From Spirochaetales bacterium (GTDB lineage Bacteria > Spirochaetota > Spirochaetia > UBA9216), in assembly GCA_016342585.1 (NCBI GenBank), contig JAEINK010000005.1, positions 62,001 through 126,000 of the forward strand: DNA of 64,000 nucleotides. The letters run 5' to 3'. The translations under genes and the position numbers were made by a program. This document shows positions 1-64,000 of the stretch, in pieces. Positions within the stretch are counted from its first letter, which is position 1, and the number at the start of each line of letters is the position of its first letter. The notes beneath the pieces are model-generated. The model did no database searches and was not told where the DNA came from. It worked only from the letters and a program-made list of their open reading frames with translations.

Positions 1-312
1 CGAACAAATTCCCCATCCGTGACTGATGACAGCCCGGATGTAATCCTCGGGCCATCCCTCCCGGGTGAGGATATCCCGAGCCTTTGAGCAGTGTTCTTCG
101 GGGTACATTTCATAATCGATATCATGGAGAAGTCCGATGGTTCCCCATTTTTCTTCATCTTCCCCCTCTTTTCTGGCCATATACTTCATAACCCCTTCAA
201 CAGAGAGAGCGTGCTTTAACAATGAATCTGACTTATTGTACTTCAGGAAAAGGGAAAGGGCGGCTTCCCTCCCGGGGATTATCCCCGTAGTCATGCTTTT
301 TTCATCCGACAT
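1..312 (-). CDS. HD-domain phosphohydrolase, 3' end cut by window edge
   Basis: The first 104 codons are visible on the minus strand; the gene runs off the left edge. Histidine 34, the HD pair at residues 63-64 (context LLHDIDYE), His74 and His98 fit the metal-binding pattern of the small HD hydrolases that are usually annotated as HDIG or HD-superfamily proteins. The substrate cannot be told. The start ATG overlaps the TAA of the NAD synthase gene by one base (TAATG), and a GAAGGAG ribosome binding site lies within the end of that gene, so the two are translationally coupled. The family call is fairly firm; the function is not. Confidence 0.75.
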   Translation of the reverse strand, partial: MSDEKSMTTGIIPGREAALSLFLKYNKSDSLLKHALSVEGVMKYMARKEGEDEEKWGTIGLLHDIDYEMYPEEHCSKARDILTREGWPEDYIRAVISHGWGICS

Positions 313-2390
313 TATAAGTTCTCCTTCAAGGTGTTTATCTCATCAAGCCAATCTTTAGCCGAGGCATCACTAGGCATCCGCCAATCCCCCCGGGGAGAGA
401 GAGCTATTGTTCCTACTTTAGGCCCGTCGGGCAGACAGGAACGCTTGAACTGCTGACTGAAAAACCGGCGATAAAAGACCTCCAGCCACTTTAGAATTTC
501 CTCCTCACTCCTCGCCCCCTCTTCAATTCCGGAAACAAGAGAATCTCTAAAATCCAGTGATCGCTCACAGAAGGCCTGTTTTGCCAGAAAAAAAACCTTG
601 GAGGGGGAGAATCCGCATCGAATCCCCTGATAAAGGAAAAAATCATGAAGTTCATATGGACCGACGACCTCTTCGGTTTTCTGGGCTATGGCTCCAGCCT
701 TATCCGGAGGCAGAAGTTCAGGACTGATGGGTGTCCCGATAATATCTCTCAGGACAGCCCCAACCCCCTCTTCAGGACGGGTATCGGCCGCATACTCCAC
801 AAGATAGGTAACAAGGGTCTTGGGTACCCCCGTATTGACGGCATACATGGACATATGATCACCATTGTATGTGCACCAGCCCAAAGCCAGCTCGGAAAGA
901 TCTCCAGTCCCAATAACAATCCCTCGAACCATATTCGATTTATTCATAAGGAGGGCCGTTCGATATCGGGCCTGGACATTTTCATAGGCCACATCAGAAG
1001 GTTCGCCCGAATGGTCAAGGTCGGCCATTTGCACTTCGCAGGATTTTCGTATGTCTACCGACTCCAGGGGAAGATCCATCAATCGACATAACTCCTTGAC
1101 ATTACCAAGGGTCCTGCCTGTCGTGCCGAAACCCGGCATGGTATAAGAGTGAATTCCATGACGATCCAGGCCCAGGATCTCGAAGGCTTTCAAACTGACC
1201 AGGAGGGCCAGGGTCGAATCGAGCCCCCCGGAGAGACCAATAACCACATCCTTACAGCCGATATGGGCAAGCCTTGAGGCAAGCCCCTGACTCTGGATGG
1301 AAAAGATCTCCTCACACCTCTCCTTCCTTCTTTCCAATCCTGAAGGAACAAAGGGGCGGGGATCAACCCAGCGCATTAAATTAATTTCACTGCTTGGCGC
1401 GGGAGAACTCACAGCATACACAGGATCGATACAACCCCATTCAATCAGCCGGTATCTCAGCTGCTCCCTTCCCGCCTCCGCCGCAGCCGCCTGAGAGAAA
1501 CTGTTTGATGTGATCCTTTCATGAGAAAGAAACTCCATGTCGATGTCGGCCATGACAATCTCGGGCTCTCTCAGAAAACGCTCCCCCATGGCAAGCCGTC
1601 GTCCATTTTCAGCAATGATAGTTTCACCGCCATAGACTGTATCGGTAGAGGACTCTCCAACTCCCGAGGAGACATAGATATACCCGGCTAATCCACGTCC
1701 ACTCTGCTGGAGGACCAGCTCCCGCCTGTATGCAGACTTGCCGGCAAGTTCATTACTGGCCGATGGGTTGGCAATAATCGTGGCCCCCCCGAGTGCCATT
1801 CTGGAACTGGGAGGCAAAGGCGCCCAGAGATCTTCACAGATTTCGATCCCGATCACGATCCTGTTATCGGCCTTATTATTAAAAAGAAGATCCGCTCCGA
1901 AGGGTACGGCGACACCATCAATCTCGACAGTTGAAAGGTCTTGTCTGTTCAGGAGGCCATGGGCCGAACCAAACCATCGCTGTTCATAAAACTCATGCGT
2001 ATTGGGAAGGTATGTTTTGGGGACAATCCCCAGGAGTCTTCCATTCCAGGCAAAGGCGGCACAATTATAGAGAACACCACCAACACGAAGGGGGAGACCG
2101 AAGATCACCGGAGGAAGATCACCGGAACGGGTTCGTCCGGAGCCCCTTTCACCGGTAACTTCAGCCAGCCGTACGGCAGCCTCTTCCGCTAAAGAGAGAA
2201 GTTTACTCTGGGAAAAAAGATCCCCGCAGGTATAGGCCGTCAGGGAGAGTTCAGGAAAAACAACCAGGTCGGCTCCATCCTCCACCGCTTTTTTGTACAG
2301 CTCTATTATGCCGGCACAGTTCTCTTCCACCCCAGCAGTTTTAACCAGGGGCACAGCCCCGGCAGCTCTGAAAAAACCATATGCATTCAT
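312..2390 (-). CDS. nadE: Glutamine-dependent NAD+ synthetase
   Basis: 692 residues, the usual length of the two-domain enzyme. The N-terminal nitrilase-type glutaminase domain carries the triad Glu47 (FPELSLTAY), Lys125 (VPKTYLPN) and Cys185 (EICEDLW) and would release ammonia from glutamine. The C-terminal synthetase domain has the PP-loop GLSGGLDSTLALL and the GTGDLSELALGWCTYNGD motif, and would amidate deamido-NAD using ATP. It is cytoplasmic and is the last step of NAD synthesis. No Shine-Dalgarno is present. A near-perfect promoter ends six bases before the ATG, so the mRNA is predicted to be leaderless. The HD-hydrolase gene follows with a one-base overlap. Confidence 0.95.
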   Translation of the reverse strand: MNAYGFFRAAGAVPLVKTAGVEENCAGIIELYKKAVEDGADLVVFPELSLTAYTCGDLFSQSKLLSLAEEAAVRLAEVTGERGSGRTRSGDLPPVIFGLPLRVGGVLYNCAAFAWNGRLLGIVPKTYLPNTHEFYEQRWFGSAHGLLNRQDLSTVEIDGVAVPFGADLLFNNKADNRIVIGIEICEDLWAPLPPSSRMALGGATIIANPSASNELAGKSAYRRELVLQQSGRGLAGYIYVSSGVGESSTDTVYGGETIIAENGRRLAMGERFLREPEIVMADIDMEFLSHERITSNSFSQAAAAEAGREQLRYRLIEWGCIDPVYAVSSPAPSSEINLMRWVDPRPFVPSGLERRKERCEEIFSIQSQGLASRLAHIGCKDVVIGLSGGLDSTLALLVSLKAFEILGLDRHGIHSYTMPGFGTTGRTLGNVKELCRLMDLPLESVDIRKSCEVQMADLDHSGEPSDVAYENVQARYRTALLMNKSNMVRGIVIGTGDLSELALGWCTYNGDHMSMYAVNTGVPKTLVTYLVEYAADTRPEEGVGAVLRDIIGTPISPELLPPDKAGAIAQKTEEVVGPYELHDFFLYQGIRCGFSPSKVFFLAKQAFCERSLDFRDSLVSGIEEGARSEEEILKWLEVFYRRFFSQQFKRSCLPDGPKVGTIALSPRGDWRMPSDASAKDWLDEINTLKENL

Positions 2391-2396
2391 GATTCC

Positions 2397-2425
2397 ATCC
2401 TAGGCCAAGCGTCCCGAACTGTCAA
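2397..2425 (-). promoter_or_regulatory. Promoter of nadE, predicted leaderless
   Basis: On the minus strand TTGACA (2425-2420), a 17-base spacer and TAGGAT (2402-2397) form a consensus-like sigma-70 promoter. Only six bases separate the -10 element from the nadE ATG at 2390, so transcription should begin at or next to the start codon. Confidence 0.7.
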
Positions 2426-2503
2426 GGAGAAGCAAATATTCACAGAAATATCAATTTAGAAATCCTGATAAAATTATTCATCCCTAAAGGGTTATGCAGG
2501 GAA

Positions 2504-2532
2504 TTGAATATTCGGCAGGTTCAATTTAAACT
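2504..2532 (+). promoter_or_regulatory. Promoter of rpiB
   Basis: TTGAAT (2504-2509), a 17-base spacer and TAAACT (2527-2532) lie upstream of rpiB. The predicted start leaves a leader of about 40 bases that contains a good ribosome binding site, in contrast to nadE on the other strand. Confidence 0.5.
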
Positions 2533-2578
2533 GAACAGGACCATCAAATAGAATCAATTAACCATTATAGGAGTTACC

Positions 2579-3022
2579 ATGGGAAAAATCCTGATAGCCA
2601 ACGATCACGGCGCAGTAGAATTAAAACAGAGGATACTCAAACATCTTGAAGGCAGGGGGTTTACCGTTGAAAACCTTGGTGTTGATACGGAAGACTCGGT
2701 AGATTATCCGGATCTGGCGGAAAAGGCCTGCCTTCAATACCTGAAGGGCAATTATGATTTTGGGATCCTCTGTTGCGGGACGGGCATTGGGATTTCGATT
2801 TCTGCCAATAAAGTAAAGGGGATTAGATGCGCCCTTCCCCAGGATACCTTTGCGGCTGAAATGACCAAAAAACATAATAATGTAAACTTCATCGCCTTTG
2901 GCGGAAGAATTGAGTATAAAGAACCTGTAGAGAAGATGCTCGATGCCTTTATCGACAGCCCATTTGAGGGGGGACGCCATCAGACAAGGATAGATAAAAT
3001 GATGGCTCTGGAAGAAAAATAG
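2579..3022 (+). CDS. rpiB: Ribose 5-phosphate isomerase B (RpiB/LacAB family)
   Basis: 147 residues, typical for RpiB. Asp9-His10 (ANDHGAVELK) and the active-site Cys66 within CCGTGIGISISANK are present; the latter loop binds the sugar phosphate and catalyses proton transfer. The enzyme interconverts ribose 5-phosphate and ribulose 5-phosphate in the cytoplasm. The AGGAG ribosome binding site seven bases before the ATG fixes the start. It stands alone between divergently and convergently oriented genes. Some family members act on allose or galactose phosphates, and the sequence alone does not exclude that. Confidence 0.9.
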   Translation: MGKILIANDHGAVELKQRILKHLEGRGFTVENLGVDTEDSVDYPDLAEKACLQYLKGNYDFGILCCGTGIGISISANKVKGIRCALPQDTFAAEMTKKHNNVNFIAFGGRIEYKEPVEKMLDAFIDSPFEGGRHQTRIDKMMALEEK

Positions 3023-3072
3023 GGAGAACCCGCCCAGAACCTTTCAGAACCACCATACAACACGGAGAAAAT

Positions 3073-3103
3073 GTGGGTCGGCTTAGACCTTAAAGCGACC
3101 CAC
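3073..3103 (-). terminator. Hairpin at the end of the chemoreceptor gene
   Basis: An 8-bp stem, GTGGGTCG paired with CGACCCAC, straddles the stop codon of the chemoreceptor gene. On the minus strand it is followed by ACATTTTCTCC, a modest T-rich run, so it probably terminates that transcript. The plus strand has no T run. Confidence 0.5.
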
Positions 3104-5311
3104 TTGCTCCATAATTCCTTCCATAGCTTCCTTATTGTTTATAACAAGCTCCCGGATCTGGCCAATCGATGCGGAAATCTCACCCATCCCGGTAGAAATC
3201 TCGGATATACTTGCATTCGACTCACTGGAAAGGCCGGAGATATCGGTTAAGGCCTGACGTGATGATTTAGAACTTGCCTCGACACTCCTGCTGGCCTGTT
3301 TCACATTGGCAGAAGAGTCTACAAGATTATTCAAGGCTTCGGTAATCTGATGAGTACCCTGGGACAACTCGGAGAGGGCGTTTAGAATCTCTTCCATGGC
3401 ATTGGAAGACTGCTCGGTCTCATCAGCAATCCTGTTGATCGAATCGCCGGTCTCTATGGATCTGGAGGAGGTCTCCTGAATCTGATTTATGATCATCTTA
3501 ATCGATTGATCTATCTGACTGGAACTCGAAACGGTAGATTCGGCAAGCTTCCTTATCTCTTCGGCAACGACAGCAAAACCCTTCCCCGCATCCCCTGCGT
3601 GAGCCGCCTCGATGGCAGCATTCATGGACAAAAGATTGATCTGACTGGATATTCCATCGATGACAGTGAGGACTTCGGATATGGAATCGGCGGAACTGGC
3701 TATACTTTTGATATCTGTGACGGTTTGATCCATCTCCTCTTTACCATGCCTTGCCGCTACGGAAAGGGCCCGGATCTGATCAGCCCTGTCCCGGCTCACC
3801 TTTGTGATGCTGTTTATCGAAGCAACCATCTCCTCAACCGCGGCCGAAGACTGCTCCACAGCCGCTGATTCATTATCGGCCTGAATAGAGACATCGGTAA
3901 TTGAATGCAAAATCTCACCCAGCTCGTTATCCGCATGAATAGCTTTATCCGCCAACTTTCCCGACTTATCCTTTATAGATTGACTGCTTGCGGCCATCTC
4001 CTCCTCCGCGCTGGCTATTTCTTCAACATTTGAAGCAAGAGACAGACTCAACGCTTCACCGGTACCGGCTGAAGCTGTCAAATTCAGGACGACCCCCTGC
4101 AACTTTTCCATCATCAAATTAAAGCTGTCGGATAACTTACCCATTTCATCCTTTGTTTTGATCCCAAGCCGGAAGGTAAGATCCCCGGAACCTTCAGCAA
4201 TAGTCGACATCCTTGCAGAAGCTTTAGTAATTGAATTGGATATTACAGAGAGAAAGAAATAGAGAACCAGACCCATGATTATTATTGAAAGTGCACTGAT
4301 CAATAGGAGAACAGCCCGCACGGTTTTAATCACGGAAAGGATATCGTCATTGTACTGGGTATAAACAAGAATCCAGTCCCGAGGCTCATAATACTTCACA
4401 TAACCGATTTTTTTGAAGGCCTTATCTTCCGGCTCACCCGGACGCGTATACCAGTACTCCACAGCCCCCTCTCCGAGGGCAAAATATTTCTCGGTCAGAT
4501 TTTCTCCGGTTAGAATATCGGAAGTGGAACTCTGCGTCCCTATAAGATCCCGATTTATATAGGCAATATATTCATCATCCCTGTTTTTTATGAATGGATA
4601 GGCACTCCCTTCGATACCATCATAGAGAGATTCATTCAATGAACGCATATTCACATCATCAAATTTTCTGACCGTATCTTCGATATTGTCAATGTATTCA
4701 CCGGTACCGATAACCCATCCCCAGGGTTCAAACAAGAGCGTATAGCCTATCTTCTCTGAAACCTCTTCCTCCCCGGGTTTAGCAAACCAGTAGTTTACAA
4801 AAGCCTCACCCTCATTCACAGCCCCGTCTACGAGTTCGCGCACAATAAAGGTTCCCTTGAAATCTTTTAAATCATACCTTGACGTCCCCTCCACGGAGGG
4901 GTTGGGTGGTAAAAGGATATTAATATAGTCCGTATTATCTATCCAGTAATATCCGCTCCTTCCAAACCAGAGGTTCCGGATATTATCTTTAGCCTGGTTT
5001 TGAGCCTCCTCGCGGCTCAAGGTACCTTCCGCTTCCATCCGGTAGAAACCATCAGCTACATCAATGGCGACCTCGACAAGCTCCTTAAGGCGTCTTTTTG
5101 TTTCAGAAAGGAGAATCTCACGCTGAACATCACTATTATGATCCAGCATTGCAACCTGGCTGTATACATTCTGTACATAGGTTTTTGCAAAATCGGCGTT
5201 CTGTTCCAGGGCCATAGCCGAAAGCCGGCGACCGACAATCAAATAAACCGATGAAAAAGAAATAAGCAAGAGTAAGAAAACAGGAAGAAAGATCTTGAGT
5301 TTAATCGACAT
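3083..5311 (-). CDS. Methyl-accepting chemotaxis protein with two Cache-type sensor domains
   Basis: 742 residues. There is an N-terminal membrane segment at about residues 6-27, then two related extracytoplasmic Cache-like units. The first contains [13 protein letters not shown] and [14 protein letters not shown], and the second [13 protein letters not shown] and [13 protein letters not shown] second membrane segment follows near residues 330-355, then HAMP, then the receptor signalling domain with the tip signature [16 protein letters not shown]. It would pass ligand signals to CheA/CheW. No C-terminal CheR-docking pentapeptide is seen. The GTGAGG ribosome binding site supports the start. 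It lies outside the che operon. The ligand is unknown; Cache units of this type often bind small carboxylates or amines. Confidence 0.92.
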
Positions 5312-5380
5312 AAAAACCTCACAATAAAATTGGTTATTCCCAAATTCTTAATTTGCATCAAGAAGTTTTTGTTTCTACTA

Positions 5381-5408
5381 ATTTTATCATAATTCGATTA
5401 TATAGCAA
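5381..5408 (-). promoter_or_regulatory. Candidate promoter of the chemoreceptor gene
   Basis: On the minus strand TTGCTA (5408-5403), a 16-base spacer and TAAAAT (5386-5381) lie about 70 bases before the start codon. The match is moderate and the surrounding DNA is AT-rich, so chance is possible. Confidence 0.35.
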
Positions 5409-5440
5409 GATATTAAAGCGGGGACCAGGAGTAGGGAAAT

Positions 5441-5476
5441 AAAACCTCCCCTCGCTTTCAGGAATGAGGGAAGGTC
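5441..5476 (-). terminator. Terminator of glyA
   Basis: Just past the glyA stop, the minus strand reads ACCTTCCCTC, a loop of about 12 bases, GAGGGGAGGT, then TTTTATTT. This is a GC-rich hairpin with a T run, typical of an intrinsic terminator. Confidence 0.7.
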
Positions 5477-5493
5477 CATTTTAGAAAAAGATG

Positions 5494-6780
5494 TTATTCC
5501 ACGTAGGCTGGTGTTCTTGTAACATTATCCGGTTCAGCTTCGATCGCCAGTCCCGGAGGAGTAAAGCTGGAGCAGAAAGCTCTAACCTCTTCGGCCATTT
5601 CATCAAGAAGAGGTTCATTATCCCTATTCTGAATCGCCCGGCTTATGAAATGAGCAATCTGCTTCATCTCGTCCTCACACATCCCCCGGCTTGTTACAGC
5701 GGGAGTACCGAGTCTTAATCCATTGGGATTAAAGGGTTTGGCATCATCAAAAGGGATAGTGGAGTATGAGCAGACGATCCCCGCCCGATCCATGGCCCTG
5801 GAGGCCTGCTTCCCGGTAACACCCATCCGCCGTAAATCCACAAGCATAAGATGATTCTTTGTTCCATTGGAGACAAGATCAAAACCAAGAGCCATCAATT
5901 CATCAGCCAGGACAGAAGCGTTGGCAACCACCTGCCTTGAATACTCTTTAAACTCATCAGTGGCAGCCTCTTTAAGAGCCGCCGCAATAGCAGCAGTCGT
6001 GTGATTATGGGGGCCCCCCTGACAACCGGGGAAAACAGCACGGTCTATAGCTTTGGCATGCTCCTCCTTACAGAGGATCATCCCCCCCCGGGGCCCGCGT
6101 AGAGTTTTATGTGTTGTTGTTGTTACAACATCGGCGTAAGGGACAGGTGAGGGATGAACACCCCCGGCCACCAAGCCTGCAAGATGCGCCATATCCACCC
6201 ATAAGATAGCACCGACTTCATCCGCAATGGCCCGAAATCTCTTCCAGTCGGGAATCCCGGAGAATGCCGAATGTCCGGCAATGATCATCTTTGGTTTATG
6301 CTCGCGTGCTATTGATTCCAGCTGCTCATAGTCAATATCACCTTCTGTATTTAAACCATAGGATTTAATATCATACTGTTTACCGGAAAAACTGACGGGA
6401 GATCCGTGGGTTAGATGCCCCCCATGGGATAATTCCATCCCAAGCACCCGGTCCCCGGGTGTAAGGAAAGCAAGATAGACAGCAAGATTAGCCGGTGAGC
6501 CGGAATAGGGCTGAACATTGGCATGGTCGGCCCCAAAGAGAGACTTGGCCCGCTCCACCGCAAGTTTTTCAATCTGGTCAACCATCTTCTGACCTTCATA
6601 ATAGCGACGGCCAATATACCCTTCCGAATACTTATTGGTTAAAACCGTACCTGTTGCCTCAAGAATTGCCGAAGAAACATAATTTTCCGATGCGATAAGC
6701 CGAATACTATCTCTCTGCCGAGCTTCCTCTCCGCTTATCATTTCTGCCAGAATAGGATCCAGGTTTCTGAGATTTTTCAT
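5494..6780 (-). CDS. glyA: Serine hydroxymethyltransferase
   Basis: 428 residues, normal for bacterial SHMT. It interconverts serine and glycine while loading one-carbon units on tetrahydrofolate, using PLP. The PLP lysine lies in TTTTHKTLRGPRGG, and YSGSPANLAVY, GHSAFSGIPDW and GPHNHTTAAIAAAL are family signatures. The start is supported by CAGGGGGAG just before the ATG. A strong promoter and a ZTP riboswitch precede the gene, linking its expression to the purine/folate intermediate ZMP/ZTP. It is monocistronic, with its own terminator. Confidence 0.96.
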   Translation of the reverse strand: MKNLRNLDPILAEMISGEEARQRDSIRLIASENYVSSAILEATGTVLTNKYSEGYIGRRYYEGQKMVDQIEKLAVERAKSLFGADHANVQPYSGSPANLAVYLAFLTPGDRVLGMELSHGGHLTHGSPVSFSGKQYDIKSYGLNTEGDIDYEQLESIAREHKPKMIIAGHSAFSGIPDWKRFRAIADEVGAILWVDMAHLAGLVAGGVHPSPVPYADVVTTTTHKTLRGPRGGMILCKEEHAKAIDRAVFPGCQGGPHNHTTAAIAAALKEAATDEFKEYSRQVVANASVLADELMALGFDLVSNGTKNHLMLVDLRRMGVTGKQASRAMDRAGIVCSYSTIPFDDAKPFNPNGLRLGTPAVTSRGMCEDEMKQIAHFISRAIQNRDNEPLLDEMAEEVRAFCSSFTPPGLAIEAEPDNVTRTPAYVE

Positions 6781-6844
6781 AACTCCCCCTGTGTATGAGT
6801 TCGAATGTAATTATTGTTAGAATAATATGCCTGATACATCCGGG

Positions 6845-6924
6845 TATTCAGCCCAGACGCGCGGCATTTGGAATTTCTTTGCTCCCCCGAGGTTCTCCCC
6901 GTTGATTGCGCCAGTCACAAAGAT
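6845..6924 (-). ncRNA. ZTP (pfl) riboswitch controlling glyA
   Basis: The transcribed leader contains the two conserved cores of the ZTP aptamer in the right order: GTGACTGGCG (rc of 6909-6918) and GCCGCGCGTCTGGGC (rc of 6851-6865). A first helix can be closed by CUUUG before the first core and CAAAG after a GGGGGAG segment. ZTP riboswitches sense ZMP/ZTP, which build up when formyl-tetrahydrofolate is short, and glyA is a classic target. Between the aptamer and the gene an AUUAUU/AAUAAU hairpin may form, but the expression platform is not clear. Confidence 0.87.
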
Positions 6925-6930
6925 GCAAAA

Positions 6931-6959
6931 AGTATAAACCGAGCCGCCCGAAGGGTCAA
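6931..6959 (-). promoter_or_regulatory. Promoter of the glyA riboswitch transcript
   Basis: On the minus strand TTGACC (6959-6954), exactly 17 bases, then TATACT (6936-6931). Transcription would start near 6924, immediately before the riboswitch aptamer, giving a leader of about 145 bases. Confidence 0.8.
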
Positions 6960-7030
6960 GACCGGCACCCTATTCCCATATTTTCCCATATTTAACAAGG
7001 GGAAGAATATTCAAATAAAAAATCATAAAA

Positions 7031-7063
7031 AATAGCCGGTGAGGGCAACCTTCACCGGCTATT
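7031..7063 (-). terminator. Terminator after the ABC-F gene
   Basis: A 13-bp stem, AATAGCCGGTGA with TTCACCGGCTATT, has a short loop. The minus strand continues TTTTTATGATTTTTTATTTG, an excellent T run for the ABC-F transcript ending at 7087. Confidence 0.85.
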
Positions 7064-7086
7064 CCAAAAGGGAGCGCTTCTATCAA

Positions 7087-8721
7087 TTAAATGGTAAGCC
7101 TTAAATGGCCATGATAATGCTCATCCCGCAAGGCCCGGACATCTTCACTCATAAGGTAATCATCAAACTTCATCATCCTGTCAATCACACCGACAGGGGT
7201 GAACTCAATGATCCTGTTGGCGATAGAATCGACAAACATATGGTCATGGGAGGTAAACAGAAGAGACTCGGTATAGCTCACAAGGCCATTATTCAAGGCA
7301 GTAATCGCCTCAAGATCCAGGTGATTAGTGGGTTCATCGAAAACCAGGGTATTCGCACCGCTTAACATCATTTTTGAAAGCATACAGCGAACCTTCTCTC
7401 CACCGGAAAGTACCTTGACTTTTTTAAGGGATTCATCCCCTGTAAAAAGCATCCGCCCCAGAAAACCGCGAACGTAGGATTCCTCCTCTACTTCGGTGTA
7501 CTGAGAAAGCCATTCAGTGATGGTCTCTTCCGTATCAAAGAATTTAGAGTTATCTTTCGGGAAAAAGGAGGGGGTTATTGTGACACCCCAGGAAAACTCC
7601 CCTTCATCAGGTTCCATCTCACCGGCAAGAATCTGAAAAAGAACGGTTTTAGCCGTATGCATGGGTCCAACGAAGGCAATTTTGTCTCCGGGATTTACGG
7701 TAAGGGTAACATCGTTAAGAACCTTCTCCCCATCGATGGTCTTGGAAAGGCCTTCAATATTCAGGATAATATTCCCGCACTCCCTCTCCGGTTTAAAGTC
7801 AACAAAGGGAAACCTTCGTGATGTAGCTTTAATATCATCAAGGGTTAATTTATCGATCTGCTTTTTCCTTGATGTGGCTTGTTTGGCCTTGGATGCGTTG
7901 GAAGAGAACCTCTGGATAAACTCTTTGAGTTCGGCAATCTTATCTTCGCGTCTCTTTTTGTCATCCCTCATCTGGGAACGGATCAGCTGGCTTGTCTGAT
8001 ACCAAAAGTCGTAGTTACCGACGAAGAGGGCAATTTTACCAAAATCGATATCCGCTATATGTGTACAAACCTTATTCAGAAAATGCCTGTCATGGGAGAC
8101 AACGATAACCGTATTGTTAAAATTATAGAGGAACTCCTCCAGCCAGTTGATGGACTCAAGGTCCAGACCATTGGTGGGCTCATCAAGAAGAAGGATATCC
8201 GGATCTCCAAAAAGCGCCTGGGCTAAAAGGACCCGGACAATCTGTCCGCCTTCAAGATCGGCCATATTCTTCTCAAGCATGGATTCAGGAATTCCAAGAC
8301 CACCAAGGATCGTACCAACCTGTGATTCAGCCTCCCATCCGCCAAGATCGGCGAAATCCGATTCAAGCTCGGCAGCACGAAGGCCATCCTCTTCCGTAAA
8401 ATCCTCTTTCTCATAGATGGCATCCTTCTCGACCATGATGTCATAGAGTTTTTTATGCCCCATAATAACCGTATTGAGTACTGAAAAATCATTAAAAGCG
8501 AAGTGATCCTGACGAAGAACTGCAATTCGTTCTCCCGGAGTTACAATAATATCCCCGGTATCCTGCTCAATCTCACCTGAGAGTATTTTAAGAAAAGTTG
8601 ACTTTCCCGAGCCGTTTGCTCCGATTACGCCATAACAGTTTCCGGGTGTAAACTTTATATTAACATCCTTGAACAGCTTCTGCTGTCCAAAAGATAGACT
8701 TACATTGGCTACACTAATCAT
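7087..8721 (-). CDS. ABC-F family ATPase, YbiT-like
   Basis: 544 residues with two nucleotide-binding domains and no membrane segment, as in ABC-F translation factors that act at the ribosomal E site. The first domain has a normal Walker A (GANGSGKST) and Walker B (LLLDEPTNGLDLES). The second keeps LSGGEKVRC and LVFDEPTNHLDLEA, but its Walker A reads GPMHTAKT, with alanine in place of the last glycine. The linker and C-terminus match E. coli YbiT in arrangement. AAGGA lies nine bases before the ATG. It sits 51 bases after the last che-operon gene with no terminator visible between, so it may be read from that operon as well. Confidence 0.9.
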   Translation of the reverse strand: MISVANVSLSFGQQKLFKDVNIKFTPGNCYGVIGANGSGKSTFLKILSGEIEQDTGDIIVTPGERIAVLRQDHFAFNDFSVLNTVIMGHKKLYDIMVEKDAIYEKEDFTEEDGLRAAELESDFADLGGWEAESQVGTILGGLGIPESMLEKNMADLEGGQIVRVLLAQALFGDPDILLLDEPTNGLDLESINWLEEFLYNFNNTVIVVSHDRHFLNKVCTHIADIDFGKIALFVGNYDFWYQTSQLIRSQMRDDKKRREDKIAELKEFIQRFSSNASKAKQATSRKKQIDKLTLDDIKATSRRFPFVDFKPERECGNIILNIEGLSKTIDGEKVLNDVTLTVNPGDKIAFVGPMHTAKTVLFQILAGEMEPDEGEFSWGVTITPSFFPKDNSKFFDTEETITEWLSQYTEVEEESYVRGFLGRMLFTGDESLKKVKVLSGGEKVRCMLSKMMLSGANTLVFDEPTNHLDLEAITALNNGLVSYTESLLFTSHDHMFVDSIANRIIEFTPVGVIDRMMKFDDYLMSEDVRALRDEHYHGHLRLTI

Positions 8722-8772
8722 TATTATTCATCCTTATGTGGTTTAAGATATTCATTTTTGCGGAAGTTTTTT

Positions 8773-10530
8773 TTAAAATAGAACGATGCTGCTCTCTTCA
8801 AGAGAAGTTTCTTCAGAGAGTTTTAGTCCGGTTAAATCTCCCGCATGTTTCTTATGACGGAAAATCGTAAATTTTTCAAGGATCTTCTCCATCCTCAGAC
8901 GATTTTCTTCTCTTTCTTCGTCTGTAATACCTTTTCCGTCGACCTGAGCATAAAGAGAATCGAGTTCATTCTTAAATTTTTCATCCAATTCCAGAATTTC
9001 TTTATAGCAATCTTCAATTCCGGCGATCTGTAACCTTGTATCATTAAAACGACCAATAAACCCGCCAGAGAGCACATCAAAACCTGCCAGAGAGTTTCTC
9101 AGAATCGTCATGGACTCTTCGGTAATAGAAAGAAGATTATTAATATCATCACGAAAGGTTTCTACAAAATGGGTATCCTGTTGAATTATTGACTGAAAGG
9201 TCTTAACGTTCTTTGCACTGGACGAGTGAATGAATGTCTCTACATTCATAATATCGGTGACAGCACTTTCAATCAGGTTGTTAATCCCGACCATCTCGTC
9301 AATTGAAGCCTCAATGTTACCAAAAACATCGGATCTTGCCGTTTCGATCCTCGCCATAACATTTATATTTCTAAATAGATCCACCAAATCGGAAAGTCCA
9401 TTTATCTGGGGCTTCAGCTGGGTCACAACCGAAAGAAGATGCTCATTCTCTTTAAAAAGTTCCTTCCTCATGGTTCTGGTTATTTCGGTTTTTTTAAGGA
9501 TCTCCCCGACGTTCTCTTTAAACCTGCCAAGCTGATCTGAAATTCTCCTGAACAAACCCGGTTCATCAGAATCCTCAACAAAAAGATTCTCCTTTTCGGA
9601 ATTCAGACTGGCAAGAACCTGATCACATTCAATCATCCTCGTATTTAGATTCTCAAGGTCAATTTCAAGCCATTTGCGGACATCCTGAAGAACATTCCGG
9701 CTTAATGTAAAAAGCTGCTGTTTAAGGATAATGAATCCCGCATCATCCATACCACCGCTGAACTCCCCGCTCTCCAACTCACTCAGGGAGAGAAGGATGT
9801 GATCCATGGACTGCCTGATAATATCCTGGTTCTGCAAACTCTGCATTATGCCCATCAGTGTCGGCCTGATCCTGTCAGCTCCGCCGGCCATGATTTCCAG
9901 GTGTTCTATGAATTTCTCCACGGCCTCATGAAAGGTACTGAAAGCCAAAGGCATAGCATCCTCTAGAAATTTTTCGACTGTCAGTTCATGATTTTGAATC
10001 TCTTTTGTGAGGGTATTGAAGCGCTCAAAGCCGTTATAAACCCGTTTCCCGATTTCATCTATTTCCATGGCATACTGATGAGTTGATGTAGAGGCGGTTT
10101 TCAACTCTTCCGTAATACAGGTAAAACCACCCCCCTTGGAGCCAACCTGTATGGCCACCACCATGGAGTTTATAGCAAGCAAAGTCATCAGGTCCGCCGA
10201 ATCCTGTATGCTTTCAATAGGAGTATGCACCTCTTCCAGCTCTTTATAAATATCAACAAGCCTGTTGACTAAAACTGTGGATTCATCTTTAAGAAGCCTG
10301 TGATTATCCGCCTCTTTTGCCACTAAAAACTTTATCTCCTCGATCCTTCCGGTAATACTTGTACTGGAAGGCTTGGCAACCTGCTCTTTAAAATCATCGA
10401 CGATATCTCGCCCGGATTTCATGGATCGTTCCATCTCTCCGACGAGGTTATTAAAATTTTCACCGATTTCAATATATTGTTCACCAAGTCGGGATTGAAT
10501 TTTCTCCAGCAAGGAAAGTAGATTGCTCAA
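8773..10530 (-). CDS. Soluble MCP-like coiled-coil protein of the che operon
   Basis: 585 residues, mostly helical, with no signal peptide or membrane segment. Around residues 113-145 the stretch LLAINSMVVAIQVGSKGG followed by GFTCITEELKTAS reads as a degenerate receptor signalling tip: compare the family's NLLALNAAIEAARAG and [14 protein letters not shown] second weaker copy, NVMARIETARSDVFGNIEAS, lies about 270 residues later. It may be a cytoplasmic adaptor or receptor that docks with CheA/CheW, but this is inference. TTG is the likely start, six bases after AAGGA. It is the last gene of the che operon, 22 bases after the HD-GYP gene. Confidence 0.6.
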   Translation of the reverse strand: MSNLLSLLEKIQSRLGEQYIEIGENFNNLVGEMERSMKSGRDIVDDFKEQVAKPSSTSITGRIEEIKFLVAKEADNHRLLKDESTVLVNRLVDIYKELEEVHTPIESIQDSADLMTLLAINSMVVAIQVGSKGGGFTCITEELKTASTSTHQYAMEIDEIGKRVYNGFERFNTLTKEIQNHELTVEKFLEDAMPLAFSTFHEAVEKFIEHLEIMAGGADRIRPTLMGIMQSLQNQDIIRQSMDHILLSLSELESGEFSGGMDDAGFIILKQQLFTLSRNVLQDVRKWLEIDLENLNTRMIECDQVLASLNSEKENLFVEDSDEPGLFRRISDQLGRFKENVGEILKKTEITRTMRKELFKENEHLLSVVTQLKPQINGLSDLVDLFRNINVMARIETARSDVFGNIEASIDEMVGINNLIESAVTDIMNVETFIHSSSAKNVKTFQSIIQQDTHFVETFRDDINNLLSITEESMTILRNSLAGFDVLSGGFIGRFNDTRLQIAGIEDCYKEILELDEKFKNELDSLYAQVDGKGITDEEREENRLRMEKILEKFTIFRHKKHAGDLTGLKLSEETSLEESSIVLF

Positions 10531-10552
10531 TTTGGTTCCTTCTTACCCCAAC

Positions 10553-11578
10553 CTAAAATTTCCAGGTTGTTGGTTTTTCCACATCATTGTATTCAAGTCT
10601 CAATTCCCTGATATCATCGGCGCGTTTAATGAAAAGATCAACCAGTCCCGGATCAAATTGCATTCCTCTCTCTTTTACAATCAGATCATAAGCCTGTTCG
10701 TGGGTCCAGGGTTCCTTGTAGGGACGTTTGGAACGCAGTGCATCATAGACATCTACCATAGAGACGATACGAGCCTGGAGAGGGATCTTCTCCCCGGAGA
10801 TTCCATCGGGATACCCCTCACCATCCCATCTCTCATGATGATTACGGGCTATCACAGCTCCGGTTTCCATAGTCGGCACTTCAGAAAGGATAGACCCTCC
10901 CATGGATGTATGACCTTTCATTATTTCTCTTTCCAGGGGTGTTAACCCCCGGGGTTTAAGCAGAATCGTATCGGGAATACCGACCTTTCCAATATCATGA
11001 AGGGGGGCAAAGACCTCAATATCCTCACAAAACGCTGAAGAGGCGCCAAGCTCCTCCGCCACAAGCCTGGAAAAAATACCGATACGCTTCATATGAGTTC
11101 CGGTAAGATCATCCCTCGTTTCAGCCAGGTTTGCCAGTGCGCCATAGCATTTAAGCCGCACTTCCCGTTCCTGTTTCAAAAGTTCATCTTCTGCATAAAT
11201 TAACCGGTGACCGACCTGAACCTGACTCTTCAGTATAGCAGGTGAAACAGGTTTTGTCTGAAAAGCATGTGAACCATCCTCCAGAGCATGAATATAATCT
11301 TTTTCGGAGGATTTTGATGTAAGAACAATAAAATAGATCTGGGGACGTTTATCCTTTAAAGCACGACAAATTTCGACACCGGTTTTTCCCGGCATAACCC
11401 AATCCAGAACGGCAAGCCGGGGAGCATCTGGTTGCGAAAGCCTCTCTAATGCCGCATCACCGTCGGGATAGGTTTCGACTTTGTATCCCCAGGAAGAGAT
11501 CCATTCAGAAATCATAAGCCTTGTAATTTCTTCGTCTTCCGCTACCAGAACAGTGAAATCATCATTCATGTCACTCAC
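10553..11578 (-). CDS. Response regulator with HD-GYP domain (probable c-di-GMP phosphodiesterase)
   Basis: 341 residues. The N-terminal receiver domain has the phospho-acceptor Asp in AVLDWVMPGKTG. The HD-GYP domain follows, with HDIGKVGIPD, GHTSMGG, NHHERWDGEGYPDG and VDVYDALRSKRPY, all the metal- and c-di-GMP-binding signatures of RpfG-type enzymes. It would hydrolyse cyclic di-GMP when phosphorylated. The start is GTG, overlapping the previous stop by four bases (GTGA); an ATG three codons in is possible. Its place in the che operon links CheA phosphoflow with c-di-GMP turnover. Confidence 0.9.
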   Translation of the reverse strand: MSDMNDDFTVLVAEDEEITRLMISEWISSWGYKVETYPDGDAALERLSQPDAPRLAVLDWVMPGKTGVEICRALKDKRPQIYFIVLTSKSSEKDYIHALEDGSHAFQTKPVSPAILKSQVQVGHRLIYAEDELLKQEREVRLKCYGALANLAETRDDLTGTHMKRIGIFSRLVAEELGASSAFCEDIEVFAPLHDIGKVGIPDTILLKPRGLTPLEREIMKGHTSMGGSILSEVPTMETGAVIARNHHERWDGEGYPDGISGEKIPLQARIVSMVDVYDALRSKRPYKEPWTHEQAYDLIVKERGMQFDPGLVDLFIKRADDIRELRLEYNDVEKPTTWKF

Positions 11579-12351
11579 TCTTTATTTACCTTATCAAGTA
11601 CATCTATCAAATCGACAAATGCCTGTTTATAACCTGACATAAGCTCGTTTATAACGTGTATATTATTGTTTTCCGACTCTAATTCGAGAGATTTAACCCA
11701 CGCACCCGCTCGTTCACCGCCAAGAGAGACAACAGGACCGTGACATTTATGGGCTTTCACACCCATCTCGATAAAATCTCCGGAAGCAATGGCATCCTCC
11801 AAGGCCGAAGTTAAGGAGGGGGCCGTATTCAAAAATGACTCCACAACCTTTTTCATCAGGCCGGGTGTTGTTTGAAATTGCGATTCTACAAAAACCCGAT
11901 TAAATACGGGTAATGAATCAAAATCAACAGCCTCACTAATCCTGCCCTTTTCAGTATCTTTAATAACACCATGATTCAAGATCTCATCTATTTTATCTGA
12001 AAGAGCCGCCTTCCTGACAGGTTTTGTCATATAATCAATGACCCCCTCACGAAGTGCCGCCTCAATTTTACCATGCTGACTATACCCGGAAAGAACAAGG
12101 ACCTTAACATCAGGATCATACCTCTTCATCTGACGAAATACTTCCAATCCATCCATCTCCGGCATATTCATATCCAGGAGAACCAGATCTACTGAATCAA
12201 AATTTTTACTGAAAAACTCTATTCCTTCAGTTGGTAATTCGGCAACGTGAACATCGTACCCAAAACTTGAAATTTGCATTTCAAGAATTTTTCGAACAAT
12301 ATTCTCATCCTCCACTATCAGGATCTGTTTATTTTTAACCGAATTTTCCAA
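11575..12351 (-). CDS. Receiver-Hpt protein (phosphorelay intermediate)
   Basis: 258 residues. A CheY-like receiver (VDLVLLDMNMPEMDG, conserved Thr/Ser and Lys in VLSGYS and MTKPVRKA) is joined to a C-terminal helical domain. The AHKCHGPVVSLGGE sequence in that domain fits an Hpt phosphohistidine site (family form H-x-L-K-G), though it is divergent. It could take phosphate from CheA and pass it to the neighbouring regulators, or act as a phosphate sink. The start is TTG, seven bases after AAGGGG. It lies between cheY and the HD-GYP gene. Confidence 0.75.
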   Translation of the reverse strand: MENSVKNKQILIVEDENIVRKILEMQISSFGYDVHVAELPTEGIEFFSKNFDSVDLVLLDMNMPEMDGLEVFRQMKRYDPDVKVLVLSGYSQHGKIEAALREGVIDYMTKPVRKAALSDKIDEILNHGVIKDTEKGRISEAVDFDSLPVFNRVFVESQFQTTPGLMKKVVESFLNTAPSLTSALEDAIASGDFIEMGVKAHKCHGPVVSLGGERAGAWVKSLELESENNNIHVINELMSGYKQAFVDLIDVLDKVNKE

Positions 12352-12368
12352 TGTAATACCCCTTTTAG

Positions 12369-12731
12369 CTATCCTATAACCCGTTTAATTGTAGCAAGTA
12401 ACTTCTCATTTGTGAAAGGTTTTACAACCCAGCCTGTTGCTCCTGCATTTTTTCCCTCTTCTAACATATCCTGACCACTCTCGGTAGTAAGGACCAATAT
12501 CGGAACATATTTATTACTGCTCCCTTCTCTTACTTTCTGTATTAATTCAATTCCTGACATATTAGGCATATTGATATCAGTGATAATCAGATCAAATTTC
12601 TCATTATTGGATTTTTCAAGTCCATCCATCCCATCAACAGCTTCCACAACACCATACTCATTCTCTTTCAGAACATAACCGAGACTCATTCGTACAACCG
12701 AAGAATCATCTACAATTAAAATGTTTTTCAT
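12369..12731 (-). CDS. cheY: Chemotaxis response regulator CheY
   Basis: 120 residues, a single receiver domain. Asp pair in ILIVDDSSVV, phospho-Asp in DLIITDINMPNMSG, Thr in VLTTESG and Lys in VVKPFTNEKL are all present. CheA phosphorylates it and it then binds the flagellar switch. It is preceded by GGAGG ten bases before the ATG. It lies 49 bases after cheB in the nine-gene operon. No separate CheX or CheZ phosphatase is found here. Confidence 0.92.
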   Translation of the reverse strand: MKNILIVDDSSVVRMSLGYVLKENEYGVVEAVDGMDGLEKSNNEKFDLIITDINMPNMSGIELIQKVREGSSNKYVPILVLTTESGQDMLEEGKNAGATGWVVKPFTNEKLLATIKRVIG

Positions 12732-12780
12732 TTATTTACATCCTCCCGTACAAATAATCTGTCAAATTCAGAGCTCAAAC

Positions 12781-13848
12781 TCATCCGACCTTCTCCATCA
12801 TCTTTGCCGCAATTTTTTCCAATGGAAGAATGATATCTGCAGCCTCTCTCTTAATAGCCTCCCGTGGCATTCCAAAAACCACCGAGGTTTTCTCATCCTG
12901 GGCAATGTTGAATGCCCCGGCCTGCTTCATCTCCAGCATCCCCTGAGCCCCATCATCGCCCATCCCCGTCATGATTATACCGACCATATTCTTTCCACCA
13001 TATCGTGCAGCAGAACGAAAAAGGACATCAACCGAGGGGCGATGCCTTGAAACCAGCGGGCCGGTGGTAACCTGTATAACATAGTCCCGCCCCTGACGCT
13101 TCAGAAGCAGATGCTCGTCTCCGGGGGCAATATAGACACACCCCTTCTCCACCTTTGTTCCATCAACAGCCTCGGAAATATAAGGCTTGCAGAGGCCATT
13201 CAATCTATTCGCAAACGCCTTGGTAAAATGTTTAGGCATATGCTGAACTATTAAAATAGGCGGAATGTCTGCAGGGAGAACCTCCAGAAAAACTCTCAGG
13301 GCTTCGGTTCCTCCGGTGGAAGCTCCAACCACAACGACTTTGTCCGTTTGAGTTCCAGAGAAAGAAGTCCCCCTGGAGAGTATAACATCGGCGGTGTACT
13401 TAGGACTCACCTTTAATTCAGGCATTGTCCTCTTTGAAACTTTAACCGAACAGGCACCCCTTATGGCATCCTGAAGTTTAATCTTTGACTCTTCAAGGAA
13501 TTCTTTTGTTCCCACATTCGGCTTCTGTATGACATCCACAGCCCCGGCTTCCAGGGCTTCAATAGCTTTTTGAGACCCCTGAGGTGTAATGCTTGAACAG
13601 ATAATCACAGGAATGGGATTGGTTTTCATCATTTTTTTCAAGAGAGTCATACCATCCATTACAGGCATTTCCAAATCAAGAATGATCACATCCGGCTTGA
13701 ATACGGGGATCTTCTTCTCCCCGATCGCTCCGTTTCCGGCGGTTTCCAGGAGGAAACCATCCCTCTCGGTAAGAACAGCCAGCATTGTCTGTCTGACAAG
13801 AGCAGAATCATCAATAACCATTACTCTGACCGCGTTTTTACTCACCAT
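12781..13848 (-). CDS. cheB: Chemotaxis methylesterase CheB
   Basis: 355 residues from the chosen start. The N-terminal receiver has VIILDLEMPVMDGM. The C-terminal methylesterase/deamidase domain has the catalytic Ser in VVGASTGGTEAL, His in VQHMPKHFT and Asp in MTGMGDDGAQGM. It removes methyl groups from chemoreceptors to reset adaptation. A TTG sits directly against AAGGAG, so ATG at 13848 (or GTG at 13845) is the more likely start. It follows cheR by only a few bases. Confidence 0.95.
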   Translation of the reverse strand: MVSKNAVRVMVIDDSALVRQTMLAVLTERDGFLLETAGNGAIGEKKIPVFKPDVIILDLEMPVMDGMTLLKKMMKTNPIPVIICSSITPQGSQKAIEALEAGAVDVIQKPNVGTKEFLEESKIKLQDAIRGACSVKVSKRTMPELKVSPKYTADVILSRGTSFSGTQTDKVVVVGASTGGTEALRVFLEVLPADIPPILIVQHMPKHFTKAFANRLNGLCKPYISEAVDGTKVEKGCVYIAPGDEHLLLKRQGRDYVIQVTTGPLVSRHRPSVDVLFRSAARYGGKNMVGIIMTGMGDDGAQGMLEMKQAGAFNIAQDEKTSVVFGMPREAIKREAADIILPLEKIAAKMMEKVG

Positions 13849-13855
13849 CAACTCC

Positions 13856-14686
13856 TTATGATATCCTGAACACAGCCGGAGCTACCGCCTGTTTCCGGGA
13901 ACTCATCCCTGCCATAGACTCAGAGTGCCCAAGGAAAAGATAACCATCCGGAACAAGCTGCCCAAGCAGTTTTCCATAAATTAAGGCCTGATTATCCCGA
14001 TTAAAATAGATCAGAACATTCCGGCAGAATATAATCTCAAAAGGACCTGGAACATTATAGTTCCGGGTCATCAAATTAAAACGGCCCCATCGCATTCGGC
14101 GTTTAAGCACATCCTTTATTTCAAAATCGCCGCCAGACCGGCTATGCAAATACTTCCGCATAAGATCCGGAGGAATACCATCCACATCCTCCCGGCTGTA
14201 AACACCGGCCTTGGCCTTTGTAAGTACCTTGGTAGAGATATCTGTTCCAAGAACAGAAAAATCCATACCGCTGTTCTTCTCACAGAATTCGGCAAGAACC
14301 ATGGCCAGGGTATAAGGTTCTTCACCTGTTGAACTTGCAGCAGACCAGACCCGTATCATTCGACAGCCGGAATCCCTGATTTCAGGAAGAGCCGTTTTTG
14401 TCATAAAATCAAAATGGGCGTTCTCTCTGAAAAAATCAGTCTTATTCGTGGCAACCGCATTACAAAAATTAACGATATCCGGATCCCGATGATTCTTGCG
14501 CGATATAAAATCCAGATAATTCTCAAAAGAGCCCAGGTCATTACCCCGAATAAGTTTCTGCAACCTGGCCTCAAGTAAGGCTCGCTTGGCAATGGGCATC
14601 TTGATACCCATAAACTTATTCACAAGATCAGACAGCTTGTAAAAGGTCTCCTCAGATAGAACATAACGATCCACACTCAACCTCAT
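13856..14686 (-). CDS. cheR: Chemotaxis methyltransferase CheR
   Basis: 276 residues from the ATG whose first bases overlap the cheA stop (ATGA); a TTG nine bases earlier extends the frame but lacks a ribosome binding site. The N-terminal helical domain is followed by the SAM-binding domain, with TNKTDFFRE, VWSAASSTGEEPYTLAM, DISTKVLTKA and IIFCRNVLIYFN as signatures. It methylates receptor glutamates with S-adenosylmethionine. It works opposite CheB, encoded next. Confidence 0.94.
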   Translation of the reverse strand: MRLSVDRYVLSEETFYKLSDLVNKFMGIKMPIAKRALLEARLQKLIRGNDLGSFENYLDFISRKNHRDPDIVNFCNAVATNKTDFFRENAHFDFMTKTALPEIRDSGCRMIRVWSAASSTGEEPYTLAMVLAEFCEKNSGMDFSVLGTDISTKVLTKAKAGVYSREDVDGIPPDLMRKYLHSRSGGDFEIKDVLKRRMRWGRFNLMTRNYNVPGPFEIIFCRNVLIYFNRDNQALIYGKLLGQLVPDGYLFLGHSESMAGMSSRKQAVAPAVFRIS

Positions 14687-16716
14687 TCTGTCCAAAGAGA
14701 AGGCAGTGCACCGACATTCAGAATCAATGCAATCTTTCCATCACCTAAAATAGTAGCTCCTGAAAATTCTCTGGCATCCTTAAAGACTTTGCCCAGATTC
14801 TTTATTACGGTTTGATGATCACCAACAACTTCATCAACCACAAGACCATATCTTCCATTATCACCAAGTAAAACAACAACCTGTTCACTCTCTGCCTGCG
14901 TATCCGGATACTTCAAATATTTTCGCAGAGAGACATAGGGGATAAATTGCTCCCGATATCCCAAGATATTTCGATGTCCTGCTTCACCCTGGAAGCTATA
15001 ATCAAAGTCCATACAGGCTTCCACCAAGCTGAGGGGCAGAATGTAGGAGTCATTATTGATACGGACCAGAAGTCCGTCAATGATTGCCAGAGTGAGTGGT
15101 AGAGAAACGGTAACGCGTGAAAATTCTCCCGGCTTACTCTGAACTGAAACACTTCCCTGCAGGTATTCAATCTCCTTTTTAACAACATCCATGCCGACAC
15201 CCCGGCCGGAAACGTTGGAGACTGTCCCTGCGGTGGAAAATCCATTCCTGAAAATGAGGCCGTAGATTTCTTCCTCGGTAAGTTCAGCATCAGCGGGAAT
15301 AAGTCCCAGATTGATAGCTTTTTTCATCACGGCATCCTTATTAATCCCGCCGCCATCATCTTCGATTATTATCTGAACCTGCCCTCCGGCCTGTTTGGCT
15401 TCCAGGAGAATCGTTCCTTCTGAGGGCTTACCGTTTTTCTTTCTGATTTCAGGCATCTCTATACCATGGTCCACGGCGTTTCTTATAAGATGGACCAGGG
15501 GATCATTGAGTTTGTCGATTACGGTCTTGTCAAGCTCAGTGTCTTCACCCCGAGCCTCCATACGAATCTCCTTACCAAGTTCATTGCTGAGATCCCTGAC
15601 CAGCCTTCGGAACCTTCCAAAAGTATTTCCAACGGGTGTCATCCTGATACCGAGAGCCGTGTCACGGAGTTCTTCAACCAGCCTTTGGAGAGCCTCTGCC
15701 ACATAAGAGAGCTGCATATCCCCGGCCTTACCTGCGATTTGTGCCAGCTGAGCCTGGGTAGTAACAAGTTCTCCTACGAGGTTAACCATATTATCAAGCT
15801 TTCCGGTGTTCACACGGATATTCTGGGACGCCGGCTGTTTCTGCCGCACTTTCTTAAGGTGTTCCTGTTCCAGAAGGGCCGTCTTTACAGTTTCCGGCCT
15901 AACAATATCTTTCTCAACCAGAACTTCTCCGAGTTTTTTCCTTTCGTCCAGGACCTCACTCAAAGCCTGACTGGAGACGGCACCCCTCTCAACAAGAATT
16001 TCACCCAGCTTCAATTCATCCTGCTCATCTATCTCATTCACCGTCACCGAACTGTCTGACTCAACGAATAGAAAGACATCCTTAATATCATCTTCACTTT
16101 TCGATGTTGTTAAAAGTACATCCCAGGAGAGGTAACAGATGTCCACCGAAAGCTGACCCATGGTTGGAAGCTTCTCCCAATGACATTCAGATGAGAACTC
16201 TCCCATAGCGGAAAGTTCTTTTAGAAGTAAAAGCGGGTTCCCCCCGCGGATAAAGGTATTTTCCGATGGGACGAAGGTAATACGCCAGGTCTTTACCTTC
16301 AGATCCGAAGGGGATTCGGTCTGCTCTGAAGGCTTAACAACCTGCTCCCCGGAATTTCCTATCCGCTCCTGTACACTTCTGATCCGGTTTTGAATATCTC
16401 CTGAACCACCCTCCATCATATCAAGAATTATATCCCGGGCTTCAAGGCTTATCCCGGCAACGTTTTTATCAAATTCTAAAACACCCTTTCTAATCCGATC
16501 AAACATATCCTCTGCTGAGTGAGCAAAGGACTCAATTTCCGTCTCTCCCACCATACCGGCGGAACCTTTAATTGTATGCATTACCCTGAAGACGGCATCA
16601 AGTTTTTCCTTATCACTGGGGTCATCTTCTAAATCCAGAAGCAGGTCTTCAAGACTGGAGAGAAGCTCTTCGCTTTCTTCAATAAAGCTCTGTTTTATTT
16701 CATCTGCCAGATTCAA
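14683..16716 (-). CDS. cheA: Chemotaxis sensor kinase CheA
   Basis: 677 residues. The P1/Hpt domain carries the phospho-acceptor His47 (MHTIKGSAGMVG). Dimerisation, then the ATPase with NPLVHLIRNAVDHGIE, DDGGGINKD and GRGVGMDVVKKE, then a CheW-like C-terminus. Between P1 and the dimerisation domain, two repeated segments (LGEILVERGAVSSQALSEVL and LGEVLVEKDIVRPETVKTAL) resemble the small helical module at the N-terminus of type II secretion/MshE ATPases; the usual P2 is not obvious. The start is TTG behind GGAGGGGG. It overlaps the STAS gene by 17 bases and cheR by four. Confidence 0.95.
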   Translation of the reverse strand: MNLADEIKQSFIEESEELLSSLEDLLLDLEDDPSDKEKLDAVFRVMHTIKGSAGMVGETEIESFAHSAEDMFDRIRKGVLEFDKNVAGISLEARDIILDMMEGGSGDIQNRIRSVQERIGNSGEQVVKPSEQTESPSDLKVKTWRITFVPSENTFIRGGNPLLLLKELSAMGEFSSECHWEKLPTMGQLSVDICYLSWDVLLTTSKSEDDIKDVFLFVESDSSVTVNEIDEQDELKLGEILVERGAVSSQALSEVLDERKKLGEVLVEKDIVRPETVKTALLEQEHLKKVRQKQPASQNIRVNTGKLDNMVNLVGELVTTQAQLAQIAGKAGDMQLSYVAEALQRLVEELRDTALGIRMTPVGNTFGRFRRLVRDLSNELGKEIRMEARGEDTELDKTVIDKLNDPLVHLIRNAVDHGIEMPEIRKKNGKPSEGTILLEAKQAGGQVQIIIEDDGGGINKDAVMKKAINLGLIPADAELTEEEIYGLIFRNGFSTAGTVSNVSGRGVGMDVVKKEIEYLQGSVSVQSKPGEFSRVTVSLPLTLAIIDGLLVRINNDSYILPLSLVEACMDFDYSFQGEAGHRNILGYREQFIPYVSLRKYLKYPDTQAESEQVVVLLGDNGRYGLVVDEVVGDHQTVIKNLGKVFKDAREFSGATILGDGKIALILNVGALPSLWTE

Positions 16717-17041
16717 TTTTCACCCCCTCCGTATATAAAAATGGAAAGAGATATTCATCCCCACTATCGGAAACCAGTATTCCGGATAGGGTTAGATTCT
16801 CTCTGATGCTCTCGTTTAAAGGTCCCAGACAATTGAATTCTTTTGAATCATTCACACAACCAAGAGCGAAGGCCGCGAGAAGCTGGATACCCGAAGCATC
16901 GATCTCTTCAACCTTACGAAAATCAAGAGCTATCCCCGGATAATTTTCTTTCAGTTTTTCAAGTTTCCCCTTCAGGACCTCTGTTTTATCAATTGAGATC
17001 TTCTGGGGAAGAGTAATAACAACCCCGGATTTGCCTGACAT
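16700..17041 (-). CDS. STAS-domain protein
   Basis: 113 residues, a single STAS domain. The core LDFRKVEEIDASGIQLLAAF contains the conserved serine that is phosphorylated in anti-sigma-factor antagonists. Its place between cheW and cheA, with a 17-base overlap into cheA, suggests a role in the chemoreceptor array, as seen for STAS genes in che operons of other bacteria. No partner anti-sigma kinase is encoded nearby, so an anti-sigma role is less likely. Confidence 0.8.
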   Translation of the reverse strand: MSGKSGVVITLPQKISIDKTEVLKGKLEKLKENYPGIALDFRKVEEIDASGIQLLAAFALGCVNDSKEFNCLGPLNESIRENLTLSGILVSDSGDEYLFPFLYTEGVKIESGR

Positions 17042-17043
17042 TC

Positions 17044-17562
17044 TTAAGCCTCCTCACTGCTTACCGATTCACCAGCAAGAAGAATTTCCTCTTTATTGGG
17101 AAGTTGTATAAGCTCTTCGGTACTGAGGATCTGATTGATATTGAGGATGATAAGAAACTTGTTTTCGTATTCACACATACCATCGATGAATCCGGTCTTC
17201 ATATTTATCCCCATAGAGGGGGCCGGTTCGATCTTATCGGGAAGAAGCTCTATCACGGCATGAACAGAATCGACAAAGACACCTATCTGAATTGTGTCTT
17301 CCCCGTTCTCTATTTCCATTATAATAATACTGGTATCAACGGTCTTTACAGCCTCGGTCATCCCGAATTTCTTTCGTAGATCTATTACAGGGACAACGCT
17401 GCCCCTCAAATTCAGAACACCTTTCATGAAGGCCGGCATCCCCGGGACATGGGTTATTGGTACGACTTCCAGTACTTCCCTTACATTCTTCACTTTTACA
17501 GCATAACTCTCACTCCCAAGACTGAAAGTCAAAAACTGATGAACGGCACTATCGATTATCAC
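17044..17562 (-). CDS. cheW: Chemotaxis coupling protein CheW, GTG start
   Basis: 172 residues from GTG at 17562. An AGGAGG ribosome binding site lies five bases before this GTG, and the predicted transcription start is downstream of the longer in-frame ATG at 17631, so that longer start is rejected. The CheW fold is recognised from FSLGSESYAVKVKNVREVL, ITHVPGMPAFMKGVLNLRGS and VVPVIDLRKKF. It links receptors to CheA. It is the first gene of the operon running down to 8773. Confidence 0.92.
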   Translation of the reverse strand: MIIDSAVHQFLTFSLGSESYAVKVKNVREVLEVVPITHVPGMPAFMKGVLNLRGSVVPVIDLRKKFGMTEAVKTVDTSIIIMEIENGEDTIQIGVFVDSVHAVIELLPDKIEPAPSMGINMKTGFIDGMCEYENKFLIILNINQILSTEELIQLPNKEEILLAGESVSSEEA

Positions 17563-17602
17563 AAAATCCTCCTGTTGTCTCCAGGATATACATCCATAAT
17601 TA

Positions 17603-17631
17603 AGGATAGTTCCGTAATGGATGAAACGCAA
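17603..17631 (-). promoter_or_regulatory. Promoter of the che operon
   Basis: On the minus strand TTGCGT (17631-17626), 17 bases, then TATCCT (17608-17603). The predicted start near 17597 gives a leader of about 35 bases with AGGAGG. No sigma-28-type motility promoter is seen here. Confidence 0.55.
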
Positions 17632-17669
17632 GTATATATAGGGGGTTTCTAAAAATAATTAATGGCCGG

Positions 17670-19286
17670 TTAATCCGAATTCTGAAACAGTCCTCTGATA
17701 AGGTCGGCACCCATGGTATCAGGACTTTTCATACTTTCAAGACCTGAAAGCAGATCTTTCAGGGTCAGGAGCTGTTCCACAAGCATCAGGCGCACAAGAA
17801 GTTCATCTTCGGAAGACATATTCATTATGATATGATTATCCTCGATTATCATGGTGATCGATATCTGCTCCTTGCGGATGTGAAAAATAGGTCTGGAAAT
17901 ATCTGCCTGATAGATAAAAAACTCTTCATCACGAAAACCGTCAAGAACCTGTTCTTTTATAAAATCCACAAGCCGTGCACTGGCAAATTCAAGGTCGATG
18001 GAATGAAGGTCTTCCTTCTCTTTCTCGGATTTGGATTTAAACCCGGGACCGCCTGAAAAGCTCTTAACCAGAAGCGGGGGAGCAATTACGGAGGCAATGA
18101 GCAGTGTCATAATGGAAATTCCAAAAAGATCCTTGCCGATAGCCCCGGATGAGAGTCCGATTCCTGCCACTATAAGGGTAACTTCTCCCCGGGGAAGCAT
18201 TCCAGCCCCTATCCTTGCCGCCCCCTTCAGGTTAAACCCCATAGTCAGGGAGGGGAGTCCGCAACCGAGGAGTTTTCCGAGAATAGCGGCGAAAGTATAA
18301 ATAAGGCCAAAAAAGAACACCGGTTTAATGGCGGCAAAATCCACCATCATTCCCATAACACAGAAGAATACCGGAACAAAGAAGTCATATATACCTTTAA
18401 GCCGCGTTCGTATCTCATGGGCCATATCTGTCTGGGAGAGGGACAGGCCTGTAACATAGGCTCCAATGATCATGGCAAGACCGGCCATTTCAGCAAGACC
18501 CGAGAAAAAGAGGGCAAGGCCGAAGGAGAGAGAGGCGATCATCTCCATGGATCGAAACTGCTTCATTCGACGGGTGATTCTCGGTCCGAAAATAATACCC
18601 AGCACGGTAAAGATGATCCAGAAGCCAAAGGCCTTAGCCGCCACAAACCCGATATGTTTCCAGGGAATATGCTCTCCCGAGCCGGAAACTTTGCTGATTC
18701 CAACGACGATAGCAAGAAGAACAATACCAACAACGTCATCCAAAACAGCGGCCGCGAGGATGGTCACACCTTCAGGAGATGAGAGTTTCCGCTTTTCACT
18801 CAGGATACGGGCGGTAATTCCGACGGATGTTGCCGTCGAGAGGGTTCCGAGAAACAAGGCCTCAGGATTCATGAAAGAGTTCACACCTGGTAAAAACAGT
18901 ACGGCAGTCAGATCCCCCAACACGAAAGAGAAGACAACACCCCCCAGGCCGATTACGGAGCCCCGCAGAGAGAATTTCAAAAAAGTGGGAAGATCTGTTT
19001 CCAGACCAGAGAGAAAAAGGAGGATTATGGAGGCAACCATGGCAAATCCATAGAGCTCCGGACTGACAGGAATCGCCCCTTCGGCAAGGGAAAAAAGAGG
19101 GCCATGAATCATGGGGATATGTATACGCCCCAGGGCATATGGTCCTATAATCATCCCGGCTACAAGCTCACCAAGGACCTTAGGCTGTTTCAGATAGGTA
19201 GAAAAAAGATACCCAACAAGCCTGGCTGAGATCACAACCATGGCCAGCTGAAGTACCAGGACGGTCATCAGGTGAGTCATATTCAT
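17670..19286 (-). CDS. CPA2-family cation/proton antiporter
   Basis: 538 residues. About 12 hydrophobic segments over the first 400 residues match the Na+/H+ exchanger (KefB/GerN) family, with QPKVLGELVAGMIIGPYALG at the start and GMLPRGEVTLIVAGIG in the ion-pathway region. The last 110 residues are cytoplasmic (from about KSEKEKEDLHSID) and have no recognised RCK nucleotide-binding domain. It follows a PtsN-like EIIA gene by four bases, which suggests control by the phosphotransferase system. The ion (Na+ or K+) cannot be told. Confidence 0.87.
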   Translation of the reverse strand: MNMTHLMTVLVLQLAMVVISARLVGYLFSTYLKQPKVLGELVAGMIIGPYALGRIHIPMIHGPLFSLAEGAIPVSPELYGFAMVASIILLFLSGLETDLPTFLKFSLRGSVIGLGGVVFSFVLGDLTAVLFLPGVNSFMNPEALFLGTLSTATSVGITARILSEKRKLSSPEGVTILAAAVLDDVVGIVLLAIVVGISKVSGSGEHIPWKHIGFVAAKAFGFWIIFTVLGIIFGPRITRRMKQFRSMEMIASLSFGLALFFSGLAEMAGLAMIIGAYVTGLSLSQTDMAHEIRTRLKGIYDFFVPVFFCVMGMMVDFAAIKPVFFFGLIYTFAAILGKLLGCGLPSLTMGFNLKGAARIGAGMLPRGEVTLIVAGIGLSSGAIGKDLFGISIMTLLIASVIAPPLLVKSFSGGPGFKSKSEKEKEDLHSIDLEFASARLVDFIKEQVLDGFRDEEFFIYQADISRPIFHIRKEQISITMIIEDNHIIMNMSSEDELLVRLMLVEQLLTLKDLLSGLESMKSPDTMGADLIRGLFQNSD

Positions 19287-19290
19287 TTCC

Positions 19291-19737
19291 TTACTCCGTT
19301 ATCATTTTCAGCAAAGCTTCATCGGAGTCTGCATTTATAAGTTCCTCGCGAATCGCCGGATCTTTCAATATCTGGCTTATTTGAGCAAGGAACTGAACAT
19401 GAGGTCCAGTCCTGTTTTCAGGAGAGAGGGTCATGATGAAAAGTCGGCTGGGTTTTCCGTCAAGGGATTCGAAATCGACACCATCCCTCTTTACACCAAC
19501 ACATGCAACCATTTCCGAAACGGCACTTGTCTTCCCGTGGGGAATTGCAATACCATCCTGAATCCCGGTAGACATTTTCGACTCTCTATCAAGTATGCAT
19601 TTAACGGCAGAATCGCGATCCGTAATTTTACCGCCACGCATGAGTAAATCAAGCAGGTTCTCGATAACCTCTTTTTTACTGTCCCCTTCAAGAGTAACAG
19701 TAATAAGATCTTTGTTTAATATTTTCTTAAGGTTCAT
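19291..19737 (-). CDS. PTS EIIA (PtsN/fructose-type) domain protein
   Basis: 148 residues, one EIIA domain of the fructose/nitrogen class. The phospho-histidine lies in GIAIPHGKTS, and GPHVQFLAQISQIL is typical of the C-terminal helix. No EIIB or EIIC follows, so it is probably regulatory, modulating the antiporter encoded four bases downstream. There is no Shine-Dalgarno. The promoter ends six bases before the ATG, giving a predicted leaderless transcript. Confidence 0.87.
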   Translation of the reverse strand: MNLKKILNKDLITVTLEGDSKKEVIENLLDLLMRGGKITDRDSAVKCILDRESKMSTGIQDGIAIPHGKTSAVSEMVACVGVKRDGVDFESLDGKPSRLFIMTLSPENRTGPHVQFLAQISQILKDPAIREELINADSDEALLKMITE

Positions 19738-19743
19738 ACAGTG

Positions 19744-19772
19744 ACGATAAATTTTTGGTTTTCTTATGTCAA
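19744..19772 (-). promoter_or_regulatory. Promoter of the EIIA-antiporter operon, predicted leaderless
   Basis: On the minus strand TTGACA (19772-19767), 17 bases, TATCGT (19749-19744), then six bases to the ATG at 19737. Confidence 0.7.
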
Positions 19773-19803
19773 GCAGATCGGAAAATATTGTGGGTTAGGG
19801 CCT

Positions 19804-20079
19804 CTATATTGCACACTTAACGGCTGGAAGTGTGTTAAGACTCCTGTATAAATTATCAAATTTGTCACGTGACTCAATATCAACAGGTATGGAAAGGCTG
19901 ACATACTTCCCCTTCCCACTCTGTTTCGAGGAGACTGTACCCCGGGGAATTGTCAGCGAATCGAGAAGAGACTCAAGATCGGTTGTGTGATTAATTTCAT
20001 TTTCGGCATCGGTAAAAATCACTTTAAGGACGTAGCTTAAGGGGAATTCGAGTTCTCCCCGGGTATTAAAACTGTTCAT
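19804..20079 (-). CDS. DUF493 (YbeD-like) small protein
   Basis: 91 residues matching the DUF493/YbeD family: LEFPLSYVLKVIF at the N-terminus, a central SKQSGKGKYVSLSIPV strand pair and a C-terminal helix (SRDKFDNLYRSL). These have an ACT-like ferredoxin fold and are proposed to be regulatory; no firm function is known. It lies 39 bases after proS on the same strand. It has no Shine-Dalgarno, and TATATT lies eight bases before the ATG with TTGATT 16 bases further upstream, so it may also have its own leaderless transcript. Confidence 0.8.
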   Translation of the reverse strand: MNSFNTRGELEFPLSYVLKVIFTDAENEINHTTDLESLLDSLTIPRGTVSSKQSGKGKYVSLSIPVDIESRDKFDNLYRSLNTLPAVKCAI

Positions 20080-20118
20080 AGTTTATAAATATAATAATAA
20101 TAAAGGAAGAATCAAAGT

Positions 20119-21822
20119 CTATAATTCAACTTTCCGGTGTGATAACCGTTTTGCCTCCCTGACGGCCTTCTCAATAGGAACGGACCATATTTTACCACTC
20201 TTCCTTTCGTAGAATTCAACCATTCCATCTTCCATTGTTTTAGAAGAGAGGACAATCCTATACGGAATACCCAGTAGATCCATATCCTGAAATTTCACCC
20301 CGGGGGATTCATGCCGATCATCAAGAATTGCAGAATCGCCCAGCTCTTCATGAAGTTTAAATGCGGCCTCACGGACCTTGAGGGCATGCCCTATTCCCAT
20401 AATATAAAAGAGATAGGGTGCAATCGTTACAGGCCAGAGAATACCTTTATCATCACGGTTTGCCTCGGCAATTGCAGCCATCAGCCGTTCGATACCAATA
20501 CCATAAGATCCCATATTGGGATAACATCGATTGGATTTCTCATCACGATAGTAAAGCCCCATAGTCCTGCTGTAATAATCACCCAGCTTAAAAATATTAC
20601 CAAGCTCAATAGCTTTGCGGGAATCGAGCTTCTCGCCACATTGAAAACAAAGATCCCCCTCCTTAAGACGGGACAAATCGCCAACCAAATCACTTTCAAA
20701 ATCCCGACCGAAGTTAACATTCGTATAATAAAGGTCATCCTTATTACTGCCAATGACAAAATTGTTTCCATTTGCGACAGCCTCATCGACCGCAACAGGA
20801 ATCTCATTCGATTCAATCCCGATCGGTGACATTGAGCCAAGATTAAATCCAAGCTGCTCAAGCTCTGCCGGGGTAGCGAGCCTGATGACAGGAGTCATCA
20901 AAAACCTGGATAGCTTTTCAAGACTGATCTCATAATCACCCCTTATAACTCCCACAGCAAAACCGTCTCTGGTTTTATAAACGAGAGTCTTGGCAATCCG
21001 GGAGAGATCAGTTTTAAAAAACGCAGCAGCCTGTTTTGAATCCCGAACACCTTCGGTGGTAACCTCCTCCATGGGCAGGGGAGATTCGGTCCTGTAATCC
21101 TTATAACCCACTGCAACATCCTGATTGGCTGTATAACCGCAAGAGGAGCACTCAAGCAGGGTATCCCTCCCCCTGTCACTTGGGAAAAGGAATTCATAGG
21201 CTTTATATCCACTCAAAGATCCTACTGCCGACTCGGCAGGAACAACGGGAACATGGCATTTGAGAAAAATCCGACTGTATGCCTGAAACATTTTGGGAAA
21301 GAAGTTATTAAGATCTGTAAAATTACGGTGAAAAGAGTAGGCATCGGACATAAGGAATTCTATCCCCCTCATGATTCCACCACTGACCCGCACTTCATCC
21401 CTTATTTTGCGCTGAAACTGAAAAAGGAATTGAGGGTAATCCCTCTTGGAGTTTGTACTCTGTTTTAGAAGATCAACCATTGGTTCAATATGACTGGGGG
21501 CAGCGACAAGTTTCCGTCCGGAACGGTCCTTAAAAACAATCATCTCTCTTTCAAGAATGGTATCCCTGGCTGTTTTTTCGAAATAACTGAATGGGACGGT
21601 TATAGGAAGAACGACTTCCTGACCACCAAGATCCTCGAGCTCTTCCCGAATAATCTCCATAATATTCCGAACAACCCGGAGTCCCAGGGGTAGCAAAACA
21701 TGAAATCCATTTCCACTTGGCTTAACATAACCGCCCTGTATAAGAAGATTGTAACTTGCCATGGAGCTCTTCTGGGAAGTCTCCCGAATCGTATTGTTTC
21801 CCAGAACCTTTGAATAAAGCAT
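20119..21822 (-). CDS. proS: Prolyl-tRNA synthetase, bacterial type
   Basis: 567 residues, the length of the bacterial form with an inserted editing domain. Class II motif 2 is seen in FQFQRKIRDEVRVSGGIMRG. The YbaK-like editing domain spans about residues 225-380 (QAAAFFKTDLSRIAKTLVYK). Motif 3 is in GSYGIGIERLMAAIAE, and a C-terminal anticodon-binding domain follows. It charges tRNA-Pro and clears Ala-tRNA-Pro. There is no Shine-Dalgarno; an almost perfect promoter ends seven bases before the ATG. Confidence 0.96.
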   Translation of the reverse strand: MLYSKVLGNNTIRETSQKSSMASYNLLIQGGYVKPSGNGFHVLLPLGLRVVRNIMEIIREELEDLGGQEVVLPITVPFSYFEKTARDTILEREMIVFKDRSGRKLVAAPSHIEPMVDLLKQSTNSKRDYPQFLFQFQRKIRDEVRVSGGIMRGIEFLMSDAYSFHRNFTDLNNFFPKMFQAYSRIFLKCHVPVVPAESAVGSLSGYKAYEFLFPSDRGRDTLLECSSCGYTANQDVAVGYKDYRTESPLPMEEVTTEGVRDSKQAAAFFKTDLSRIAKTLVYKTRDGFAVGVIRGDYEISLEKLSRFLMTPVIRLATPAELEQLGFNLGSMSPIGIESNEIPVAVDEAVANGNNFVIGSNKDDLYYTNVNFGRDFESDLVGDLSRLKEGDLCFQCGEKLDSRKAIELGNIFKLGDYYSRTMGLYYRDEKSNRCYPNMGSYGIGIERLMAAIAEANRDDKGILWPVTIAPYLFYIMGIGHALKVREAAFKLHEELGDSAILDDRHESPGVKFQDMDLLGIPYRIVLSSKTMEDGMVEFYERKSGKIWSVPIEKAVREAKRLSHRKVEL

Positions 21823-21829
21823 ATAAGCA

Positions 21830-21858
21830 ATTATATTTCACCTTAATCATAGGTGCAA
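21830..21858 (-). promoter_or_regulatory. Promoter of proS, predicted leaderless
   Basis: On the minus strand TTGCAC (21858-21853), 17 bases, TATAAT (21835-21830), then seven bases to the ATG at 21822. Confidence 0.75.
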
Positions 21859-22101
21859 GCTAATCCTCCAAACCTTTAACCCCATTATTGAAGGATTTTT
21901 GAATAGACACCACCGGGTGTTAGAAATTCTCCCGGTTGAAAACCTTCAGCTTGGGAAATTCAATGATTTCCCCACCAAAGCCGGGGTCTTTCCCGCCCCC
22001 GGGGAGGCGGTAGAAACACAGAAAAAGACTATTTTGCGACATAAAAAACATTACTCACCACCATTTTGAATTTAACCCGTGAAAAAGAGGGGATATGAAG
22101 C

Positions 22102-22120
22102 AAGAATAATAATCATTCTC
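22102..22120 (+). promoter_or_regulatory. Fur-box-like site
   Basis: AAGAATAATAATCATTCTC matches 15 of 19 positions of the classical Fur box (GATAATGATAATCATTATC). It ends one base before the -35 element of the promoter at 22122, where a bound repressor would block RNA polymerase. AT-rich DNA gives chance matches, so this is a candidate only. Confidence 0.45.
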
Positions 22121-22121
22121 A

Positions 22122-22150
22122 TTGAAAAAACGCTAAATTAAAACTAAAAT
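22122..22150 (+). promoter_or_regulatory. Promoter of the 312-residue gene, predicted leaderless
   Basis: TTGAAA (22122-22127), 17 bases, TAAAAT (22145-22150), then eight bases to the ATG at 22159. No ribosome binding site is present. Confidence 0.6.
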
Positions 22151-22158
22151 ATAAAAAT

Positions 22159-23097
22159 ATGGTAGAACTGGAACGTAAGATTCATGGAGACTGGTTTGAA
22201 ATCAGAGAAATCCTTGACGATGTCTATGCAATTGATGAATACCTGAATCTCTCAACAGCTGAATTAAACATACTGATCAATGACCTCCGCCTCTCTGTAG
22301 AGTCAGGAATTCTTGAATACAAAAGATCCGTGGTACTCAAAACCTATGAATTCATGGAGTCGATGAACTTTGATACAAAACAGTTCGCCATGGTAGATAA
22401 ATTCACGCTCTCTGTAACTAAACTATTGTATACTGTTCTGCTTGAAAAACTCTTTGCCAAAGGACTTCTTGTTCCAGGAAAACAGGAAAAGGAAGATGTA
22501 CAGCTTGGCGAGGAGTTTCAGGAAAAAGATATCAAGACTATCATGACTGAACTTCAAGCCATGGTTAAAAAGGAACCGGCCCTCGTCCAGCGAAATGAGG
22601 TAAAATCGATCCTGCTTCAGTTTAAAATGTATCAGAAAGAACTCACAGAAATGAGCAAACTTAAAAATAACATACCCAAGGAGAAGCTCCCGGCCTTCCT
22701 TGGAAATTTCAAGAATACACTCGATGGGCTCACCAAAAAAATACAGACAAACTATAATTTAATCCTGGCGGAAAAAACCGTTGTAGAGGTAAAGCAGGAG
22801 CATCCGAAGGGTGATTTAAGGCGATATAACATTTCCAAGCTGACTCCTTTGTTAGCCAAACAGGCTGAGATTATTTCCAACATCAGGTCCAGGATGCTCT
22901 TTGCCAGTGAAGAAAGATACCACACCAGGGAGGCCTTCAAATCAATCCCTTCCCAGCTGGAAGAACTGAAAAAGCTCATACGTTCAGAAGAAGAGTTTTT
23001 TGCAGCCATGGAGTTAAGAGAAGCAGCACTTATAGGGAAAAGTTTTTCGATCGAAATAATAAGAAGGATCGAAAAAAACCTGAACGTCAGGCTATAA
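22159..23097 (+). CDS. Unknown helical protein, possibly iron-regulated
   Basis: 312 residues; I do not recognise the family. It is charged and almost wholly helical, with coiled-coil-like stretches at about residues 100-230 and 270-312. There is no signal peptide or membrane segment, so it is probably cytoplasmic. The first 90 residues (HGDWFEIREILDDVYAIDEY and onward) form a compact acidic unit. The start has no Shine-Dalgarno but sits eight bases after a promoter -10 element, with a Fur-like box just upstream. It is monocistronic. Confidence 0.7.
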   Translation: MVELERKIHGDWFEIREILDDVYAIDEYLNLSTAELNILINDLRLSVESGILEYKRSVVLKTYEFMESMNFDTKQFAMVDKFTLSVTKLLYTVLLEKLFAKGLLVPGKQEKEDVQLGEEFQEKDIKTIMTELQAMVKKEPALVQRNEVKSILLQFKMYQKELTEMSKLKNNIPKEKLPAFLGNFKNTLDGLTKKIQTNYNLILAEKTVVEVKQEHPKGDLRRYNISKLTPLLAKQAEIISNIRSRMLFASEERYHTREAFKSIPSQLEELKKLIRSEEEFFAAMELREAALIGKSFSIEIIRRIEKNLNVRL

Positions 23098-23131
23098 TTT
23101 AAAATCTCTAACTAAATAACTATAATCCCGC

Positions 23132-23160
23132 TTGAAGAACCGCCGTCAATTTTTTAAAAT
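23132..23160 (+). promoter_or_regulatory. Promoter of the aminotransferase gene
   Basis: TTGAAG (23132-23137), 17 bases, TAAAAT (23155-23160). It gives a leader of about 90 bases with a small CCGCA/TGCGG hairpin at 23215-23227 and then AGGAGG. No attenuator peptide was recognised in the leader. Confidence 0.55.
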
Positions 23161-23256
23161 AAACGTATGAGTTTTGCTTAGATCTTAAGAAAAACTGATT
23201 GAATTTTGGAATACCCGCATTTTGCGGCAAACCTGCCGACTTTTAGGAGGATGAAA

Positions 23257-24348
23257 ATGGCTAAAGGCTTTACATTAACTTGTTACCCCTGGGTGTATAA
23301 GGCAAAATATCAGGAGGGCAACTCCTGGAAGGAAGTATACGAGGAGAAACCACATAAAACTCCCAGTGAAGAAGAGGCCCTCTCCGAAGAAGAGAGAACA
23401 CTTCTCATTGAGCAGCGGAACAGTCACCCGGATCTTCCTCTGGTAAACTATACCACTCAATACGGTATGGGGTGCTTTGAAGGAGCCAAGGCCTTCCCTC
23501 AGAAGGATGGATCCCTCAAGCTTTTCAGGCCGGATGAAAATGCCAGGAGAATGGCATCCTCTATGGAAGGGCTTATGATGCCTGTCTTTCCAGCTGAAAA
23601 ACTGCTCAAAGCGATGCTCGAAACCGTTAGAAAAAATGCGGATATCGGATTTGCACCAAAGTATGATTCAGCATGGGAAAAGGATAATTTCCTCTCCGGA
23701 AATGCCGTCTATTTAAGACCATTTACCTATTCCGAACCTGGAATTGGAATCAACCTCACAAAAGCCCCCTGGGTTATTATAATTTCAACGCCCGTGGGTG
23801 CCTACTTTTCCCCTGGAAACGCCAGTGCAACAACCACTGAAATGGTAAGAGCAACCCCCAAGGGGACGGGCTGGATTAAATGTGATTCAAACTATGTAAT
23901 CCCCACCCTGGCAAAAAACAGAGCCGTTGCCGATGGATTCATGGAAGCAATCTTTCTGGATGCCAATGAACATAAATACGTAGAAGAGGGTTCATCCTGC
24001 AACATCTTCTTCCTGCAGAAAAACGGGACCCTTGTTACCCCGGAGCTGGGAGATACAATCCTCCCGGGAATCACCAGAAAATCCCTCATTGTTCTCGCAA
24101 AAGAGAAGGGCTTAAAGGTTGAAGAGAGACCAATCGCTATCGAAGAAGCCATGTCGGAATCGGTAGAAGCCTTTGTAACAGGAACGGCCGCTGGTCTTAC
24201 ATACCTGGACTCGATCACCCATAAAGGAAAAAAAGCCGTTTTTGGAGATGGGAAAATGGGTGAAGTTTCTACAGATCTGCTTCATACCTTAAAAGGTATT
24301 CAGTATGGTGCAGTAGAAGATAAACACGGATGGATGTTCGAAGCTTAA
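23257..24348 (+). CDS. ilvE: Branched-chain amino acid aminotransferase
   Basis: 363 residues from ATG 23257. AGGAGG directly abuts an earlier ATG at 23251, so the second ATG, six bases on, is chosen; the upstream extension to 23206 is inside the leader. This is the class IV PLP aminotransferase fold of the longer BCAT type, with NYTTQYGMGCFEGAKAF near the N-terminus, the PLP lysine in WIKCDSNYV and the EEGSSCNIFF motif. It makes the last step of leucine, isoleucine and valine synthesis, or the first step of their breakdown. Neighbouring genes do not help decide. Confidence 0.92.
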   Translation: MAKGFTLTCYPWVYKAKYQEGNSWKEVYEEKPHKTPSEEEALSEEERTLLIEQRNSHPDLPLVNYTTQYGMGCFEGAKAFPQKDGSLKLFRPDENARRMASSMEGLMMPVFPAEKLLKAMLETVRKNADIGFAPKYDSAWEKDNFLSGNAVYLRPFTYSEPGIGINLTKAPWVIIISTPVGAYFSPGNASATTTEMVRATPKGTGWIKCDSNYVIPTLAKNRAVADGFMEAIFLDANEHKYVEEGSSCNIFFLQKNGTLVTPELGDTILPGITRKSLIVLAKEKGLKVEERPIAIEEAMSESVEAFVTGTAAGLTYLDSITHKGKKAVFGDGKMGEVSTDLLHTLKGIQYGAVEDKHGWMFEA

Positions 24349-24370
24349 TCAATTATAAATCAAATAATGG

Positions 24371-24393
24371 CTACTGGTTTTGCCGGTAGTTTT
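24371..24393 (+). terminator. Terminator of the aminotransferase gene
   Basis: A 7-bp stem, CTACTGG with CCGGTAG (one G-U pair), has a TTTTG loop and is followed by TTTTCT. Confidence 0.65.
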
Positions 24394-24475
24394 CTACAAA
24401 AGGGGGTTCTATCAGGATTGTAAATATATCCGGGTAGAACCTTTTTTCAGCACCTATACAAACAACAGAGAGTTT

Positions 24476-27400
24476 TTATCGGAAAAACAGGTCATCCATG
24501 TCCATCGGAAGTTCCATAAAGATCTGCTGATCATAGCTATCCATGGGGTAAAGGAGATTTTTACTGTTTATAAAGGAGAGATTCATCGATTCAGATCGAT
24601 TCAGAGTCTCCGGATCCCTGGAGAGGAAGTCATAATACTCGGATGACCGGGTAAGGTTAACCAGTGAAGCGGAATTCTTGGCAGGGTCACCTGTGGCAAG
24701 ATAGAGACGATTCAAGGTAACACCCAGATTATTATAGGTCACCATCAGATTCTCGATAAGAGCCCTGTGCTCCCTCTTCTCATCAAGGAGAAAGTAGTCG
24801 ATACGACTCTTCTCCTGTTCGAGGAGATCCGCCAGATGTTCATAGTACCCCTGGGCGGAAAAGAAATCATTCCTCATATAAAGAGCAGCCGCAGTCGCAT
24901 AAAGCAGGTTTGGATTATCCGAATACCCCTCAGCTGAGGAGTAAAATTCGAGGAGGGATTCGCGATAGTCTTCTCTTCTATAATGTATATATCCCTTTTT
25001 ATAGCGCAGGTCAGGAGTTGTATAGAGGTTCTGTTCACTGAGTTCGAATTGGGTCAGGGTTGTATCAAAATCGCCGGCTATGTAGTAATAGAGATCACCG
25101 ATATTTGCATAGATTTTTCCAAATTCAGCATCCGGTTCAAGTCTTCGCACCTGGAGAGCCTCTTCATACCTGTTCCTGGCCGCCTGAAACTGCTTCTCCG
25201 CATCAAGATACCCGTTCTGTTCATAGAGGATCTCACCCATCCTGTTATGAGATTTAATAAGAATTTTCAACCTGTTCTTTGTCGCCGGATTCTCCCCTCC
25301 CATTAGATCAAGGGTGGTCTGAACAGCCGTCTGTTCCCGACCGGAATCATTTATAAACCTGAAGTACCGGCCATATTGATAGTAAAGCTCGGGAAGGCTG
25401 GGCGCCTCTTCACGAATACGTTCAAGAACGGGAGAAACCTGATCAAAGAGCCCCTTATCCATCATATACCCGGCAAGTTCGGCATAAATATCCGGCTCTA
25501 TTTTCGCCTTGGGGTTGGACTGAAAGGCATCCTTTATCCTCATAACCTCAGGGAAATTATCCATCCTCATAAGGTACCGCAGCATACGGAAAAGATAGAT
25601 ATCCTTCTGCCCCCATCGTTGAAGGAGGAGAGCATAATGGTACCGCGCCTCTTCATACATCTCAGGATCCAGCTCATCGCCCCATCTTAAAAAGTTATCT
25701 CCCCGAAGAAGCAGGGTTTCCTCGTGATAGGCATCCTGCTCAAGCCGCCGCTTGAGAAGCTCTTCTGCCTGAGGATATTTACCAAGAACCTCCGACTCCA
25801 GCCGGGCATAATCTACCAGGCCTTCTGGATCTTCCCTGTAAATCGTTAGTAGTTCCTCATACTTTTGTTCTGCCAGGGGATACTGCTTTTCCGCGGCAAA
25901 CTCCTCGGCATAAGTAAAATACCACCCTTTCACCCGCCACTTCTCGACAGCACGCTCAAAGTAAGCATTCCCCGCCGCGTACTCTTCAGCCTGAATCTCC
26001 TTGATTCCGGATCGATAGAGCATATTGGCATAGAGGGGGGTGTAAACAAAACGGAAAATAATAAAAACCAGCAGGCTGAGGATAGCAAGCCCCGCCAGAA
26101 AGACCCTCAAAAGAGGAAGAATGTTATGTTTAAACGCGTAGGCAAAGGTATTCCGTTCTTCCTCAAAATGCTGCCCCGACAGTTTCTCATACTGGGCAGG
26201 TATTTCTATCCGCCGACCGATAACTTTTCCCACGATACTGGCAATCTGCTTGGGACTATTGCCTTTTACAAGGGCATCAATTACACCGGAAAGAGAATCT
26301 CCGGATAAACCCTTTTCACCTATCTGCTCCTCGATTATCAATTTTAAATTGCGGGGCAGTGTATCAAGGGTTATTTTCAATCTTTCAAAGTCACTGTCAG
26401 AGATGGAAAAATCATCATCCCCGGCGACGGAAACCTCTTCAACATCGGCAATATCAGCGGAAAATGAGGGAACGGGGCCCAATTCAGTCTCGGCCATATC
26501 ATCCGTATCGATGCCGAACTGTTCGCCTAAATCCCCGAGATTAAAATCGGAGACATCAAAATCATCCATGGATTCATCATCCACAGGAAGAAGGTCCTCC
26601 CCGTCAAAATCGTCTATATCCGAATCGGGGTTCTCCCCTCCGGAATCGGCAGGACCAGCAGTTTCATCAGGAATCGCAAAATCACCAAAACCGAAATCCT
26701 CTTCATCTTCCGTAGAATCCGTGTCGGGGAGATCAAACCCCGTATCAAATTCATCGATATCATCCGGAATGTCCTCCGATGAGCTCTCATCGGAAACTTC
26801 ATCGGGAATACCGAAATCAGAAAGACCGAATTCTGATTCACTATCGGACTCATCGAATGATAAATCATCATCTTCGAGAGATGATAGTTCGGAATCGATT
26901 GATTCATCGGAATCGAGAGACTCGAAGGAATCAACGGGTTCATCTAGATCAGAAGGTGTGTCAAAGTCCTCTAAACTATCTATAGTATCCAAAGAAGATA
27001 GATCATCATTTTCAAAATCATCATCAAAGGATAACTCTTCAAGGGGATTATCATCCTCAGATTCATCATCTGTCTGTTCAGATAAATCAGAAAGATCATC
27101 CAGGGAAAAATCATCTTCGATGGTATCTTCAGGAGCGACCTCTTCAGAGTCATCCATAGGTTCTGAGGCCGCCATAATATCATCGAAGGAGAAATCGTCA
27201 TCACCGGGAGAGGGGGCGTCTAACCCGCTAATCTCATCTAAATCATCAATCTCTTCGCGCTCTTCAATATCCTCAAGGTCTTCAATCTCTTCAGGAAGCT
27301 CCGGCTCTACCGTATCAGAGAGATCTTCAAGGGAAAAATCATCATCAAATGATTCGGGTTCTGATGGTTCAGCAAGATCATCAAGGGAAAACTCATCCCC

Positions 27401-27946
27401 GTCATCATTGTCGGTGTCGGCGAGTTCAGCTGGGGGTTCGATTTCGTCTTCGGGGATTTCATCAAGGTCATCAAGGTCATCAAGGTCATCAAGGTCATCA
27501 AGGTCATCAAGGTCATCAAGGTCATCAAGGTCATCGAGGTCATCGAGGGAAAACTCATCATCCCCTTCAGGAATCTCTACAGGTTCTGAAACTCCAGATA
27601 TGTCATCAAATGAAAAATCATCGGCAGCCGGGTCCTCTATTTCATCCGGAGATCTTCCCAGCTCATCAGAAATCTCATCAAGAGAGAACTCATCCGCAGG
27701 AACCTCTTCATAGGAGAGGTCCTCATCATCAAGGTTGAAGTCGGTAATGGAATCCACATCGGGATCAGACATAGAGTCCGATCCGGGATCCTCATCCGAA
27801 AAGAGTCTGCTGATATCATCGGGAACACCAGCCTCTTCAGGCATGACATCCTCTATCACCTGACCTCTTTCGGCCAGGATTGCAGGTTCATCACCAAGAG
27901 TATTGATTATAGATTTAAATTCTTCAATGTCTTTAAGATCCGGCAT
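24476..27946 (-). CDS. Giant acidic membrane-anchored TPR protein
   Basis: 1156 residues in three parts. Residues 1 to about 510 are extremely acidic and low-complexity, and contain at least seven copies of a peptide of the form [DE]-F-S-[LF]-[DE]-[DE]-[LI] spaced some 25-50 residues apart, plus a run of ten DDL units near residues 134-163. A single hydrophobic segment near residue 615 (VFLAGLAILSLLVFIIF) follows a short folded domain. The remaining 500 residues are TPR-like helical hairpins, probably outside the cytoplasm. Large TPR membrane proteins build the periplasmic flagellar collar of spirochetes, which is one possible role, but I cannot show homology. AAGGA lies only two bases before the ATG. 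Confidence 0.8.
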   Translation of the reverse strand: MPDLKDIEEFKSIINTLGDEPAILAERGQVIEDVMPEEAGVPDDISRLFSDEDPGSDSMSDPDVDSITDFNLDDEDLSYEEVPADEFSLDEISDELGRSPDEIEDPAADDFSFDDISGVSEPVEIPEGDDEFSLDDLDDLDDLDDLDDLDDLDDLDDLDDLDEIPEDEIEPPAELADTDNDDGDEFSLDDLAEPSEPESFDDDFSLEDLSDTVEPELPEEIEDLEDIEEREEIDDLDEISGLDAPSPGDDDFSFDDIMAASEPMDDSEEVAPEDTIEDDFSLDDLSDLSEQTDDESEDDNPLEELSFDDDFENDDLSSLDTIDSLEDFDTPSDLDEPVDSFESLDSDESIDSELSSLEDDDLSFDESDSESEFGLSDFGIPDEVSDESSSEDIPDDIDEFDTGFDLPDTDSTEDEEDFGFGDFAIPDETAGPADSGGENPDSDIDDFDGEDLLPVDDESMDDFDVSDFNLGDLGEQFGIDTDDMAETELGPVPSFSADIADVEEVSVAGDDDFSISDSDFERLKITLDTLPRNLKLIIEEQIGEKGLSGDSLSGVIDALVKGNSPKQIASIVGKVIGRRIEIPAQYEKLSGQHFEEERNTFAYAFKHNILPLLRVFLAGLAILSLLVFIIFRFVYTPLYANMLYRSGIKEIQAEEYAAGNAYFERAVEKWRVKGWYFTYAEEFAAEKQYPLAEQKYEELLTIYREDPEGLVDYARLESEVLGKYPQAEELLKRRLEQDAYHEETLLLRGDNFLRWGDELDPEMYEEARYHYALLLQRWGQKDIYLFRMLRYLMRMDNFPEVMRIKDAFQSNPKAKIEPDIYAELAGYMMDKGLFDQVSPVLERIREEAPSLPELYYQYGRYFRFINDSGREQTAVQTTLDLMGGENPATKNRLKILIKSHNRMGEILYEQNGYLDAEKQFQAARNRYEEALQVRRLEPDAEFGKIYANIGDLYYYIAGDFDTTLTQFELSEQNLYTTPDLRYKKGYIHYRREDYRESLLEFYSSAEGYSDNPNLLYATAAALYMRNDFFSAQGYYEHLADLLEQEKSRIDYFLLDEKREHRALIENLMVTYNNLGVTLNRLYLATGDPAKNSASLVNLTRSSEYYDFLSRDPETLNRSESMNLSFINSKNLLYPMDSYDQQIFMELPMDMDDLFFR
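27459..27548. repeat. 9-bp tandem repeat inside the acidic TPR gene
   Basis: Ten units of nine bases: eight perfect TCATCAAGG, then two TCATCGAGG (plus-strand reading). They encode Asp-Asp-Leu repeats on the minus strand. Because the unit is a multiple of three, slippage would change protein length without breaking the frame. Confidence 0.95.
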
Positions 27947-28093
27947 AGTCCTTCTATCTCTTTTAGATCTATCTAAATAGAATTTCGGTTTATTGATAAC
28001 TTTTACTTAGTGATATTTCATTTTAAATATATTGCACATGGTATTAAATAAAAACCCTCTTATGCCGAGTATATGAGAGAGGTTATTTTTAAC

Positions 28094-28798
28094 ATGAAAA
28101 AACCAGTAATAATACTCCTGATAGCAATTTTAGGCTCAGCTTTCCTCTTTTCATACGAAGGAGGCTCCAGAGATATCTATTTCAAAATCGCGGGTGCTAA
28201 AATGACCGAAGCTCCCCAGATAATGGAAAACAAATTAATTCTTCTCTACAAGCCCGATGAACCTACCCGCTTTGTAGGCGCAGCCTTTGCCCATGAGGAT
28301 TATATATCAATTCACCCGTTTAAGATTAATGAAAATGAGGTTTTTTATCTGGTATTCCCCCTCCCGGAGGATCAGGCAAGCCTCGACTACAGGTTAATCG
28401 TCGATGGACTGTGGATGGCCGACCCTTCAAACAGTAGAATTTACAGGGATACGGGAGGGATATCCATTTCAAATCTCAGCCTGCCCCCCTCCGAGACAAG
28501 GGATCTTTCCAGTCCTCAGATAAAGCAGGATGGCAGGGTTACCTTTATATTCAAAGGGAATTCCGGAGAAAAGGTCTACCTTTCGGGAAGTTTCAACCAT
28601 TGGGATCCCTTCCTCTATAGAATGTCCGAACTTTCACCCGGTTCAGGAATATACGAAATCACACTCCCTATCCGCCGGGGAATCCATTATTATCAATTCA
28701 TCTACCGGGGAGCAGCCTACACGGACCCTCAAAATCTGGATCTTTCAATGGATATTAACAATAGAGAAGTGTCGGTTCTCAACCTTACAAGCGGCTGA
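28094..28798 (+). CDS. Secreted protein with AMPK/isoamylase-type carbohydrate-binding fold
   Basis: 234 residues from ATG 28094; the ATG 21 bases upstream has no ribosome binding site, while GAGAGG lies 11 bases before this one. A signal peptide (KKPVIILLIAILGSAFLFS) is followed by two immunoglobulin-like domains. The second (KVYLSGSFNHWDPFLYRMS, then YEITLPIRRGIHYYQFIYRG) is a clear CBM48/AMPK-beta glycogen-binding type. The first is a more divergent early-set domain. No catalytic domain is attached. It may bind cell-surface glycans. Single gene, convergent with the nitrilase-fold gene. Confidence 0.75.
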   Translation: MKKPVIILLIAILGSAFLFSYEGGSRDIYFKIAGAKMTEAPQIMENKLILLYKPDEPTRFVGAAFAHEDYISIHPFKINENEVFYLVFPLPEDQASLDYRLIVDGLWMADPSNSRIYRDTGGISISNLSLPPSETRDLSSPQIKQDGRVTFIFKGNSGEKVYLSGSFNHWDPFLYRMSELSPGSGIYEITLPIRRGIHYYQFIYRGAAYTDPQNLDLSMDINNREVSVLNLTSG

Positions 28799-28857
28799 CA
28801 GAGAACTTAGATTCATAGAGACTGATAAAAACGCACGCCAAAGAGAACATCAGGAAT

Positions 28858-29832
28858 TTACCATCTCTCTAAAAGATCAAAAAAGAGAATTTCACCGGAA
28901 TCCCAGGTATTGGAATGACGAATTACGACGCTTCTATCCCCCGCTTCACTATCGTATAAGCGAAGATGATTCCCTATAAGGGAAGACTCCCCCTCCCAGA
29001 GCAGGTTCAGATAATCTCCCACGAGGCAAAGGGTCAGGCCGTAATCCACCGGCACATTCGGAAGCCGCGAAGGAAGGGCCTTTTGGAATCCCTGCCTCTG
29101 CAACTCATCAAATTCAATTCCATTCGCCTTTATATCAATCCACAGGAGAGCCGGTTTTTTGAAGACCTCTTCCCAGGACTTAAAGAAGGTATCCCGACAG
29201 ATCGTAAGGTAGATATGCTGCCCATCGATCTCAAAACCCTGAGCAAGGGAGGGATCCCCCGGGGAGAGGTTGCAGATGTCCAGCTCAAAATCGGTAAGAT
29301 AGACCTTATCCTGCGTGTAGAACAGGTCGCCCTCTGAATCAAATACCAGAGCACGATTGCGGAGTTGCCGCTCCCCCTCCCAATGGGGATAAAAGACAGT
29401 ACCGGCCACAATGGGTACAGAATACAACCAGGCTCTTTCGGACCACCGCCTGATATATTCATCGGTCTGTGTTTTCTGCCTGTAGAAAAGCTCCTCCGGG
29501 ACGGGCGCCCCCCCCAGTTCAGATGAGATTCTATAAACAACCGATTCCAGATCCGAATCCCCTGCTAAATAAGGATTATAGGGAATGAGAGTATAAAAGA
29601 CCCCGGTATACTCGGGGATAACTATCAAATCGGGATTTCCTTCCTCAAATATTTCCTCAAGAAGGGAATCTATCGCCGTCCAGAAAGCGGTCGCGGAAGA
29701 GTAGTCCTCCTGATGTATCTCCAACTGTACTGCCGCAACAGAGAAGATCTTCGAAACACCTGAAGAACCGGAAAAAAGCAGGGCCGGAAATAGAAAGATC
29801 AGAAAGGCTGCTAAAGGGATCAGTTTTCTCAT
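28858..29832 (-). CDS. Exported nitrilase-fold (carbon-nitrogen hydrolase) protein
   Basis: 324 residues. An N-terminal signal peptide (about residues 1-22) is followed by a CN-hydrolase fold with the expected triad: Glu in VIPEYTGVF, Lys in TQDKVYLTDF and Cys in YLTICRDTFF. Such enzymes hydrolyse amides or nitriles. Most are cytoplasmic, so export to the periplasm is unusual. The C-terminal motifs are divergent and the substrate is unknown. It stands alone, ending 60 bases past the carbohydrate-binding gene on the other strand. Confidence 0.75.
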   Translation of the reverse strand: MRKLIPLAAFLIFLFPALLFSGSSGVSKIFSVAAVQLEIHQEDYSSATAFWTAIDSLLEEIFEEGNPDLIVIPEYTGVFYTLIPYNPYLAGDSDLESVVYRISSELGGAPVPEELFYRQKTQTDEYIRRWSERAWLYSVPIVAGTVFYPHWEGERQLRNRALVFDSEGDLFYTQDKVYLTDFELDICNLSPGDPSLAQGFEIDGQHIYLTICRDTFFKSWEEVFKKPALLWIDIKANGIEFDELQRQGFQKALPSRLPNVPVDYGLTLCLVGDYLNLLWEGESSLIGNHLRLYDSEAGDRSVVIRHSNTWDSGEILFFDLLERW

Positions 29833-29882
29833 GCCATGAGGATACTATATCGGATTGATAAAAGGAAGAACCGGCTCTGCAA

Positions 29883-29911
29883 TTGATTTATAAGGGGATA
29901 TCCATTAACTT
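29883..29911 (+). promoter_or_regulatory. Promoter of the HAD hydrolase operon, predicted leaderless
   Basis: TTGATT (29883-29888), 17 bases, TAACTT (29906-29911). An ATG at 29912 and a second at 29918 follow; the second is exactly six bases after the -10 element and gives the expected HAD N-terminus MIDYILFDMDN. Confidence 0.5.
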
Positions 29912-29917
29912 ATGCCC

Positions 29918-30562
29918 ATGATCGATTATATACTTTTTGATATGGACAACTGCCTCTATCCGGCATCATCCGGTTTATGTTCCCGGATGGACGGACTTAT
30001 CTCCAATTTTGTGGCAGAACTCCTCTCGCTCCCTGTTAAAGAGGCTGAAAAAATGCGCAGGGAGAATGTCCTCACATATGGAACTACCCTGAAATGGCTT
30101 ACCGATTGCCATGATTTTAAAGATATTCATGAGTACAACAGGCATATCCATCCTGCGGATGTGGAAAACTATCTTAAGAAGGAGACAGGTATAAAGGAGA
30201 TGCTGGAAAGCCTTCCCTGCGGGAAAAGCGTCCTTACCAACGCCCCCCCCGTCCATGCGGACAGGGTTCTGAATTACCTGGGAATAAGTGGGCTCTTTGA
30301 TGAGGTTCTCTATCTAGGATTCTCGGGAACCATGGGGAAACCCCACAGGGAAACCTACCTCAGAGCGGCTGAAATATGCGGCTGTTCCATCGCCGACACC
30401 CTTTTTCTTGATGATGTTCCCGACTACTTAATCCCATTCCGGGATGAGGGGGGCGAAATACTCCTCGTTGACGAGACACGAAAGCATTCAGGGAGAAGTC
30501 TTCCTTCAATCACGAATATAATGGAACTGCCCGGGTACATAAAGGAGTGTTTCAATGTTTAG
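29918..30562 (+). CDS. HAD-superfamily phosphatase, pyrimidine 5'-nucleotidase-like
   Basis: 214 residues from the ATG at 29918 (29912 would add two residues). HAD motif I is FDMDNCLYP with the nucleophile and acid Asp pair. Motif II is in SVLTNAPP, motif III lysine in TMGKPHRETY, and motif IV in LFLDDVPDY. The helical cap and DMDNCLYP form resemble yeast Sdt1/Phm8-type nucleotidases. It is the first gene of a three-gene operon with overlapping ends, followed by a small membrane protein and a DMT transporter. Substrate unknown. Confidence 0.82.
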   Translation: MIDYILFDMDNCLYPASSGLCSRMDGLISNFVAELLSLPVKEAEKMRRENVLTYGTTLKWLTDCHDFKDIHEYNRHIHPADVENYLKKETGIKEMLESLPCGKSVLTNAPPVHADRVLNYLGISGLFDEVLYLGFSGTMGKPHRETYLRAAEICGCSIADTLFLDDVPDYLIPFRDEGGEILLVDETRKHSGRSLPSITNIMELPGYIKECFNV

Positions 30563-31088
30563 AATAAGCCTTACAATAACCAGAAAATCAGAGAGCATTA
30601 TGCAACTTTCCCCAGCCATACTATTTCGAATACTTTTTGGGATAATCGGGGCTGTCCTCCTCCTTGGGATCAGCCTGAACCCCGGAACAAGCATTCCGGT
30701 TATAGGTATAATCCTTATAATCATTTCATTTATTGCCGCTTTCTACGAAGAGCGATGGATCCTGAACAGGGATACAAGGATAATTGATTATAGATTCGGC
30801 CTTATCTTCCTTTGCAGGAAAGAGAGTATTCCTTTTGATGAGATCGATGAGTTCAGCTACTCCGACACAGCCGTTATAAGGAGGGACAATCCAGAGGGGA
30901 GCCACTCCATGCTCTCCAGATCCTCCATTTTCAACGGTCGTTCGGTAAAGTATTCAGTCCTCTCACTCATAACCAAAGATGGAAAAGTCAGAAACATAGA
31001 GGTTCTTAAATCCAGAAGCGGAACAGAACTCCTGGATAAAGGAACTCAGGCGGCCGGATTCTGCGGATATGAACTGAAGCGTTCATGA
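30555..31088 (+). CDS. Small membrane protein of unknown function
   Basis: 177 residues. Two hydrophobic helices (about residues 23-62: LFRILFGIIGAVLLLGISL, then VIGIILIIISFIAAFY) are followed by a cytoplasmic beta-rich domain of about 110 residues. I do not recognise a family. It begins eight bases before the HAD gene ends, behind AAGGAG, and overlaps the transporter gene by four bases. The tight spacing suggests a shared task with the DMT transporter. Confidence 0.7.
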   Translation: MFRISLTITRKSESIMQLSPAILFRILFGIIGAVLLLGISLNPGTSIPVIGIILIIISFIAAFYEERWILNRDTRIIDYRFGLIFLCRKESIPFDEIDEFSYSDTAVIRRDNPEGSHSMLSRSSIFNGRSVKYSVLSLITKDGKVRNIEVLKSRSGTELLDKGTQAAGFCGYELKRS

Positions 31089-31987
31089 CAGTAAAATCAG
31101 CCTCCGGACGGAAGGCAGAACTTCTCCTCATCCTTACCACCCTCATATGGGGAGGAACTTTTGCCGTGATAAAAAACGGTCTCTCACAGGCCTCTCCTCT
31201 GATCCTCATGGGATTCAGATTCACTCTGGCCTGCCTGGTTTTCGGGATTATCTTTCACCGCTCCTTGGGGAGGATCTCAAGGCAGGTGCTCCGTGACGGC
31301 TCTATCCTGGGCCTCCTGATGTTTATCTCTTATTCTCTTCAGACACTCGGTCTTGAGCACACCACAGCCAGCAGGTCCGGTTTTATCACCTACTCCTTCG
31401 CCCTTTTTACACCACCGCTCCAACTCCTGATCCTCAAGAGGAAACCGGCTCTGAAAAATTTAATCGGACTGATTGTCGTCTTCGGGGGGCTCTTCTTTAT
31501 TTCGAAGCCGGAAAGCGGTTCATTTAACAAGGGCGATCTGATGACCCTGATTTGCGCCATAAGCCTTGCCTTCTATGTGATTTACCTTGATCTCATGTCC
31601 AAACGGAGCAATACCTTCATGCTGACAGTCATCCAGTTTTTCATCTGCGGAGGACTCAGCTTTCTTCTCGCCCCCTTTGTTGAAAAACCGAGGCTTATTT
31701 TATCCGGCAGTTTTATCATTTCAATTTTATATCTGGGGATTTTAGGCAGTGTTGTGGGCATCGCCCTGATGATCCGATTCCAGAAGGAACTTTCACCGAC
31801 CAAGGCGGTTATTATTTATGGGCTGGAACCTCTGTTTTCGGTTATGGTTGCCATCCTCTTCCTGACAGAGCAGCTAAGCCCGGTGGAGTGGGCAGGATGT
31901 GCTCTGATTTTTATCGGAGTTCTGATTTCAGAGCTTCAATCTGATAGAATTGGCATCTTTTTAAGAAAAACTGATAAAACAGGCTAA
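31085..31987 (+). CDS. EamA/DMT-family transporter
   Basis: 300 residues with ten predicted membrane helices in two EamA repeats. TLIWGGTFAVIKNG and LGLEHTTASRSGFITY mark the first repeat, and LGILGSVVGIALMIRFQKE and YGLEPLFSVMVAILF the second. It is a drug/metabolite exporter of the inner membrane with unknown substrate. Its ATG overlaps the previous stop (ATGA). No terminator is obvious after it. Confidence 0.88.
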   Translation: MTVKSASGRKAELLLILTTLIWGGTFAVIKNGLSQASPLILMGFRFTLACLVFGIIFHRSLGRISRQVLRDGSILGLLMFISYSLQTLGLEHTTASRSGFITYSFALFTPPLQLLILKRKPALKNLIGLIVVFGGLFFISKPESGSFNKGDLMTLICAISLAFYVIYLDLMSKRSNTFMLTVIQFFICGGLSFLLAPFVEKPRLILSGSFIISILYLGILGSVVGIALMIRFQKELSPTKAVIIYGLEPLFSVMVAILFLTEQLSPVEWAGCALIFIGVLISELQSDRIGIFLRKTDKTG

Positions 31988-32058
31988 GCAGCTGGATTTC
32001 CAACCCAAAGCTTATTATATTGATATATAATGAATAGCATATACACAGGAGTTCGATA

Positions 32059-32586
32059 ATGAAAAGATTCACATTTTTTACAATGATATTAATAATCCTG
32101 ACCACCGGTGTTTTTTCACTGGCGGCGGCTGAGACCTACCCTCCCGAAGGGTGGGTTACGGATATAAACCAGGCAATGAAGATCGCACAGGAGGAGGAAA
32201 AACTGATACTTGTAAACTTTACCGGTTCCGACTGGTGTGGCTGGTGTATGAAACTCAAGGATGAAGTCTTTACAAAAAGTGCCTGGCAAGAGTTTGCTAA
32301 AGAGAATATGGTTATGCTCTTTCTCGATTTTCCTTCAGGAATAACACTTTCAGAGAACCAGCAGGTTCACAATGGAACCCTCGCCCAGGTACTGGGAGTC
32401 CGGGGCTACCCTACGTTAATCGTTCTAGAATCGGATCTTACCCCCAGGCTTCAGACAGGCTATACGGGTATGGGCCCCTCAGAGTATGCGGCTCATGTCG
32501 CAAATGATATCAATATCACCCCCGATAGTGCAGCGGCCGTAGGAGCCGAATTAAACAGGGTTGTAAAACTGCTTCCCAAACTATAA
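32059..32586 (+). CDS. Exported thioredoxin-fold protein with CGWC motif
   Basis: 175 residues. Signal peptide (about 1-22), then a thioredoxin-like domain with WCGWCMKLKDEVF as the redox motif and the cis-proline region VRGYPTLIVLE. It resembles DUF255/thioredoxin_7 proteins, which reduce or rearrange disulfides outside the cytoplasm. A CAGGAG ribosome binding site lies before the ATG. It is monocistronic, ending at a bidirectional terminator shared with oppF. Confidence 0.82.
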   Translation: MKRFTFFTMILIILTTGVFSLAAAETYPPEGWVTDINQAMKIAQEEEKLILVNFTGSDWCGWCMKLKDEVFTKSAWQEFAKENMVMLFLDFPSGITLSENQQVHNGTLAQVLGVRGYPTLIVLESDLTPRLQTGYTGMGPSEYAAHVANDINITPDSAAAVGAELNRVVKLLPKL

Positions 32587-32669
32587 ATCTTATATAGACA
32601 TAAAATGAATTGACCTGCCCGACGGTTATATCAGGCGTGATTTCCCCCATTAGCAGGGAGCATAAAAAA

Positions 32670-32693
32670 GGCTGATCGGATTCCCGATCAGCC
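32670..32693. terminator. Bidirectional terminator between the thioredoxin gene and oppF
   Basis: A 10-bp perfect stem, GGCTGATCGG with CCGATCAGCC, and a four-base loop. T-rich runs are found on both sides (CTATTTT on plus, TTTTTTATG on minus). Confidence 0.88.
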
Positions 32694-32722
32694 TCTATTT
32701 TCAAATTATTACTTATAAAAAA

Positions 32723-33736
32723 TTATTTCTCATGCAGAAAACAGGCAACCTGATGATCTTCGGTTATTTCAGTCAGTACCGGCATCTCCTTCTTACACCT
32801 GTCCATCGCCCGGGGACATCTTTCATAAAAAGCACATCCGGGCCGCTGGATATCGGGAGAAGGAACATCACCAGTTAAAATAATCCTCTTCCTGTTCTTC
32901 TCAACTTCCGGATCCGGGATGGGAACAGCGGAAAGAAGAGCCTCTGTATAAGGATGAAGAGGATTGCTATAGAGATCTGTAGACCTGGATATCTCAACGA
33001 TTTTTCCAAGATACATAACGGCAATCCTGTCACTTATATGTTCGATAACCGCCAAATCGTGGGCGATAAAAAGGTATGAAAGGTTAAACTCGATCTGAAG
33101 GTCCTTGAGCAGGTTAAGAATCTGAGACTGGATAGAAACATCCAGTGCACTTACAGGTTCATCGGCAAGGATCAGTTTCGGGTTCAGGGAGAGAGCCCTT
33201 GCCACACCGATTCGCTGACGCTGACCACCGGAAAACTCATGGGGATATCTATTCCTGAAATGCTTGGAAAGACCTACTTTTTCCATAAGCTCTTCAACCC
33301 GTTCGGTAATCTGAACCTTGGTTATTTCCAGCATTCCGCGCTTTTTGTAAATCTGCATGGGTTCTGCAATAATGTTACCAGCCGTCATTCTGGGATTCAG
33401 GGATGCATAGGGATCCTGAAAGATCATCTGCATATCCTGGCGGGCAGCAAGGAGTTCATGCCCTGTCTTCCCCGCAATATTCTGCCCTTCGAAAAGGACT
33501 TCGCCACCTGTGGGTGTATGTAGCTGGGCTATAGCCCGGGCGGTAGTTGATTTTCCACAGCCGGACTCACCAACAAGCCCAAGGGTTTCGCCCTGGTTGA
33601 GGGTGAAGTTAACACCGTCTACGGCATATACATTACCAACATGCTTCTTAAACAATCCCCCGTAAATAGGGAAATGCATCTGAAGGTTTTTAACCTCCAG
33701 CAATGGTGCCTTATCAGCCTTAATTTTATCTGCCAT
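32723..33736 (-). CDS. oppF: Oligopeptide ABC transporter ATPase OppF
   Basis: 337 residues. Walker A GESGCGKST, signature SGGQRQRIGVARAL, Walker B LILADEPVSALD, and the C-terminal oligopeptide extension with a cysteine-bearing motif (RPGCAFYERCPRAMDRC) are all present. It is the second ATPase of the importer and abuts oppD with no gap. The operon order is oppB, oppC, oppD, oppF. Confidence 0.93.
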   Translation of the reverse strand: MADKIKADKAPLLEVKNLQMHFPIYGGLFKKHVGNVYAVDGVNFTLNQGETLGLVGESGCGKSTTARAIAQLHTPTGGEVLFEGQNIAGKTGHELLAARQDMQMIFQDPYASLNPRMTAGNIIAEPMQIYKKRGMLEITKVQITERVEELMEKVGLSKHFRNRYPHEFSGGQRQRIGVARALSLNPKLILADEPVSALDVSIQSQILNLLKDLQIEFNLSYLFIAHDLAVIEHISDRIAVMYLGKIVEISRSTDLYSNPLHPYTEALLSAVPIPDPEVEKNRKRIILTGDVPSPDIQRPGCAFYERCPRAMDRCKKEMPVLTEITEDHQVACFLHEK

Positions 33737-34720
33737 CTATTCACCCTCCTTGAAAAGCCAGCACCTGACTTCCCGTTCATCGCTCAACGCTTTCACGGGG
33801 GGGTACTTTGATTTACAGACCTCCATTGCCTTATCGCAACGGGGATAGAAAGGACAGCATTCGGGTAAATCGATAACATTTGGCGGCTGGCCGTCTATGG
33901 AAAAAAGTCGTTCCTGGCTTGGCTGATCCAACCTGGGAACGGATTTGATTAAACCTTGTGTATAAGGGTGCTTCGGGTCTCCGAAGATCTCCACATTTGT
34001 TCCCTTTTCAACAAGCTGACCGGCATACATGACAACAACCCGGTCACACATCCCCGCCACAACACCAAGATCATGGGTAATCATCATAACAGCCGTTCCA
34101 AGCCTGCTGCTGAGGTCCTGGATGAGTTCCAGAATCTGGGCCTGAATAGTAACATCCAGAGCGGAAGTAGGCTCATCGGCGATGAGAATTTCAGGGTCAC
34201 AGCTCAATGCCATGGCTATCATTACCCTCTGCCGCATACCACCGGAAAACTGGTGAGGATAGTTATTAATCTTCTCGGCGGGGTTGGGGATACCAACCAG
34301 CTCGAGCATCTCGACGGCCCTCGCCCTGGCGGCAGCTTTATCAACCTTCTTATGCAGAACAATGGTTTCTATCATCTGTGTGGCAATCCTTAAAAAAGGA
34401 TTAAGGCTGGTCATGGGATCCTGAAAGATCATGGAGATCTTATTCCCCCGGATCTTGCGCATCTCTGCTTCAGATTTTTCCAGGATATTCTCACCATCCA
34501 TCATGGCTGTTCCTGCCATGATTTTTCCGGGAGGAGAAGGAATCAGTTTCATAACCGAAAGGTTGGTTACCGATTTACCTGATCCCGATTCACCAACAAG
34601 GCCAAGGGTCTCCCCTTTTCGAAGATTGTATGAAACTCCGTCTACCGCCTTTACGACGCCATCATCCGTATTAAAATAGGTCTTAAGACCTTTTACTTCT
34701 AAAATAATATCATTATTCAT
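33737..34720 (-). CDS. oppD: Oligopeptide ABC transporter ATPase OppD
   Basis: 327 residues. Walker [10 protein letters not shown], signature [14 protein letters not shown], Walker [13 protein letters not shown], and the C-terminal [15 protein letters not shown] motif typical of OppD/DppD. It pairs with OppF to drive peptide import. It begins 11 bases after oppC. Confidence 0.93.
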
Positions 34721-34731
34721 GTTTTCGACCC

Positions 34732-35814
34732 CTACATCTTATTCTTGCTTTGGGGATCGAGTGCATCCCGTAATCCGTCTCCGAAGAAATTCATCGAAAA
34801 CATGAAAAAACTCATGGCAACCGCAGGGAACCATAATAACCAGGGGTAAGTGACCATAGCGGTAACTCCATCCTGAATAAGAACACCCCAGGAGGTGAAC
34901 GGCGCCTGAACACCAAGACCAAGATATGAAAGAAAGGCTTCTAACATTATGAATGAAGGAACCCTCAAGGTAGTATAGATAACAATCACACCAGCCGTAT
35001 TGGGAACGAGGTGTTTAAAAACTATTCTCCAGGTTCCGGCTCCGGCAGCCTTGGCAGCCTCTACAAACTCAGAGTTTTTAAGGGAGATAATCTGTCCTCG
35101 TACAACTCTGCAGACCGTAAGCCAGCTTACAATAGCAAGAGCAAAAAAGAGATTACTCATACTTTTTCCGAAAATGGCCATAAAAATAATGACCAGAAGC
35201 ATATATGGAAGAGAGTACATGATATCTACAAAACGCATCATGAATGCATCAAAACTGCCGCCAATATAACCGGAAAGGGCTCCCAGGATAACACCTATGA
35301 GTACCGATGTTATGGCACCAATAAGACCGATCAGAATGGAAACCTGGCCGCCATATATAATTCTTGAAAGAAGGTCCCGCCCAAGAGAGTCGGTTCCCCA
35401 CCGGTAAACACGATTATGTACAAGGACCTCTTCACCAGAAAGAAGAACCCTCGTTTCGGTCTCTATTCTGGTTTTGAGATCTGCAAGTATATCAATTTCT
35501 ACCTGGCTCAGCTCCCGCCCCTCTTTTTCGGCTAACCGATTGGTCAGATCAGCCTTCCGCTCATACATAATCTCCCCGGCGGTTCTATTTGAAGGAGGAA
35601 AATACTGATGTTCAAGAACTTGTTGTTTGTACGAATAAATGGGCAGGAGAGGCGCTGACATACTGACTACTATGTAAAAAATAATCAGAAACATTCCACC
35701 CATGGCCATTTTATTTTTCTTAAGTCTTCTCCAGGCATCCTGCCAGAGACTTACACCTTTTACCGGCTGATTAAGCTCGTTAACCTGCACGGCCGCTTTA
35801 TCTGTTGTTGACAT
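34732..35814 (-). CDS. oppC: Oligopeptide ABC transporter permease OppC with enlarged external loop
   Basis: 360 residues, some 55 more than usual for OppC. The extra residues lie between the first membrane helix (about 36-56) and the conserved DSLGRDLLSRIIYGG motif, and form a charged, helical external loop. The permease core with five further helices and the EAA loop (EFVEAAKAAGAGTWRIVFKH) is normal. It pairs with OppB. The loop may shape binding-protein docking, since no oppA is encoded here. Confidence 0.92.
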   Translation of the reverse strand: MSTTDKAAVQVNELNQPVKGVSLWQDAWRRLKKNKMAMGGMFLIIFYIVVSMSAPLLPIYSYKQQVLEHQYFPPSNRTAGEIMYERKADLTNRLAEKEGRELSQVEIDILADLKTRIETETRVLLSGEEVLVHNRVYRWGTDSLGRDLLSRIIYGGQVSILIGLIGAITSVLIGVILGALSGYIGGSFDAFMMRFVDIMYSLPYMLLVIIFMAIFGKSMSNLFFALAIVSWLTVCRVVRGQIISLKNSEFVEAAKAAGAGTWRIVFKHLVPNTAGVIVIYTTLRVPSFIMLEAFLSYLGLGVQAPFTSWGVLIQDGVTAMVTYPWLLWFPAVAMSFFMFSMNFFGDGLRDALDPQSKNKM

Positions 35815-35826
35815 TTTCTCGCCCCC

Positions 35827-36753
35827 CTATTTGTAGGAAATCCTGGGATCCAGGTACCCGTACGCCAAATCCACGAGAAAATTCATTATAACGAGGATGA
35901 GGGAATAGACGATTACTGTCCCCATGATCATGGTGTAATCCCTGTTGAAAGCCGACTGAACAAAGTGTCGGCCAAGGCCAGGAACCCTGAAGATGGATTC
36001 AACTACGATGGAACCGGTAATAATACCGGAAAAAGCCGGTCCAAGATAAGAGACAACAGGAAGGGAAGCCCCTTTCAATACATGCTTCATCATGATAACC
36101 GAGGTTTTAAGACCCTTGGATTTAGCTGTCCTGACATAATCGCTCCTTAGTGATTCAAGGAAACTGGCCCTGCTTAATCGGGCGATTGTGGCAAAATAGG
36201 CAAATGAAAGGGTAATAGCCGGAAGAACAAGGGCAATAGTGCCATGCTCATCAAGCCAACCGGCGACAGGGAGGATCTCCAGCTTCATGGCAAAGATCCA
36301 CTGCATCACCGGACCTATAACAAAAAGCGGAACAGAAATACCCAAAACAGCAATCGACATGGCCAGATAATCGACCCATGTGTTTTGTTTGAGCGCAGAT
36401 ATCATCCCGGCACCCATTCCGGCAAAGATGGCAATCAATAAAGACAATGAACCAAGTCCCATTGATTTCGGAAGCCCCATCCCGATGTAATAGTTTACAT
36501 CATAATCCTTGTATTTGTATGAAGGACCAAGATCTCCCCGAACCACATCCCATAAGTATCGACCATACTGCTGAATCAGAGGTTCATCCAGATGATATTT
36601 AGCCTCAATATTGGCCATTATCGCTGGAGGAATTTTTTTCTCGCTGCTGAAAGGCCCACCAGGTGCCACACGAATCAAAAAGAAACATACGGTTATAATG
36701 ATGAACATGGTGGGAATCAGCGCAAGAAATCTTCGGATAATAAATTTCGACAT
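35827..36753 (-). CDS. oppB: Oligopeptide ABC transporter permease OppB
   Basis: 308 residues with six membrane helices. The N-terminus FIIRRFLALIPTMFIIITVC and the EAA loop RSDYVRTAKSKGLKTSVIMMKH are typical of OppB/DppB. It is the first gene of the operon, with AAGGGG before its ATG. No substrate-binding protein gene lies upstream or downstream in this window. Confidence 0.93.
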   Translation of the reverse strand: MSKFIIRRFLALIPTMFIIITVCFFLIRVAPGGPFSSEKKIPPAIMANIEAKYHLDEPLIQQYGRYLWDVVRGDLGPSYKYKDYDVNYYIGMGLPKSMGLGSLSLLIAIFAGMGAGMISALKQNTWVDYLAMSIAVLGISVPLFVIGPVMQWIFAMKLEILPVAGWLDEHGTIALVLPAITLSFAYFATIARLSRASFLESLRSDYVRTAKSKGLKTSVIMMKHVLKGASLPVVSYLGPAFSGIITGSIVVESIFRVPGLGRHFVQSAFNRDYTMIMGTVIVYSLILVIMNFLVDLAYGYLDPRISYK

Positions 36754-36885
36754 TCGAATCCCCTTTTAGATAGTAAAATCTAAAACAATTAAACTGAAAT
36801 GTTGCTGCTATTGTACTACCACATGGACGATCCATCAAGAAATGATTACTTTATACCATGATACCGGCAGACTGGCAGGCAACAA

Positions 36886-36914
36886 AATATAAACCATATC
36901 TTCTACGAATGCAA
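36886..36914 (-). promoter_or_regulatory. Promoter of the opp operon
   Basis: On the minus strand TTGCAT (36914-36909), 17 bases, TATATT (36891-36886). It predicts a leader of about 125 bases. Confidence 0.6.
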
Positions 36915-37087
36915 CGATTTACATTTTTCAAAACATAAAGCAGAAATTGAAATCACTATACGATTCAAGGAAGATCATCATGGGATCTATAACAAAACAG
37001 CTATTTCTTTAAAGAAAATAGAACAATAAACATATTGTTGTAATAAACCACTAATTTCTTATTTTAGGTAATTAATCCTCCTATGAA

Positions 37088-37116
37088 TTGAAAAATCATG
37101 AAAAAAGAAATAATCT
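37088..37116 (+). promoter_or_regulatory. Promoter of the FecR-like gene, predicted leaderless
   Basis: TTGAAA (37088-37093), 17 bases, TAATCT (37111-37116), then six bases to the ATG. No Shine-Dalgarno is present. Confidence 0.6.
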
Positions 37117-37122
37117 AATTAT

Positions 37123-37908
37123 ATGAAACAAAAAATCGTATTTTATAGTGTAATTCTCTTCATTTTCAGCAGCAACCTTTTTGCGGAATCAGAGACCAGT
37201 TTTCAGTGTACATATGCTGAAGGTAACATTCTATTCGGTAAATCCGGAGCCTGGCAGGAACTGAATACAGGCAGGAGTGTAGGTGAAGACGATTTCCTGA
37301 GATTGGATAGTAATTCGATCGTAACCTTAAAAGAGGGTTCCAGGCAAATCACAATTTCATCACCCGGAACTTACAATATGGAAGAGATATCCCTTGAAAT
37401 TCCTCAGCGACAGAAAATCTCGCTAATTGATACATTCCTTACCAAACTTAAAAACATCCTGAATCCGGAAACTGTCATAAGCAGTCAGGCCCTTGGTGTT
37501 CGGGCGGCCGAAGTGGAAGATGCCGGTTTCGAATGGACGGATACAGATGAAGATGATTTTGAATATGCCCTTGAGCTCCTTGAGGAAGGGGACCTTGGTG
37601 AGGCTGAATACCTGTTAGAAGATCTTATAGATTTCGGAAATCCATACCAGATCGATGAGTACCGATTCTACCTTGCCTATTCAAAAATTCTCCAGGAGAA
37701 TCACGGAGAAGCGCTAAAACAGCTGAACCTGATAGAGGACGCCTCTATTTTTCCCTTCTATGAAGGGTTTCTCGTTCTCTTCGGGCGGCTCTCCTACGAG
37801 AGTATGAACGATCAGAAAGCAAAAGAGATTTGGGAAGAGTACATGTTGGAGTTCCCGGAAGGGTATGCCGCAGATGAGGCCAGGCAGTACTTAAGGAACA
37901 TACGATAA
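37123..37908 (+). CDS. Exported FecR-like/TPR protein
   Basis: 261 residues. Signal peptide (about 1-21), then a FecR-like beta domain (YAEGNILFGKSGAWQELNTG and LRLDSNSIVTLKEGSRQITI), an acidic linker and two or three TPR-like hairpins (ALELLEEGDLGEAEYLLEDL, then a second unit near residue 220). Similar modular proteins are common in spirochetes and are thought to scaffold envelope complexes. It has no gene partner. The function is unknown. Confidence 0.72.
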   Translation: MKQKIVFYSVILFIFSSNLFAESETSFQCTYAEGNILFGKSGAWQELNTGRSVGEDDFLRLDSNSIVTLKEGSRQITISSPGTYNMEEISLEIPQRQKISLIDTFLTKLKNILNPETVISSQALGVRAAEVEDAGFEWTDTDEDDFEYALELLEEGDLGEAEYLLEDLIDFGNPYQIDEYRFYLAYSKILQENHGEALKQLNLIEDASIFPFYEGFLVLFGRLSYESMNDQKAKEIWEEYMLEFPEGYAADEARQYLRNIR

Positions 37909-37975
37909 CTCTCCCCGGAGCTGAGCCTGGCCGACAGGCTTTACAGCAGGTATTGTCCTTCCCGTAAGGAAATTA

Positions 37976-38836
37976 TTATAAAACCCGTCTAATTACATCT
38001 CCTGGCTCCTCAAGAGTAAATGAGATGATTACCAGATCATCATCCTCGCATGCCGCCGAAAATGAAACGGTTGATCCAATTTTTTCACACCATTGTCCTG
38101 AAAGTCTCACCGTTTCATGAGCATGACCATGGAGAGTTATATATGGCTGCCGCTCTTCAATCAGCCTTTTAACAGCAATACTCCCAATATGCGGGTCCAA
38201 AGGAACATGATCAACAAATCGATGACCGATATCGGCCAGATCAAGGGATGTGTCATAGGGAGGCACATGAAAAAGCAGGACAGACATGGAGAGATCCCCT
38301 TTCAGGGATTTTTCCAAATCATTCTGAATAGAAGCAAACTCGATTTCATCATAAGAGGCAGGAAATGTCCGTTCACCCTCCAGGGGGGAAACAGCTCCCA
38401 CATCCACATACCTGGAAATATCGAACTTTTCCCAGTCTTTTAACAAAAAGGGTGATGGTGGAATAAAAGAGTACCCGAAAAACCGGTACTTCCCCGAAGT
38501 AATGTTCCGGTCATGAAGGTAGGTCCACAGGCCGTTTTCACCGGCAGAGATCAGGGCCGCCTCTTCAAATCTCGGGTCATCATTTCCCAAAATGATGTAA
38601 ACCTCGGGGTATTTCTCCACCAGCTCCTCACGAAGTTTCTGGAATTCGAGTTTCAGATAATTGGATATAAAATCCTGATGATAGGGATCGAAAGCATTCA
38701 GCGAGAGCATGGAAGGGGGAAGAATATCACCTCCGATAAAGAGGATCTCCGGTATATCCTCCTTCAGCTGATGAAAGAGTTTTTCATACTTTCCTCTTTT
38801 ACCGTGAAGATCCGAAACAAAAAAAACCTTTCTCAC
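37976..38836 (-). CDS. Calcineurin-like metallophosphoesterase
   Basis: 286 residues starting with GTG behind GAGGAG. The metal ligands of the family are all present: FVSDLHG, FIGGDILPP, ILGNDDPR, LLFHVPPYD and LHGHAHETV. It is cytoplasmic and would hydrolyse a phosphoester or phosphodiester of unknown identity. The gene begins 16 bases after the large fusion protein gene and may be cotranscribed with it and gdhA, although TATAAT lies just upstream of the GTG. Confidence 0.87.
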   Translation of the reverse strand: MRKVFFVSDLHGKRGKYEKLFHQLKEDIPEILFIGGDILPPSMLSLNAFDPYHQDFISNYLKLEFQKLREELVEKYPEVYIILGNDDPRFEEAALISAGENGLWTYLHDRNITSGKYRFFGYSFIPPSPFLLKDWEKFDISRYVDVGAVSPLEGERTFPASYDEIEFASIQNDLEKSLKGDLSMSVLLFHVPPYDTSLDLADIGHRFVDHVPLDPHIGSIAVKRLIEERQPYITLHGHAHETVRLSGQWCEKIGSTVSFSAACEDDDLVIISFTLEEPGDVIRRVL

Positions 38837-38852
38837 ACGCTCCTCTATTATA

Positions 38853-41800
38853 TCAGGATTCAGCCCGGATCAATTCCGCCGCGTCGGATATTGCTCCAAT
38901 TTTAATGGCGAAACTTGTTTTCTTCCTTATATCCTCATCGGTAACAAGATGAATATCCAAAAGACCGTCACATTTGTACCCCGTTCTTAAATAGTTAATT
39001 TCGGCAAGACAGCGGCTCCAGCCATCGAGCCAGAGAAGAAGTGATTTACGCTGTTCATCGGTACCTGTAAAATGGATGAGAAGATCAATATCACTCCCCA
39101 TGCCCGCCGTACCATTTTTGGTGCTGCCGAAGATATAGACAGCTTTGGTGCCTAATTCTGTAAAATCCATCTTTGAGGCAATATGCTCAGCCATCCTCTG
39201 CCGCCACGGCCAGTAGGTCTTCTCTCCCTCATCATCCCTTGAGATGAGTTCCTGAGAGCGGGTATCTGTCCCGGAATCCGAGGTAAGGTAAGCCATGGCC
39301 TTCTCAAGCTCTCCATTCATAACCACCTTTAGAACCTTTCCCGCGGCTTCCGCCGGAACATCAATAACGGAGACAACATCCTCAAGATGCGAATATTGGG
39401 GAAGCAAGGTACTTAAAATATTTTTTGATCTCTGGAAAAACCAGGTATTAAAAATAGTATTTGCCTCATCCGGGTACAAAGGAAGGTAATGGATCGATGC
39501 TTCGACCAGATCCTGAAAAAAATGGGTACCAAAAGAGAGATCGGGAACATAACTCCCTTTTTTTCTGGCAACCTCGACGAGAAGGGCTGTATTGCTGATA
39601 TCAGAATAAGTGACACTGACCCCAAGCTTAATGTCCCCCCTGCTGCCCCACCGCCCGGGACCTATAAGCAAAAATTGCCTGTGAGGCAGGATCTGATTAA
39701 GATTTCCAATCACCTTCCCCACCATTTTCAAATCATCCAGGTTTTCCAAATCACCATATTTTAAAGGGTCGACATAGACAATATGCGTAAGGTCCGGCAC
39801 CGAACCGTTGGATATATGCTTCTCCGCTGTAAAGAGAATATCATCTTCAGGAACATCCTGGGGTATCAGGGCAGGTTTCAGCAGAGATGGATCGAACTGT
39901 GGTCTGCACTGGAGCAGATAGAGGTCCTTTCCGGTAGAGGCGAACTCAATATCCACAGGTGTATTCATATGTTCTTTAAGAACGTCTAGAAGCTCTTTAA
40001 TGCGGCTGGTGAAGGTCGTTCTCTTTATCAGACCATCAAAGGTTGTGATAAGTTCATCCTTTTCGAAATCTAACTTCATCCTGGATCTCTGAAAAAGGTT
40101 ATCATCATGAAAAGCAGAAACAATCTTCTCCACTTCCGGGTAATCATCACCATATTGAGCAAGAATCTCTGTCAGAGGTAGGGATTCAAAAGAGTTTGTC
40201 TCCAGATTGATCAGATCGACCTCCCTTGGCGAATATTTCCGGACCTCTGCCGAGGAGACATTCACATTCAGGTCCGGTTTCCCCGGAGAAAGGAGCCTTG
40301 GGTAGTCATCACTTAAGCGATCTACAGCCCTGGTACCAAGCCCGGGAACCATTCTTACAAGACTATCTTCCCGTTCTATTCTGGGGGACCACCTGAATTC
40401 ATTATGACTGAAGGCAACCCCGGCAAAGGCCGGCATAAAGTAAGGCCCGATTCTGGTGCCGACAACCTCCTGAATCATGATAGCCATCTCCTCCTTAAAA
40501 TCAAGAAGACCTTTATCTCTTCTATATTCGATTGGATCCGGACCGAATATAGAGGCATACACCTCGGCTATGGCATCCATAAGGGCTGTCAGCCTCTCCT
40601 TCTTCGAACCCTGATTGGCCAGAAAAAGGCTTTTATACTTCCCCGAAAATACAGCCCCGAGCCTATCTTCGAGAAGACTGGAACTCCGGACAATTATAGG
40701 AGAGTCCTCGAATTCATCCAGAGCTATATTAAGACTTTTAATCACTCCCGGAGGAAAATTGGAGTTTTTAAAAATCTGAATAATATTGGGATACTCCTCC
40801 CGGATTTCTTCAATAGGCTTATACCTCTGCTCCATAATCTCTTCAAGATTATTAAGAAAGATAAAATGGACCATCACTCCCGATGCGACATGCCAGGTTT
40901 TTGGAGTCTTTACCGGAAATTCTGCATCCGATGATTTCAGAAAGCGGCGAACGATTTGAGCAGCTACAAAAAGGCCTGTACTTTTCCCCCCAAGCTTTCC
41001 ATGACAATTATGACTGTAAATGGTCTGCTGGAGCACAGGGTAAAAATCCTCTATATCCACATAATCCCGGGCCAGGGCAATGAAATCGGTCTGCTCGGTA
41101 AAAACCCTGCGTATAAGCAGAGCCCTTAGATTCATTGTGGATGCCGGAGAAATATCGCCCTTATCCTCCATATGATAATATTTGTATACAGCATCGGAAA
41201 TATCTCCCAGGGAGGATTCAGACATCTCGAGGGTCCGGGTTAAAAAATGAACCTTCTCATCCGCTACCCACTTGCTAATGAGAAAGACTAATTCATCATT
41301 ATTCAAAACCTTGGCGGCAATCGGGAAGACCAATGTTCCCAGCTGTCCGATTGAATCAATGGATCTCTTCTCCATTGGTGTGTTCATTTCCGTGGAAGTG
41401 TGGAGAAGAGAACATGATTTCTTCATACCAATACACTGTAGAATATTACGTGCCTCTGCCACTCCAATCCAGCAAAGATGATTGAGCATCTTTCTGGAAA
41501 CTTTTTTGTACAGTGGAAGGTCTATCTGTTTTAAAAGCTCTAAAATAACTTCCCATTTTTTATCAGACTGACCGGCAAGAAGAGCCTTAACCTGGCTCAA
41601 ACTTTCAATAGTAACTTTTAGCTTCTCTTTTGATAAATACAGACTAATCTTCTCAGCAATAGAGTCGAGAAGATTCTGCTCTTCGACTAAAAAAGGATTA
41701 TTACTACCGATTTCATCGGTATTTTCACAGAAGACTTCAATCTTTCCCAGGATGTCTTCATCAACAGAAATTGGGGAAAACTGTACCCATGGTGATTCCT

Positions 41801-42020
41801 GAAACTCTTCAGACAGGTAGATATTTCCCATATATTCAATTCTAATCGAGTACCGGGAAGGATACTGCCAACCTTGGGGCATTCTTTTGATGATAGCTTG
41901 AAGTTTATCCTCAACTTTAAGGAAGTTGTCTTTAATTATTTCATCAATTTTGTAAAGACAATTTAACTCCTTGGCCCTTTCATTGAGCATTTTTAATATA
42001 TCATTGTTTTCCCGGCTCAT
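38853..42020 (-). CDS. Fusion of GAF-like, PPDK_N-like ATP-grasp and nucleotidyltransferase domains
   Basis: 1055 residues from the ATG just after gdhA ends (the longer in-frame start lies inside gdhA). The first 150 residues resemble a GAF-like sensor. Residues of roughly 340-740 match the N-terminal, ATP-binding part of PEP synthase/pyruvate phosphate dikinase (HGKLGGKSTGLFVAA; IIVRSSSLLEDRLGAVFSGK; LYLLQCRPQF). The phosphohistidine and PEP domains of those enzymes are missing. Near residue 965 a minimal nucleotidyltransferase (YIFGSTKNGTAGMGSDIDLL) follows. Neither its reaction nor its substrate is known. The adjacent genes are gdhA and a LuxR-type gene whose product has a similar N-terminus. 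Confidence 0.8.
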   Translation of the reverse strand: MSRENNDILKMLNERAKELNCLYKIDEIIKDNFLKVEDKLQAIIKRMPQGWQYPSRYSIRIEYMGNIYLSEEFQESPWVQFSPISVDEDILGKIEVFCENTDEIGSNNPFLVEEQNLLDSIAEKISLYLSKEKLKVTIESLSQVKALLAGQSDKKWEVILELLKQIDLPLYKKVSRKMLNHLCWIGVAEARNILQCIGMKKSCSLLHTSTEMNTPMEKRSIDSIGQLGTLVFPIAAKVLNNDELVFLISKWVADEKVHFLTRTLEMSESSLGDISDAVYKYYHMEDKGDISPASTMNLRALLIRRVFTEQTDFIALARDYVDIEDFYPVLQQTIYSHNCHGKLGGKSTGLFVAAQIVRRFLKSSDAEFPVKTPKTWHVASGVMVHFIFLNNLEEIMEQRYKPIEEIREEYPNIIQIFKNSNFPPGVIKSLNIALDEFEDSPIIVRSSSLLEDRLGAVFSGKYKSLFLANQGSKKERLTALMDAIAEVYASIFGPDPIEYRRDKGLLDFKEEMAIMIQEVVGTRIGPYFMPAFAGVAFSHNEFRWSPRIEREDSLVRMVPGLGTRAVDRLSDDYPRLLSPGKPDLNVNVSSAEVRKYSPREVDLINLETNSFESLPLTEILAQYGDDYPEVEKIVSAFHDDNLFQRSRMKLDFEKDELITTFDGLIKRTTFTSRIKELLDVLKEHMNTPVDIEFASTGKDLYLLQCRPQFDPSLLKPALIPQDVPEDDILFTAEKHISNGSVPDLTHIVYVDPLKYGDLENLDDLKMVGKVIGNLNQILPHRQFLLIGPGRWGSRGDIKLGVSVTYSDISNTALLVEVARKKGSYVPDLSFGTHFFQDLVEASIHYLPLYPDEANTIFNTWFFQRSKNILSTLLPQYSHLEDVVSVIDVPAEAAGKVLKVVMNGELEKAMAYLTSDSGTDTRSQELISRDDEGEKTYWPWRQRMAEHIASKMDFTELGTKAVYIFGSTKNGTAGMGSDIDLLIHFTGTDEQRKSLLLWLDGWSRCLAEINYLRTGYKCDGLLDIHLVTDEDIRKKTSFAIKIGAISDAAELIRAES

Positions 42021-42024
42021 AATT

Positions 42025-43311
42025 TTATACCCAGCCTCTGGCCCGACAGGCCTCGGCAACCCGATCAATGGCAATCACATAAGCGGCATCACGCATATAC
42101 AGTTTTTTCTTCACTGCTAACTCATAAACAGCCCTGAAAGCCGAAGTCATTTTCAAATCCAACTTACCAAGGACTTCATCTTTTTCCCAGAAGTAATTCA
42201 TATTACATTGAACCTGTTCAAAATAACTGCAGGTCACACCTCCGGCATTTGCCAGAAAGTCGGGAATGATGAAAATACCCCGTTCAGAAATAACAGTATC
42301 GGCTGCAGGAGTTGTCGGCCCGTTTGCAGCCTCTGCAATAAGTTTTACACGTGCACTAATCTTATCAACATTATCAGCCCGGATCTGATTCTCCAGGGCT
42401 GCCGGGATTAGAATATCCACATCCTCGGAAAGCCAGGAATCACCGGAAAGCACCTCATACCCCTTCCCTTCGGCTTTTACACGGTCAATCCCCCCGAAAC
42501 GATCACTGATGGACAGAAGTTCATCGAGGTCAATTCCATCCTCTTTTTTATAAGCATATGCGGTTTGATCCTGCTGATCCCAGCAGGAAACCAGCTTCAC
42601 CGTCCCACCAAGCTGGTTATAAAGCCTGATAGCATACTGGGCCACATTTCCAAAACCCTGAATAGATGCGCTGGTATCCTCTGGCCGTAAGCCTAACCCC
42701 TTCAGAGCCTCCCTTAAAGTGAAGACGACACCATATCCCGTTGCTTCGGTCCTGCCGAGAGATCCACCCATCCCGACGGGTTTTCCCGTTATAAAACCGG
42801 GATATTTAGCCCCGTGAATTGTCTCATATTCATCCAGCATCCAGAGCATATGCTGATTCGTCGTCATCACGTCCGGTGCGGGGACATCAACCAGAGGTCC
42901 AATATCCTTTGCTAGCTGGCGAACCCATCCCCGGCAGATCCGCTCCTGCTCTCTGGGACTTAAGTTATGAGGATCGCAAATCACTCCCCCCTTACTGCCA
43001 CCTAAAGGAATATCCACAACACTGCATTTCCAGGTCATCCACATGGATAAAGCCTTTACTGTATTTATCGTCTCCAGGGGATGAAACCTGATTCCCCCTT
43101 TAGAAGGTCCTCTCGCATCGTTATGCTGTACCCGGAACCCTTTAAAAACCTTTACACTTCCATCATCCATCTCCACAGGAATCGATACATGGTATTCCCG
43201 GAGCGGTTCTCGGAGCAGCTCCCTTACCGAAGTTTCAAGATCAAGTTTTTCGGCGATCTTGTCGAACTGTTCCTGTGCCATTGCAAAAGCATTGTAATTT
43301 TTTTCACCCAT
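42025..43311 (-). CDS. gdhA: Glutamate dehydrogenase (Glu/Leu/Phe/Val dehydrogenase family)
   Basis: 428 residues, the length of the shorter hexameric catabolic class. The substrate-binding lysine region is GPSKGGIRFHP and the catalytic lysine segment is MTWKCSVVDIPLGGSKGG. The nucleotide fold carries IQGFGNVAQYAIRL, and EAANGPTTP follows. It interconverts glutamate and 2-oxoglutarate with ammonia. GAGGAAAAAG precedes the ATG, with a strong promoter further up. The fusion-protein gene starts five bases after its stop, so the two are very likely an operon. Confidence 0.95.
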   Translation of the reverse strand: MGEKNYNAFAMAQEQFDKIAEKLDLETSVRELLREPLREYHVSIPVEMDDGSVKVFKGFRVQHNDARGPSKGGIRFHPLETINTVKALSMWMTWKCSVVDIPLGGSKGGVICDPHNLSPREQERICRGWVRQLAKDIGPLVDVPAPDVMTTNQHMLWMLDEYETIHGAKYPGFITGKPVGMGGSLGRTEATGYGVVFTLREALKGLGLRPEDTSASIQGFGNVAQYAIRLYNQLGGTVKLVSCWDQQDQTAYAYKKEDGIDLDELLSISDRFGGIDRVKAEGKGYEVLSGDSWLSEDVDILIPAALENQIRADNVDKISARVKLIAEAANGPTTPAADTVISERGIFIIPDFLANAGGVTCSYFEQVQCNMNYFWEKDEVLGKLDLKMTSAFRAVYELAVKKKLYMRDAAYVIAIDRVAEACRARGWV

Positions 43312-43378
43312 CTTTTTCCTCGCAATATCAATGTAATTTTAGTACCCGGTGGACCTGCAAGCCCCCGAGACAACTACA

Positions 43379-43407
43379 TTAATAGGCTTTACCATCAATT
43401 ATGTCAA
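43379..43407 (-). promoter_or_regulatory. Promoter of gdhA
   Basis: On the minus strand TTGACA (43407-43402), 17 bases, TATTAA (43384-43379). It gives a leader of about 60 bases containing the ribosome binding site. Confidence 0.65.
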
Positions 43408-43485
43408 GTTTTTATTATTTTATACGCAGTTTTATTGCTTATTTTTACGTTTTTCGTATCGTACTTATTTTTATTATAATAAAGT

Positions 43486-43517
43486 CCATCACCCCTCTTT
43501 TAAGGGAGGGGTGATGG
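43486..43517. repeat. Perfect 12-bp inverted repeat upstream of gdhA
   Basis: CCATCACCCCTC pairs with GAGGGGTGATGG across an eight-base loop. It lies 80 bases upstream of the gdhA -35 element. There is no proper T run on either strand, so it may be a protein-binding site, a partial terminator or part of a dispersed repeat. Confidence 0.8.
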
Positions 43518-43650
43518 CGAGGTTCAGAACAGGTCTTTGGAACGGTACAGGCACCCATGCAGTATCATCAATCTGCATACCCAAAGTATCAGCTCTTCTT
43601 AAAATCTATGCCAAGTATAAATCGATAGTCGTGAGCAAACAACGAGAAGA

Positions 43651-43676
43651 AAACCTGTATTATACCTACAGGGTTT
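43651..43676 (-). terminator. Terminator of the LuxR-type gene
   Basis: AAACCCTGTA and TACAGGTTT form a stem with one bulge right after the stop codon on the minus strand, followed by TCTTCTCG. The plus strand also ends in TTTTT. Confidence 0.55.
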
Positions 43677-44474
43677 TTACATGTTTTTTAAAAAACTACT
43701 TAACCTGGTTCCTGTTTTTGTAATCCCTAATTTCTTTCTAATCGTACATCTATGCCGTTCTACGGTCTCTCCACATATTCCCAGGAGGGTAGCAATCTCC
43801 TTTGTTGAACTACCGGTACTAATAAGACCGCAAATCTCAAGTTCCCGGGAGGTTAAAATGGGCAATAGCCCCTGAAAATTATTGCCGGTTTGAGCAGAAA
43901 TTTCTTTGAGGACATTTCGAATCAACTTCATCTTTACCACCCCCTCATCACCCAAACCCTGCTCCATCTGACTCAATATGGGAAGGATTAATGAATTGAC
44001 CTTAGTTGAAAGGGACCGCGACTGTTTATCCCTCTCAACCTCAAGATGATTCAACAGTTCGGTAAGAGCAATATTCTTTCCCGACAAGATCTTCTCGGTA
44101 CGAAGTCTGTTTATTGTCACAGCAGACAGCCTGAGAACAGACTCAAGGAGTACCCGCTCCCGTGGAACAAGTTCTATCTCCCCATTCTTAAAATCCAGAT
44201 GAAGGATGAGGAGATCCCCCCCCTCTAGAATAAAACCGGAAGAGAAATAGTGTTGATCCGATTTTTTTTGGATCAGGGGATCCGATCCTTTTTCCGATTC
44301 AAGCAAGAAGGAAATATCGGTGGCCTCTGGATAAGTCATGGCATTCTTAAGTTCTTTTTCAATAATACTTAAAAGAGGAACCTCGTTGCCTTCATAACTT
44401 GTAAACAAGGGAGTCAAACGATACAAACAATCTAACTCCTTCTCCCTCTCTTTTAATTCTTCTTCAATCCCCAT
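43677..44474 (-). CDS. LuxR-type regulator with GAF-like N-terminal domain
   Basis: 265 residues. The C-terminal 60 residues form a LuxR/GerE helix-turn-helix (LTSRELEICGLISTGSSTKEIA, shown here in part, then TVERHRCTIRKKLGI). The first 150 residues start KELDCLYRLTPLF and form a GAF-like domain similar in layout to the start of the PPDK_N-like fusion protein (KELNCLYKIDEII). It probably senses a small molecule or a protein partner and may control gdhA and the fusion gene downstream. There is no clear Shine-Dalgarno; TATTCT lies six bases before the ATG. Confidence 0.8.
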   Translation of the reverse strand: MGIEEELKEREKELDCLYRLTPLFTSYEGNEVPLLSIIEKELKNAMTYPEATDISFLLESEKGSDPLIQKKSDQHYFSSGFILEGGDLLILHLDFKNGEIELVPRERVLLESVLRLSAVTINRLRTEKILSGKNIALTELLNHLEVERDKQSRSLSTKVNSLILPILSQMEQGLGDEGVVKMKLIRNVLKEISAQTGNNFQGLLPILTSRELEICGLISTGSSTKEIATLLGICGETVERHRCTIRKKLGITKTGTRLSSFLKNM

Positions 44475-44480
44475 TTCCTG

Positions 44481-44509
44481 AGAATAACATAAGCCGGAAT
44501 TATCTGAAA
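44481..44509 (-). promoter_or_regulatory. Candidate promoter of the LuxR-type gene
   Basis: On the minus strand TTTCAG (44509-44504, a weak -35), 17 bases, TATTCT (44486-44481), then six bases to the ATG. Confidence 0.4.
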
Positions 44510-44599
44510 GTTAAATATCCCACTCACCCTGTTCTTCATCCCCTCTATATACCTTTACTCCCCGACGAGGATCCGATAATCATCAATCAGGCTCCCGGA

Positions 44600-44628
44600 T
44601 TGACAGAGGCCAACTTTTCAATTACATT
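44600..44628 (+). promoter_or_regulatory. Promoter of the tRNA-Arg gene
   Basis: TTGACA (44600-44605), 17 bases, TACATT (44623-44628). Transcription would begin about six bases before the mature 5' end of the tRNA. Confidence 0.75.
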
Positions 44629-44640
44629 ATTTGAGAAACT

Positions 44641-44709
<69 letters not shown>

Positions 44710-44714
<5 letters not shown>

Positions 44715-44786
44715 AAAAAGCCAGGTGTGCCCACAGGGTATCCTGGCTTTTTTATTTCTGTAAGTCTAATCGGATGGAGTTTTACA
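44710..44786. repeat. 77-bp direct repeat, copy 1 (tRNA 3' end plus terminator)
   Basis: This copy starts in the last four bases of the tRNA gene (GGGT) and contains a hairpin, AAAAAAGCCAGG with CCTGGCTTTTTT, which is the tRNA terminator. It then runs on through 38 further bases. An identical copy lies at 44902-44978. Confidence 0.95.
44715..44752 (+). terminator. Terminator of tRNA-Arg
   Basis: GCCAGG and CCTGGC form the GC core of the hairpin, flanked by A6 on one side and T6 on the other, so it can work in both directions. Confidence 0.85.
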
Positions 44787-44901
44787 GATAAGTTCTCATG
44801 GCAAACAAAACACAAAACAAATAAAAACCAGATTAACTCTAAAACACCCGGTAAAACTCCAGCGGACAGCGCGAAGCGATGCTCCGCCCGAATCGTAACC
44901 A

Positions 44902-44978
44902 GGGTAAAAAAGCCAGGTGTGCCCACAGGGTATCCTGGCTTTTTTATTTCTGTAAGTCTAATCGGATGGAGTTTTACA
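44902..44978. repeat. 77-bp direct repeat, copy 2
   Basis: Identical to 44710-44786 over 77 bases, but no tRNA gene precedes it. The 115-base spacer between copies carries an 11-base inverted copy of the repeat's end (GTAAAACTCCA at 44851-44861). It may mark a lost tRNA gene or an unequal exchange. Confidence 0.95.
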
Positions 44979-44981
44979 AAA

Positions 44982-45016
44982 AAAAGACGGATACCCCGGG
45001 GAATAATCCGTCTTTT
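44982..45016. terminator. Terminator of the coiled-coil protein gene
   Basis: An 11-bp stem, AAAAGACGGAT with ATCCGTCTTTT, is followed on the minus strand by a run of T. Confidence 0.8.
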
Positions 45017-45040
45017 CGATTTAATCCTCTTCTAACAGGA

Positions 45041-45640
45041 TTAAAGAGTGCTTTCTGTTGTAACCTCTTCCCTGAAGCCTTCAATCTTGCTGATAATCGT
45101 ATCGAGCTGAGACGATATTTCATTAATTTTGGACTCGGTTGAAGAGACAGACTGTTTGAGTGTGGCGATGTCACTACTGTTACGTTCATTAATTGACTGC
45201 CGACGGTTTGTATCTCTTGCGAGAAAATCAACTTCATCTCTGTCGTTCTCAAGCTGTTCTGTTAAGCGGCTTTTCTCTGTTGTAAGAACCCAGATAACCC
45301 CTCTCAATTCATCCCAACTCGCCTCAAGCTTCGCCAGGGTTTCCCTGTCTTTAGTTTCCTTTTTGAGGGCGTTCAATTCCAGGTTCGTCTGCTGAGTGTA
45401 CCCCAGATTTTCCTCAATCACAGACAAACGGGACTCTGTGCTTTTGATTCTATCCTCGAGGAATGCTTTCCTCTCATTATTGGCAGCGATAGCAGCAGAG
45501 TTAGTGCTATTCTCCTGCTCCAACTTAGCGACCTGCATATTAGCATTTTTAACATCCACATAATCATTTGATTCCTGTGCTGATAGAAATGAAAAAGCGG
45601 AAATCAGTATCAGTATTAAATAGATGGCCTTCAAATTCAT
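45041..45640 (-). CDS. Exported coiled-coil protein
   Basis: 199 residues. Signal peptide (about 1-21, ending SFLSAQ) followed by an almost uninterrupted heptad-rich coiled coil. No membrane anchor or lipobox is seen, so it is probably periplasmic. I do not recognise the family. GGAGG precedes the ATG. It is monocistronic with its own terminator. Confidence 0.75.
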   Translation of the reverse strand: MNLKAIYLILILISAFSFLSAQESNDYVDVKNANMQVAKLEQENSTNSAAIAANNERKAFLEDRIKSTESRLSVIEENLGYTQQTNLELNALKKETKDRETLAKLEASWDELRGVIWVLTTEKSRLTEQLENDRDEVDFLARDTNRRQSINERNSSDIATLKQSVSSTESKINEISSQLDTIISKIEGFREEVTTESTL

Positions 45641-45925
45641 GTTTTCCTCCGGGAGTTGTGTCTATTAATAGAAGTTATAATGGATGAAAACCCAAATAGC
45701 AATGAAGCATGGAAATGTTTTTTAATTTTTTATATAATCCATCTGTATCTTCTCTATTCCCAACCTAGAATATAATGGAGTATATTCAATATTCATATAG
45801 TAAACTCTAAAACATATCAGATTAACCATATTTAACACTCTTTACATTCAATTTACAATATATTAACAACAAAGATGATAAAATCAGTTATATTCATCAT
45901 ATATCTGAATTGGAAAGGAGAGTAG

Positions 45926-46633
45926 ATGAAAAAATCAATCAAATGGTATCAGGTAACAAGGGCGATACTTCCGATTGTTTATACAGCTTTACTAATAACC
46001 GGCCTCCTATGGAAAAGTCCGCTGATGGTGATAATTCTACTGGGAATTGCATTTCTATCAGGAGCTTTTTACTGCGGTTGGCTCTGCCCATTCGGCTTTA
46101 CGCAGGAGTGGCTCGGAAATTTAGGGAGAGTTTTAAACCTGCCCTATCTCCGGGTACCGACGAAGGTAGAACGATGGCTGAGGTTTTCAAGATATATCCT
46201 TTTCGGTCTCTCTATGACAGGATTGGCCTTTGTGTATTTTCTCAGTGATCCCTATAACAATTTCATGGGGCTTATCGTGGGAAACACCGGTTATGTCACA
46301 ATCGGAGGCTGGATCCTCCTAGGGGGCTTCATTTTGTCATCCATGCTGATCGACCGCCCTTTCTGCAGATACTTTTGCACAGAAGGGGCAAGATACGGAG
46401 GCTTGAGTATGGCCCGGATTTTCAGTATCAGGCGAGATAAAGATAAATGTGTATCATGTGGTGCATGTGATCGAAAATGTCCTTCCCAGATCAAGGTTTC
46501 TGTAAAGGGACATGTAAGGAATGGACAGTGTATTAACTGTTTTAAATGTATAGATGCCTGCCCTGTAGAGGGAACCCTCTCATATGGTTGGGTATTTAGG
46601 AAACAAGGAGATAAAGATGAACAGAGTATCTAA
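45926..46633 (+). CDS. NapH-like membrane ferredoxin
   Basis: 235 residues. Four hydrophobic helices carry two cysteine motifs of the NapH/NosR type (YCGWLCPFGFTQEW and FCRYFCTEGARYG). The C-terminus holds two 4Fe-4S clusters (CVSCGACDRKCP and CINCFKCIDACP). It would carry electrons across or along the inner membrane. AAAGGAG precedes the ATG. The next gene overlaps by 17 bases and encodes an FMN-binding protein, a common pairing in NosR/RnfG-like electron transfer. Confidence 0.85.
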   Translation: MKKSIKWYQVTRAILPIVYTALLITGLLWKSPLMVIILLGIAFLSGAFYCGWLCPFGFTQEWLGNLGRVLNLPYLRVPTKVERWLRFSRYILFGLSMTGLAFVYFLSDPYNNFMGLIVGNTGYVTIGGWILLGGFILSSMLIDRPFCRYFCTEGARYGGLSMARIFSIRRDKDKCVSCGACDRKCPSQIKVSVKGHVRNGQCINCFKCIDACPVEGTLSYGWVFRKQGDKDEQSI

Positions 46634-47030
46634 AACAATGAAAGTGATAATTGCGGCAATAATCCTGATGATGATTATTCAGCTCCCTCTATTTTCCCGT
46701 TCACGCCGAGGCAGCAATTATTCTGCCGTTGCCGGGATTGAAATCGATTCACTGTCACTTGCAGACGGAACCTACAGGGGTACAGCCACCGGATTCCGCC
46801 CGGGTCTTATTGTAGAAATCCTGATTAAGGATGGTGAGCTGTTAGAAGTGGAGGTGGTGGAGCACAATGAGATCGGTCGTCAATTCTATGTAAGACCTAT
46901 CAATTTAGTTCCCGGTGTAATCGTGGAAGAACAGCAGACCGACGTGGATTCCGTCTCTGGTGCGACAGCAACCAGCAAGGCTATCATGGCAGCCGTAGAA
47001 GATGCTTTACAGAAGGCTATGCTTGAGTAG
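46617..47030 (+). CDS. Membrane-anchored FMN-binding domain protein
   Basis: 137 residues from ATG 46617, chosen for the AAGGAG before it; an upstream in-frame ATG at 46584 lies inside the ferredoxin gene. An N-terminal anchor (VIIAAIILMMIIQLPLF) is followed by an FMN_bind domain. The motif SGATATS is the site where FMN is covalently attached by ApbE to a Thr/Ser in relatives such as RnfG and NqrC. No apbE gene is in the window. It probably receives electrons from the ferredoxin encoded just upstream. Confidence 0.85.
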   Translation: MNRVSKTMKVIIAAIILMMIIQLPLFSRSRRGSNYSAVAGIEIDSLSLADGTYRGTATGFRPGLIVEILIKDGELLEVEVVEHNEIGRQFYVRPINLVPGVIVEEQQTDVDSVSGATATSKAIMAAVEDALQKAMLE

Positions 47031-47055
47031 ACAGATTCCTGTTTCAGTTAGAAAA

Positions 47056-47086
47056 GGGTGATGCTCCGGCATCATCCTTTTTTTTT
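47056..47086 (+). terminator. Terminator after the FMN-binding gene
   Basis: GGGTGATGC and GCATCATCC form a 9-bp stem (one G-U) with a TCCG loop and nine following T. Confidence 0.9.
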
Positions 47087-47100
47087 GCCCTGCACTCCCC

Positions 47101-47138
47101 TTGACATGCCAAGCCCATTTAGTTAGCATGCTAACCAA
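47101..47138 (+). promoter_or_regulatory. Promoter and palindromic operator of the MarR-family gene
   Basis: TTGACA (47101-47106), 17 bases and TAGCAT (47124-47129) form the promoter. The perfect 14-base palindrome GTTAGCATGCTAAC (47122-47135, extended by TT and AA at 47119 and 47137) covers the -10 element. It is likely the MarR protein's own operator. Confidence 0.8.
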
Positions 47139-47154
47139 GTATAAGGAAAACCAT

Positions 47155-47607
47155 ATGGATAATCTGACATTCTACTCACTCTTAAGCCTCCTTCAGGGGG
47201 GGATGTGGCTGCTCAATGATATTGAAAACTTCCTGAAAGATTTCGGGATCAGTCATGGGAGATTTTCTGTCCTCCTGTCCTTAAAAGAAACAAAAGACCA
47301 CATGGCCTTACCGGCAGATATTGCAAGAAGCCTTGGCAAAAGTAAACCGACCATAACTAAAATGATAGGTAGAATGGAATCGGATGGACTTGTGGTTATC
47401 AATACGGGAAAGAGGGATGGAAGAACCAGAGAGATGGCATTAACCGAAAAAGGGATAAAACTCCTGGACAGGATAGTCCCCGAATATAATAAAAGACTCT
47501 CCCTCATGAGTAGAAACGTATCGGACAAGGATAAACGGGTACTGATGAATATCGTTGCGAAGATCGATTTTATGGATGAAAGCAAGAAAATCAGGTTTCC
47601 TGAATGA
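47155..47607 (+). CDS. MarR-family transcriptional regulator
   Basis: 150 residues from the ATG seven bases after AAGGA; a longer reading from TTG at 47101 is rejected because that TTG is the -35 element. The winged helix lies in the middle (PADIARSLGKSKPTITKMIG, then VINTGKRDGRTREMALTEKG for the wing). It probably represses itself through the palindrome over its -10 box and releases DNA on binding a ligand. A small unknown gene overlaps its end by four bases. Confidence 0.88.
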   Translation: MDNLTFYSLLSLLQGGMWLLNDIENFLKDFGISHGRFSVLLSLKETKDHMALPADIARSLGKSKPTITKMIGRMESDGLVVINTGKRDGRTREMALTEKGIKLLDRIVPEYNKRLSLMSRNVSDKDKRVLMNIVAKIDFMDESKKIRFPE

Positions 47608-47912
47608 ACTATACAAGCGCTTTCAATAAGATAAAAAAACACTGCCTTTCAGGAACACAAAGAGATATAGATCAAGTCCTTTCAATTCTGAATGGGGGCG
47701 TCGATCTGCCCACAACCAGGGCAGTAGACTACTATTTGAGTCTGGTGAAAAATCCGGAAGGAATTGAGCAGCTTAAACACTATATAATGAATGGAACCCT
47801 TATTCAAAGGAATTACTGCACCCTCTATTTTGCCAGAAAAAATGATTGGGATATAGTCAATCGTGCTTATAATGAGGGATTGATAGATCGTATTCAGGCC
47901 TATTCGCGGTAA
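47604..47912 (+). CDS. Small protein of unknown function, coupled to marR
   Basis: 102 residues, helical, with no signal peptide or membrane segment. I do not recognise it. Its ATG overlaps the MarR stop (ATGA), so it is translated with the regulator and may be part of its response. The pattern of short paired helices could be a small HEAT-like fold. Confidence 0.65.
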   Translation: MNYTSAFNKIKKHCLSGTQRDIDQVLSILNGGVDLPTTRAVDYYLSLVKNPEGIEQLKHYIMNGTLIQRNYCTLYFARKNDWDIVNRAYNEGLIDRIQAYSR

Positions 47913-47918
47913 CAGGAC

Positions 47919-48074
47919 CTATATTTTTTCAGGCTTGCAGACGATCTCTTTCTCATTCGCCGCCCGGCCGCATTTCACACAGACATACTGTGGATTATTC
48001 ACAAGGGATTTCAGCTTTTCAAGTTTCTTTTCCCGATCCGCTTTCTCCCATTTACATAGCTTTTTTGTTCCCAT
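47919..48074 (-). CDS. 51-residue protein with a two-CxxC-like cysteine knuckle
   Basis: A short ORF with N-terminus MGTKKLCKWEKADREKKLEK and a C-terminal CVKCGRAANEKEIVCKP. Three clustered cysteines plus Cys7 suggest a zinc-bound knuckle. Proteins of this size and pattern are widespread but uncharacterised, as far as I recall. AGGAG lies 18 bases upstream, too far to act well; TATATT lies eight bases before the ATG, so it may be another leaderless gene. It is convergent with the small marR-linked gene. Confidence 0.7.
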   Translation of the reverse strand: MGTKKLCKWEKADREKKLEKLKSLVNNPQYVCVKCGRAANEKEIVCKPEKI

Positions 48075-48141
48075 TAACAAAGAATATAAAAACTCCTGAA
48101 AGAAAGCAAACCCTAAATGAATAAATAGGCCGGCGTTTCTA

Positions 48142-49083
48142 TCAGGCTCCTATAAAAAACATAATAATCATGAGGAGAACGAGAGTAATGGGCGTATAAA
48201 GGACCAGTAGGTTGTTATAGAAGACATTCTCCTTTTTATACTTCTCTCCCAGGAACACAGGAATAATAAAGGGAGGAGGAAGAAGGAAGAAGATAATAAA
48301 AGCATAGAGCATGATCTGGTTGATCTCCATAACAAATCTCGCGGTAAAGAGGGCCAGGAGAGTTCCGAAGATGGCAACAACTAGCAACCGCAAGCCGATC
48401 AGATGAACAGCAGACTTCCAGCTTATATGTTTAAAACTCAACATGGCCCCGATGGTAAGGAGGATCAGGGGAGTAACAATACCCGAGAGGATCTGGGTAG
48501 AGGCCAAAACAGCCTGAGAGAGGGGGTTGGTGTCTATACGAGCATATATTCCGGATATATTCAGGATCAAGGCCGACAGGATAGCAATTATCAGGGGGGA
48601 TTTGAAAAAGGATTTGATAATGGCTCCAAGGTGAACCTGACCCTTGTTTTTGGATTCCAATAAGGGAACATAAAAAAACCAGATGAATAACTCATGAGAA
48701 AGCCCGATTAGCAGAATATAGTGAAGATTTTCATGCCCGAAGAGACTGGTAAAAAGCGCAACGCCCACCATACCAAACTCAAATCCGGTAAAAAAGAAGG
48801 GGGAAAGGGGGTAACGACAAATTCCGAGTTTGCTTAACAGGACCCCTGTTCCATAGAGGAGAAAACAAACCAGAAAAGTGGCCCCGAAAAGGAGGAGATA
48901 GCTGGTTTGGATTTCCATAGTTAAAAATGACATAAATAAAACTGATGGGAGACCTACGGTAACGGTAATCTTTTTAAGACCACCAATAACTTCCTCTTTA
49001 AGGATTCCTGTCTTGCGAAGAGCGAACCCTATTAAAAGGAGAGCAAATATGGGGAAAAAACGAATAAGAATATCTATAATCAT
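48142..49083 (-). CDS. AEC-family transporter (auxin efflux carrier-like)
   Basis: 313 residues with ten predicted helices in two inverted halves. FFPIFALLLIGFALRKTGIL at the start and VTPLILLTIGAMLS in the second half are typical of the family. Bacterial members export or exchange small organic acids such as malate. It is monocistronic. There is no Shine-Dalgarno; a perfect TTGACA lies 17 bases before CATGGT, six bases ahead of the ATG. Confidence 0.87.
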   Translation of the reverse strand: MIIDILIRFFPIFALLLIGFALRKTGILKEEVIGGLKKITVTVGLPSVLFMSFLTMEIQTSYLLLFGATFLVCFLLYGTGVLLSKLGICRYPLSPFFFTGFEFGMVGVALFTSLFGHENLHYILLIGLSHELFIWFFYVPLLESKNKGQVHLGAIIKSFFKSPLIIAILSALILNISGIYARIDTNPLSQAVLASTQILSGIVTPLILLTIGAMLSFKHISWKSAVHLIGLRLLVVAIFGTLLALFTARFVMEINQIMLYAFIIFFLLPPPFIIPVFLGEKYKKENVFYNNLLVLYTPITLVLLMIIMFFIGA

Positions 49084-49089
49084 TGTAGC

Positions 49090-49118
49090 ACCATGAACTA
49101 TTAATATTTACTTGTCAA
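49090..49118 (-). promoter_or_regulatory. Candidate promoter of the AEC transporter, predicted leaderless
   Basis: On the minus strand TTGACA (49118-49113), 17 bases, CATGGT (49095-49090, a weak -10), then six bases to the ATG. Confidence 0.5.
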
Positions 49119-49168
49119 TTATCTCAGGAATGATAATACTTAAAAGGTAAGTACAAAAGGAGAATGGA

Positions 49169-50200
49169 ATGTACAGCCCGAATAATTCAAGATATGAAAA
49201 GATGATCTACAACAGGTGTGGAAACAGCGGTTTAAAACTCCCCGTAATTTCTCTGGGATTATGGCAGAACTTCGGTTTTGATACGAAGATGGAGACAATC
49301 AAGGATAAACTCTTCACAGCCTTCGATCTGGGGATCACCCATTTTGATCTGGCGAATAACTATGGTCCTCCTTTTGGCTCGGCTGAAGAGAATTTTGGAA
49401 AGGTTATGAAGGATGATTTTCGGCCCTACAGGGATGAAATGATCATATCATCAAAGGCTGGATACGATATGTGGCCAGGTCCTTACGGAGAGTGGGGGTC
49501 CCGGAAATATATCCTTGCCAGTCTTGATCAGAGCCTGAAACGAATGGGTCTCGATTATGTGGATATCTTCTACTCTCACAGATTTGATCCCGAAACTCCC
49601 CTGGAAGAGACCATGGGTGCTCTTGCGACGGCTGTGAAATCAGGTAAGGCTTTGTATGCCGGCATTTCCTCCTACTCGGCGGAAAAAACAAGAGAAGCCT
49701 ACAGGATCCTGAAAGAGATGGGGGTCCCTTTGCTCATTCATCAGCCATCCTACTCCATGCTGAACCGATGGGTGGAGGAGGATCTTCTTGAAGCATTGAA
49801 TGAAGCAGGCATGGGAGCTATCGCCTTCTCTCCTCTGGCACAGGGGATGCTTACCGATAAGTACCTGAAGGGGATTCCTGAGGGGTCCAGAGCGAGCCGG
49901 GAAGGCAGTTTCAGTAAATCCTTTCTTACAAAAGAGAATATTGAACGATTGAACGGCTTGAATAAACTTGCTCAAAAGAGGGGGCAGTCACTTGCGCAGA
50001 TGGCTTTAGCCTGGGTGGCACGACAGCCGGAAATCACATCTGTGCTGATCGGGGCCTCCAGCAGTGAGCAGATTGTTGAAAATTACAAGGCATTTGAAAA
50101 CCCTGATTTTACCGAAGAAGAACTGGCAGAGATTGATAACTATGCCAGTGAGAGCGGGATAAACCTCTGGGCAAAATCAAGTAATAACGGGAAAGGATAA
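49169..50200 (+). CDS. Aldo/keto reductase, YghZ-like
   Basis: 343 residues, a TIM-barrel aldo/keto reductase. The catalytic tetrad is covered by HFDLANNYGPP (Asp, Tyr), a central Lys (IISSKAGYDMW) and His in DIFYSHRFDPETP. The NADPH-binding C-terminus is SVLIGASSSEQIVENYKAF. The length and the GPPFGSAEENFGKV loop match the L-glyceraldehyde 3-phosphate reductase (YghZ/Gpr) group, which also reduces methylglyoxal. AAGGAG precedes the ATG. An IS256 element is inserted 25 bases past its stop. Confidence 0.9.
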   Translation: MYSPNNSRYEKMIYNRCGNSGLKLPVISLGLWQNFGFDTKMETIKDKLFTAFDLGITHFDLANNYGPPFGSAEENFGKVMKDDFRPYRDEMIISSKAGYDMWPGPYGEWGSRKYILASLDQSLKRMGLDYVDIFYSHRFDPETPLEETMGALATAVKSGKALYAGISSYSAEKTREAYRILKEMGVPLLIHQPSYSMLNRWVEEDLLEALNEAGMGAIAFSPLAQGMLTDKYLKGIPEGSRASREGSFSKSFLTKENIERLNGLNKLAQKRGQSLAQMALAWVARQPEITSVLIGASSSEQIVENYKAFENPDFTEEELAEIDNYASESGINLWAKSSNNGKG

Positions 50201-50217
50201 AAAACCTAATTCTTCCA

Positions 50218-50225
50218 TTTAAATC
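50218..50225. repeat. Target-site duplication, left copy
   Basis: TTTAAATC immediately left of the IS element; the same eight bases follow the element at 51538-51545. Confidence 0.85.
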
Positions 50226-51537
50226 GATAAAGCAACTCTTTTTCTGTAAATTCGGTTGAAAAAAATCAATCATCCTCTGCTGGAAGATATCTTTTCCCGT
50301 TCCGCCAGACTTCATCCTGTTCCATAAGAATTGCAGAAACCAGACGGAGTAAAGATTTCTCATTGGGAAATATCATTGCCACTTTTGTACGCCTTTTTAT
50401 CTCCTTCATTTGTCTTTCAGCCATATTACTTGTTCTCAGTTTCTTCCTTTGGATCTCTGGCATTCGAAATACTGAAAGACCTTCCGGAATATTTTTCTCC
50501 AGCCACTGGGAATAGGCAGGGTTACTCTTCTCGTATTTATGCACAAGATTTCTAAGCTTGCTCTCTGCCTCATTTAGATTCTCTGTATTAAATACACTTC
50601 TTATCTCTGATGCAATTCCTTTTCTATTTTCCTTCTTTGTAGCATATTTCTGAGCATTTTGCTGTAGATGGAACTGACACCGTTGCCAGATCACTCCCGG
50701 AAAAACTGCTTTTCTGGCAGCCTTTAACCCTTCATGAGCATCACTCACAATATATTCCACACCGTGCAAGCCTCTTGCTGTAAGACTCTGAAAAAAGGTC
50801 TTCCAATGTACTTCTGCTTCGCTAATCGAGGCTGAAACTCCCAATATTGACCGTTGGCCATCATTATCGATGCCAAATACTACTAAAACAGCCCCTGAAA
50901 CAACAGAACGGTCAATTCTCACATCTTCGTAGGTCGCATCGGCTATCAATTTTGAATAAGCTCCAAGTGGCCGCGAACGCCATTTCTCAATTTCTTCATC
51001 AAGAAGCTTTGAGGCATTTGACACCATCGAAGTAGAAACTGAATATCCACACATTTCCTCTACTATCCTTGAAACCCTACGCTGTGATACTCCTTGCACA
51101 TACATTTCAGCTAATGCCAGTTTTAATGCCCTCTCTGATCGAATCCCTTTTTCCAGGCTATCTGGATAAAATTTAAATCCTCTGGTTTGAGGAATCTTTA
51201 ACTCCAGCAATCCAGTCCTGGCTTTAAGATTCTTATCCTTAAAGCCATTGGCATATCCCTGACGCTCCTCTGTACGTTCATACGGTTCAGCATTTAGAGC
51301 CTCAGATCTTTCTACCTTCATGGCCTCATTCATAATTATCGTCAGGGCTCGATTAATCCCTTCTGGATTTTGCGCTGATATCACTTCCAGAATCTCACTT
51401 AATAGTTTAGAATTATTTTGGTGGGTCATTTCTTTTCTCCTTTAGGTTTGTTTTTCTCAACTTCCATAGGAGTATGATTTGACCCACTTTTTCAATACCT
51501 GTCAAAGACCAATTTACAGAAACAATTGTACACTACC
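50226..51537. mobile_element. Complete IS256-family insertion sequence, 1312 bp
   Basis: The element is bounded by imperfect inverted repeats that stay in register from their first base; the best block is TTTCTGTAAATT (50241-50252 left; complement at 51511-51522 right). An 8-bp target duplication, TTTAAATC, flanks it, as is usual for this family. One intact transposase gene occupies most of the element. The intact ends and duplication suggest a fairly recent insertion. Confidence 0.93.
50266..51429 (-). CDS. IS256-family transposase, intact
   Basis: 387 residues, full length for a mutator-type transposase. The DDE residues are expected in LIADATYEDVRID (Asp), YIVSDAHEGLKAARKAVFPG (Asp) and ERQMKEIKRRTKVAMIFPNE (Glu), and WQRCQFHLQQNA is a family hallmark. 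AGGAGAAA precedes the ATG. No stops or frameshifts are seen, so it may still be active. Confidence 0.95.
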   Translation of the reverse strand: MTHQNNSKLLSEILEVISAQNPEGINRALTIIMNEAMKVERSEALNAEPYERTEERQGYANGFKDKNLKARTGLLELKIPQTRGFKFYPDSLEKGIRSERALKLALAEMYVQGVSQRRVSRIVEEMCGYSVSTSMVSNASKLLDEEIEKWRSRPLGAYSKLIADATYEDVRIDRSVVSGAVLVVFGIDNDGQRSILGVSASISEAEVHWKTFFQSLTARGLHGVEYIVSDAHEGLKAARKAVFPGVIWQRCQFHLQQNAQKYATKKENRKGIASEIRSVFNTENLNEAESKLRNLVHKYEKSNPAYSQWLEKNIPEGLSVFRMPEIQRKKLRTSNMAERQMKEIKRRTKVAMIFPNEKSLLRLVSAILMEQDEVWRNGKRYLPAEDD

Positions 51538-51545
51538 TTTAAATC
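51538..51545. repeat. Target-site duplication, right copy
   Basis: TTTAAATC immediately right of the IS element, identical to 50218-50225. Confidence 0.85.
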
Positions 51546-51706
51546 AGAGGTGTTTAGAGATTTTTTCGAGCACCCCTGGTTCTTAACCTGTCACAAACTG
51601 CATATCCCAATTTCTTAAATAGACATAATGAATTGACCCGTAGTGACAATAAATTACCGCCAAAAAATATTTAGCCATTTTTAACACAGATTTTGTACCG
51701 ATTATA

Positions 51707-52746
51707 ACAATATGCTGTTTTAAAGTCCTTATTTCATCTTCTTGAGTTCACACTCTTCTATATCATCAATAGAAAATCAGTTATACCAAAAATCGCCCTC
51801 ATCTGGCAGGAAAATCAAAGATACAAAAGATATTTTAGCGAGAAAAATATTAAACTGCCTTATTCTATCCAAGAAAAGTGGTTTATTCGGTCAATGTTTA
51901 TAAGCAATCCAAAAGCAAGGACATTTACTCTGGTAACTCCTGAGACTATTCTCTACAGATGAAATAAAGTAATCAAGAATTACTGGACTTATAATACGAA
52001 GAAAACCAGAAAGAGAGGCAGACCTCCGATTACTAAGACAATGAAGCTGTTGATCAGAGATATGAAAATTGACAATTACCTTTGGAGTTGTAAACGCATT
52101 CAAGATGAGTTAGAAAAAATTTCCATCGATATATCCAGGGAGACAATCAGGAAAGTTATACAAGATTACCGGAAATCAAGGCGAGATAAAACCCAATTAC
52201 TCATGGAGTAAATTTCTGAAAGCTCATTGGCAATCATTATTCGCCTGTGATTTCTTTACTGTTGATACCTTTGGATTCAAGAGGTTTTATGTTTTCTTTA
52301 TTATTGAGCTCAAGAGCAGGAAAATTGTCCATTATAATGTTACCCAGAATCCGAATATCCGCTTTCTAAGAAATCAATTCAGCTATTTTGAGGAATTATA
52401 TCCAGATTCCTATGTAATCCATGATAACTCCGGAGAGTTGAAATATTTTCCATATAAGGAATATGAATTCAATGGAGTAGCCACGACTCCTTACTCACCC
52501 AATCTTAATGCTTATGCGGAACGGTTTATAAGATCTATCCGGCAGGAATGTCTCGACTGGTTTATTATTTTCTCAGAGAAACAACTAAGGAATATTCTGA
52601 AATCTTACATGGAGTATTATAATAAATTCCGCCTACATCAAGGTCTCGGAGCAATTCCAGAAGGTAAGCCCCCTGATATTTGCGGTACGATTAAGAAGGA
52701 GCTAATTCTTTACGGACTCCATAACCACTATTACAGAGCCAGCTGA
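51707..52746 (+). pseudogene. Decayed rve-type transposase (IS3/IS481-like)
   Basis: The reading frame opens near 51707 without a clear start codon, is broken by TGA at 51960 (probably a former Trp codon), shifts frame near 52185-52192 and then runs to 52746. Read across these lesions it encodes a helix-turn-helix region (RKRGRPPITKTMKLLIRDMK) and an integrase core with FFTVDTFGFKRF (Asp), VIHDNSGE (Asp) and NAYAERFIRSIRQECLDWF (Glu). The remaining length is close to that of an intact transposase of about 340 residues. No inverted repeats could be assigned. Confidence 0.82.
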
Positions 52747-52932
52747 TCTAATATAGAAAAATTTCGTCATTAGCTTCAGGGGAAGTGTGTCCTCATCAGT
52801 ATGAAAACCAAGATTTCTTCAGTTATAATGGCGAAAGAGTTGTTTACCAGATGCTCACACCGGGGAAAACTACAGGAAGCACCATAAAGATACTTTCTTT
52901 TGTATCTTATTAACCTTTCGCATATTAAATTG

Positions 52933-53025
52933 CTAGTACGAGGTTCCATACTTAACATACCAGGAATTCTTATCAGGATTGTGAAAATGTGTGCATTTTG
53001 AGTTAGGACAACAGGGGATTTCCAT
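52933..53025 (-). pseudogene. Fragment of a zinc-ribbon transposase
   Basis: Thirty codons with a perfect AAGGAG ribosome binding site. MEIPCCPNSKCTHF and HNPDKNSWYVKYGTSY resemble the start of IS1- or IS1595-type transposases, where CPxxxC begins a zinc ribbon and the WYxKYGxY motif leads on to a second CxxC. A stop comes before that second pair. Little more can be said. Confidence 0.45.
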
Positions 53026-53122
53026 ACGAGACTCCTTACTAATTTGTTTCTTAATAAGGAATACCGGGGAATTTGTGCTCTTGCTCCAGATCAACAGGCT
53101 TTGGGGCACTATAAATTTCTTG

Positions 53123-53151
53123 TTGTAAATAGAGTAAAATGGTCCCATAAT
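53123..53151 (+). promoter_or_regulatory. Promoter of the glycan-binding-type gene
   Basis: TTGTAA (53123-53128), 17 bases, CATAAT (53146-53151). It leaves a short leader with GGGGGTG about nine bases before the ATG. Confidence 0.55.
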
Positions 53152-53173
53152 TTATAAATAGGGGGTGCCGTTT

Positions 53174-54802
53174 ATGAGAATATTCAGTGCAGCTCGCAAA
53201 TCCTTAATAATTGTTATCGTACTCATCCTGACAGGATTCAATTTTCACCTGATGGCCGATGATGGAAGCTGGAGTAAATCATTTACAATTTCTGGAGGGG
53301 CCATATATTCCGAAGAGGATGAGGAGGACATCATCCTTGAAAAAGAACTCTTAATATTCAATGGAATTACGACGAGGGCAGTTTTCCAATTTAAAAATAC
53401 ATCTAACCGTAGGAAAGTAATAACCTGCGGATTCCCGGTGGTTCATAGTATCAATGCGTATAAGGTAGATGATTTTCTTGAGATTTCAAAAGGGAAATAT
53501 GGAGATTCAGGGATCCCGGGGATAGAGTTTTTTGAGACAAGGGAGCATCCCGAGATTGATAATGATGTAACCATGTATGCCTATCCAGAAGTAATTGTTT
53601 TTTCAGACTTTAATAACAGCAGAGATTTTATCGATCCCGAAGAAGCGGTCAGGGCCGGTATTGAATTTCATATAAGGCAGGACGGAAAAGAGATAAAAAT
53701 AGAGAACATACTGGTCGAACGAAAAGCGGACGCTGGCGGTGCCAGCCTTACTTTTCACTTTCAACATGAACTTCTTTTCGAATCCTGGTCTACGACGACA
53801 GTAGAGGTTGAGTATTCACAAGATTTACTCTTTGGCGAGGAGGGACCAGGCATAAACTCATATCGATGGAGTTATGTAATTGGAACAGGAGGAACCTGGA
53901 AGGGACCGATGGGAGAATTCTTCTTTATAGCACCAAAAGAGTGGTCGGGAACTATTCCGGGAATGGAGCTCGTCTCTTCCCTCTCCCCGCCCCTTCCCGG
54001 CCTTGAAAAATCAGGTTTGAATATCTATTACGCAGAAAACTTTTCCCCCCCTCGGAACCAGATTTTTAATTTAAGGTCGATCCCTTTGGATATGATGGAA
54101 CAATATACTTTCCTGGAGACCTTTGAGGAGATCAAGGAGAGTTGGGTGGAAAGGACGCCCGTGCGGCAGCGACCTGAAGAAAATGCCCAGAATTTTTATA
54201 CTGATATAACAGCCTCCTCAAGTCTGCCCGACAGGGTGGATGTTTTTACAAGGGAAGGTGTCGTCAGAGGTGCGGGGTTCGGTCCATTGTCGGCATTTGA
54301 TGGTTTGCCTGAAACCTCCTGGTGTGAAAATATCCCGGGAAGCGGTGAAGGAGAGTATATTCAATTGCGTCTTATCCGACCAATCTCAGGAGTCATTATT
54401 CGAAATGGATTTAAGAGATTCACAGCTGATGACTGGGTTTTTGATGAACCTTTATTCGAAAGAAAAATCCGCGATGATTCAGCCGGCATTAAAGATTATT
54501 TCACGATGAACGGCAGGGTAAAAACCCTGGAGATCCGGGATGATGATTCAGAGACGGCAGCAACATTAACACTCGAGGATAGAAGAGATCCTCAAGGTTT
54601 TTTCGGACTCAACCTGGAACCGGGGCTCTATAGATTCATCATCGCAGATACATATTCAGGAAGCAGGTGGGAGGATAGCTGTATTGGGGAAATTTCATTC
54701 ATTCCCAGGGGTCTGGAAGAGAATGAAGAGAGACGGAGGGTCATGGAAAAACTCTATACAGATCCTTTTTTTATCAGTTACCTTGATATCATCAATTTCT
54801 AA
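53174..54802 (+). CDS. Exported protein with C-terminal NADase-type glycan-binding-like domain
   Basis: 542 residues from ATG 53174, with GGGGGTG upstream (a GTG at 53165 is inside that site). Signal peptide to about residue 30, then a beta-rich DUF4424-like region (ITTRAVFQFKNTSNRRKV; INSYRWSYVIGTGGTWKG). From about residue 355, a discoidin-like module appears (LSAFDGLPETSWCENIPG; EYIQLRLIRPISGVIIRNGF), of the type called NADase-type glycan-binding in spirochetes and Leptospira. It is probably periplasmic or surface-exposed. Domain names are from memory of the families; the ligand is unknown. Confidence 0.7.
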   Translation: MRIFSAARKSLIIVIVLILTGFNFHLMADDGSWSKSFTISGGAIYSEEDEEDIILEKELLIFNGITTRAVFQFKNTSNRRKVITCGFPVVHSINAYKVDDFLEISKGKYGDSGIPGIEFFETREHPEIDNDVTMYAYPEVIVFSDFNNSRDFIDPEEAVRAGIEFHIRQDGKEIKIENILVERKADAGGASLTFHFQHELLFESWSTTTVEVEYSQDLLFGEEGPGINSYRWSYVIGTGGTWKGPMGEFFFIAPKEWSGTIPGMELVSSLSPPLPGLEKSGLNIYYAENFSPPRNQIFNLRSIPLDMMEQYTFLETFEEIKESWVERTPVRQRPEENAQNFYTDITASSSLPDRVDVFTREGVVRGAGFGPLSAFDGLPETSWCENIPGSGEGEYIQLRLIRPISGVIIRNGFKRFTADDWVFDEPLFERKIRDDSAGIKDYFTMNGRVKTLEIRDDDSETAATLTLEDRRDPQGFFGLNLEPGLYRFIIADTYSGSRWEDSCIGEISFIPRGLEENEERRRVMEKLYTDPFFISYLDIINF

Positions 54803-54854
54803 ATATAAAATTCTAATCATAGGAATATAATTTTAGAGTTCTTAAGGAGGAACT

Positions 54855-55226
54855 ATGCATCGGTTATCATATAAATTTCTGCTCACATTAACTGTAATTG
54901 CCAGCCTGGCGGGTTTGATCACTCTAATCCCTTCTGCAGGGGCAACCTACCCGTCTGTTCTCGGGTACAAATCTTTTTGCACTTTCACCCCGGCGGCAAC
55001 ATTTTACTGTTTCTTCATCGCCGGGATTTCCTGTTTTATAAGATCCACCTTTATAAAAGATCAATCTGGAACGAAATCAGAACGGCTTAACCGGCACAGC
55101 CCCGCCTTTATTCCTCTAACCCTTGTACTCATCCTGGCAATCGGTGCCACCATATGGTTTACCAATGTAAAGGCAGAGTATCCGGATACCAGTTCATCAG
55201 CTTCAATTATGGAGGAGACAAAATGA
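54855..55226 (+). CDS. Small membrane protein of the second ferredoxin cluster
   Basis: 123 residues with three predicted membrane helices (about 8-28, 48-66 and 87-106). I do not recognise the family. TYPSVLGYKSFCTFTPAAT between the first two helices has one conserved-looking cysteine. AAGGAGG gives a strong start. Its stop overlaps the CoA-binding gene (ATGA), placing it at the head of a tight three-gene operon. Confidence 0.72.
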   Translation: MHRLSYKFLLTLTVIASLAGLITLIPSAGATYPSVLGYKSFCTFTPAATFYCFFIAGISCFIRSTFIKDQSGTKSERLNRHSPAFIPLTLVLILAIGATIWFTNVKAEYPDTSSSASIMEETK

Positions 55227-55681
55227 ACCAGAGACATGAAATCGACGCCTTCTTTCTATCAAAAATCATTGCCGTGGCCGGAGTTTCACGGAACAAAAAT
55301 AAATTCGGCAGTGTTGTATACAGAGAGTTGAAAAAGAAAGGGTACAACATCCTTCCCATGAATCCGAATTGCGATATTATCGACGGGGAAAAATGTTATA
55401 AGCAGGTATCCGAACTCCCGGCGGATGTGGAGGGGATCCTCTGTGTGGTAAAACCTGATATCACAGAGGAACTTGTGAGGGATGCTGAATATACCGGAAT
55501 TGGACGGATATGGATGCAGCCCGGTTCGGAGTCAACGATTGCCATGAATTTTTGCAGAGAACGGGGGATTGGCGTTATTTCAAAAAGCTGTATTTTGATG
55601 TATGCTGAACCCGTTCAGTCAATACATAAATTCCACAGGGGCCTTGCCAGACTTTTCGGCAGGTATAATAAACAGGTATAA
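55223..55681 (+). CDS. CoA-binding Rossmann-fold protein (YccU-like)
   Basis: 152 residues from ATG 55223, behind GGAGGAG and overlapping the previous gene by four bases. The CoA-binding fold is recognised by IAVAGVSRNKNKFGSVVYRE, YNILPMNPN and GRIWMQPGSES, near the family's usual length of 140. Such proteins bind CoA in vitro, but their role is unclear. It lies directly between a membrane protein and a membrane ferredoxin. Confidence 0.87.
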   Translation: MNQRHEIDAFFLSKIIAVAGVSRNKNKFGSVVYRELKKKGYNILPMNPNCDIIDGEKCYKQVSELPADVEGILCVVKPDITEELVRDAEYTGIGRIWMQPGSESTIAMNFCRERGIGVISKSCILMYAEPVQSIHKFHRGLARLFGRYNKQV

Positions 55682-56755
55682 ATGAAGAAGCAAACATCAT
55701 GGGAAGAGCTTTCGCTCAAAGTAATTCTGGCAACCTACATCATTCTCTGTATTATTATTGCTAGTCTGAACTTCGGGTATGCCCCGTCGGCAAGTGAAAA
55801 TACCAGGGCCATAATAATGAAGATCTGGCAGATCTATGAAAATGAGTTTAAAACGCTCATGATCATTACAGCCTCACTCCTGACCCTCCGGATTGAAAAA
55901 AGAAGGGGCAGGATCGGTATGAGGAAAAGGAATCTTATAGGATTCATCATCTCCGCCCTGATCATTCACATTCTTCTCTCTAAATTATTGAGAAATCCAG
56001 ACCTCTATTTTCTGGCCATGCCCGTTCCATGGACATCCACGGGGTGGAAACTGATGGTTCCCGAGACTGAATATTACCACCATGTTTTCAACCTTTGGGG
56101 AGTCGGCGGGATAACAGCGAGTTTAATATTCTTTCTGGGGATAAATCTTACAGCTTTTACCGGTACTCTGTTTTTCGGCAGAAGGTGGTTCTGTTCATCG
56201 ATCTGTCTCTTTAACGGATTTGCATCGGAAATTTTTTCTCCGATTTTTCCTCTCATAGGAAAGCGAAAAAAAGCAAGTCCCGGACTGCTTAAGTTTTTTT
56301 CCATCCTCGGATGGATTTTACTCTCCGCAGGAATCGTTCTGACCATCTTCTGGATTCTGAGAAGCAAAGGTATTCAGTTCAAAGAGGGTACACATACACT
56401 TTTTGACAATCTGGAGCTTGTAAAATATATGAGCCTTGAGCTTCTCATGGCAATGTTTTTCTGGGTTGTATTTACAGGCCGGGGTTATTGTCACTATTGC
56501 CCGGCAGGAAAGATACTGGGTATGATCGGGAAGCTCTCTGACCAGAAAATCAACACAAACCTGACAAACTGTATCGCGTGTGGAAAGTGTAACACGGTAT
56601 GCCCCATGTCTATTGATATCAAAACAAGAGCTGCTCTGGGGAATCCTGTAACCAATAACCGTTGTGTAGGCTGCGGCCACTGTGTGGATGCCTGCCCAAC
56701 CGAAACCCTTAAATATACCACCCGGTTTCTATCACACAGAAACTCGATTCCCTAA
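55682..56755 (+). CDS. Membrane-bound polyferredoxin, NapH/YccM-like
   Basis: 357 residues. Six or so membrane helices carry the paired motifs RWFCSSICLFNGF and GRGYCHYCPAGKILG, and the C-terminus has two 4Fe-4S clusters (CIACGKCNTVCPMSID and CVGCGHCVDACPTE). It starts on the base after the CoA-binding gene's stop. It would move electrons to or from an exported acceptor not identified here. It is longer than the ferredoxin at 45926 and not a recent duplicate. Confidence 0.85.
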   Translation: MKKQTSWEELSLKVILATYIILCIIIASLNFGYAPSASENTRAIIMKIWQIYENEFKTLMIITASLLTLRIEKRRGRIGMRKRNLIGFIISALIIHILLSKLLRNPDLYFLAMPVPWTSTGWKLMVPETEYYHHVFNLWGVGGITASLIFFLGINLTAFTGTLFFGRRWFCSSICLFNGFASEIFSPIFPLIGKRKKASPGLLKFFSILGWILLSAGIVLTIFWILRSKGIQFKEGTHTLFDNLELVKYMSLELLMAMFFWVVFTGRGYCHYCPAGKILGMIGKLSDQKINTNLTNCIACGKCNTVCPMSIDIKTRAALGNPVTNNRCVGCGHCVDACPTETLKYTTRFLSHRNSIP

Positions 56756-56790
56756 AGAACCAAAGAGGAAAAAGTCAAATTTAGAGGACT

Positions 56791-56796
56791 TATAAT
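56791..56796 (+). promoter_or_regulatory. -10 element before the 313-residue gene, predicted leaderless
   Basis: A perfect TATAAT lies exactly six bases before the ATG at 56803. The -35 region is weak. There is no Shine-Dalgarno. Confidence 0.5.
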
Positions 56797-56802
56797 TTCT
56801 AT

Positions 56803-57744
56803 ATGAATATGCACGCCAACAGCAGGAAAAAGCCAAAAAAAATTATCTGGAAGTTATTTCTCCTTCTCCTTCTCATATTACTTGTATCCGCTGGCATTTA
56901 TTATATATTACCAGGTGAAGATGATTTCGGAACCTTTCTCTCCATGCGGAATGATATGACCCGAATCATTAAAGATTCAGATGGTGCGGAGAGGGATATT
57001 AACCTCCGGTTTAACGATTATCAGCTGAAACTGAATCCTCTTTATGCTTTTATGTTTAAATCCGGAAAACTGGATCTCTACATGAAGAGTTATTCCAATG
57101 ATAAACTTGCGGCCATCTCTATCAACCAACTTGAGATAGGCAGGGACACAAATAATTTCTTTGATTTTACCTTCATGTTTCGACCAAAACCAGAATTCAG
57201 CCTGCCCCTCTTCCATGGTGATGCCCTGAAGAAGCTTCCTGGTGTTCACGGAGCCCTCTATATGGACTTTTATGCTCTTAATGCCAATACAGATTATGAA
57301 ACCTTCTTCGGACAGGAAATAGAAAAGATTGAAGAGGCGATACACCTGGCAGAACCCTACTGGAACCATCATGATTTTGGAAGCCTGACGCCCCACCTGG
57401 ATCCCTATAAAAGTCCCTGGCGCTTTGAAATCCGGGCTCCGGAAAAGGGGGATGATGAGACAATGAGGGTATATTACAGCACGGCGGCAAGATGCCTTTC
57501 TCTCTATTCCGAAGCCTATATGAGATCGGTTGCAGCCTGGAGTGTCACCAGTAACAAACCCATAAATGAAAAGATTAAGGAAGAGAATAGAGAAAGCTTT
57601 GATGGCTTTGTACAGGTTCTCTATCGGGAAGATGTGGCCGTAAAACTGGGAAAGATGCTCTTTCCGGAAGAGGATTTTGATTCATATTTTCTGGAAGGAT
57701 TCTGGGGGATTGAACCGGAAGGTTTTTTAAATATAAAAGATTAA
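56803..57744 (+). CDS. Membrane-anchored protein of unknown function
   Basis: 313 residues. One N-terminal membrane anchor (IWKLFLLLLLILLVSAGIYY) and a soluble exported domain of about 280 residues with histidine- and tryptophan-rich motifs (YWNHHDFGSLTPHLDPYKSP). I do not recognise the family. It follows the ferredoxin gene by 47 bases, so it could be a partner in electron transfer, but its own promoter sits right before it. It ends at a strong bidirectional terminator. Confidence 0.68.
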   Translation: MNMHANSRKKPKKIIWKLFLLLLLILLVSAGIYYILPGEDDFGTFLSMRNDMTRIIKDSDGAERDINLRFNDYQLKLNPLYAFMFKSGKLDLYMKSYSNDKLAAISINQLEIGRDTNNFFDFTFMFRPKPEFSLPLFHGDALKKLPGVHGALYMDFYALNANTDYETFFGQEIEKIEEAIHLAEPYWNHHDFGSLTPHLDPYKSPWRFEIRAPEKGDDETMRVYYSTAARCLSLYSEAYMRSVAAWSVTSNKPINEKIKEENRESFDGFVQVLYREDVAVKLGKMLFPEEDFDSYFLEGFWGIEPEGFLNIKD

Positions 57745-57750
57745 AAACCT

Positions 57751-57780
57751 GCCGGTAAAAGAGAACACTCTATTACCGGC
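57751..57780. terminator. Bidirectional terminator
   Basis: GCCGGTAA and TTACCGGC form the main stem, with a second inner stem AGAG/CTCT and an AACA loop. The minus strand continues AGGTTTTTAATC. Confidence 0.85.
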
Positions 57781-57790
57781 AAGGATTATT

Positions 57791-58588
57791 TTACGAAAGC
57801 GTGGAGTCATCATCCACATAATCGCTCACATCTCCCTCCGAAGAGAGGGTAAGAGTGGATTCATCATAGAGCTTTACGATGGTCGTGGATGCTTTTCGAT
57901 TTTCTGAAAAATCTTTTAAAATACATGTACCGGTAGATCCATTATGAAAATCGAGTACAGCAGTCTCGATAAAAAGTTCATTCATAACAACACTCCCGGC
58001 ATCACTGAAACAGAAGATTGAATCTGCCTGGCCGGCAAGCTCAACACAACTAGAATAGATCCTCAAGTTTAAATCATCGGCCTCTATCACTCCTGTAAGG
58101 GTACTGCCGACAGAGACTTCCAGATCAACCCTGTCTCCAAAAAAGTTTTGCATATCCAGAGTACTTCCGCTAGTTACAGAAATCTTAACATCCTCGGGAA
58201 GAGGAGTACCCGATAATTTTCCATGGGATTTTGCTTCGATAGTAATCTTTTCGAGACGGGGTACCTCCACGACAGCCGCCAGGGTAGCTGGATTATATTT
58301 ATAGGCATCAGGCAGGATAATGAAAAGAGAGGCCCCCTGCTGAACAACGTCAACATTCTCGATGATATTTTCATCAGCCTTCACCTTTACACTATAACTA
58401 TCAGACATGACAATCTCAAAATTCTCGATTCCCGATATAGTCAAGGAATCAAAATTTTCATTGTTAAAATTCTTTGAGATAACTTCTCCAACTCCTTTTT
58501 CGGGAGCTCCCGATGCGAATAAAACCTGACTGCATATAAATGCAGCCACCAATAAAAATAAAACTGTTTTCTTTCTTCCATTCTTCAT
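57791..58588 (-). CDS. Exported DUF2807 (head GIN domain) protein
   Basis: 265 residues. Signal peptide to about residue 26, followed by a beta-helix-like DUF2807 domain (FDSLTISGIENFEIVMSDSY; SGSTLDMQNFFGDRVDLEVS). It is probably periplasmic or surface-exposed. AAGGAG precedes the ATG. It is divergent from a histidine kinase gene, with a cluster of CpxR-like repeats between them, so it is a likely target of that two-component system. Confidence 0.82.
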   Translation of the reverse strand: MKNGRKKTVLFLLVAAFICSQVLFASGAPEKGVGEVISKNFNNENFDSLTISGIENFEIVMSDSYSVKVKADENIIENVDVVQQGASLFIILPDAYKYNPATLAAVVEVPRLEKITIEAKSHGKLSGTPLPEDVKISVTSGSTLDMQNFFGDRVDLEVSVGSTLTGVIEADDLNLRIYSSCVELAGQADSIFCFSDAGSVVMNELFIETAVLDFHNGSTGTCILKDFSENRKASTTIVKLYDESTLTLSSEGDVSDYVDDDSTLS

Positions 58589-58654
58589 GAATATCTCCTT
58601 AAAGTGAATATAAAAAAGAGAATATCCCTTACAGTTAAACCAATGTTTAAGCTT

Positions 58655-58683
58655 ATGTAAACAGCATGTAAAATCTATGTAAA
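58655..58683 (+). promoter_or_regulatory. Three CpxR-like direct repeats
   Basis: ATGTAAA begins at 58655, 58666 and 58677, an exact 11-base (one helical turn) period. The GTAAA cores are separated by six bases, like CpxR boxes (GTAAA-N4-8-GTAAA). A further TTGTAAA begins at 58696. They lie upstream of the kinase promoter and downstream of no gene, and could serve both divergent genes. Confidence 0.7.
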
Positions 58684-58711
58684 AGAGTCTGTGATTTGTA
58701 AAACTCTCTCT

Positions 58712-58739
58712 ATGACAAGAGAAATCGAAAACCTATAAT
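58712..58739 (+). promoter_or_regulatory. Promoter of the two-component operon, predicted leaderless
   Basis: ATGACA (58712-58717), 16 bases, a perfect TATAAT (58734-58739), then six bases to the kinase ATG. The direct repeats lie 29 bases upstream of the -35. Confidence 0.65.
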
Positions 58740-58745
58740 CCGCTC

Positions 58746-60512
58746 ATGGTAACGAATAAAAGAAAGATTGATCCACTCATATTTATAATAATAATAATTG
58801 CAATACTGGCCATTGGTCTGGGTTTTCTTCAGCTTAAATGGATTAATAGCTTTTCAAAAAGCAGCGAAGTCAGGCTTAGATCGAGTCTGAATAATTCTAT
58901 GCTTCAAATTCTGAATTCAACTAAAATCGATACTAGTATCCTATATTCGGTAATTTACCTTACCGATAAAGAGGTTGAAGAAAAAGATTACACCAGGTTT
59001 GAAAGAGATCTTGAATCATGGCGAACGAACACTACATTTAAGGAACTTTTTAAAACCGCCTACCTCACGGTCCCATCATCAAATGATGAGTTTCAGTATT
59101 ACCGCTGGGATAGAAATAAAGCGGATTTCATGCCAATCCCTTCACCAGCTTTTTTTGAAAAAGTGTGGAAAAACTTTACCGATGGAAGTTTACAGGGATT
59201 AAAGGAACTGGAGAAGGAGATTAGACGAGAGGGAATATTTCTGATCAGCCCTGTAATGCCGGCTGCTTCTGAAAATAAAAATGAAGCATCCCCACCTCCC
59301 CTGCCAACTATTCTGACAATCGAAATCAACACGGAATATATAAACAATACAATTCTTCCGTATTATATTAATAAATATCTTCAAGACTACCCCTTTTCCA
59401 TAACCAGTACAGATAGTTCAGAAACGATTATAAGCCAGGGTGAAATGCCAGAGGTGAAGAACCCGGAACTTTCTGTTCCCATCAATAAATCCCTTTACAT
59501 TCCATTCAGCGATCAATTTGATCATAGAAATGAGGAGGAACAATCTTTAAACTTTTTTATACGATTATGGATGACTATAAATGAGATACCCAACGAGGCC
59601 ACAAATAATGATCATCTTGATTTCAATCTTAATGTTTTTTACCCGGAAGAGGATCTCTCCTCCCAAATAAAAAAAACACGAATATTCAATTTAATCGTAA
59701 GTACAGGTTTTGAGGGATTATTCCTTGCCACACTCATAATTTTATATATTCTTTATCGTCGAAACCGGGATATGAGAATTAAGGAGCGGAACTTCATTTC
59801 ATCTATGAGCCACGAATTAAGAACTCCCATCGCAGTTATCAAATCAACATCTGACACCCTGAAAAAAGGCATTGTCACAGATCAAGAAAGGATTCAACTT
59901 TATAGTAATACAATTTCCAAACAAGCAAACAGGTTATCGGATAATGTAGAGGGAATTTTAAAATATTCGGGTCTAATAGAGAATAAAAATAACCTTCCGA
60001 TTACAGGCTCTACAAATCTTTCAGAAATAGCCGCCGATACTTCAGATGCTATGGAACTATTAATAATCGAAAAAAATGGAATCCTGACAAAAAAGATTAC
60101 ACCCGGAATAGAGGCAAATATTAATAAAGAGGCTTTTCGTCTGATCGTCGAAAACCTCCTATCCAATGCTTTAAAGCATGGATTACAATCTGATAAACCA
60201 GAAAGACCACAGGGAGAAATTACAGTAGAGCTATCCATCAATGGAGATTTTGCTGAATTAAAGATTTCCGACAGAGGACCGGGAATTTCCATATTTGAAA
60301 AAAAGAGGATCTTCTCTCCATTTTTCAGATGTAAATACAGCAGGGAAAACCAAACCCCCGGGAACGGGCTGGGTCTTCACCTGGTCAAGAGAACCATAGA
60401 GATACTCGGCGGAAGTGTAGAGGTTCAAACTCCGTGTTATCCGGAAGAGATAAATGATCGCCGGGGCAGCAGATTTATTGTTCAAATACCAATCACAAAG
60501 GAAGAGATATGA
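58746..60512 (+). CDS. Sensor histidine kinase
   Basis: 588 residues. Two membrane helices (about residues 12-32 and 317-337) enclose a 285-residue extracytoplasmic sensor of no recognised type. The cytoplasmic part has the phospho-acceptor His in SSMSHELRTPIAVIKS, then the ATPase with VENLLSNALKHGL, SDRGPGIS and GNGLGLHLVKR. No HAMP domain is evident. It has no Shine-Dalgarno. Its stop overlaps the response regulator start by four bases. Confidence 0.92.
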   Translation: MVTNKRKIDPLIFIIIIIAILAIGLGFLQLKWINSFSKSSEVRLRSSLNNSMLQILNSTKIDTSILYSVIYLTDKEVEEKDYTRFERDLESWRTNTTFKELFKTAYLTVPSSNDEFQYYRWDRNKADFMPIPSPAFFEKVWKNFTDGSLQGLKELEKEIRREGIFLISPVMPAASENKNEASPPPLPTILTIEINTEYINNTILPYYINKYLQDYPFSITSTDSSETIISQGEMPEVKNPELSVPINKSLYIPFSDQFDHRNEEEQSLNFFIRLWMTINEIPNEATNNDHLDFNLNVFYPEEDLSSQIKKTRIFNLIVSTGFEGLFLATLIILYILYRRNRDMRIKERNFISSMSHELRTPIAVIKSTSDTLKKGIVTDQERIQLYSNTISKQANRLSDNVEGILKYSGLIENKNNLPITGSTNLSEIAADTSDAMELLIIEKNGILTKKITPGIEANINKEAFRLIVENLLSNALKHGLQSDKPERPQGEITVELSINGDFAELKISDRGPGISIFEKKRIFSPFFRCKYSRENQTPGNGLGLHLVKRTIEILGGSVEVQTPCYPEEINDRRGSRFIVQIPITKEEI

Positions 60513-61198
60513 TGATGAAAAAAGTACTCCTCATTGAGGATGAACCTGGATTGCAGATGAGTATAGAAGACAACCTCAAGGCAGCAGGATATGCAGTAAC
60601 AATCTGCGGGGATGGGATAACAGGAGAATCGACAGCATTCATGGAAGAGTGGGATCTCATGCTTCTGGATATAATGCTGCCCGGAAAGGACGGTTTTGAG
60701 ATATGTCGTTCTGTCAGAAAAAAAGGTATAAAAAATCCAATAATAATGCTTACAGCCAGATCCCTTGTAATGGACAAGGTCATGGGGTTAAACATAGGAG
60801 CCGATGACTATATCTCAAAACCTTTTGATATAGATGAACTAATAGCCCGGATCAATGCTGTGTTCCGAAGAGGCCGGTATACAGAGAGTGGCATTTCCAA
60901 TGGAAATATCAGTTTTGGGAAGTTTATCCTGAACACAGAGACTGCAACTCTTATCACAGGTAAAGAGAATATCCATTTGAATACGAGAGAATATCTACTC
61001 TTGAAATTTTTTGCAGAAAACAGAAACAGGGTTGTTCACAGAAATGAGCTCCTCGATCAGGTTTGGGGTTATGATTCGGTAGCAACAACCAGAACCGTGG
61101 ATGTCCACGTGGCATGGCTGCGAAAAAAACTGGGTGAACAAAAGGAGAACCATCATATAACAACCGTACGTGGTTTAGGGTATCGTTTTTCGGAGTGA
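60509..61198 (+). CDS. OmpR-family response regulator
   Basis: 229 residues. The receiver has EDEPGLQMS and the phospho-Asp in DLMLLDIMLPGKDG, with Lys in YISKPFDIDEL. A winged-helix output domain follows (LNTREYLLLKFFAE; TRTVDVHVAWLRKKLG). It is coupled to the kinase by a four-base overlap (ATGA). It probably binds the ATGTAAA repeats upstream of its own operon. Confidence 0.93.
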   Translation: MMMKKVLLIEDEPGLQMSIEDNLKAAGYAVTICGDGITGESTAFMEEWDLMLLDIMLPGKDGFEICRSVRKKGIKNPIIMLTARSLVMDKVMGLNIGADDYISKPFDIDELIARINAVFRRGRYTESGISNGNISFGKFILNTETATLITGKENIHLNTREYLLLKFFAENRNRVVHRNELLDQVWGYDSVATTRTVDVHVAWLRKKLGEQKENHHITTVRGLGYRFSE

Positions 61199-61355
61199 CA
61201 ATTAAAACAAGCCTGTGGATGTTGAAAAGGTTACTGATTTAATGGGATTTTGTTCTATTAGGAATGGATGATTATCGACATTTTTAGATATATTATAGTA
61301 ATATAGCGGATATTCAGGGTAAATATTATGAATCCCTATAGTAAGAGGTCGTTTT

Positions 61356-62657
61356 ATGTTAAAGATTGTTAAATTTGGTGGAACAAGCCTGGCTACAGCA
61401 GAACAGCTGCAGAAGGTCAAAAATATAGTAGATGCGGATCCGGCACGCAGGGTCATCGTTCCCTCGGCTCCGGGAAAAGCCCATAAAGAGGATACAAAGG
61501 TTACAGACTTGCTTTACCTCGTCCATGAACTGGCGGCAATGAAACAGTCCATCGATCAGGTCTGGACTAAAATTATGGACCGGTTCAATGGCATCATTTC
61601 AGAACTTGGTCTGGATATGAATCTATCAAAAGAGTTTGAAGAGATTCGGAAAAAACTGATTGAGGGCGTTGATTCACAATATATGGCAAGCCGTGGCGAA
61701 GCCTTGAACGGAAGAATCGTAGCAGCTTACCTTGATGCCGAATATATAGATGCCGCTGATGTTATTAAAATTGCCTCCAACGGCAGAGCTCACCCTTCCA
61801 GTTATGATCTGATAAGAAAACTCTGTCCGGATGACACCAGGCGTTATGTTATTCCAGGATTCTACGGTTCGACAACCTCGGGTGAAGTCGCAACTTTCAG
61901 CAGGGGAGGTTCCGACGTCACTGGGGCTATTGTAGCTAATGCCCTTGATGCAGATGTCTATGAAAACTGGACCGATGTTTCCGGATTTCTTATGACAGAT
62001 CCAAGGATTGTCGCAAGTGCCAAACATATAGAAAATATAACCTATACGGAACTGAGGGAACTCTCCTACATGGGTGCTGGCGTTCTACATGAGGAAGCTG
62101 TTTTCCCCATCAGAGAAAAAGGGATCCCCATAAATATCAGAAATACCAATAATCCGGAAGATAAAGGCACCATGATAGTTGCCGACAGGGACTCCTCCAG
62201 CCAGAAAATCGTCGGAATAGCCGGGCAGAAGGGATTCAGTGTTTTCTACATTGAGAAAGCTATGATGAATGAGGAGATTGGTTTTGGTCGAAGAGTTCTG
62301 GATGTTTTCGAGCACCTGGGTATAAGTTATGAACATATGCCCTCAGGGATCGATACCGTCTCGGTTGTGGTAAAAACCACTAAAATTAATGGAAAAATGG
62401 ATCAGATCATGGAAGATCTTAACAGATTGAAAATTGATAATCTTAAGGTTCTTGAAAACATGAGCCTCATTGCTACGGTAGGTAAGGGAATGAACCACGT
62501 GATAGGGCTTGCGGCCAAACTGTTCATGGCTCTTGCTGAGGCAGATATTAATATCAGGATGATCGATCAGGGCTCCTCCGAACAAAACATCATCGTGGGA
62601 GTCGAAGAGAAGGACCACGAAAAAGCCATCAAAGCAATTTACACCACCTTCGCCTGA
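61356..62657 (+). CDS. Aspartate kinase
   Basis: 433 residues. The amino-acid-kinase fold has KFGGTSLATAEQL at the N-terminus, GSDVTGAIVANALDADVYE in the catalytic core and two C-terminal ACT domains. It makes aspartyl phosphate, the first step to lysine, methionine and threonine. The ACT domains allow feedback control. AAGAGG precedes the ATG. The gene appears to be monocistronic. Which end product regulates it cannot be told. Confidence 0.93.
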   Translation: MLKIVKFGGTSLATAEQLQKVKNIVDADPARRVIVPSAPGKAHKEDTKVTDLLYLVHELAAMKQSIDQVWTKIMDRFNGIISELGLDMNLSKEFEEIRKKLIEGVDSQYMASRGEALNGRIVAAYLDAEYIDAADVIKIASNGRAHPSSYDLIRKLCPDDTRRYVIPGFYGSTTSGEVATFSRGGSDVTGAIVANALDADVYENWTDVSGFLMTDPRIVASAKHIENITYTELRELSYMGAGVLHEEAVFPIREKGIPINIRNTNNPEDKGTMIVADRDSSSQKIVGIAGQKGFSVFYIEKAMMNEEIGFGRRVLDVFEHLGISYEHMPSGIDTVSVVVKTTKINGKMDQIMEDLNRLKIDNLKVLENMSLIATVGKGMNHVIGLAAKLFMALAEADINIRMIDQGSSEQNIIVGVEEKDHEKAIKAIYTTFA

Positions 62658-62682
62658 GAACTCACCACCTGAGAACTCACCA
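62653..62682. repeat. Tandem 15-bp duplication over the aspartate kinase stop
   Basis: CCTGAGAACTCACCA occurs twice in a row (62653-62667, 62668-62682). The first copy contains the gene's stop codon. Confidence 0.95.
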
Positions 62683-62717
62683 ATAGATTTTAATACCCGG
62701 TATACATTATTTCAGAG

Positions 62718-62723
62718 TATACT
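62718..62723 (+). promoter_or_regulatory. -10 element before the beta-helix lipoprotein gene, predicted leaderless
   Basis: TATACT lies exactly six bases before the ATG at 62730. No good -35 is seen at the usual distance. Confidence 0.45.
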
Positions 62724-62729
62724 GGGTAT

Positions 62730-63740
62730 ATGTTTATAAAAAAATCCTTAAATATCGTAATACTGGGACTCCTCCTGTTTTCATGTGCAAGTCAGAATAA
62801 TGACAAAGATCTCAGCTATTATCCGACGCCAGAATCCATTTCGCCGGCCCTACTTCATTTAAACACAGTCATTATCGGAAAATCTGATGGTGATTATGCA
62901 ACAGTTGAAGAAGCCTTAATGGATGCCCCGGAGAATATTACACGATTCATTTTAAAGGAAGGGGTCTATACAGAGTCCGGACTCATCATTAACAGAGATA
63001 TTGAGATTATCGGTTCCGGTAGAGCAACTACCATAATTCAGGGAGCGGGCTCACCGGGAGAGGCTTCGAACAGAATTTTTACGATTCAGGAAGAACGGGA
63101 TGTGGTTATTTCCAACCTGACTATCAGGAATGGTGTCCCCGGCGAAATACTGAGAAGAGGCGGCGGAATCCTGAACCTGGGTACACTTAGAATGGATACT
63201 TGTGATGTAATGGATAATAGAGCCGTCTATGGTGCTGGGATGGATAACAGAGGAAGGGCTATAATCACCAATTCCCGCTTCTCGGGGAACGACACCCTCC
63301 CTATGAACAAGGAAGAGAGATTAACAGGTGTGGGGTGTACCGGAAGCGGCGGCGGAATCAAAAACGAACCTGGTGGCATTTTAACTATGGAAGGATGTGA
63401 GATTTCCGGAAACTCGACTTTGAGAAGAGGAGGAGGGCTCTTTGTATCCTGTGAATCCCGTGCCTTTCTTAACAATTGTGTCATTACAGGGAATTACGCC
63501 AGGCGTAACGGCGGGGGGATATACCTGAGGGGAGATTTAACCCTTACGGGGTGTGAAATCAAAGGAAACACTTCCGCTAAAACTACTGGAGGAGTCTACA
63601 ACATGGGTTACCTCAACTTCTCATCAAATACCATAACAGATAACAGTGGAAAAGATTTCACGATGGGCTCCGGGGGAGCAGGCTTCTACGGAAAGGGAAT
63701 CCTCGGGATCAATGAAAAAAATTTGATTGAAAACTTTTAA
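62730..63740 (+). CDS. Beta-helix lipoprotein
   Basis: 336 residues. A lipobox (LLLFSCAS) marks it as a lipoprotein. The rest is a right-handed parallel beta helix with short repeats ending in glycine-rich turns (NRDIEIIGSGRATTIIQGAG; GGGIYLRGDLTLTGCEI) of the pectin-lyase or polymorphic outer-membrane type. No catalytic residues are obvious, so it may be a surface or binding protein. There is no Shine-Dalgarno. Confidence 0.82.
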   Translation: MFIKKSLNIVILGLLLFSCASQNNDKDLSYYPTPESISPALLHLNTVIIGKSDGDYATVEEALMDAPENITRFILKEGVYTESGLIINRDIEIIGSGRATTIIQGAGSPGEASNRIFTIQEERDVVISNLTIRNGVPGEILRRGGGILNLGTLRMDTCDVMDNRAVYGAGMDNRGRAIITNSRFSGNDTLPMNKEERLTGVGCTGSGGGIKNEPGGILTMEGCEISGNSTLRRGGGLFVSCESRAFLNNCVITGNYARRNGGGIYLRGDLTLTGCEIKGNTSAKTTGGVYNMGYLNFSSNTITDNSGKDFTMGSGGAGFYGKGILGINEKNLIENF

Positions 63741-63771
63741 AGCAGTATAATTCAATAGATTGGAGGAAATA

Positions 63772-64000
63772 ATGAATGATGCATTTGAGCTTCAGGATGT
63801 TCTGGATTTCATCGGTTCCGGGGCTATTCGTATACTTTTTTTCTCCAGACCCTCTTGTGGGGTATGTATCGCCGTAAAACCCAAGGTTGAAGAGTTACTG
63901 GAGAATTTTCCGAAAGCTGAAGCCATCTATATCAACCTCGACAGGGTCCCGGAAGCATCGGGTCAGTTCTCCGTTTATGCCCTTCCAGGGATTCTACTCT
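63772..64000 (+). CDS. Thioredoxin-fold protein, 5' part only
   Basis: The first 76 codons are present and the gene runs off the right edge. FFSRPSCGVCIAVKPKVEEL carries a CGVC redox motif near residue 27, and a strand ending in YALPGILL fits the cis-proline position. There is no signal peptide, so it is probably cytoplasmic. GGAGG lies five bases before the ATG. Confidence 0.8.
   Translation, partial: MNDAFELQDVLDFIGSGAIRILFFSRPSCGVCIAVKPKVEELLENFPKAEAIYINLDRVPEASGQFSVYALPGILL

What the first reader, a model, noticed from the sequence alone, without database searches (positions are those of the whole stretch)
2397..62729. Widespread predicted leaderless mRNAs with a fixed -10-to-ATG spacing of 6-8 bases
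Many genes here have no Shine-Dalgarno but have a sigma-70-like promoter whose -10 hexamer ends 6-8 bases before the ATG, so transcription should begin at the start codon. The best cases are nadE (TTGACA-17-TAGGAT-6), the EIIA gene (TTGACA-17-TATCGT-6), proS (TTGCAC-17-TATAAT-7), 22159 (TTGAAA-17-TAAAAT-8), 37123 (TTGAAA-17-TAATCT-6), the kinase at 58746 (ATGACA-16-TATAAT-6) and the AEC gene (TTGACA-17-CATGGT-6). Weaker cases are 20079, 29918, 44474, 48074, 56803 and 62730. Genes with good Shine-Dalgarno sites (rpiB, glyA, cheW, opp, gdhA, marR) have promoters further up. Such a frequency of leaderless starts is unexpected for this group and would shape how its translation is regulated.
Basis: partly seen in the sequence, partly recalled or inferred. 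Interest (0 to 1): 0.85.

Follow-up and report, generated by a model that had tools for sequence, protein, structure and literature searches.

The report
Leaderless mRNAs common in a spirochaete
In this spirochaete about one gene in twelve appears to have its promoter so close to the start codon that the messenger RNA begins at the first codon itself, a known second way to start translation that sequence evidence shows is widespread in this bacterial group and is kept at particular genes across families.

Summary
The window comes from a 5.0 Mb spirochaete draft genome. I called 1,033 genes in 1.39 Mb of it, choosing starts by coding potential alone. Among 422 genes without a Shine-Dalgarno (SD) match, a TANNNT hexamer ends exactly 6 bases before the start in 49, against 12.0 +/- 3.9 per position elsewhere. 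Those 49 genes also show TTG at -35 to -33 and a pyrimidine at -1, so they are complete sigma-70 promoters with the A of ATG as predicted +1. A mixture model puts 7.7% of genes in this class, 10.4% in a relative from another family, and 0.2% in E. coli K-12. All seven "best" cases score P >= 0.75; the six "weaker" ones do not stand individually. In orthologues at 45-60% identity the promoter-to-ATG spacing persists across families (EIIA 14/20, proS 12/19). Where it is missing an SD site often replaces it; rpiB (SD here) shows the reverse swap. A spacing-specific excess appears in most Spirochaetota families tested. It is not unexpected for the phylum: Leptospira interrogans has about 440 mapped leaderless or near-leaderless mRNAs. 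This is a known kind in a new lineage. No RNA data exist for this organism.

The parts
2397..2425 (-). nadE promoter: -35 TTGACA (2420-2425), 17 bp, -10 TAGGAT (2397-2402), 6 bp to ATG at 2390
   Evidence: P(leaderless)=0.99; spacing kept in 5 other orthologues at likelihood ratio >10
312..2390 (-). NAD synthase (nadE), predicted leaderless start at 2390
   Evidence: Pfam NAD_synthase and CN_hydrolase; start chosen by coding potential alone
19744..19772 (-). EIIA promoter: -35 TTGACA (19767-19772), 17 bp, -10 TATCGT (19744-19749), 6 bp to ATG at 19737
   Evidence: P=1.00; same architecture in 14 of 20 homologues, the window's own included
19291..19737 (-). PTS EIIA gene, predicted leaderless
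   Evidence: Pfam PTS_EIIA_2
21830..21858 (-). proS promoter: -35 TTGCAC (21853-21858), 17 bp, -10 TATAAT (21830-21835), 7 bp to ATG at 21822
   Evidence: P=0.95; 12 of 19 orthologues, own included, at likelihood ratio >10
20119..21822 (-). prolyl-tRNA synthetase (proS), predicted leaderless
   Evidence: Pfam tRNA-synt_2b, tRNA_edit, HGTP_anticodon
22122..22150 (+). promoter TTGAAA-17-TAAAAT, 8 bp before ATG at 22159
   Evidence: P=0.75
37088..37116 (+). promoter TTGAAA-17-TAATCT, 6 bp before ATG at 37123
   Evidence: P=0.80
58712..58739 (+). promoter ATGACA-16-TATAAT, 6 bp before the histidine kinase ATG at 58746
   Evidence: P=0.98; Pfam HisKA and HATPase_c
49090..49118 (-). AEC transporter promoter TTGACA-17-CATGGT, 6 bp before ATG at 49083
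   Evidence: P=0.97; 4 other homologues at likelihood ratio >10; Pfam Mem_trans weak, E=1.2e-4
   Evidence: P=0.55
2579..3022 (+). rpiB, SD-led here (contrast gene)
   Evidence: P=0.00, SD match of 5; 15 of 20 orthologues SD-led; four of the five without SD have a promoter at leaderless distance

Best explanation
About 8% of genes in this spirochaete are transcribed by the main (sigma-70-type) RNA polymerase from promoters placed so that +1 is the A of the ATG, or at most about three bases before it. The mRNA therefore begins 5'-AUG with no leader and no SD site, and translation must start by the leaderless route (a ribosome carrying initiator tRNA binding the 5'-terminal AUG) alongside ordinary SD initiation for other genes. 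Shown from sequence: the promoter, its spacing, its statistical excess, the absence of SD, its conservation across families and the swap with SD sites in orthologues. Inferred: the exact transcription start and the ribosomal mechanism.
For: Peak at exactly 6 bp in no-SD genes, 49 against 12.0 +/- 3.9, absent in SD genes. The same 49 genes carry T/T/G at -35/-34/-33 (37, 36 and 23 of 49), and the -35 match is best at this distance (57% with >=4 of 6; most other distances well below that). Mixture model: 4.8% of genes at 6 bp, about 0 at 1-4 bp, sum over 5-9 bp 7.7%; relative G208 10.4%; E. coli K-12 0.2%; reversed-sequence control 0.5%. Leaderless genes start with ATG in 67 of 68 (SD genes 365 of 411, p=0.008) and have a pyrimidine at -1 in 52 of 68 (SD genes 196 of 411, p=1e-5). 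Orthologue spacing conserved: EIIA 14/20, proS 12/19, nadE 6/16, AEC 5/12 at likelihood ratio >10, own gene included. SD and leaderless promoters alternate at rpiB. Signature pattern 36 against 10 at a shifted spacing in the own genome.
Against: No transcript, 5'-end or proteomic data for this organism. Leaderlessness is not clearly conserved gene by gene between this genome and G208 over 41 reciprocal-best pairs (odds ratio 2.2, p=0.49), so much of it turns over. About 14% of the leaderless-class weight falls in operon-internal genes, where the promoter may be secondary.
Confidence: 0.92

Rival explanations
1. The start codons are mis-called: the promoter is real, but the true start is a downstream in-frame codon with its own SD, giving a normal leader of 20-90 nt.
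For: Starts were predicted, not measured.
Against: A downstream in-frame start with SD >=5 within 90 nt occurs in 4 of 68 leaderless genes, the same rate as in SD genes (26 of 411). Orthologues align from the same first residue, with offset 0 in all proS and nearly all EIIA rows. A spacing locked to that one ATG would be unexplained.
Confidence: 0.04
2. Transcription starts a few bases before the ATG, giving 2-6 nt leaders rather than exactly leaderless mRNAs.
For: Spacings of 7-9 bp occur and start-site choice normally varies by a base or two; in Leptospira about half of the starts within 10 nt are at 0-1 nt (PMC5243855).
Against: The modal spacing is 6, an A is present at +1 in 67 of 68 and a pyrimidine at -1 is enriched, which favours +1 at the A. 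Such short leaders cannot hold an SD, so initiation would be functionally leaderless.
Confidence: 0.25
3. Chance: -10-like hexamers are frequent in AT-rich intergenic DNA.
Against: The excess is confined to one spacing and to no-SD genes, comes with a matching -35, and is absent in E. coli and in reversed sequence.
Confidence: 0.01

Closest known systems
Leaderless mRNAs of Leptospira interrogans (dRNA-seq, PMC5243855)
   Same: Same phylum; many transcripts starting within 0-10 nt of the start codon.
   Different: Measured there, predicted here. That study found no clear promoter consensus apart from sigma-54, whereas here a clear TTGAC-17-TAnnnT promoter is seen.
TA-led (leaderless) genes of Zheng et al. 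2011 (PMC3160421)
   Same: TANNNT about 10-12 bp upstream of the start codon, no SD; reported for 6 of 18 spirochaete genomes at 1.8-6.9% of genes.
   Different: Share here is slightly above the top of their spirochaete range (7.7% in this genome, 10.4% in G208), by a different method. The -35 element and orthologue conservation are added here.
Leaderless classes of Actinobacteria and Deinococcus-Thermus
   Same: Same promoter-at-start architecture coexisting with SD genes.
   Different: Much higher shares there (averages 19% and 39% in PMC3160421).

Membership tests
Bacterial leaderless (TA-led) genes | -10-like TANNNT about 10-12 bp upstream of the start codon, in excess over shuffled or background sequence | tested here: met
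   49 against 12.0 +/- 3.9 at 6 bp from hexamer end to ATG; 7.7% against 0.2% in E. coli
Bacterial leaderless (TA-led) genes | no Shine-Dalgarno sequence | tested here: met
   expected leaderless share 15.9% in no-SD genes and 1.1% in genes with SD >=5
Bacterial leaderless (TA-led) genes | matching -35 element at 16-18 bp (sigma-70 promoter) | tested here: met
   T/T/G 37, 36 and 23 of 49 at -35/-34/-33
Bacterial leaderless (TA-led) genes | ATG start codon | tested here: met
   67 of 68
Bacterial leaderless (TA-led) genes | 5' end of the mRNA mapped at the start codon | not testable with these tools
   no RNA data held
Bacterial leaderless (TA-led) genes | translation from the 5'-terminal AUG demonstrated | not testable with these tools
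   needs reporter, proteomics or ribosome profiling

The most novel reading that the evidence does not exclude
Leaderless initiation is an old second initiation route across the Spirochaetota. Some genes (EIIA, proS) have kept it between families, while others (rpiB, nadE, AEC) flip between a leaderless promoter and an SD leader in different lineages. One sampled family with small genomes (f5, 1.0-1.8 Mb) shows no detectable excess and may have lost it.
Probability: 0.6. Interest if true: 0.55.

Novelty: new member of a known kind. Interest (0 to 1): 0.45.

Why it matters
Leaderless genes escape SD-based and leader-based control (riboswitches, attenuators, most small RNAs), tie translation directly to promoter choice, and respond differently to initiation factors and to some antibiotics. 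In annotation they are the genes whose starts SD-based gene finders place worst. The orthologue sets found here (EIIA, proS, rpiB, nadE) show closely matched genes in the same phylum using either route, which makes the cost or benefit of leaderless initiation testable by swapping upstream regions in a cultured, harmless spirochaete.

Tried and rejected
A first codon-usage gene finder was too weak and was replaced by an order-4 three-phase Markov model. A first orthologue pass missed minus-strand loci and was redone. The DUF493 orthologues could be located but not read. Gene-by-gene conservation between two genomes over 41 pairs was not significant, so I do not claim that leaderlessness in general is conserved, only at the genes tested. 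Rejected: chance, and systematic mis-called starts. An enrichment of regulators or transporters among leaderless genes was seen by eye but not tested against a background.

Full report
What the window is. The window lies in a 5.0 Mb draft genome of 127 contigs. Three FlaA (PF04620) matches place it in the spirochaetes, while none of the 14 control genomes has the family. The window's G+C is 43.9%. No name for the organism was obtainable and no 16S gene is in the assembly.

The observation. The seven 'best' promoters are in the sequence exactly as quoted. To test them against chance I took 1.39 Mb of the same genome (and the window), wrote a gene finder that chooses starts from coding potential alone without looking upstream, and obtained 1,033 genes with 100 nt of upstream sequence. 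Among 422 genes with no SD match, TANNNT ends 6 bases before the start in 49 and 7 bases before in 27, against 12.0 +/- 3.9 per position between 12 and 59. Among 411 genes with an SD match of five or more there are 3 and 0. Using the 5'-most ATG instead gives the same peak (55 at 6 bases). Internal in-frame ATGs give no peak at 6.

It is a promoter, not a lone hexamer. In those 49 genes the positions -35, -34 and -33 read T, T, G in 37, 36 and 23 cases, and -1 is C or T in 36 of 49 and G in one. Genes with TANNNT at most other distances have weaker -35 matches. With fixed E. coli-like promoter weights, a mixture over all promoter-to-start distances puts 4.8% of genes at 6 bp and almost none at 1-4 bp, with leadered promoters spread from about 14 bp up. 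The sum over 5-9 bp is 7.7% of genes here, 10.4% in G208 (a relative from another family of the class, 400 kb) and 0.2% in E. coli K-12 (550 kb). Reversing the upstream sequences gives 0.5%. Leaderless-class genes start with ATG in 67 of 68 cases.

Single cases. P(leaderless) is 0.99 nadE, 1.00 EIIA, 0.95 proS, 0.75 for 22159, 0.80 for 37123, 0.98 for the kinase and 0.97 for AEC. For 20079, 44474, 56803 and 62730 it is 0.12, 0.38, 0.09 and 0.39. The starts at 29918 and 48074 were not called and their best promoter matches are poor.

Across species. In homologues from up to 40 relatives, nearly all at 45-60% protein identity and from many families of the class, the spacing is kept while the rest of the upstream DNA differs: EIIA 14 of 20, proS 12 of 19, nadE 6 of 16 and AEC 5 of 12 (own gene included) at likelihood ratio above 10, most at p about 0.005 against shuffles of the same sequence. 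Where nadE and AEC orthologues lack it, several have an SD site instead. The SD-led gene rpiB shows the reverse: 15 of 20 orthologues have SD, and four of the five without SD carry a promoter at leaderless distance. Over 41 reciprocal-best pairs with G208 the state is not significantly shared, so turnover is common and the strong conservation is a property of some genes.

Across the phylum. The pattern TTGACA-16..18-TANNNT-6..7-ATG occurs 36 times in this genome against 10 at a shifted spacing (18-19). Over 39 genomes of the class it is 778 against 268. The families range from 2.0- to 7.3-fold, except f5 (seven genomes of 1.0-1.8 Mb) at 1.27-fold, p=0.30. Other families of the phylum that I totalled also show an excess, for example f25 113 against 19, f38 154 against 37 and f18 994 against 492, with f27 the weakest at 304 against 215 (totals typed by hand).

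Mechanism. Shown by sequence: a sigma-70-type promoter whose spacing places +1 at the A of the ATG, no SD, and conservation. Inferred: an mRNA beginning with AUG and leaderless initiation by the ribosome. Leaders of one to three bases cannot be excluded and would be functionally equivalent. Systematic start mis-calling is disfavoured: downstream SD-led starts are no more frequent than in SD genes (4 of 68 against 26 of 411), and orthologues begin at the same residue.

What is known. Leaderless genes identified by TANNNT about 10-12 bp upstream of the start were predicted in 6 of 18 spirochaete genomes at 1.8-6.9% (PMC3160421). In Leptospira interrogans 430-450 genes have a mapped start within 10 bp of the start codon (PMC5243855). 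GeneMarkS-2 predicts leaderless transcription in 21.6% of bacterial species (cited in PMC9581028). The kind is therefore known, also in this phylum. What is added is a sharp promoter definition in another spirochaete lineage, a share slightly above the top of the earlier range, and orthologue sets in which the leaderless state is kept or exchanged with SD.

Noticed in passing
6844-6928 (minus strand): ZTP riboswitch upstream of glyA, above the Rfam gathering score; glyA is a clear leadered gene.
   Followed up: no
genome sample, 0 bp before the start codon: A second, smaller excess of TANNNT directly abutting the start codon (37 in all genes, in both SD and no-SD genes) without a matching -35. 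Its meaning is unclear; it may be an A/T preference around the start.
   Followed up: partly
window 20119-21822 and G000:C125:1214-2914: Two prolyl-tRNA synthetase paralogues (36% identical) in this genome; several relatives also have two. The conserved leaderless promoter was examined only for the type in the window.
   Followed up: no
genome G138 (same class, family f8): Highest signature count in the sampled phylum, 110 against 29 at shifted spacing in 3.1 Mb; probably the best genome for studying the class.
   Followed up: no
window 48142-49083; L097:12350-13231; L085:15143-16087: Three AEC-type (Mem_trans) transporters are among the predicted leaderless genes; regulators (DeoR, MerR, GntR, MarR), sensor kinases, HutP and two tRNA synthetases also appear. 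Enrichment was not tested.
   Followed up: partly
22159-23097, 37123-37908, 56803-57744: Three intact genes with no Pfam match at E 0.001; the first two are predicted leaderless.
   Followed up: no

Follow-up and report, generated by a model that had tools for sequence, protein, structure and literature searches.

FSLDDL-type repeats and a conserved membrane-proximal motif in the acidic arm of FlcA, a flagellar collar protein, from a Spirochaetales bacterium

Introduction

A large gene in the 64,000-nucleotide stretch of Spirochaetales DNA analysed here (hereafter the window) encodes a protein in which peptides of the type FSLDDL recur along an acidic region placed ahead of a membrane helix and a TPR domain. 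A preliminary description of the sequence took these peptides for multivalent docking sites on a cytoplasmic tether that faces a periplasmic scaffold, perhaps linked with periplasmic flagella. The locus therefore raises the question of what the protein is, whether the repeated peptides are held in common with its homologues and, if not, which part of the acidic region is.

Identity and domain architecture

The 1156-residue protein is the orthologue, in a free-living Spirochaetales species, of the periplasmic flagellar collar protein FlcA, and is a new member of a family already known. The identification rests on two NCBIfam models matched above their cut-offs, including (i) FlcA_CTERM (NF047371; 641 bits against a cut-off of 300, profile positions 1-646 of 646) and (ii) FlcA_NTERM (NF047372; 53 bits against a cut-off of 28, residues 1-38), together with the fold match to the TPR domain 8ebf of Leptospira, and it gives substance to the suspected link with periplasmic flagella. 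Pfam returned weak TPR matches alone for the protein, with no match to the arm or to the juxtamembrane region. A single-protein scan found no named relatives, while an alignment search returned 16, the closest including Candidatus Thalassospirochaeta sargassi.

The flcA gene is present as a single copy in its own genome, where it occurs with flagellar genes, FliG_C being found twice. These two FliG-type genes (G000:C87:25605-25925 and G000:C57:1740-2060) lie in open frames of 349 and 428 residues. The curated FlcA cut-off was exceeded in 136 of 296 genomes, weak profile matches being left uncounted because controls score at the same level. FliG is missing in all 12 genomes of family f12, which are devoid of FlcA, and likewise in most FlcA-less genomes of families f57, f58 and f66, a shared absence that also speaks for the identification. 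The exception is G307, which has a FliG-type match but lacks FlcA; the f9 genomes display a divergent FliG and a weak TPR match only. Adjoining flcA, the forward strand encodes a 241-residue protein (28073-28798) with an AMPK1_CBM glycogen-binding domain and an apparent N-terminal signal-like hydrophobic stretch. Antisense to the arm, a serine/arginine-rich open frame of 487 residues (26250-27713, forward strand) is not likely to be a gene and is best read as a side effect of the many D/E codons on the coding strand.

The protein comprises an N-terminal box, a long acidic arm, a juxtamembrane domain, a transmembrane helix and a C-terminal TPR superhelix (Table 1), an architecture that agrees with the acidic arm, single membrane helix and TPR domain of the preliminary description. 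The two short helices of the N-terminal box are placed at residues 4-17 and 20-26 in the full-length model, and most homologues whose start is intact have a recognisable box, which is weaker in the Brachyspira-like ones. The arm counts 203 D/E and 3 K/R among its 472 residues, and pLDDT remains below 50 across residues 37-512 of the full-length model, as expected for disorder. All full-length homologues inspected carry such an arm, Leptospira-like ones included, with a length that ranges from about 240 to 940 residues and the charge kept. AlphaFold2 modelling of residues 498-1156 (45 homologues; mean pLDDT 89.9) discloses the juxtamembrane helices (pLDDT about 70-80), the membrane helix and then the TPR superhelix, for which the top Foldseek match in the PDB is 8ebf, the C-terminal TPR domain of Leptospira interrogans LIC11990 (E 2.9e-9). 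The conserved four-helix juxtamembrane domain shows the pattern LPxNLKIxIEE...GxxIxIP. As for the proposed tether facing a periplasmic scaffold, the scaffold half stands, the TPR half being periplasmic in Borrelia FlcA (PMC11750108, PMC8609358); the arm of the Spirochaetales protein would then be cytoplasmic.

Table 1. Features of the flcA gene and its product, in positions of the window
Feature	Residues	Position	Strand	Basis or remark
flcA CDS	1-1156	24476..27946	-	1156 aa + stop, ATG start; NF047371 and NF047372 matches
N-terminal box (MPDLKDIEEFKSIINTLGDEPAILAERG...)	1-38	27833..27946	-	NF047372 match; two short predicted helices
Acidic disordered arm	39-510	26417..27832	-	composition; pLDDT <50
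Copy 1, EFSLDEI	from 86	27671..27691	-	strict pattern
Copy 2, DFSFDDI	from 110	27599..27619	-	strict pattern
Copy 3, EFSLDDL	from 131	27536..27556	-	strict pattern
9-bp tandem repeat, (DDL)n		27459..27548	-	Tandem Repeats Finder; 10 copies, 98% match; directly after copy 3
Copy 4, EFSLDDL	from 185	27374..27394	-	strict pattern
Copy 5, DFSLEDL	from 203	27320..27340	-	strict pattern
Copy 6, DFSFDDI	from 251	27176..27196	-	strict pattern
Copy 7, DFSLDDL	from 279	27092..27112	-	strict pattern; best conserved of the seven, 1.64 bits
Anchor motif, SDFNLGDLGEQFG	466-478	26513..26551	-	de novo motif search and alignment
Juxtamembrane domain	511-607	26126..26416	-	3.11 bits/column; four short helices at 517-577
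Transmembrane helix region	608-640	26027..26125	-	hydropathy; continuous helix in model
TPR superhelix	641-1156	24479..26026	-	pLDDT mostly >90; periplasmic in Borrelia FlcA

The seven FSLDDL-type peptides

The strict pattern [DE]FS[LF][DE][DE][LI] matches the protein exactly seven times, which makes precise the earlier count of seven or more. Shuffling the residues of the arm predicts 0.008 copies and dipeptide-preserving shuffling 0.076; in 5000 shuffles of the latter kind the count never rose above two, and the six copies left when the (DDL)n tract is taken out were again matched by no shuffle. The spacings between consecutive copies are irregular (24, 21, 54, 18, 48 and 28 residues). Synonymous codons vary from copy to copy (TTT/TTC, TCC/TCT/TCA, CTG/CTT/CTC), so recent duplication at the DNA level does not account for the seven; the copies were picked by pattern, and codon variation alone is no proof of selection. 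The length of the 9-bp (DDL)n repeat probably varies between strains. Elsewhere in the genome, a search covering the TCN codons of serine found FSLDDL as four singletons and in no second multi-copy protein; two of the singletons reside in enzymes, pyruvate-formate-lyase-activating-enzyme-like and PEP-synthase-like, and the other two on contig C16.

Comparison with homologues bears directly on the proposed multivalent docking. Among about 117 other FlcA arms, six have one or two copies of the strict motif and the others none; the five readable arms of same-family (f1) relatives, one of them truncated, hold 0, 0, 1, 0 and 0 copies. In an alignment of 20 sequences, conservation at the positions of the copies is 0.43-1.09 bits, compared to an arm average of 0.79; only the copy at residue 279 stands out, at 1.64 bits. 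The columns under the seven copies are thus mostly no better conserved than the linker. Sequence comparison therefore does not support the FSLDDL array as a conserved docking array: homologues devoid of the motif are what the preliminary description had named as telling against it. What survives of that proposal, as a plausible reading, is docking by one conserved peptide that has been multiplied within the lineage.

A conserved anchor motif near the membrane

The most conserved element of the arm, absent from the preliminary description, is a different one. A de novo motif search over the arms yielded one positionally fixed motif, [DE][DE]F[SN]LGD[LF]GxxFG, here called the anchor. It reached a likelihood of 271.6 against 130.8-143.0 for shuffled arm sets, which were run from random seeds only; two of the 26 seeds on the real arms were the anchor and an FSLDDL-type peptide as spotted by eye, so that the search was not fully blind. 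A MAFFT alignment, which involves no such seed, places the anchor in register. Conservation amounts to 2.57 bits per column in the anchor and 2.65 in the N-terminal box, compared to 3.1-3.2 in the folded domains and 0.79 in the arm, with F468, L470, D472 and F477 of the anchor nearly invariant. Where a lineage has the anchor, it sits 42-63 residues from the end of the arm; in the 1156-residue protein it precedes the membrane helix by about 140 residues. Neither NCBIfam model covers it. Some families (L066, L068, L156, L161, L167 and others) also carry a second short motif, LNPAxA, which follows the anchor at a distance of 15-25 residues and precedes the juxtamembrane domain.

The element at the anchor place differs among lineages. 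Family f6 (L202), which was held out of the motif search, displays ADEFSLDDFG; the Treponemataceae show the variant DFxIPGF, family f8 shows DFSL[SP][GN][IL]D, and Borrelia a faint DDFxFLE only. Neither the motif search nor the comparison of anchor sites recognised the anchor in the Brachyspira-like family (f25) and several deep families. Given that the anchor is missing or weak in some lineages, a partner shared by all of them would need to recognise different peptides. In the monomer model the anchor is unfolded, as expected of a peptide that binds in trans; as a single unstructured peptide it could equally be a folding or membrane element. Elsewhere in the genome, an FSLGDL-type pattern found four matches, none with the F-[SN]-L core (control, 1+1), the pattern being one that also misses the FNLGDL of the window itself. 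A limited search of the literature and curated models found no description of the anchor, which appears to be undescribed so far.

Repeats in the arms of other lineages

The repeated peptide and the anchor share a common core (DEFSLDDL compared to DEFSLGDL), and judged by this likeness the FSLDDL peptides look like repeated copies of the anchor core. Outside the anchor, the other arms contain 38 instances of a looser half-motif, where dipeptide shuffles predict 9.4, and most lineages show an enrichment of about 1.3-2.4-fold in a shared loose grammar, acidic-F-[SD]-[LIM]-x-D. Repetition as such is widespread, a 9-mer in at least three copies being present in 45 of 116 arms and in none of the 116 shuffled ones, and the repeat unit is lineage-specific, including GFDLPDFDS, DNLELPEDL (20 copies), EEESFELPE and LEDLDLSPE, with yet other sequences in the Leptospira-like (f45) arms. 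An extreme lineage-specific repeat is that of a Treponemataceae arm (L038), with 24 near-exact copies of GFDLPDFDS. The idea that arm repeats copy the anchor variant of their own lineage found no support, proline at position F+3 being enriched whether the anchor has G or P there.

Proposed role and alternative readings

We incline, with slightly better than even confidence, to the reading that the cytoplasmic half of FlcA is a tether that docks one or more putative partners through the N-terminal box and the anchor, the extra copies adding avidity. The periplasmic TPR half scaffolds the stators at the collar, as known from Borrelia, and the cytoplasmic half would act as the tether. The N-terminal box and the anchor (DEFSLGDLGxxFG) may serve as binding sites for one or several partners in the cytoplasm, at the motor or the pole, and the acidic disordered arm would space and present them. 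The seven FSLDDL peptides would repeat the first half of the anchor in a lineage-specific way and might raise the avidity for the same partner, or its local concentration, none of them being essential singly. A wider form of this proposal is tentative, and we put it short of an even chance: across the phylum, the box and one membrane-proximal motif ([DE][DE]F[SN]LGD[LF]GxxFG, or DFxIPGF in Treponemataceae) would couple the collar and its stators to a putative cytoplasmic partner, with lineage-specific repeats tuning the valency.

The main rival reading, which we consider rather unlikely, regards the arm as a sequence-nonspecific acidic brush or spacer in which charge, length and disorder matter and the repeats represent low-complexity growth; such a brush might, with the same modest probability, keep the region round the motor open or bind basic partners electrostatically. 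The broad range of arm lengths with the charge kept, and repeat units that each lineage has for its own and that shuffled arms never reproduce, are consistent with it, but conservation extends to individual residues in the anchor and the N-terminal box, and most lineages are enriched in a shared grammar. A narrower doubt concerns the FSLDDL copies, which could be functionless and have come about as repeats expanded in an arm rich in D, S, L and F, with only the anchor and the N-terminal box at work. That the seven peptides are unconserved between relatives, and that an active 9-bp tandem repeat adjoins copy 3, argue for such by-products; we nevertheless hold them to be a minority prospect, since synonymous differences, different flanks and irregular spacing speak against a recent tandem array and the half-motif stands 4-fold over dipeptide shuffles in other arms.

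Improbable, in our estimate, is a HubP/FimV-like polar-landmark hub, whose arm would recruit polar, chemotaxis or flagellar-number proteins and link the pole to the collar. HubP is alike in its single membrane helix, its TPRs and its unstructured acidic cytoplasmic region with repeats that differ in both number and sequence between close species (PMC12918733), but the TPRs of FlcA lie across the membrane from those of HubP, following the membrane helix on the C-terminal, periplasmic side, and the NCBIfam and fold searches indicate FlcA.

The tether reading bears on how the collar is approached. So far the collar has been studied as a periplasmic structure; a long cytoplasmic arm that is retained throughout the phylum and holds one conserved peptide would imply a cytoplasmic side of the collar, as a route to the C-ring, the stator bases or the pole. 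Components of the collar are, to our knowledge, still described as missing in reviews, and a conserved peptide used as bait would offer a direct route to one of them.

Comparison with known systems

In HubP and FimV, which are not related to FlcA, LysM is periplasmic and the TPRs are cytoplasmic, so that the topology is inverted with respect to FlcA; neither Pfam nor NCBIfam gave a LysM or FimV match in the 1156-residue protein. PflB from Campylobacter jejuni is an inner-membrane TPR scaffold beside FliL and the stators whose cytoplasmic N-terminal region matters for motility, which was halved in its absence; FlcA and FlcB are discussed as structural homologues of PflA and PflB in the same preprint (PMC11870540). 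The periplasmic PflB construct starts at residue 113, its cytoplasmic region being much shorter than the FlcA arm. PflB comprises a membrane helix and TPRs with an antiparallel β pair in the middle (PMC11870540); the FlcA model has a membrane helix and TPRs but shows no strands by DSSP, and PflB is absent among its 50 best PDB matches. LIC11990 from L. interrogans (8ebf), the top structural match of the TPR half, shares 14% identity in the aligned part, and the Leptospira-like (f45) FlcA proteins likewise have an acidic repeat-rich arm and a juxtamembrane domain, their repeats being of other sequence.

FlcA from Borrelia burgdorferi (BB0326) forms the S-shaped, turbine-like periphery of a 16-fold collar; through its periplasmic C-terminal half it makes contact with FliL and MotB and lends stability to the stator units (PMC8609358, PMC11750108, PMC7693769). 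The recombinant constructs correspond to that half, residues 360-931, starting past the membrane helix (PMC8609358, PMC11750108), and no discussion of a cytoplasmic arm was found in this literature (PMC8609358, PMC11750108). Borrelia FlcA is without FSLDDL peptides, its anchor is the vague DDFxFLE, and the arm of the Spirochaetales protein is about twice as long (472 compared to roughly 240 residues); both proteins nevertheless share the same order of N-terminal box, acidic arm, juxtamembrane domain, membrane helix and periplasmic TPR domain.
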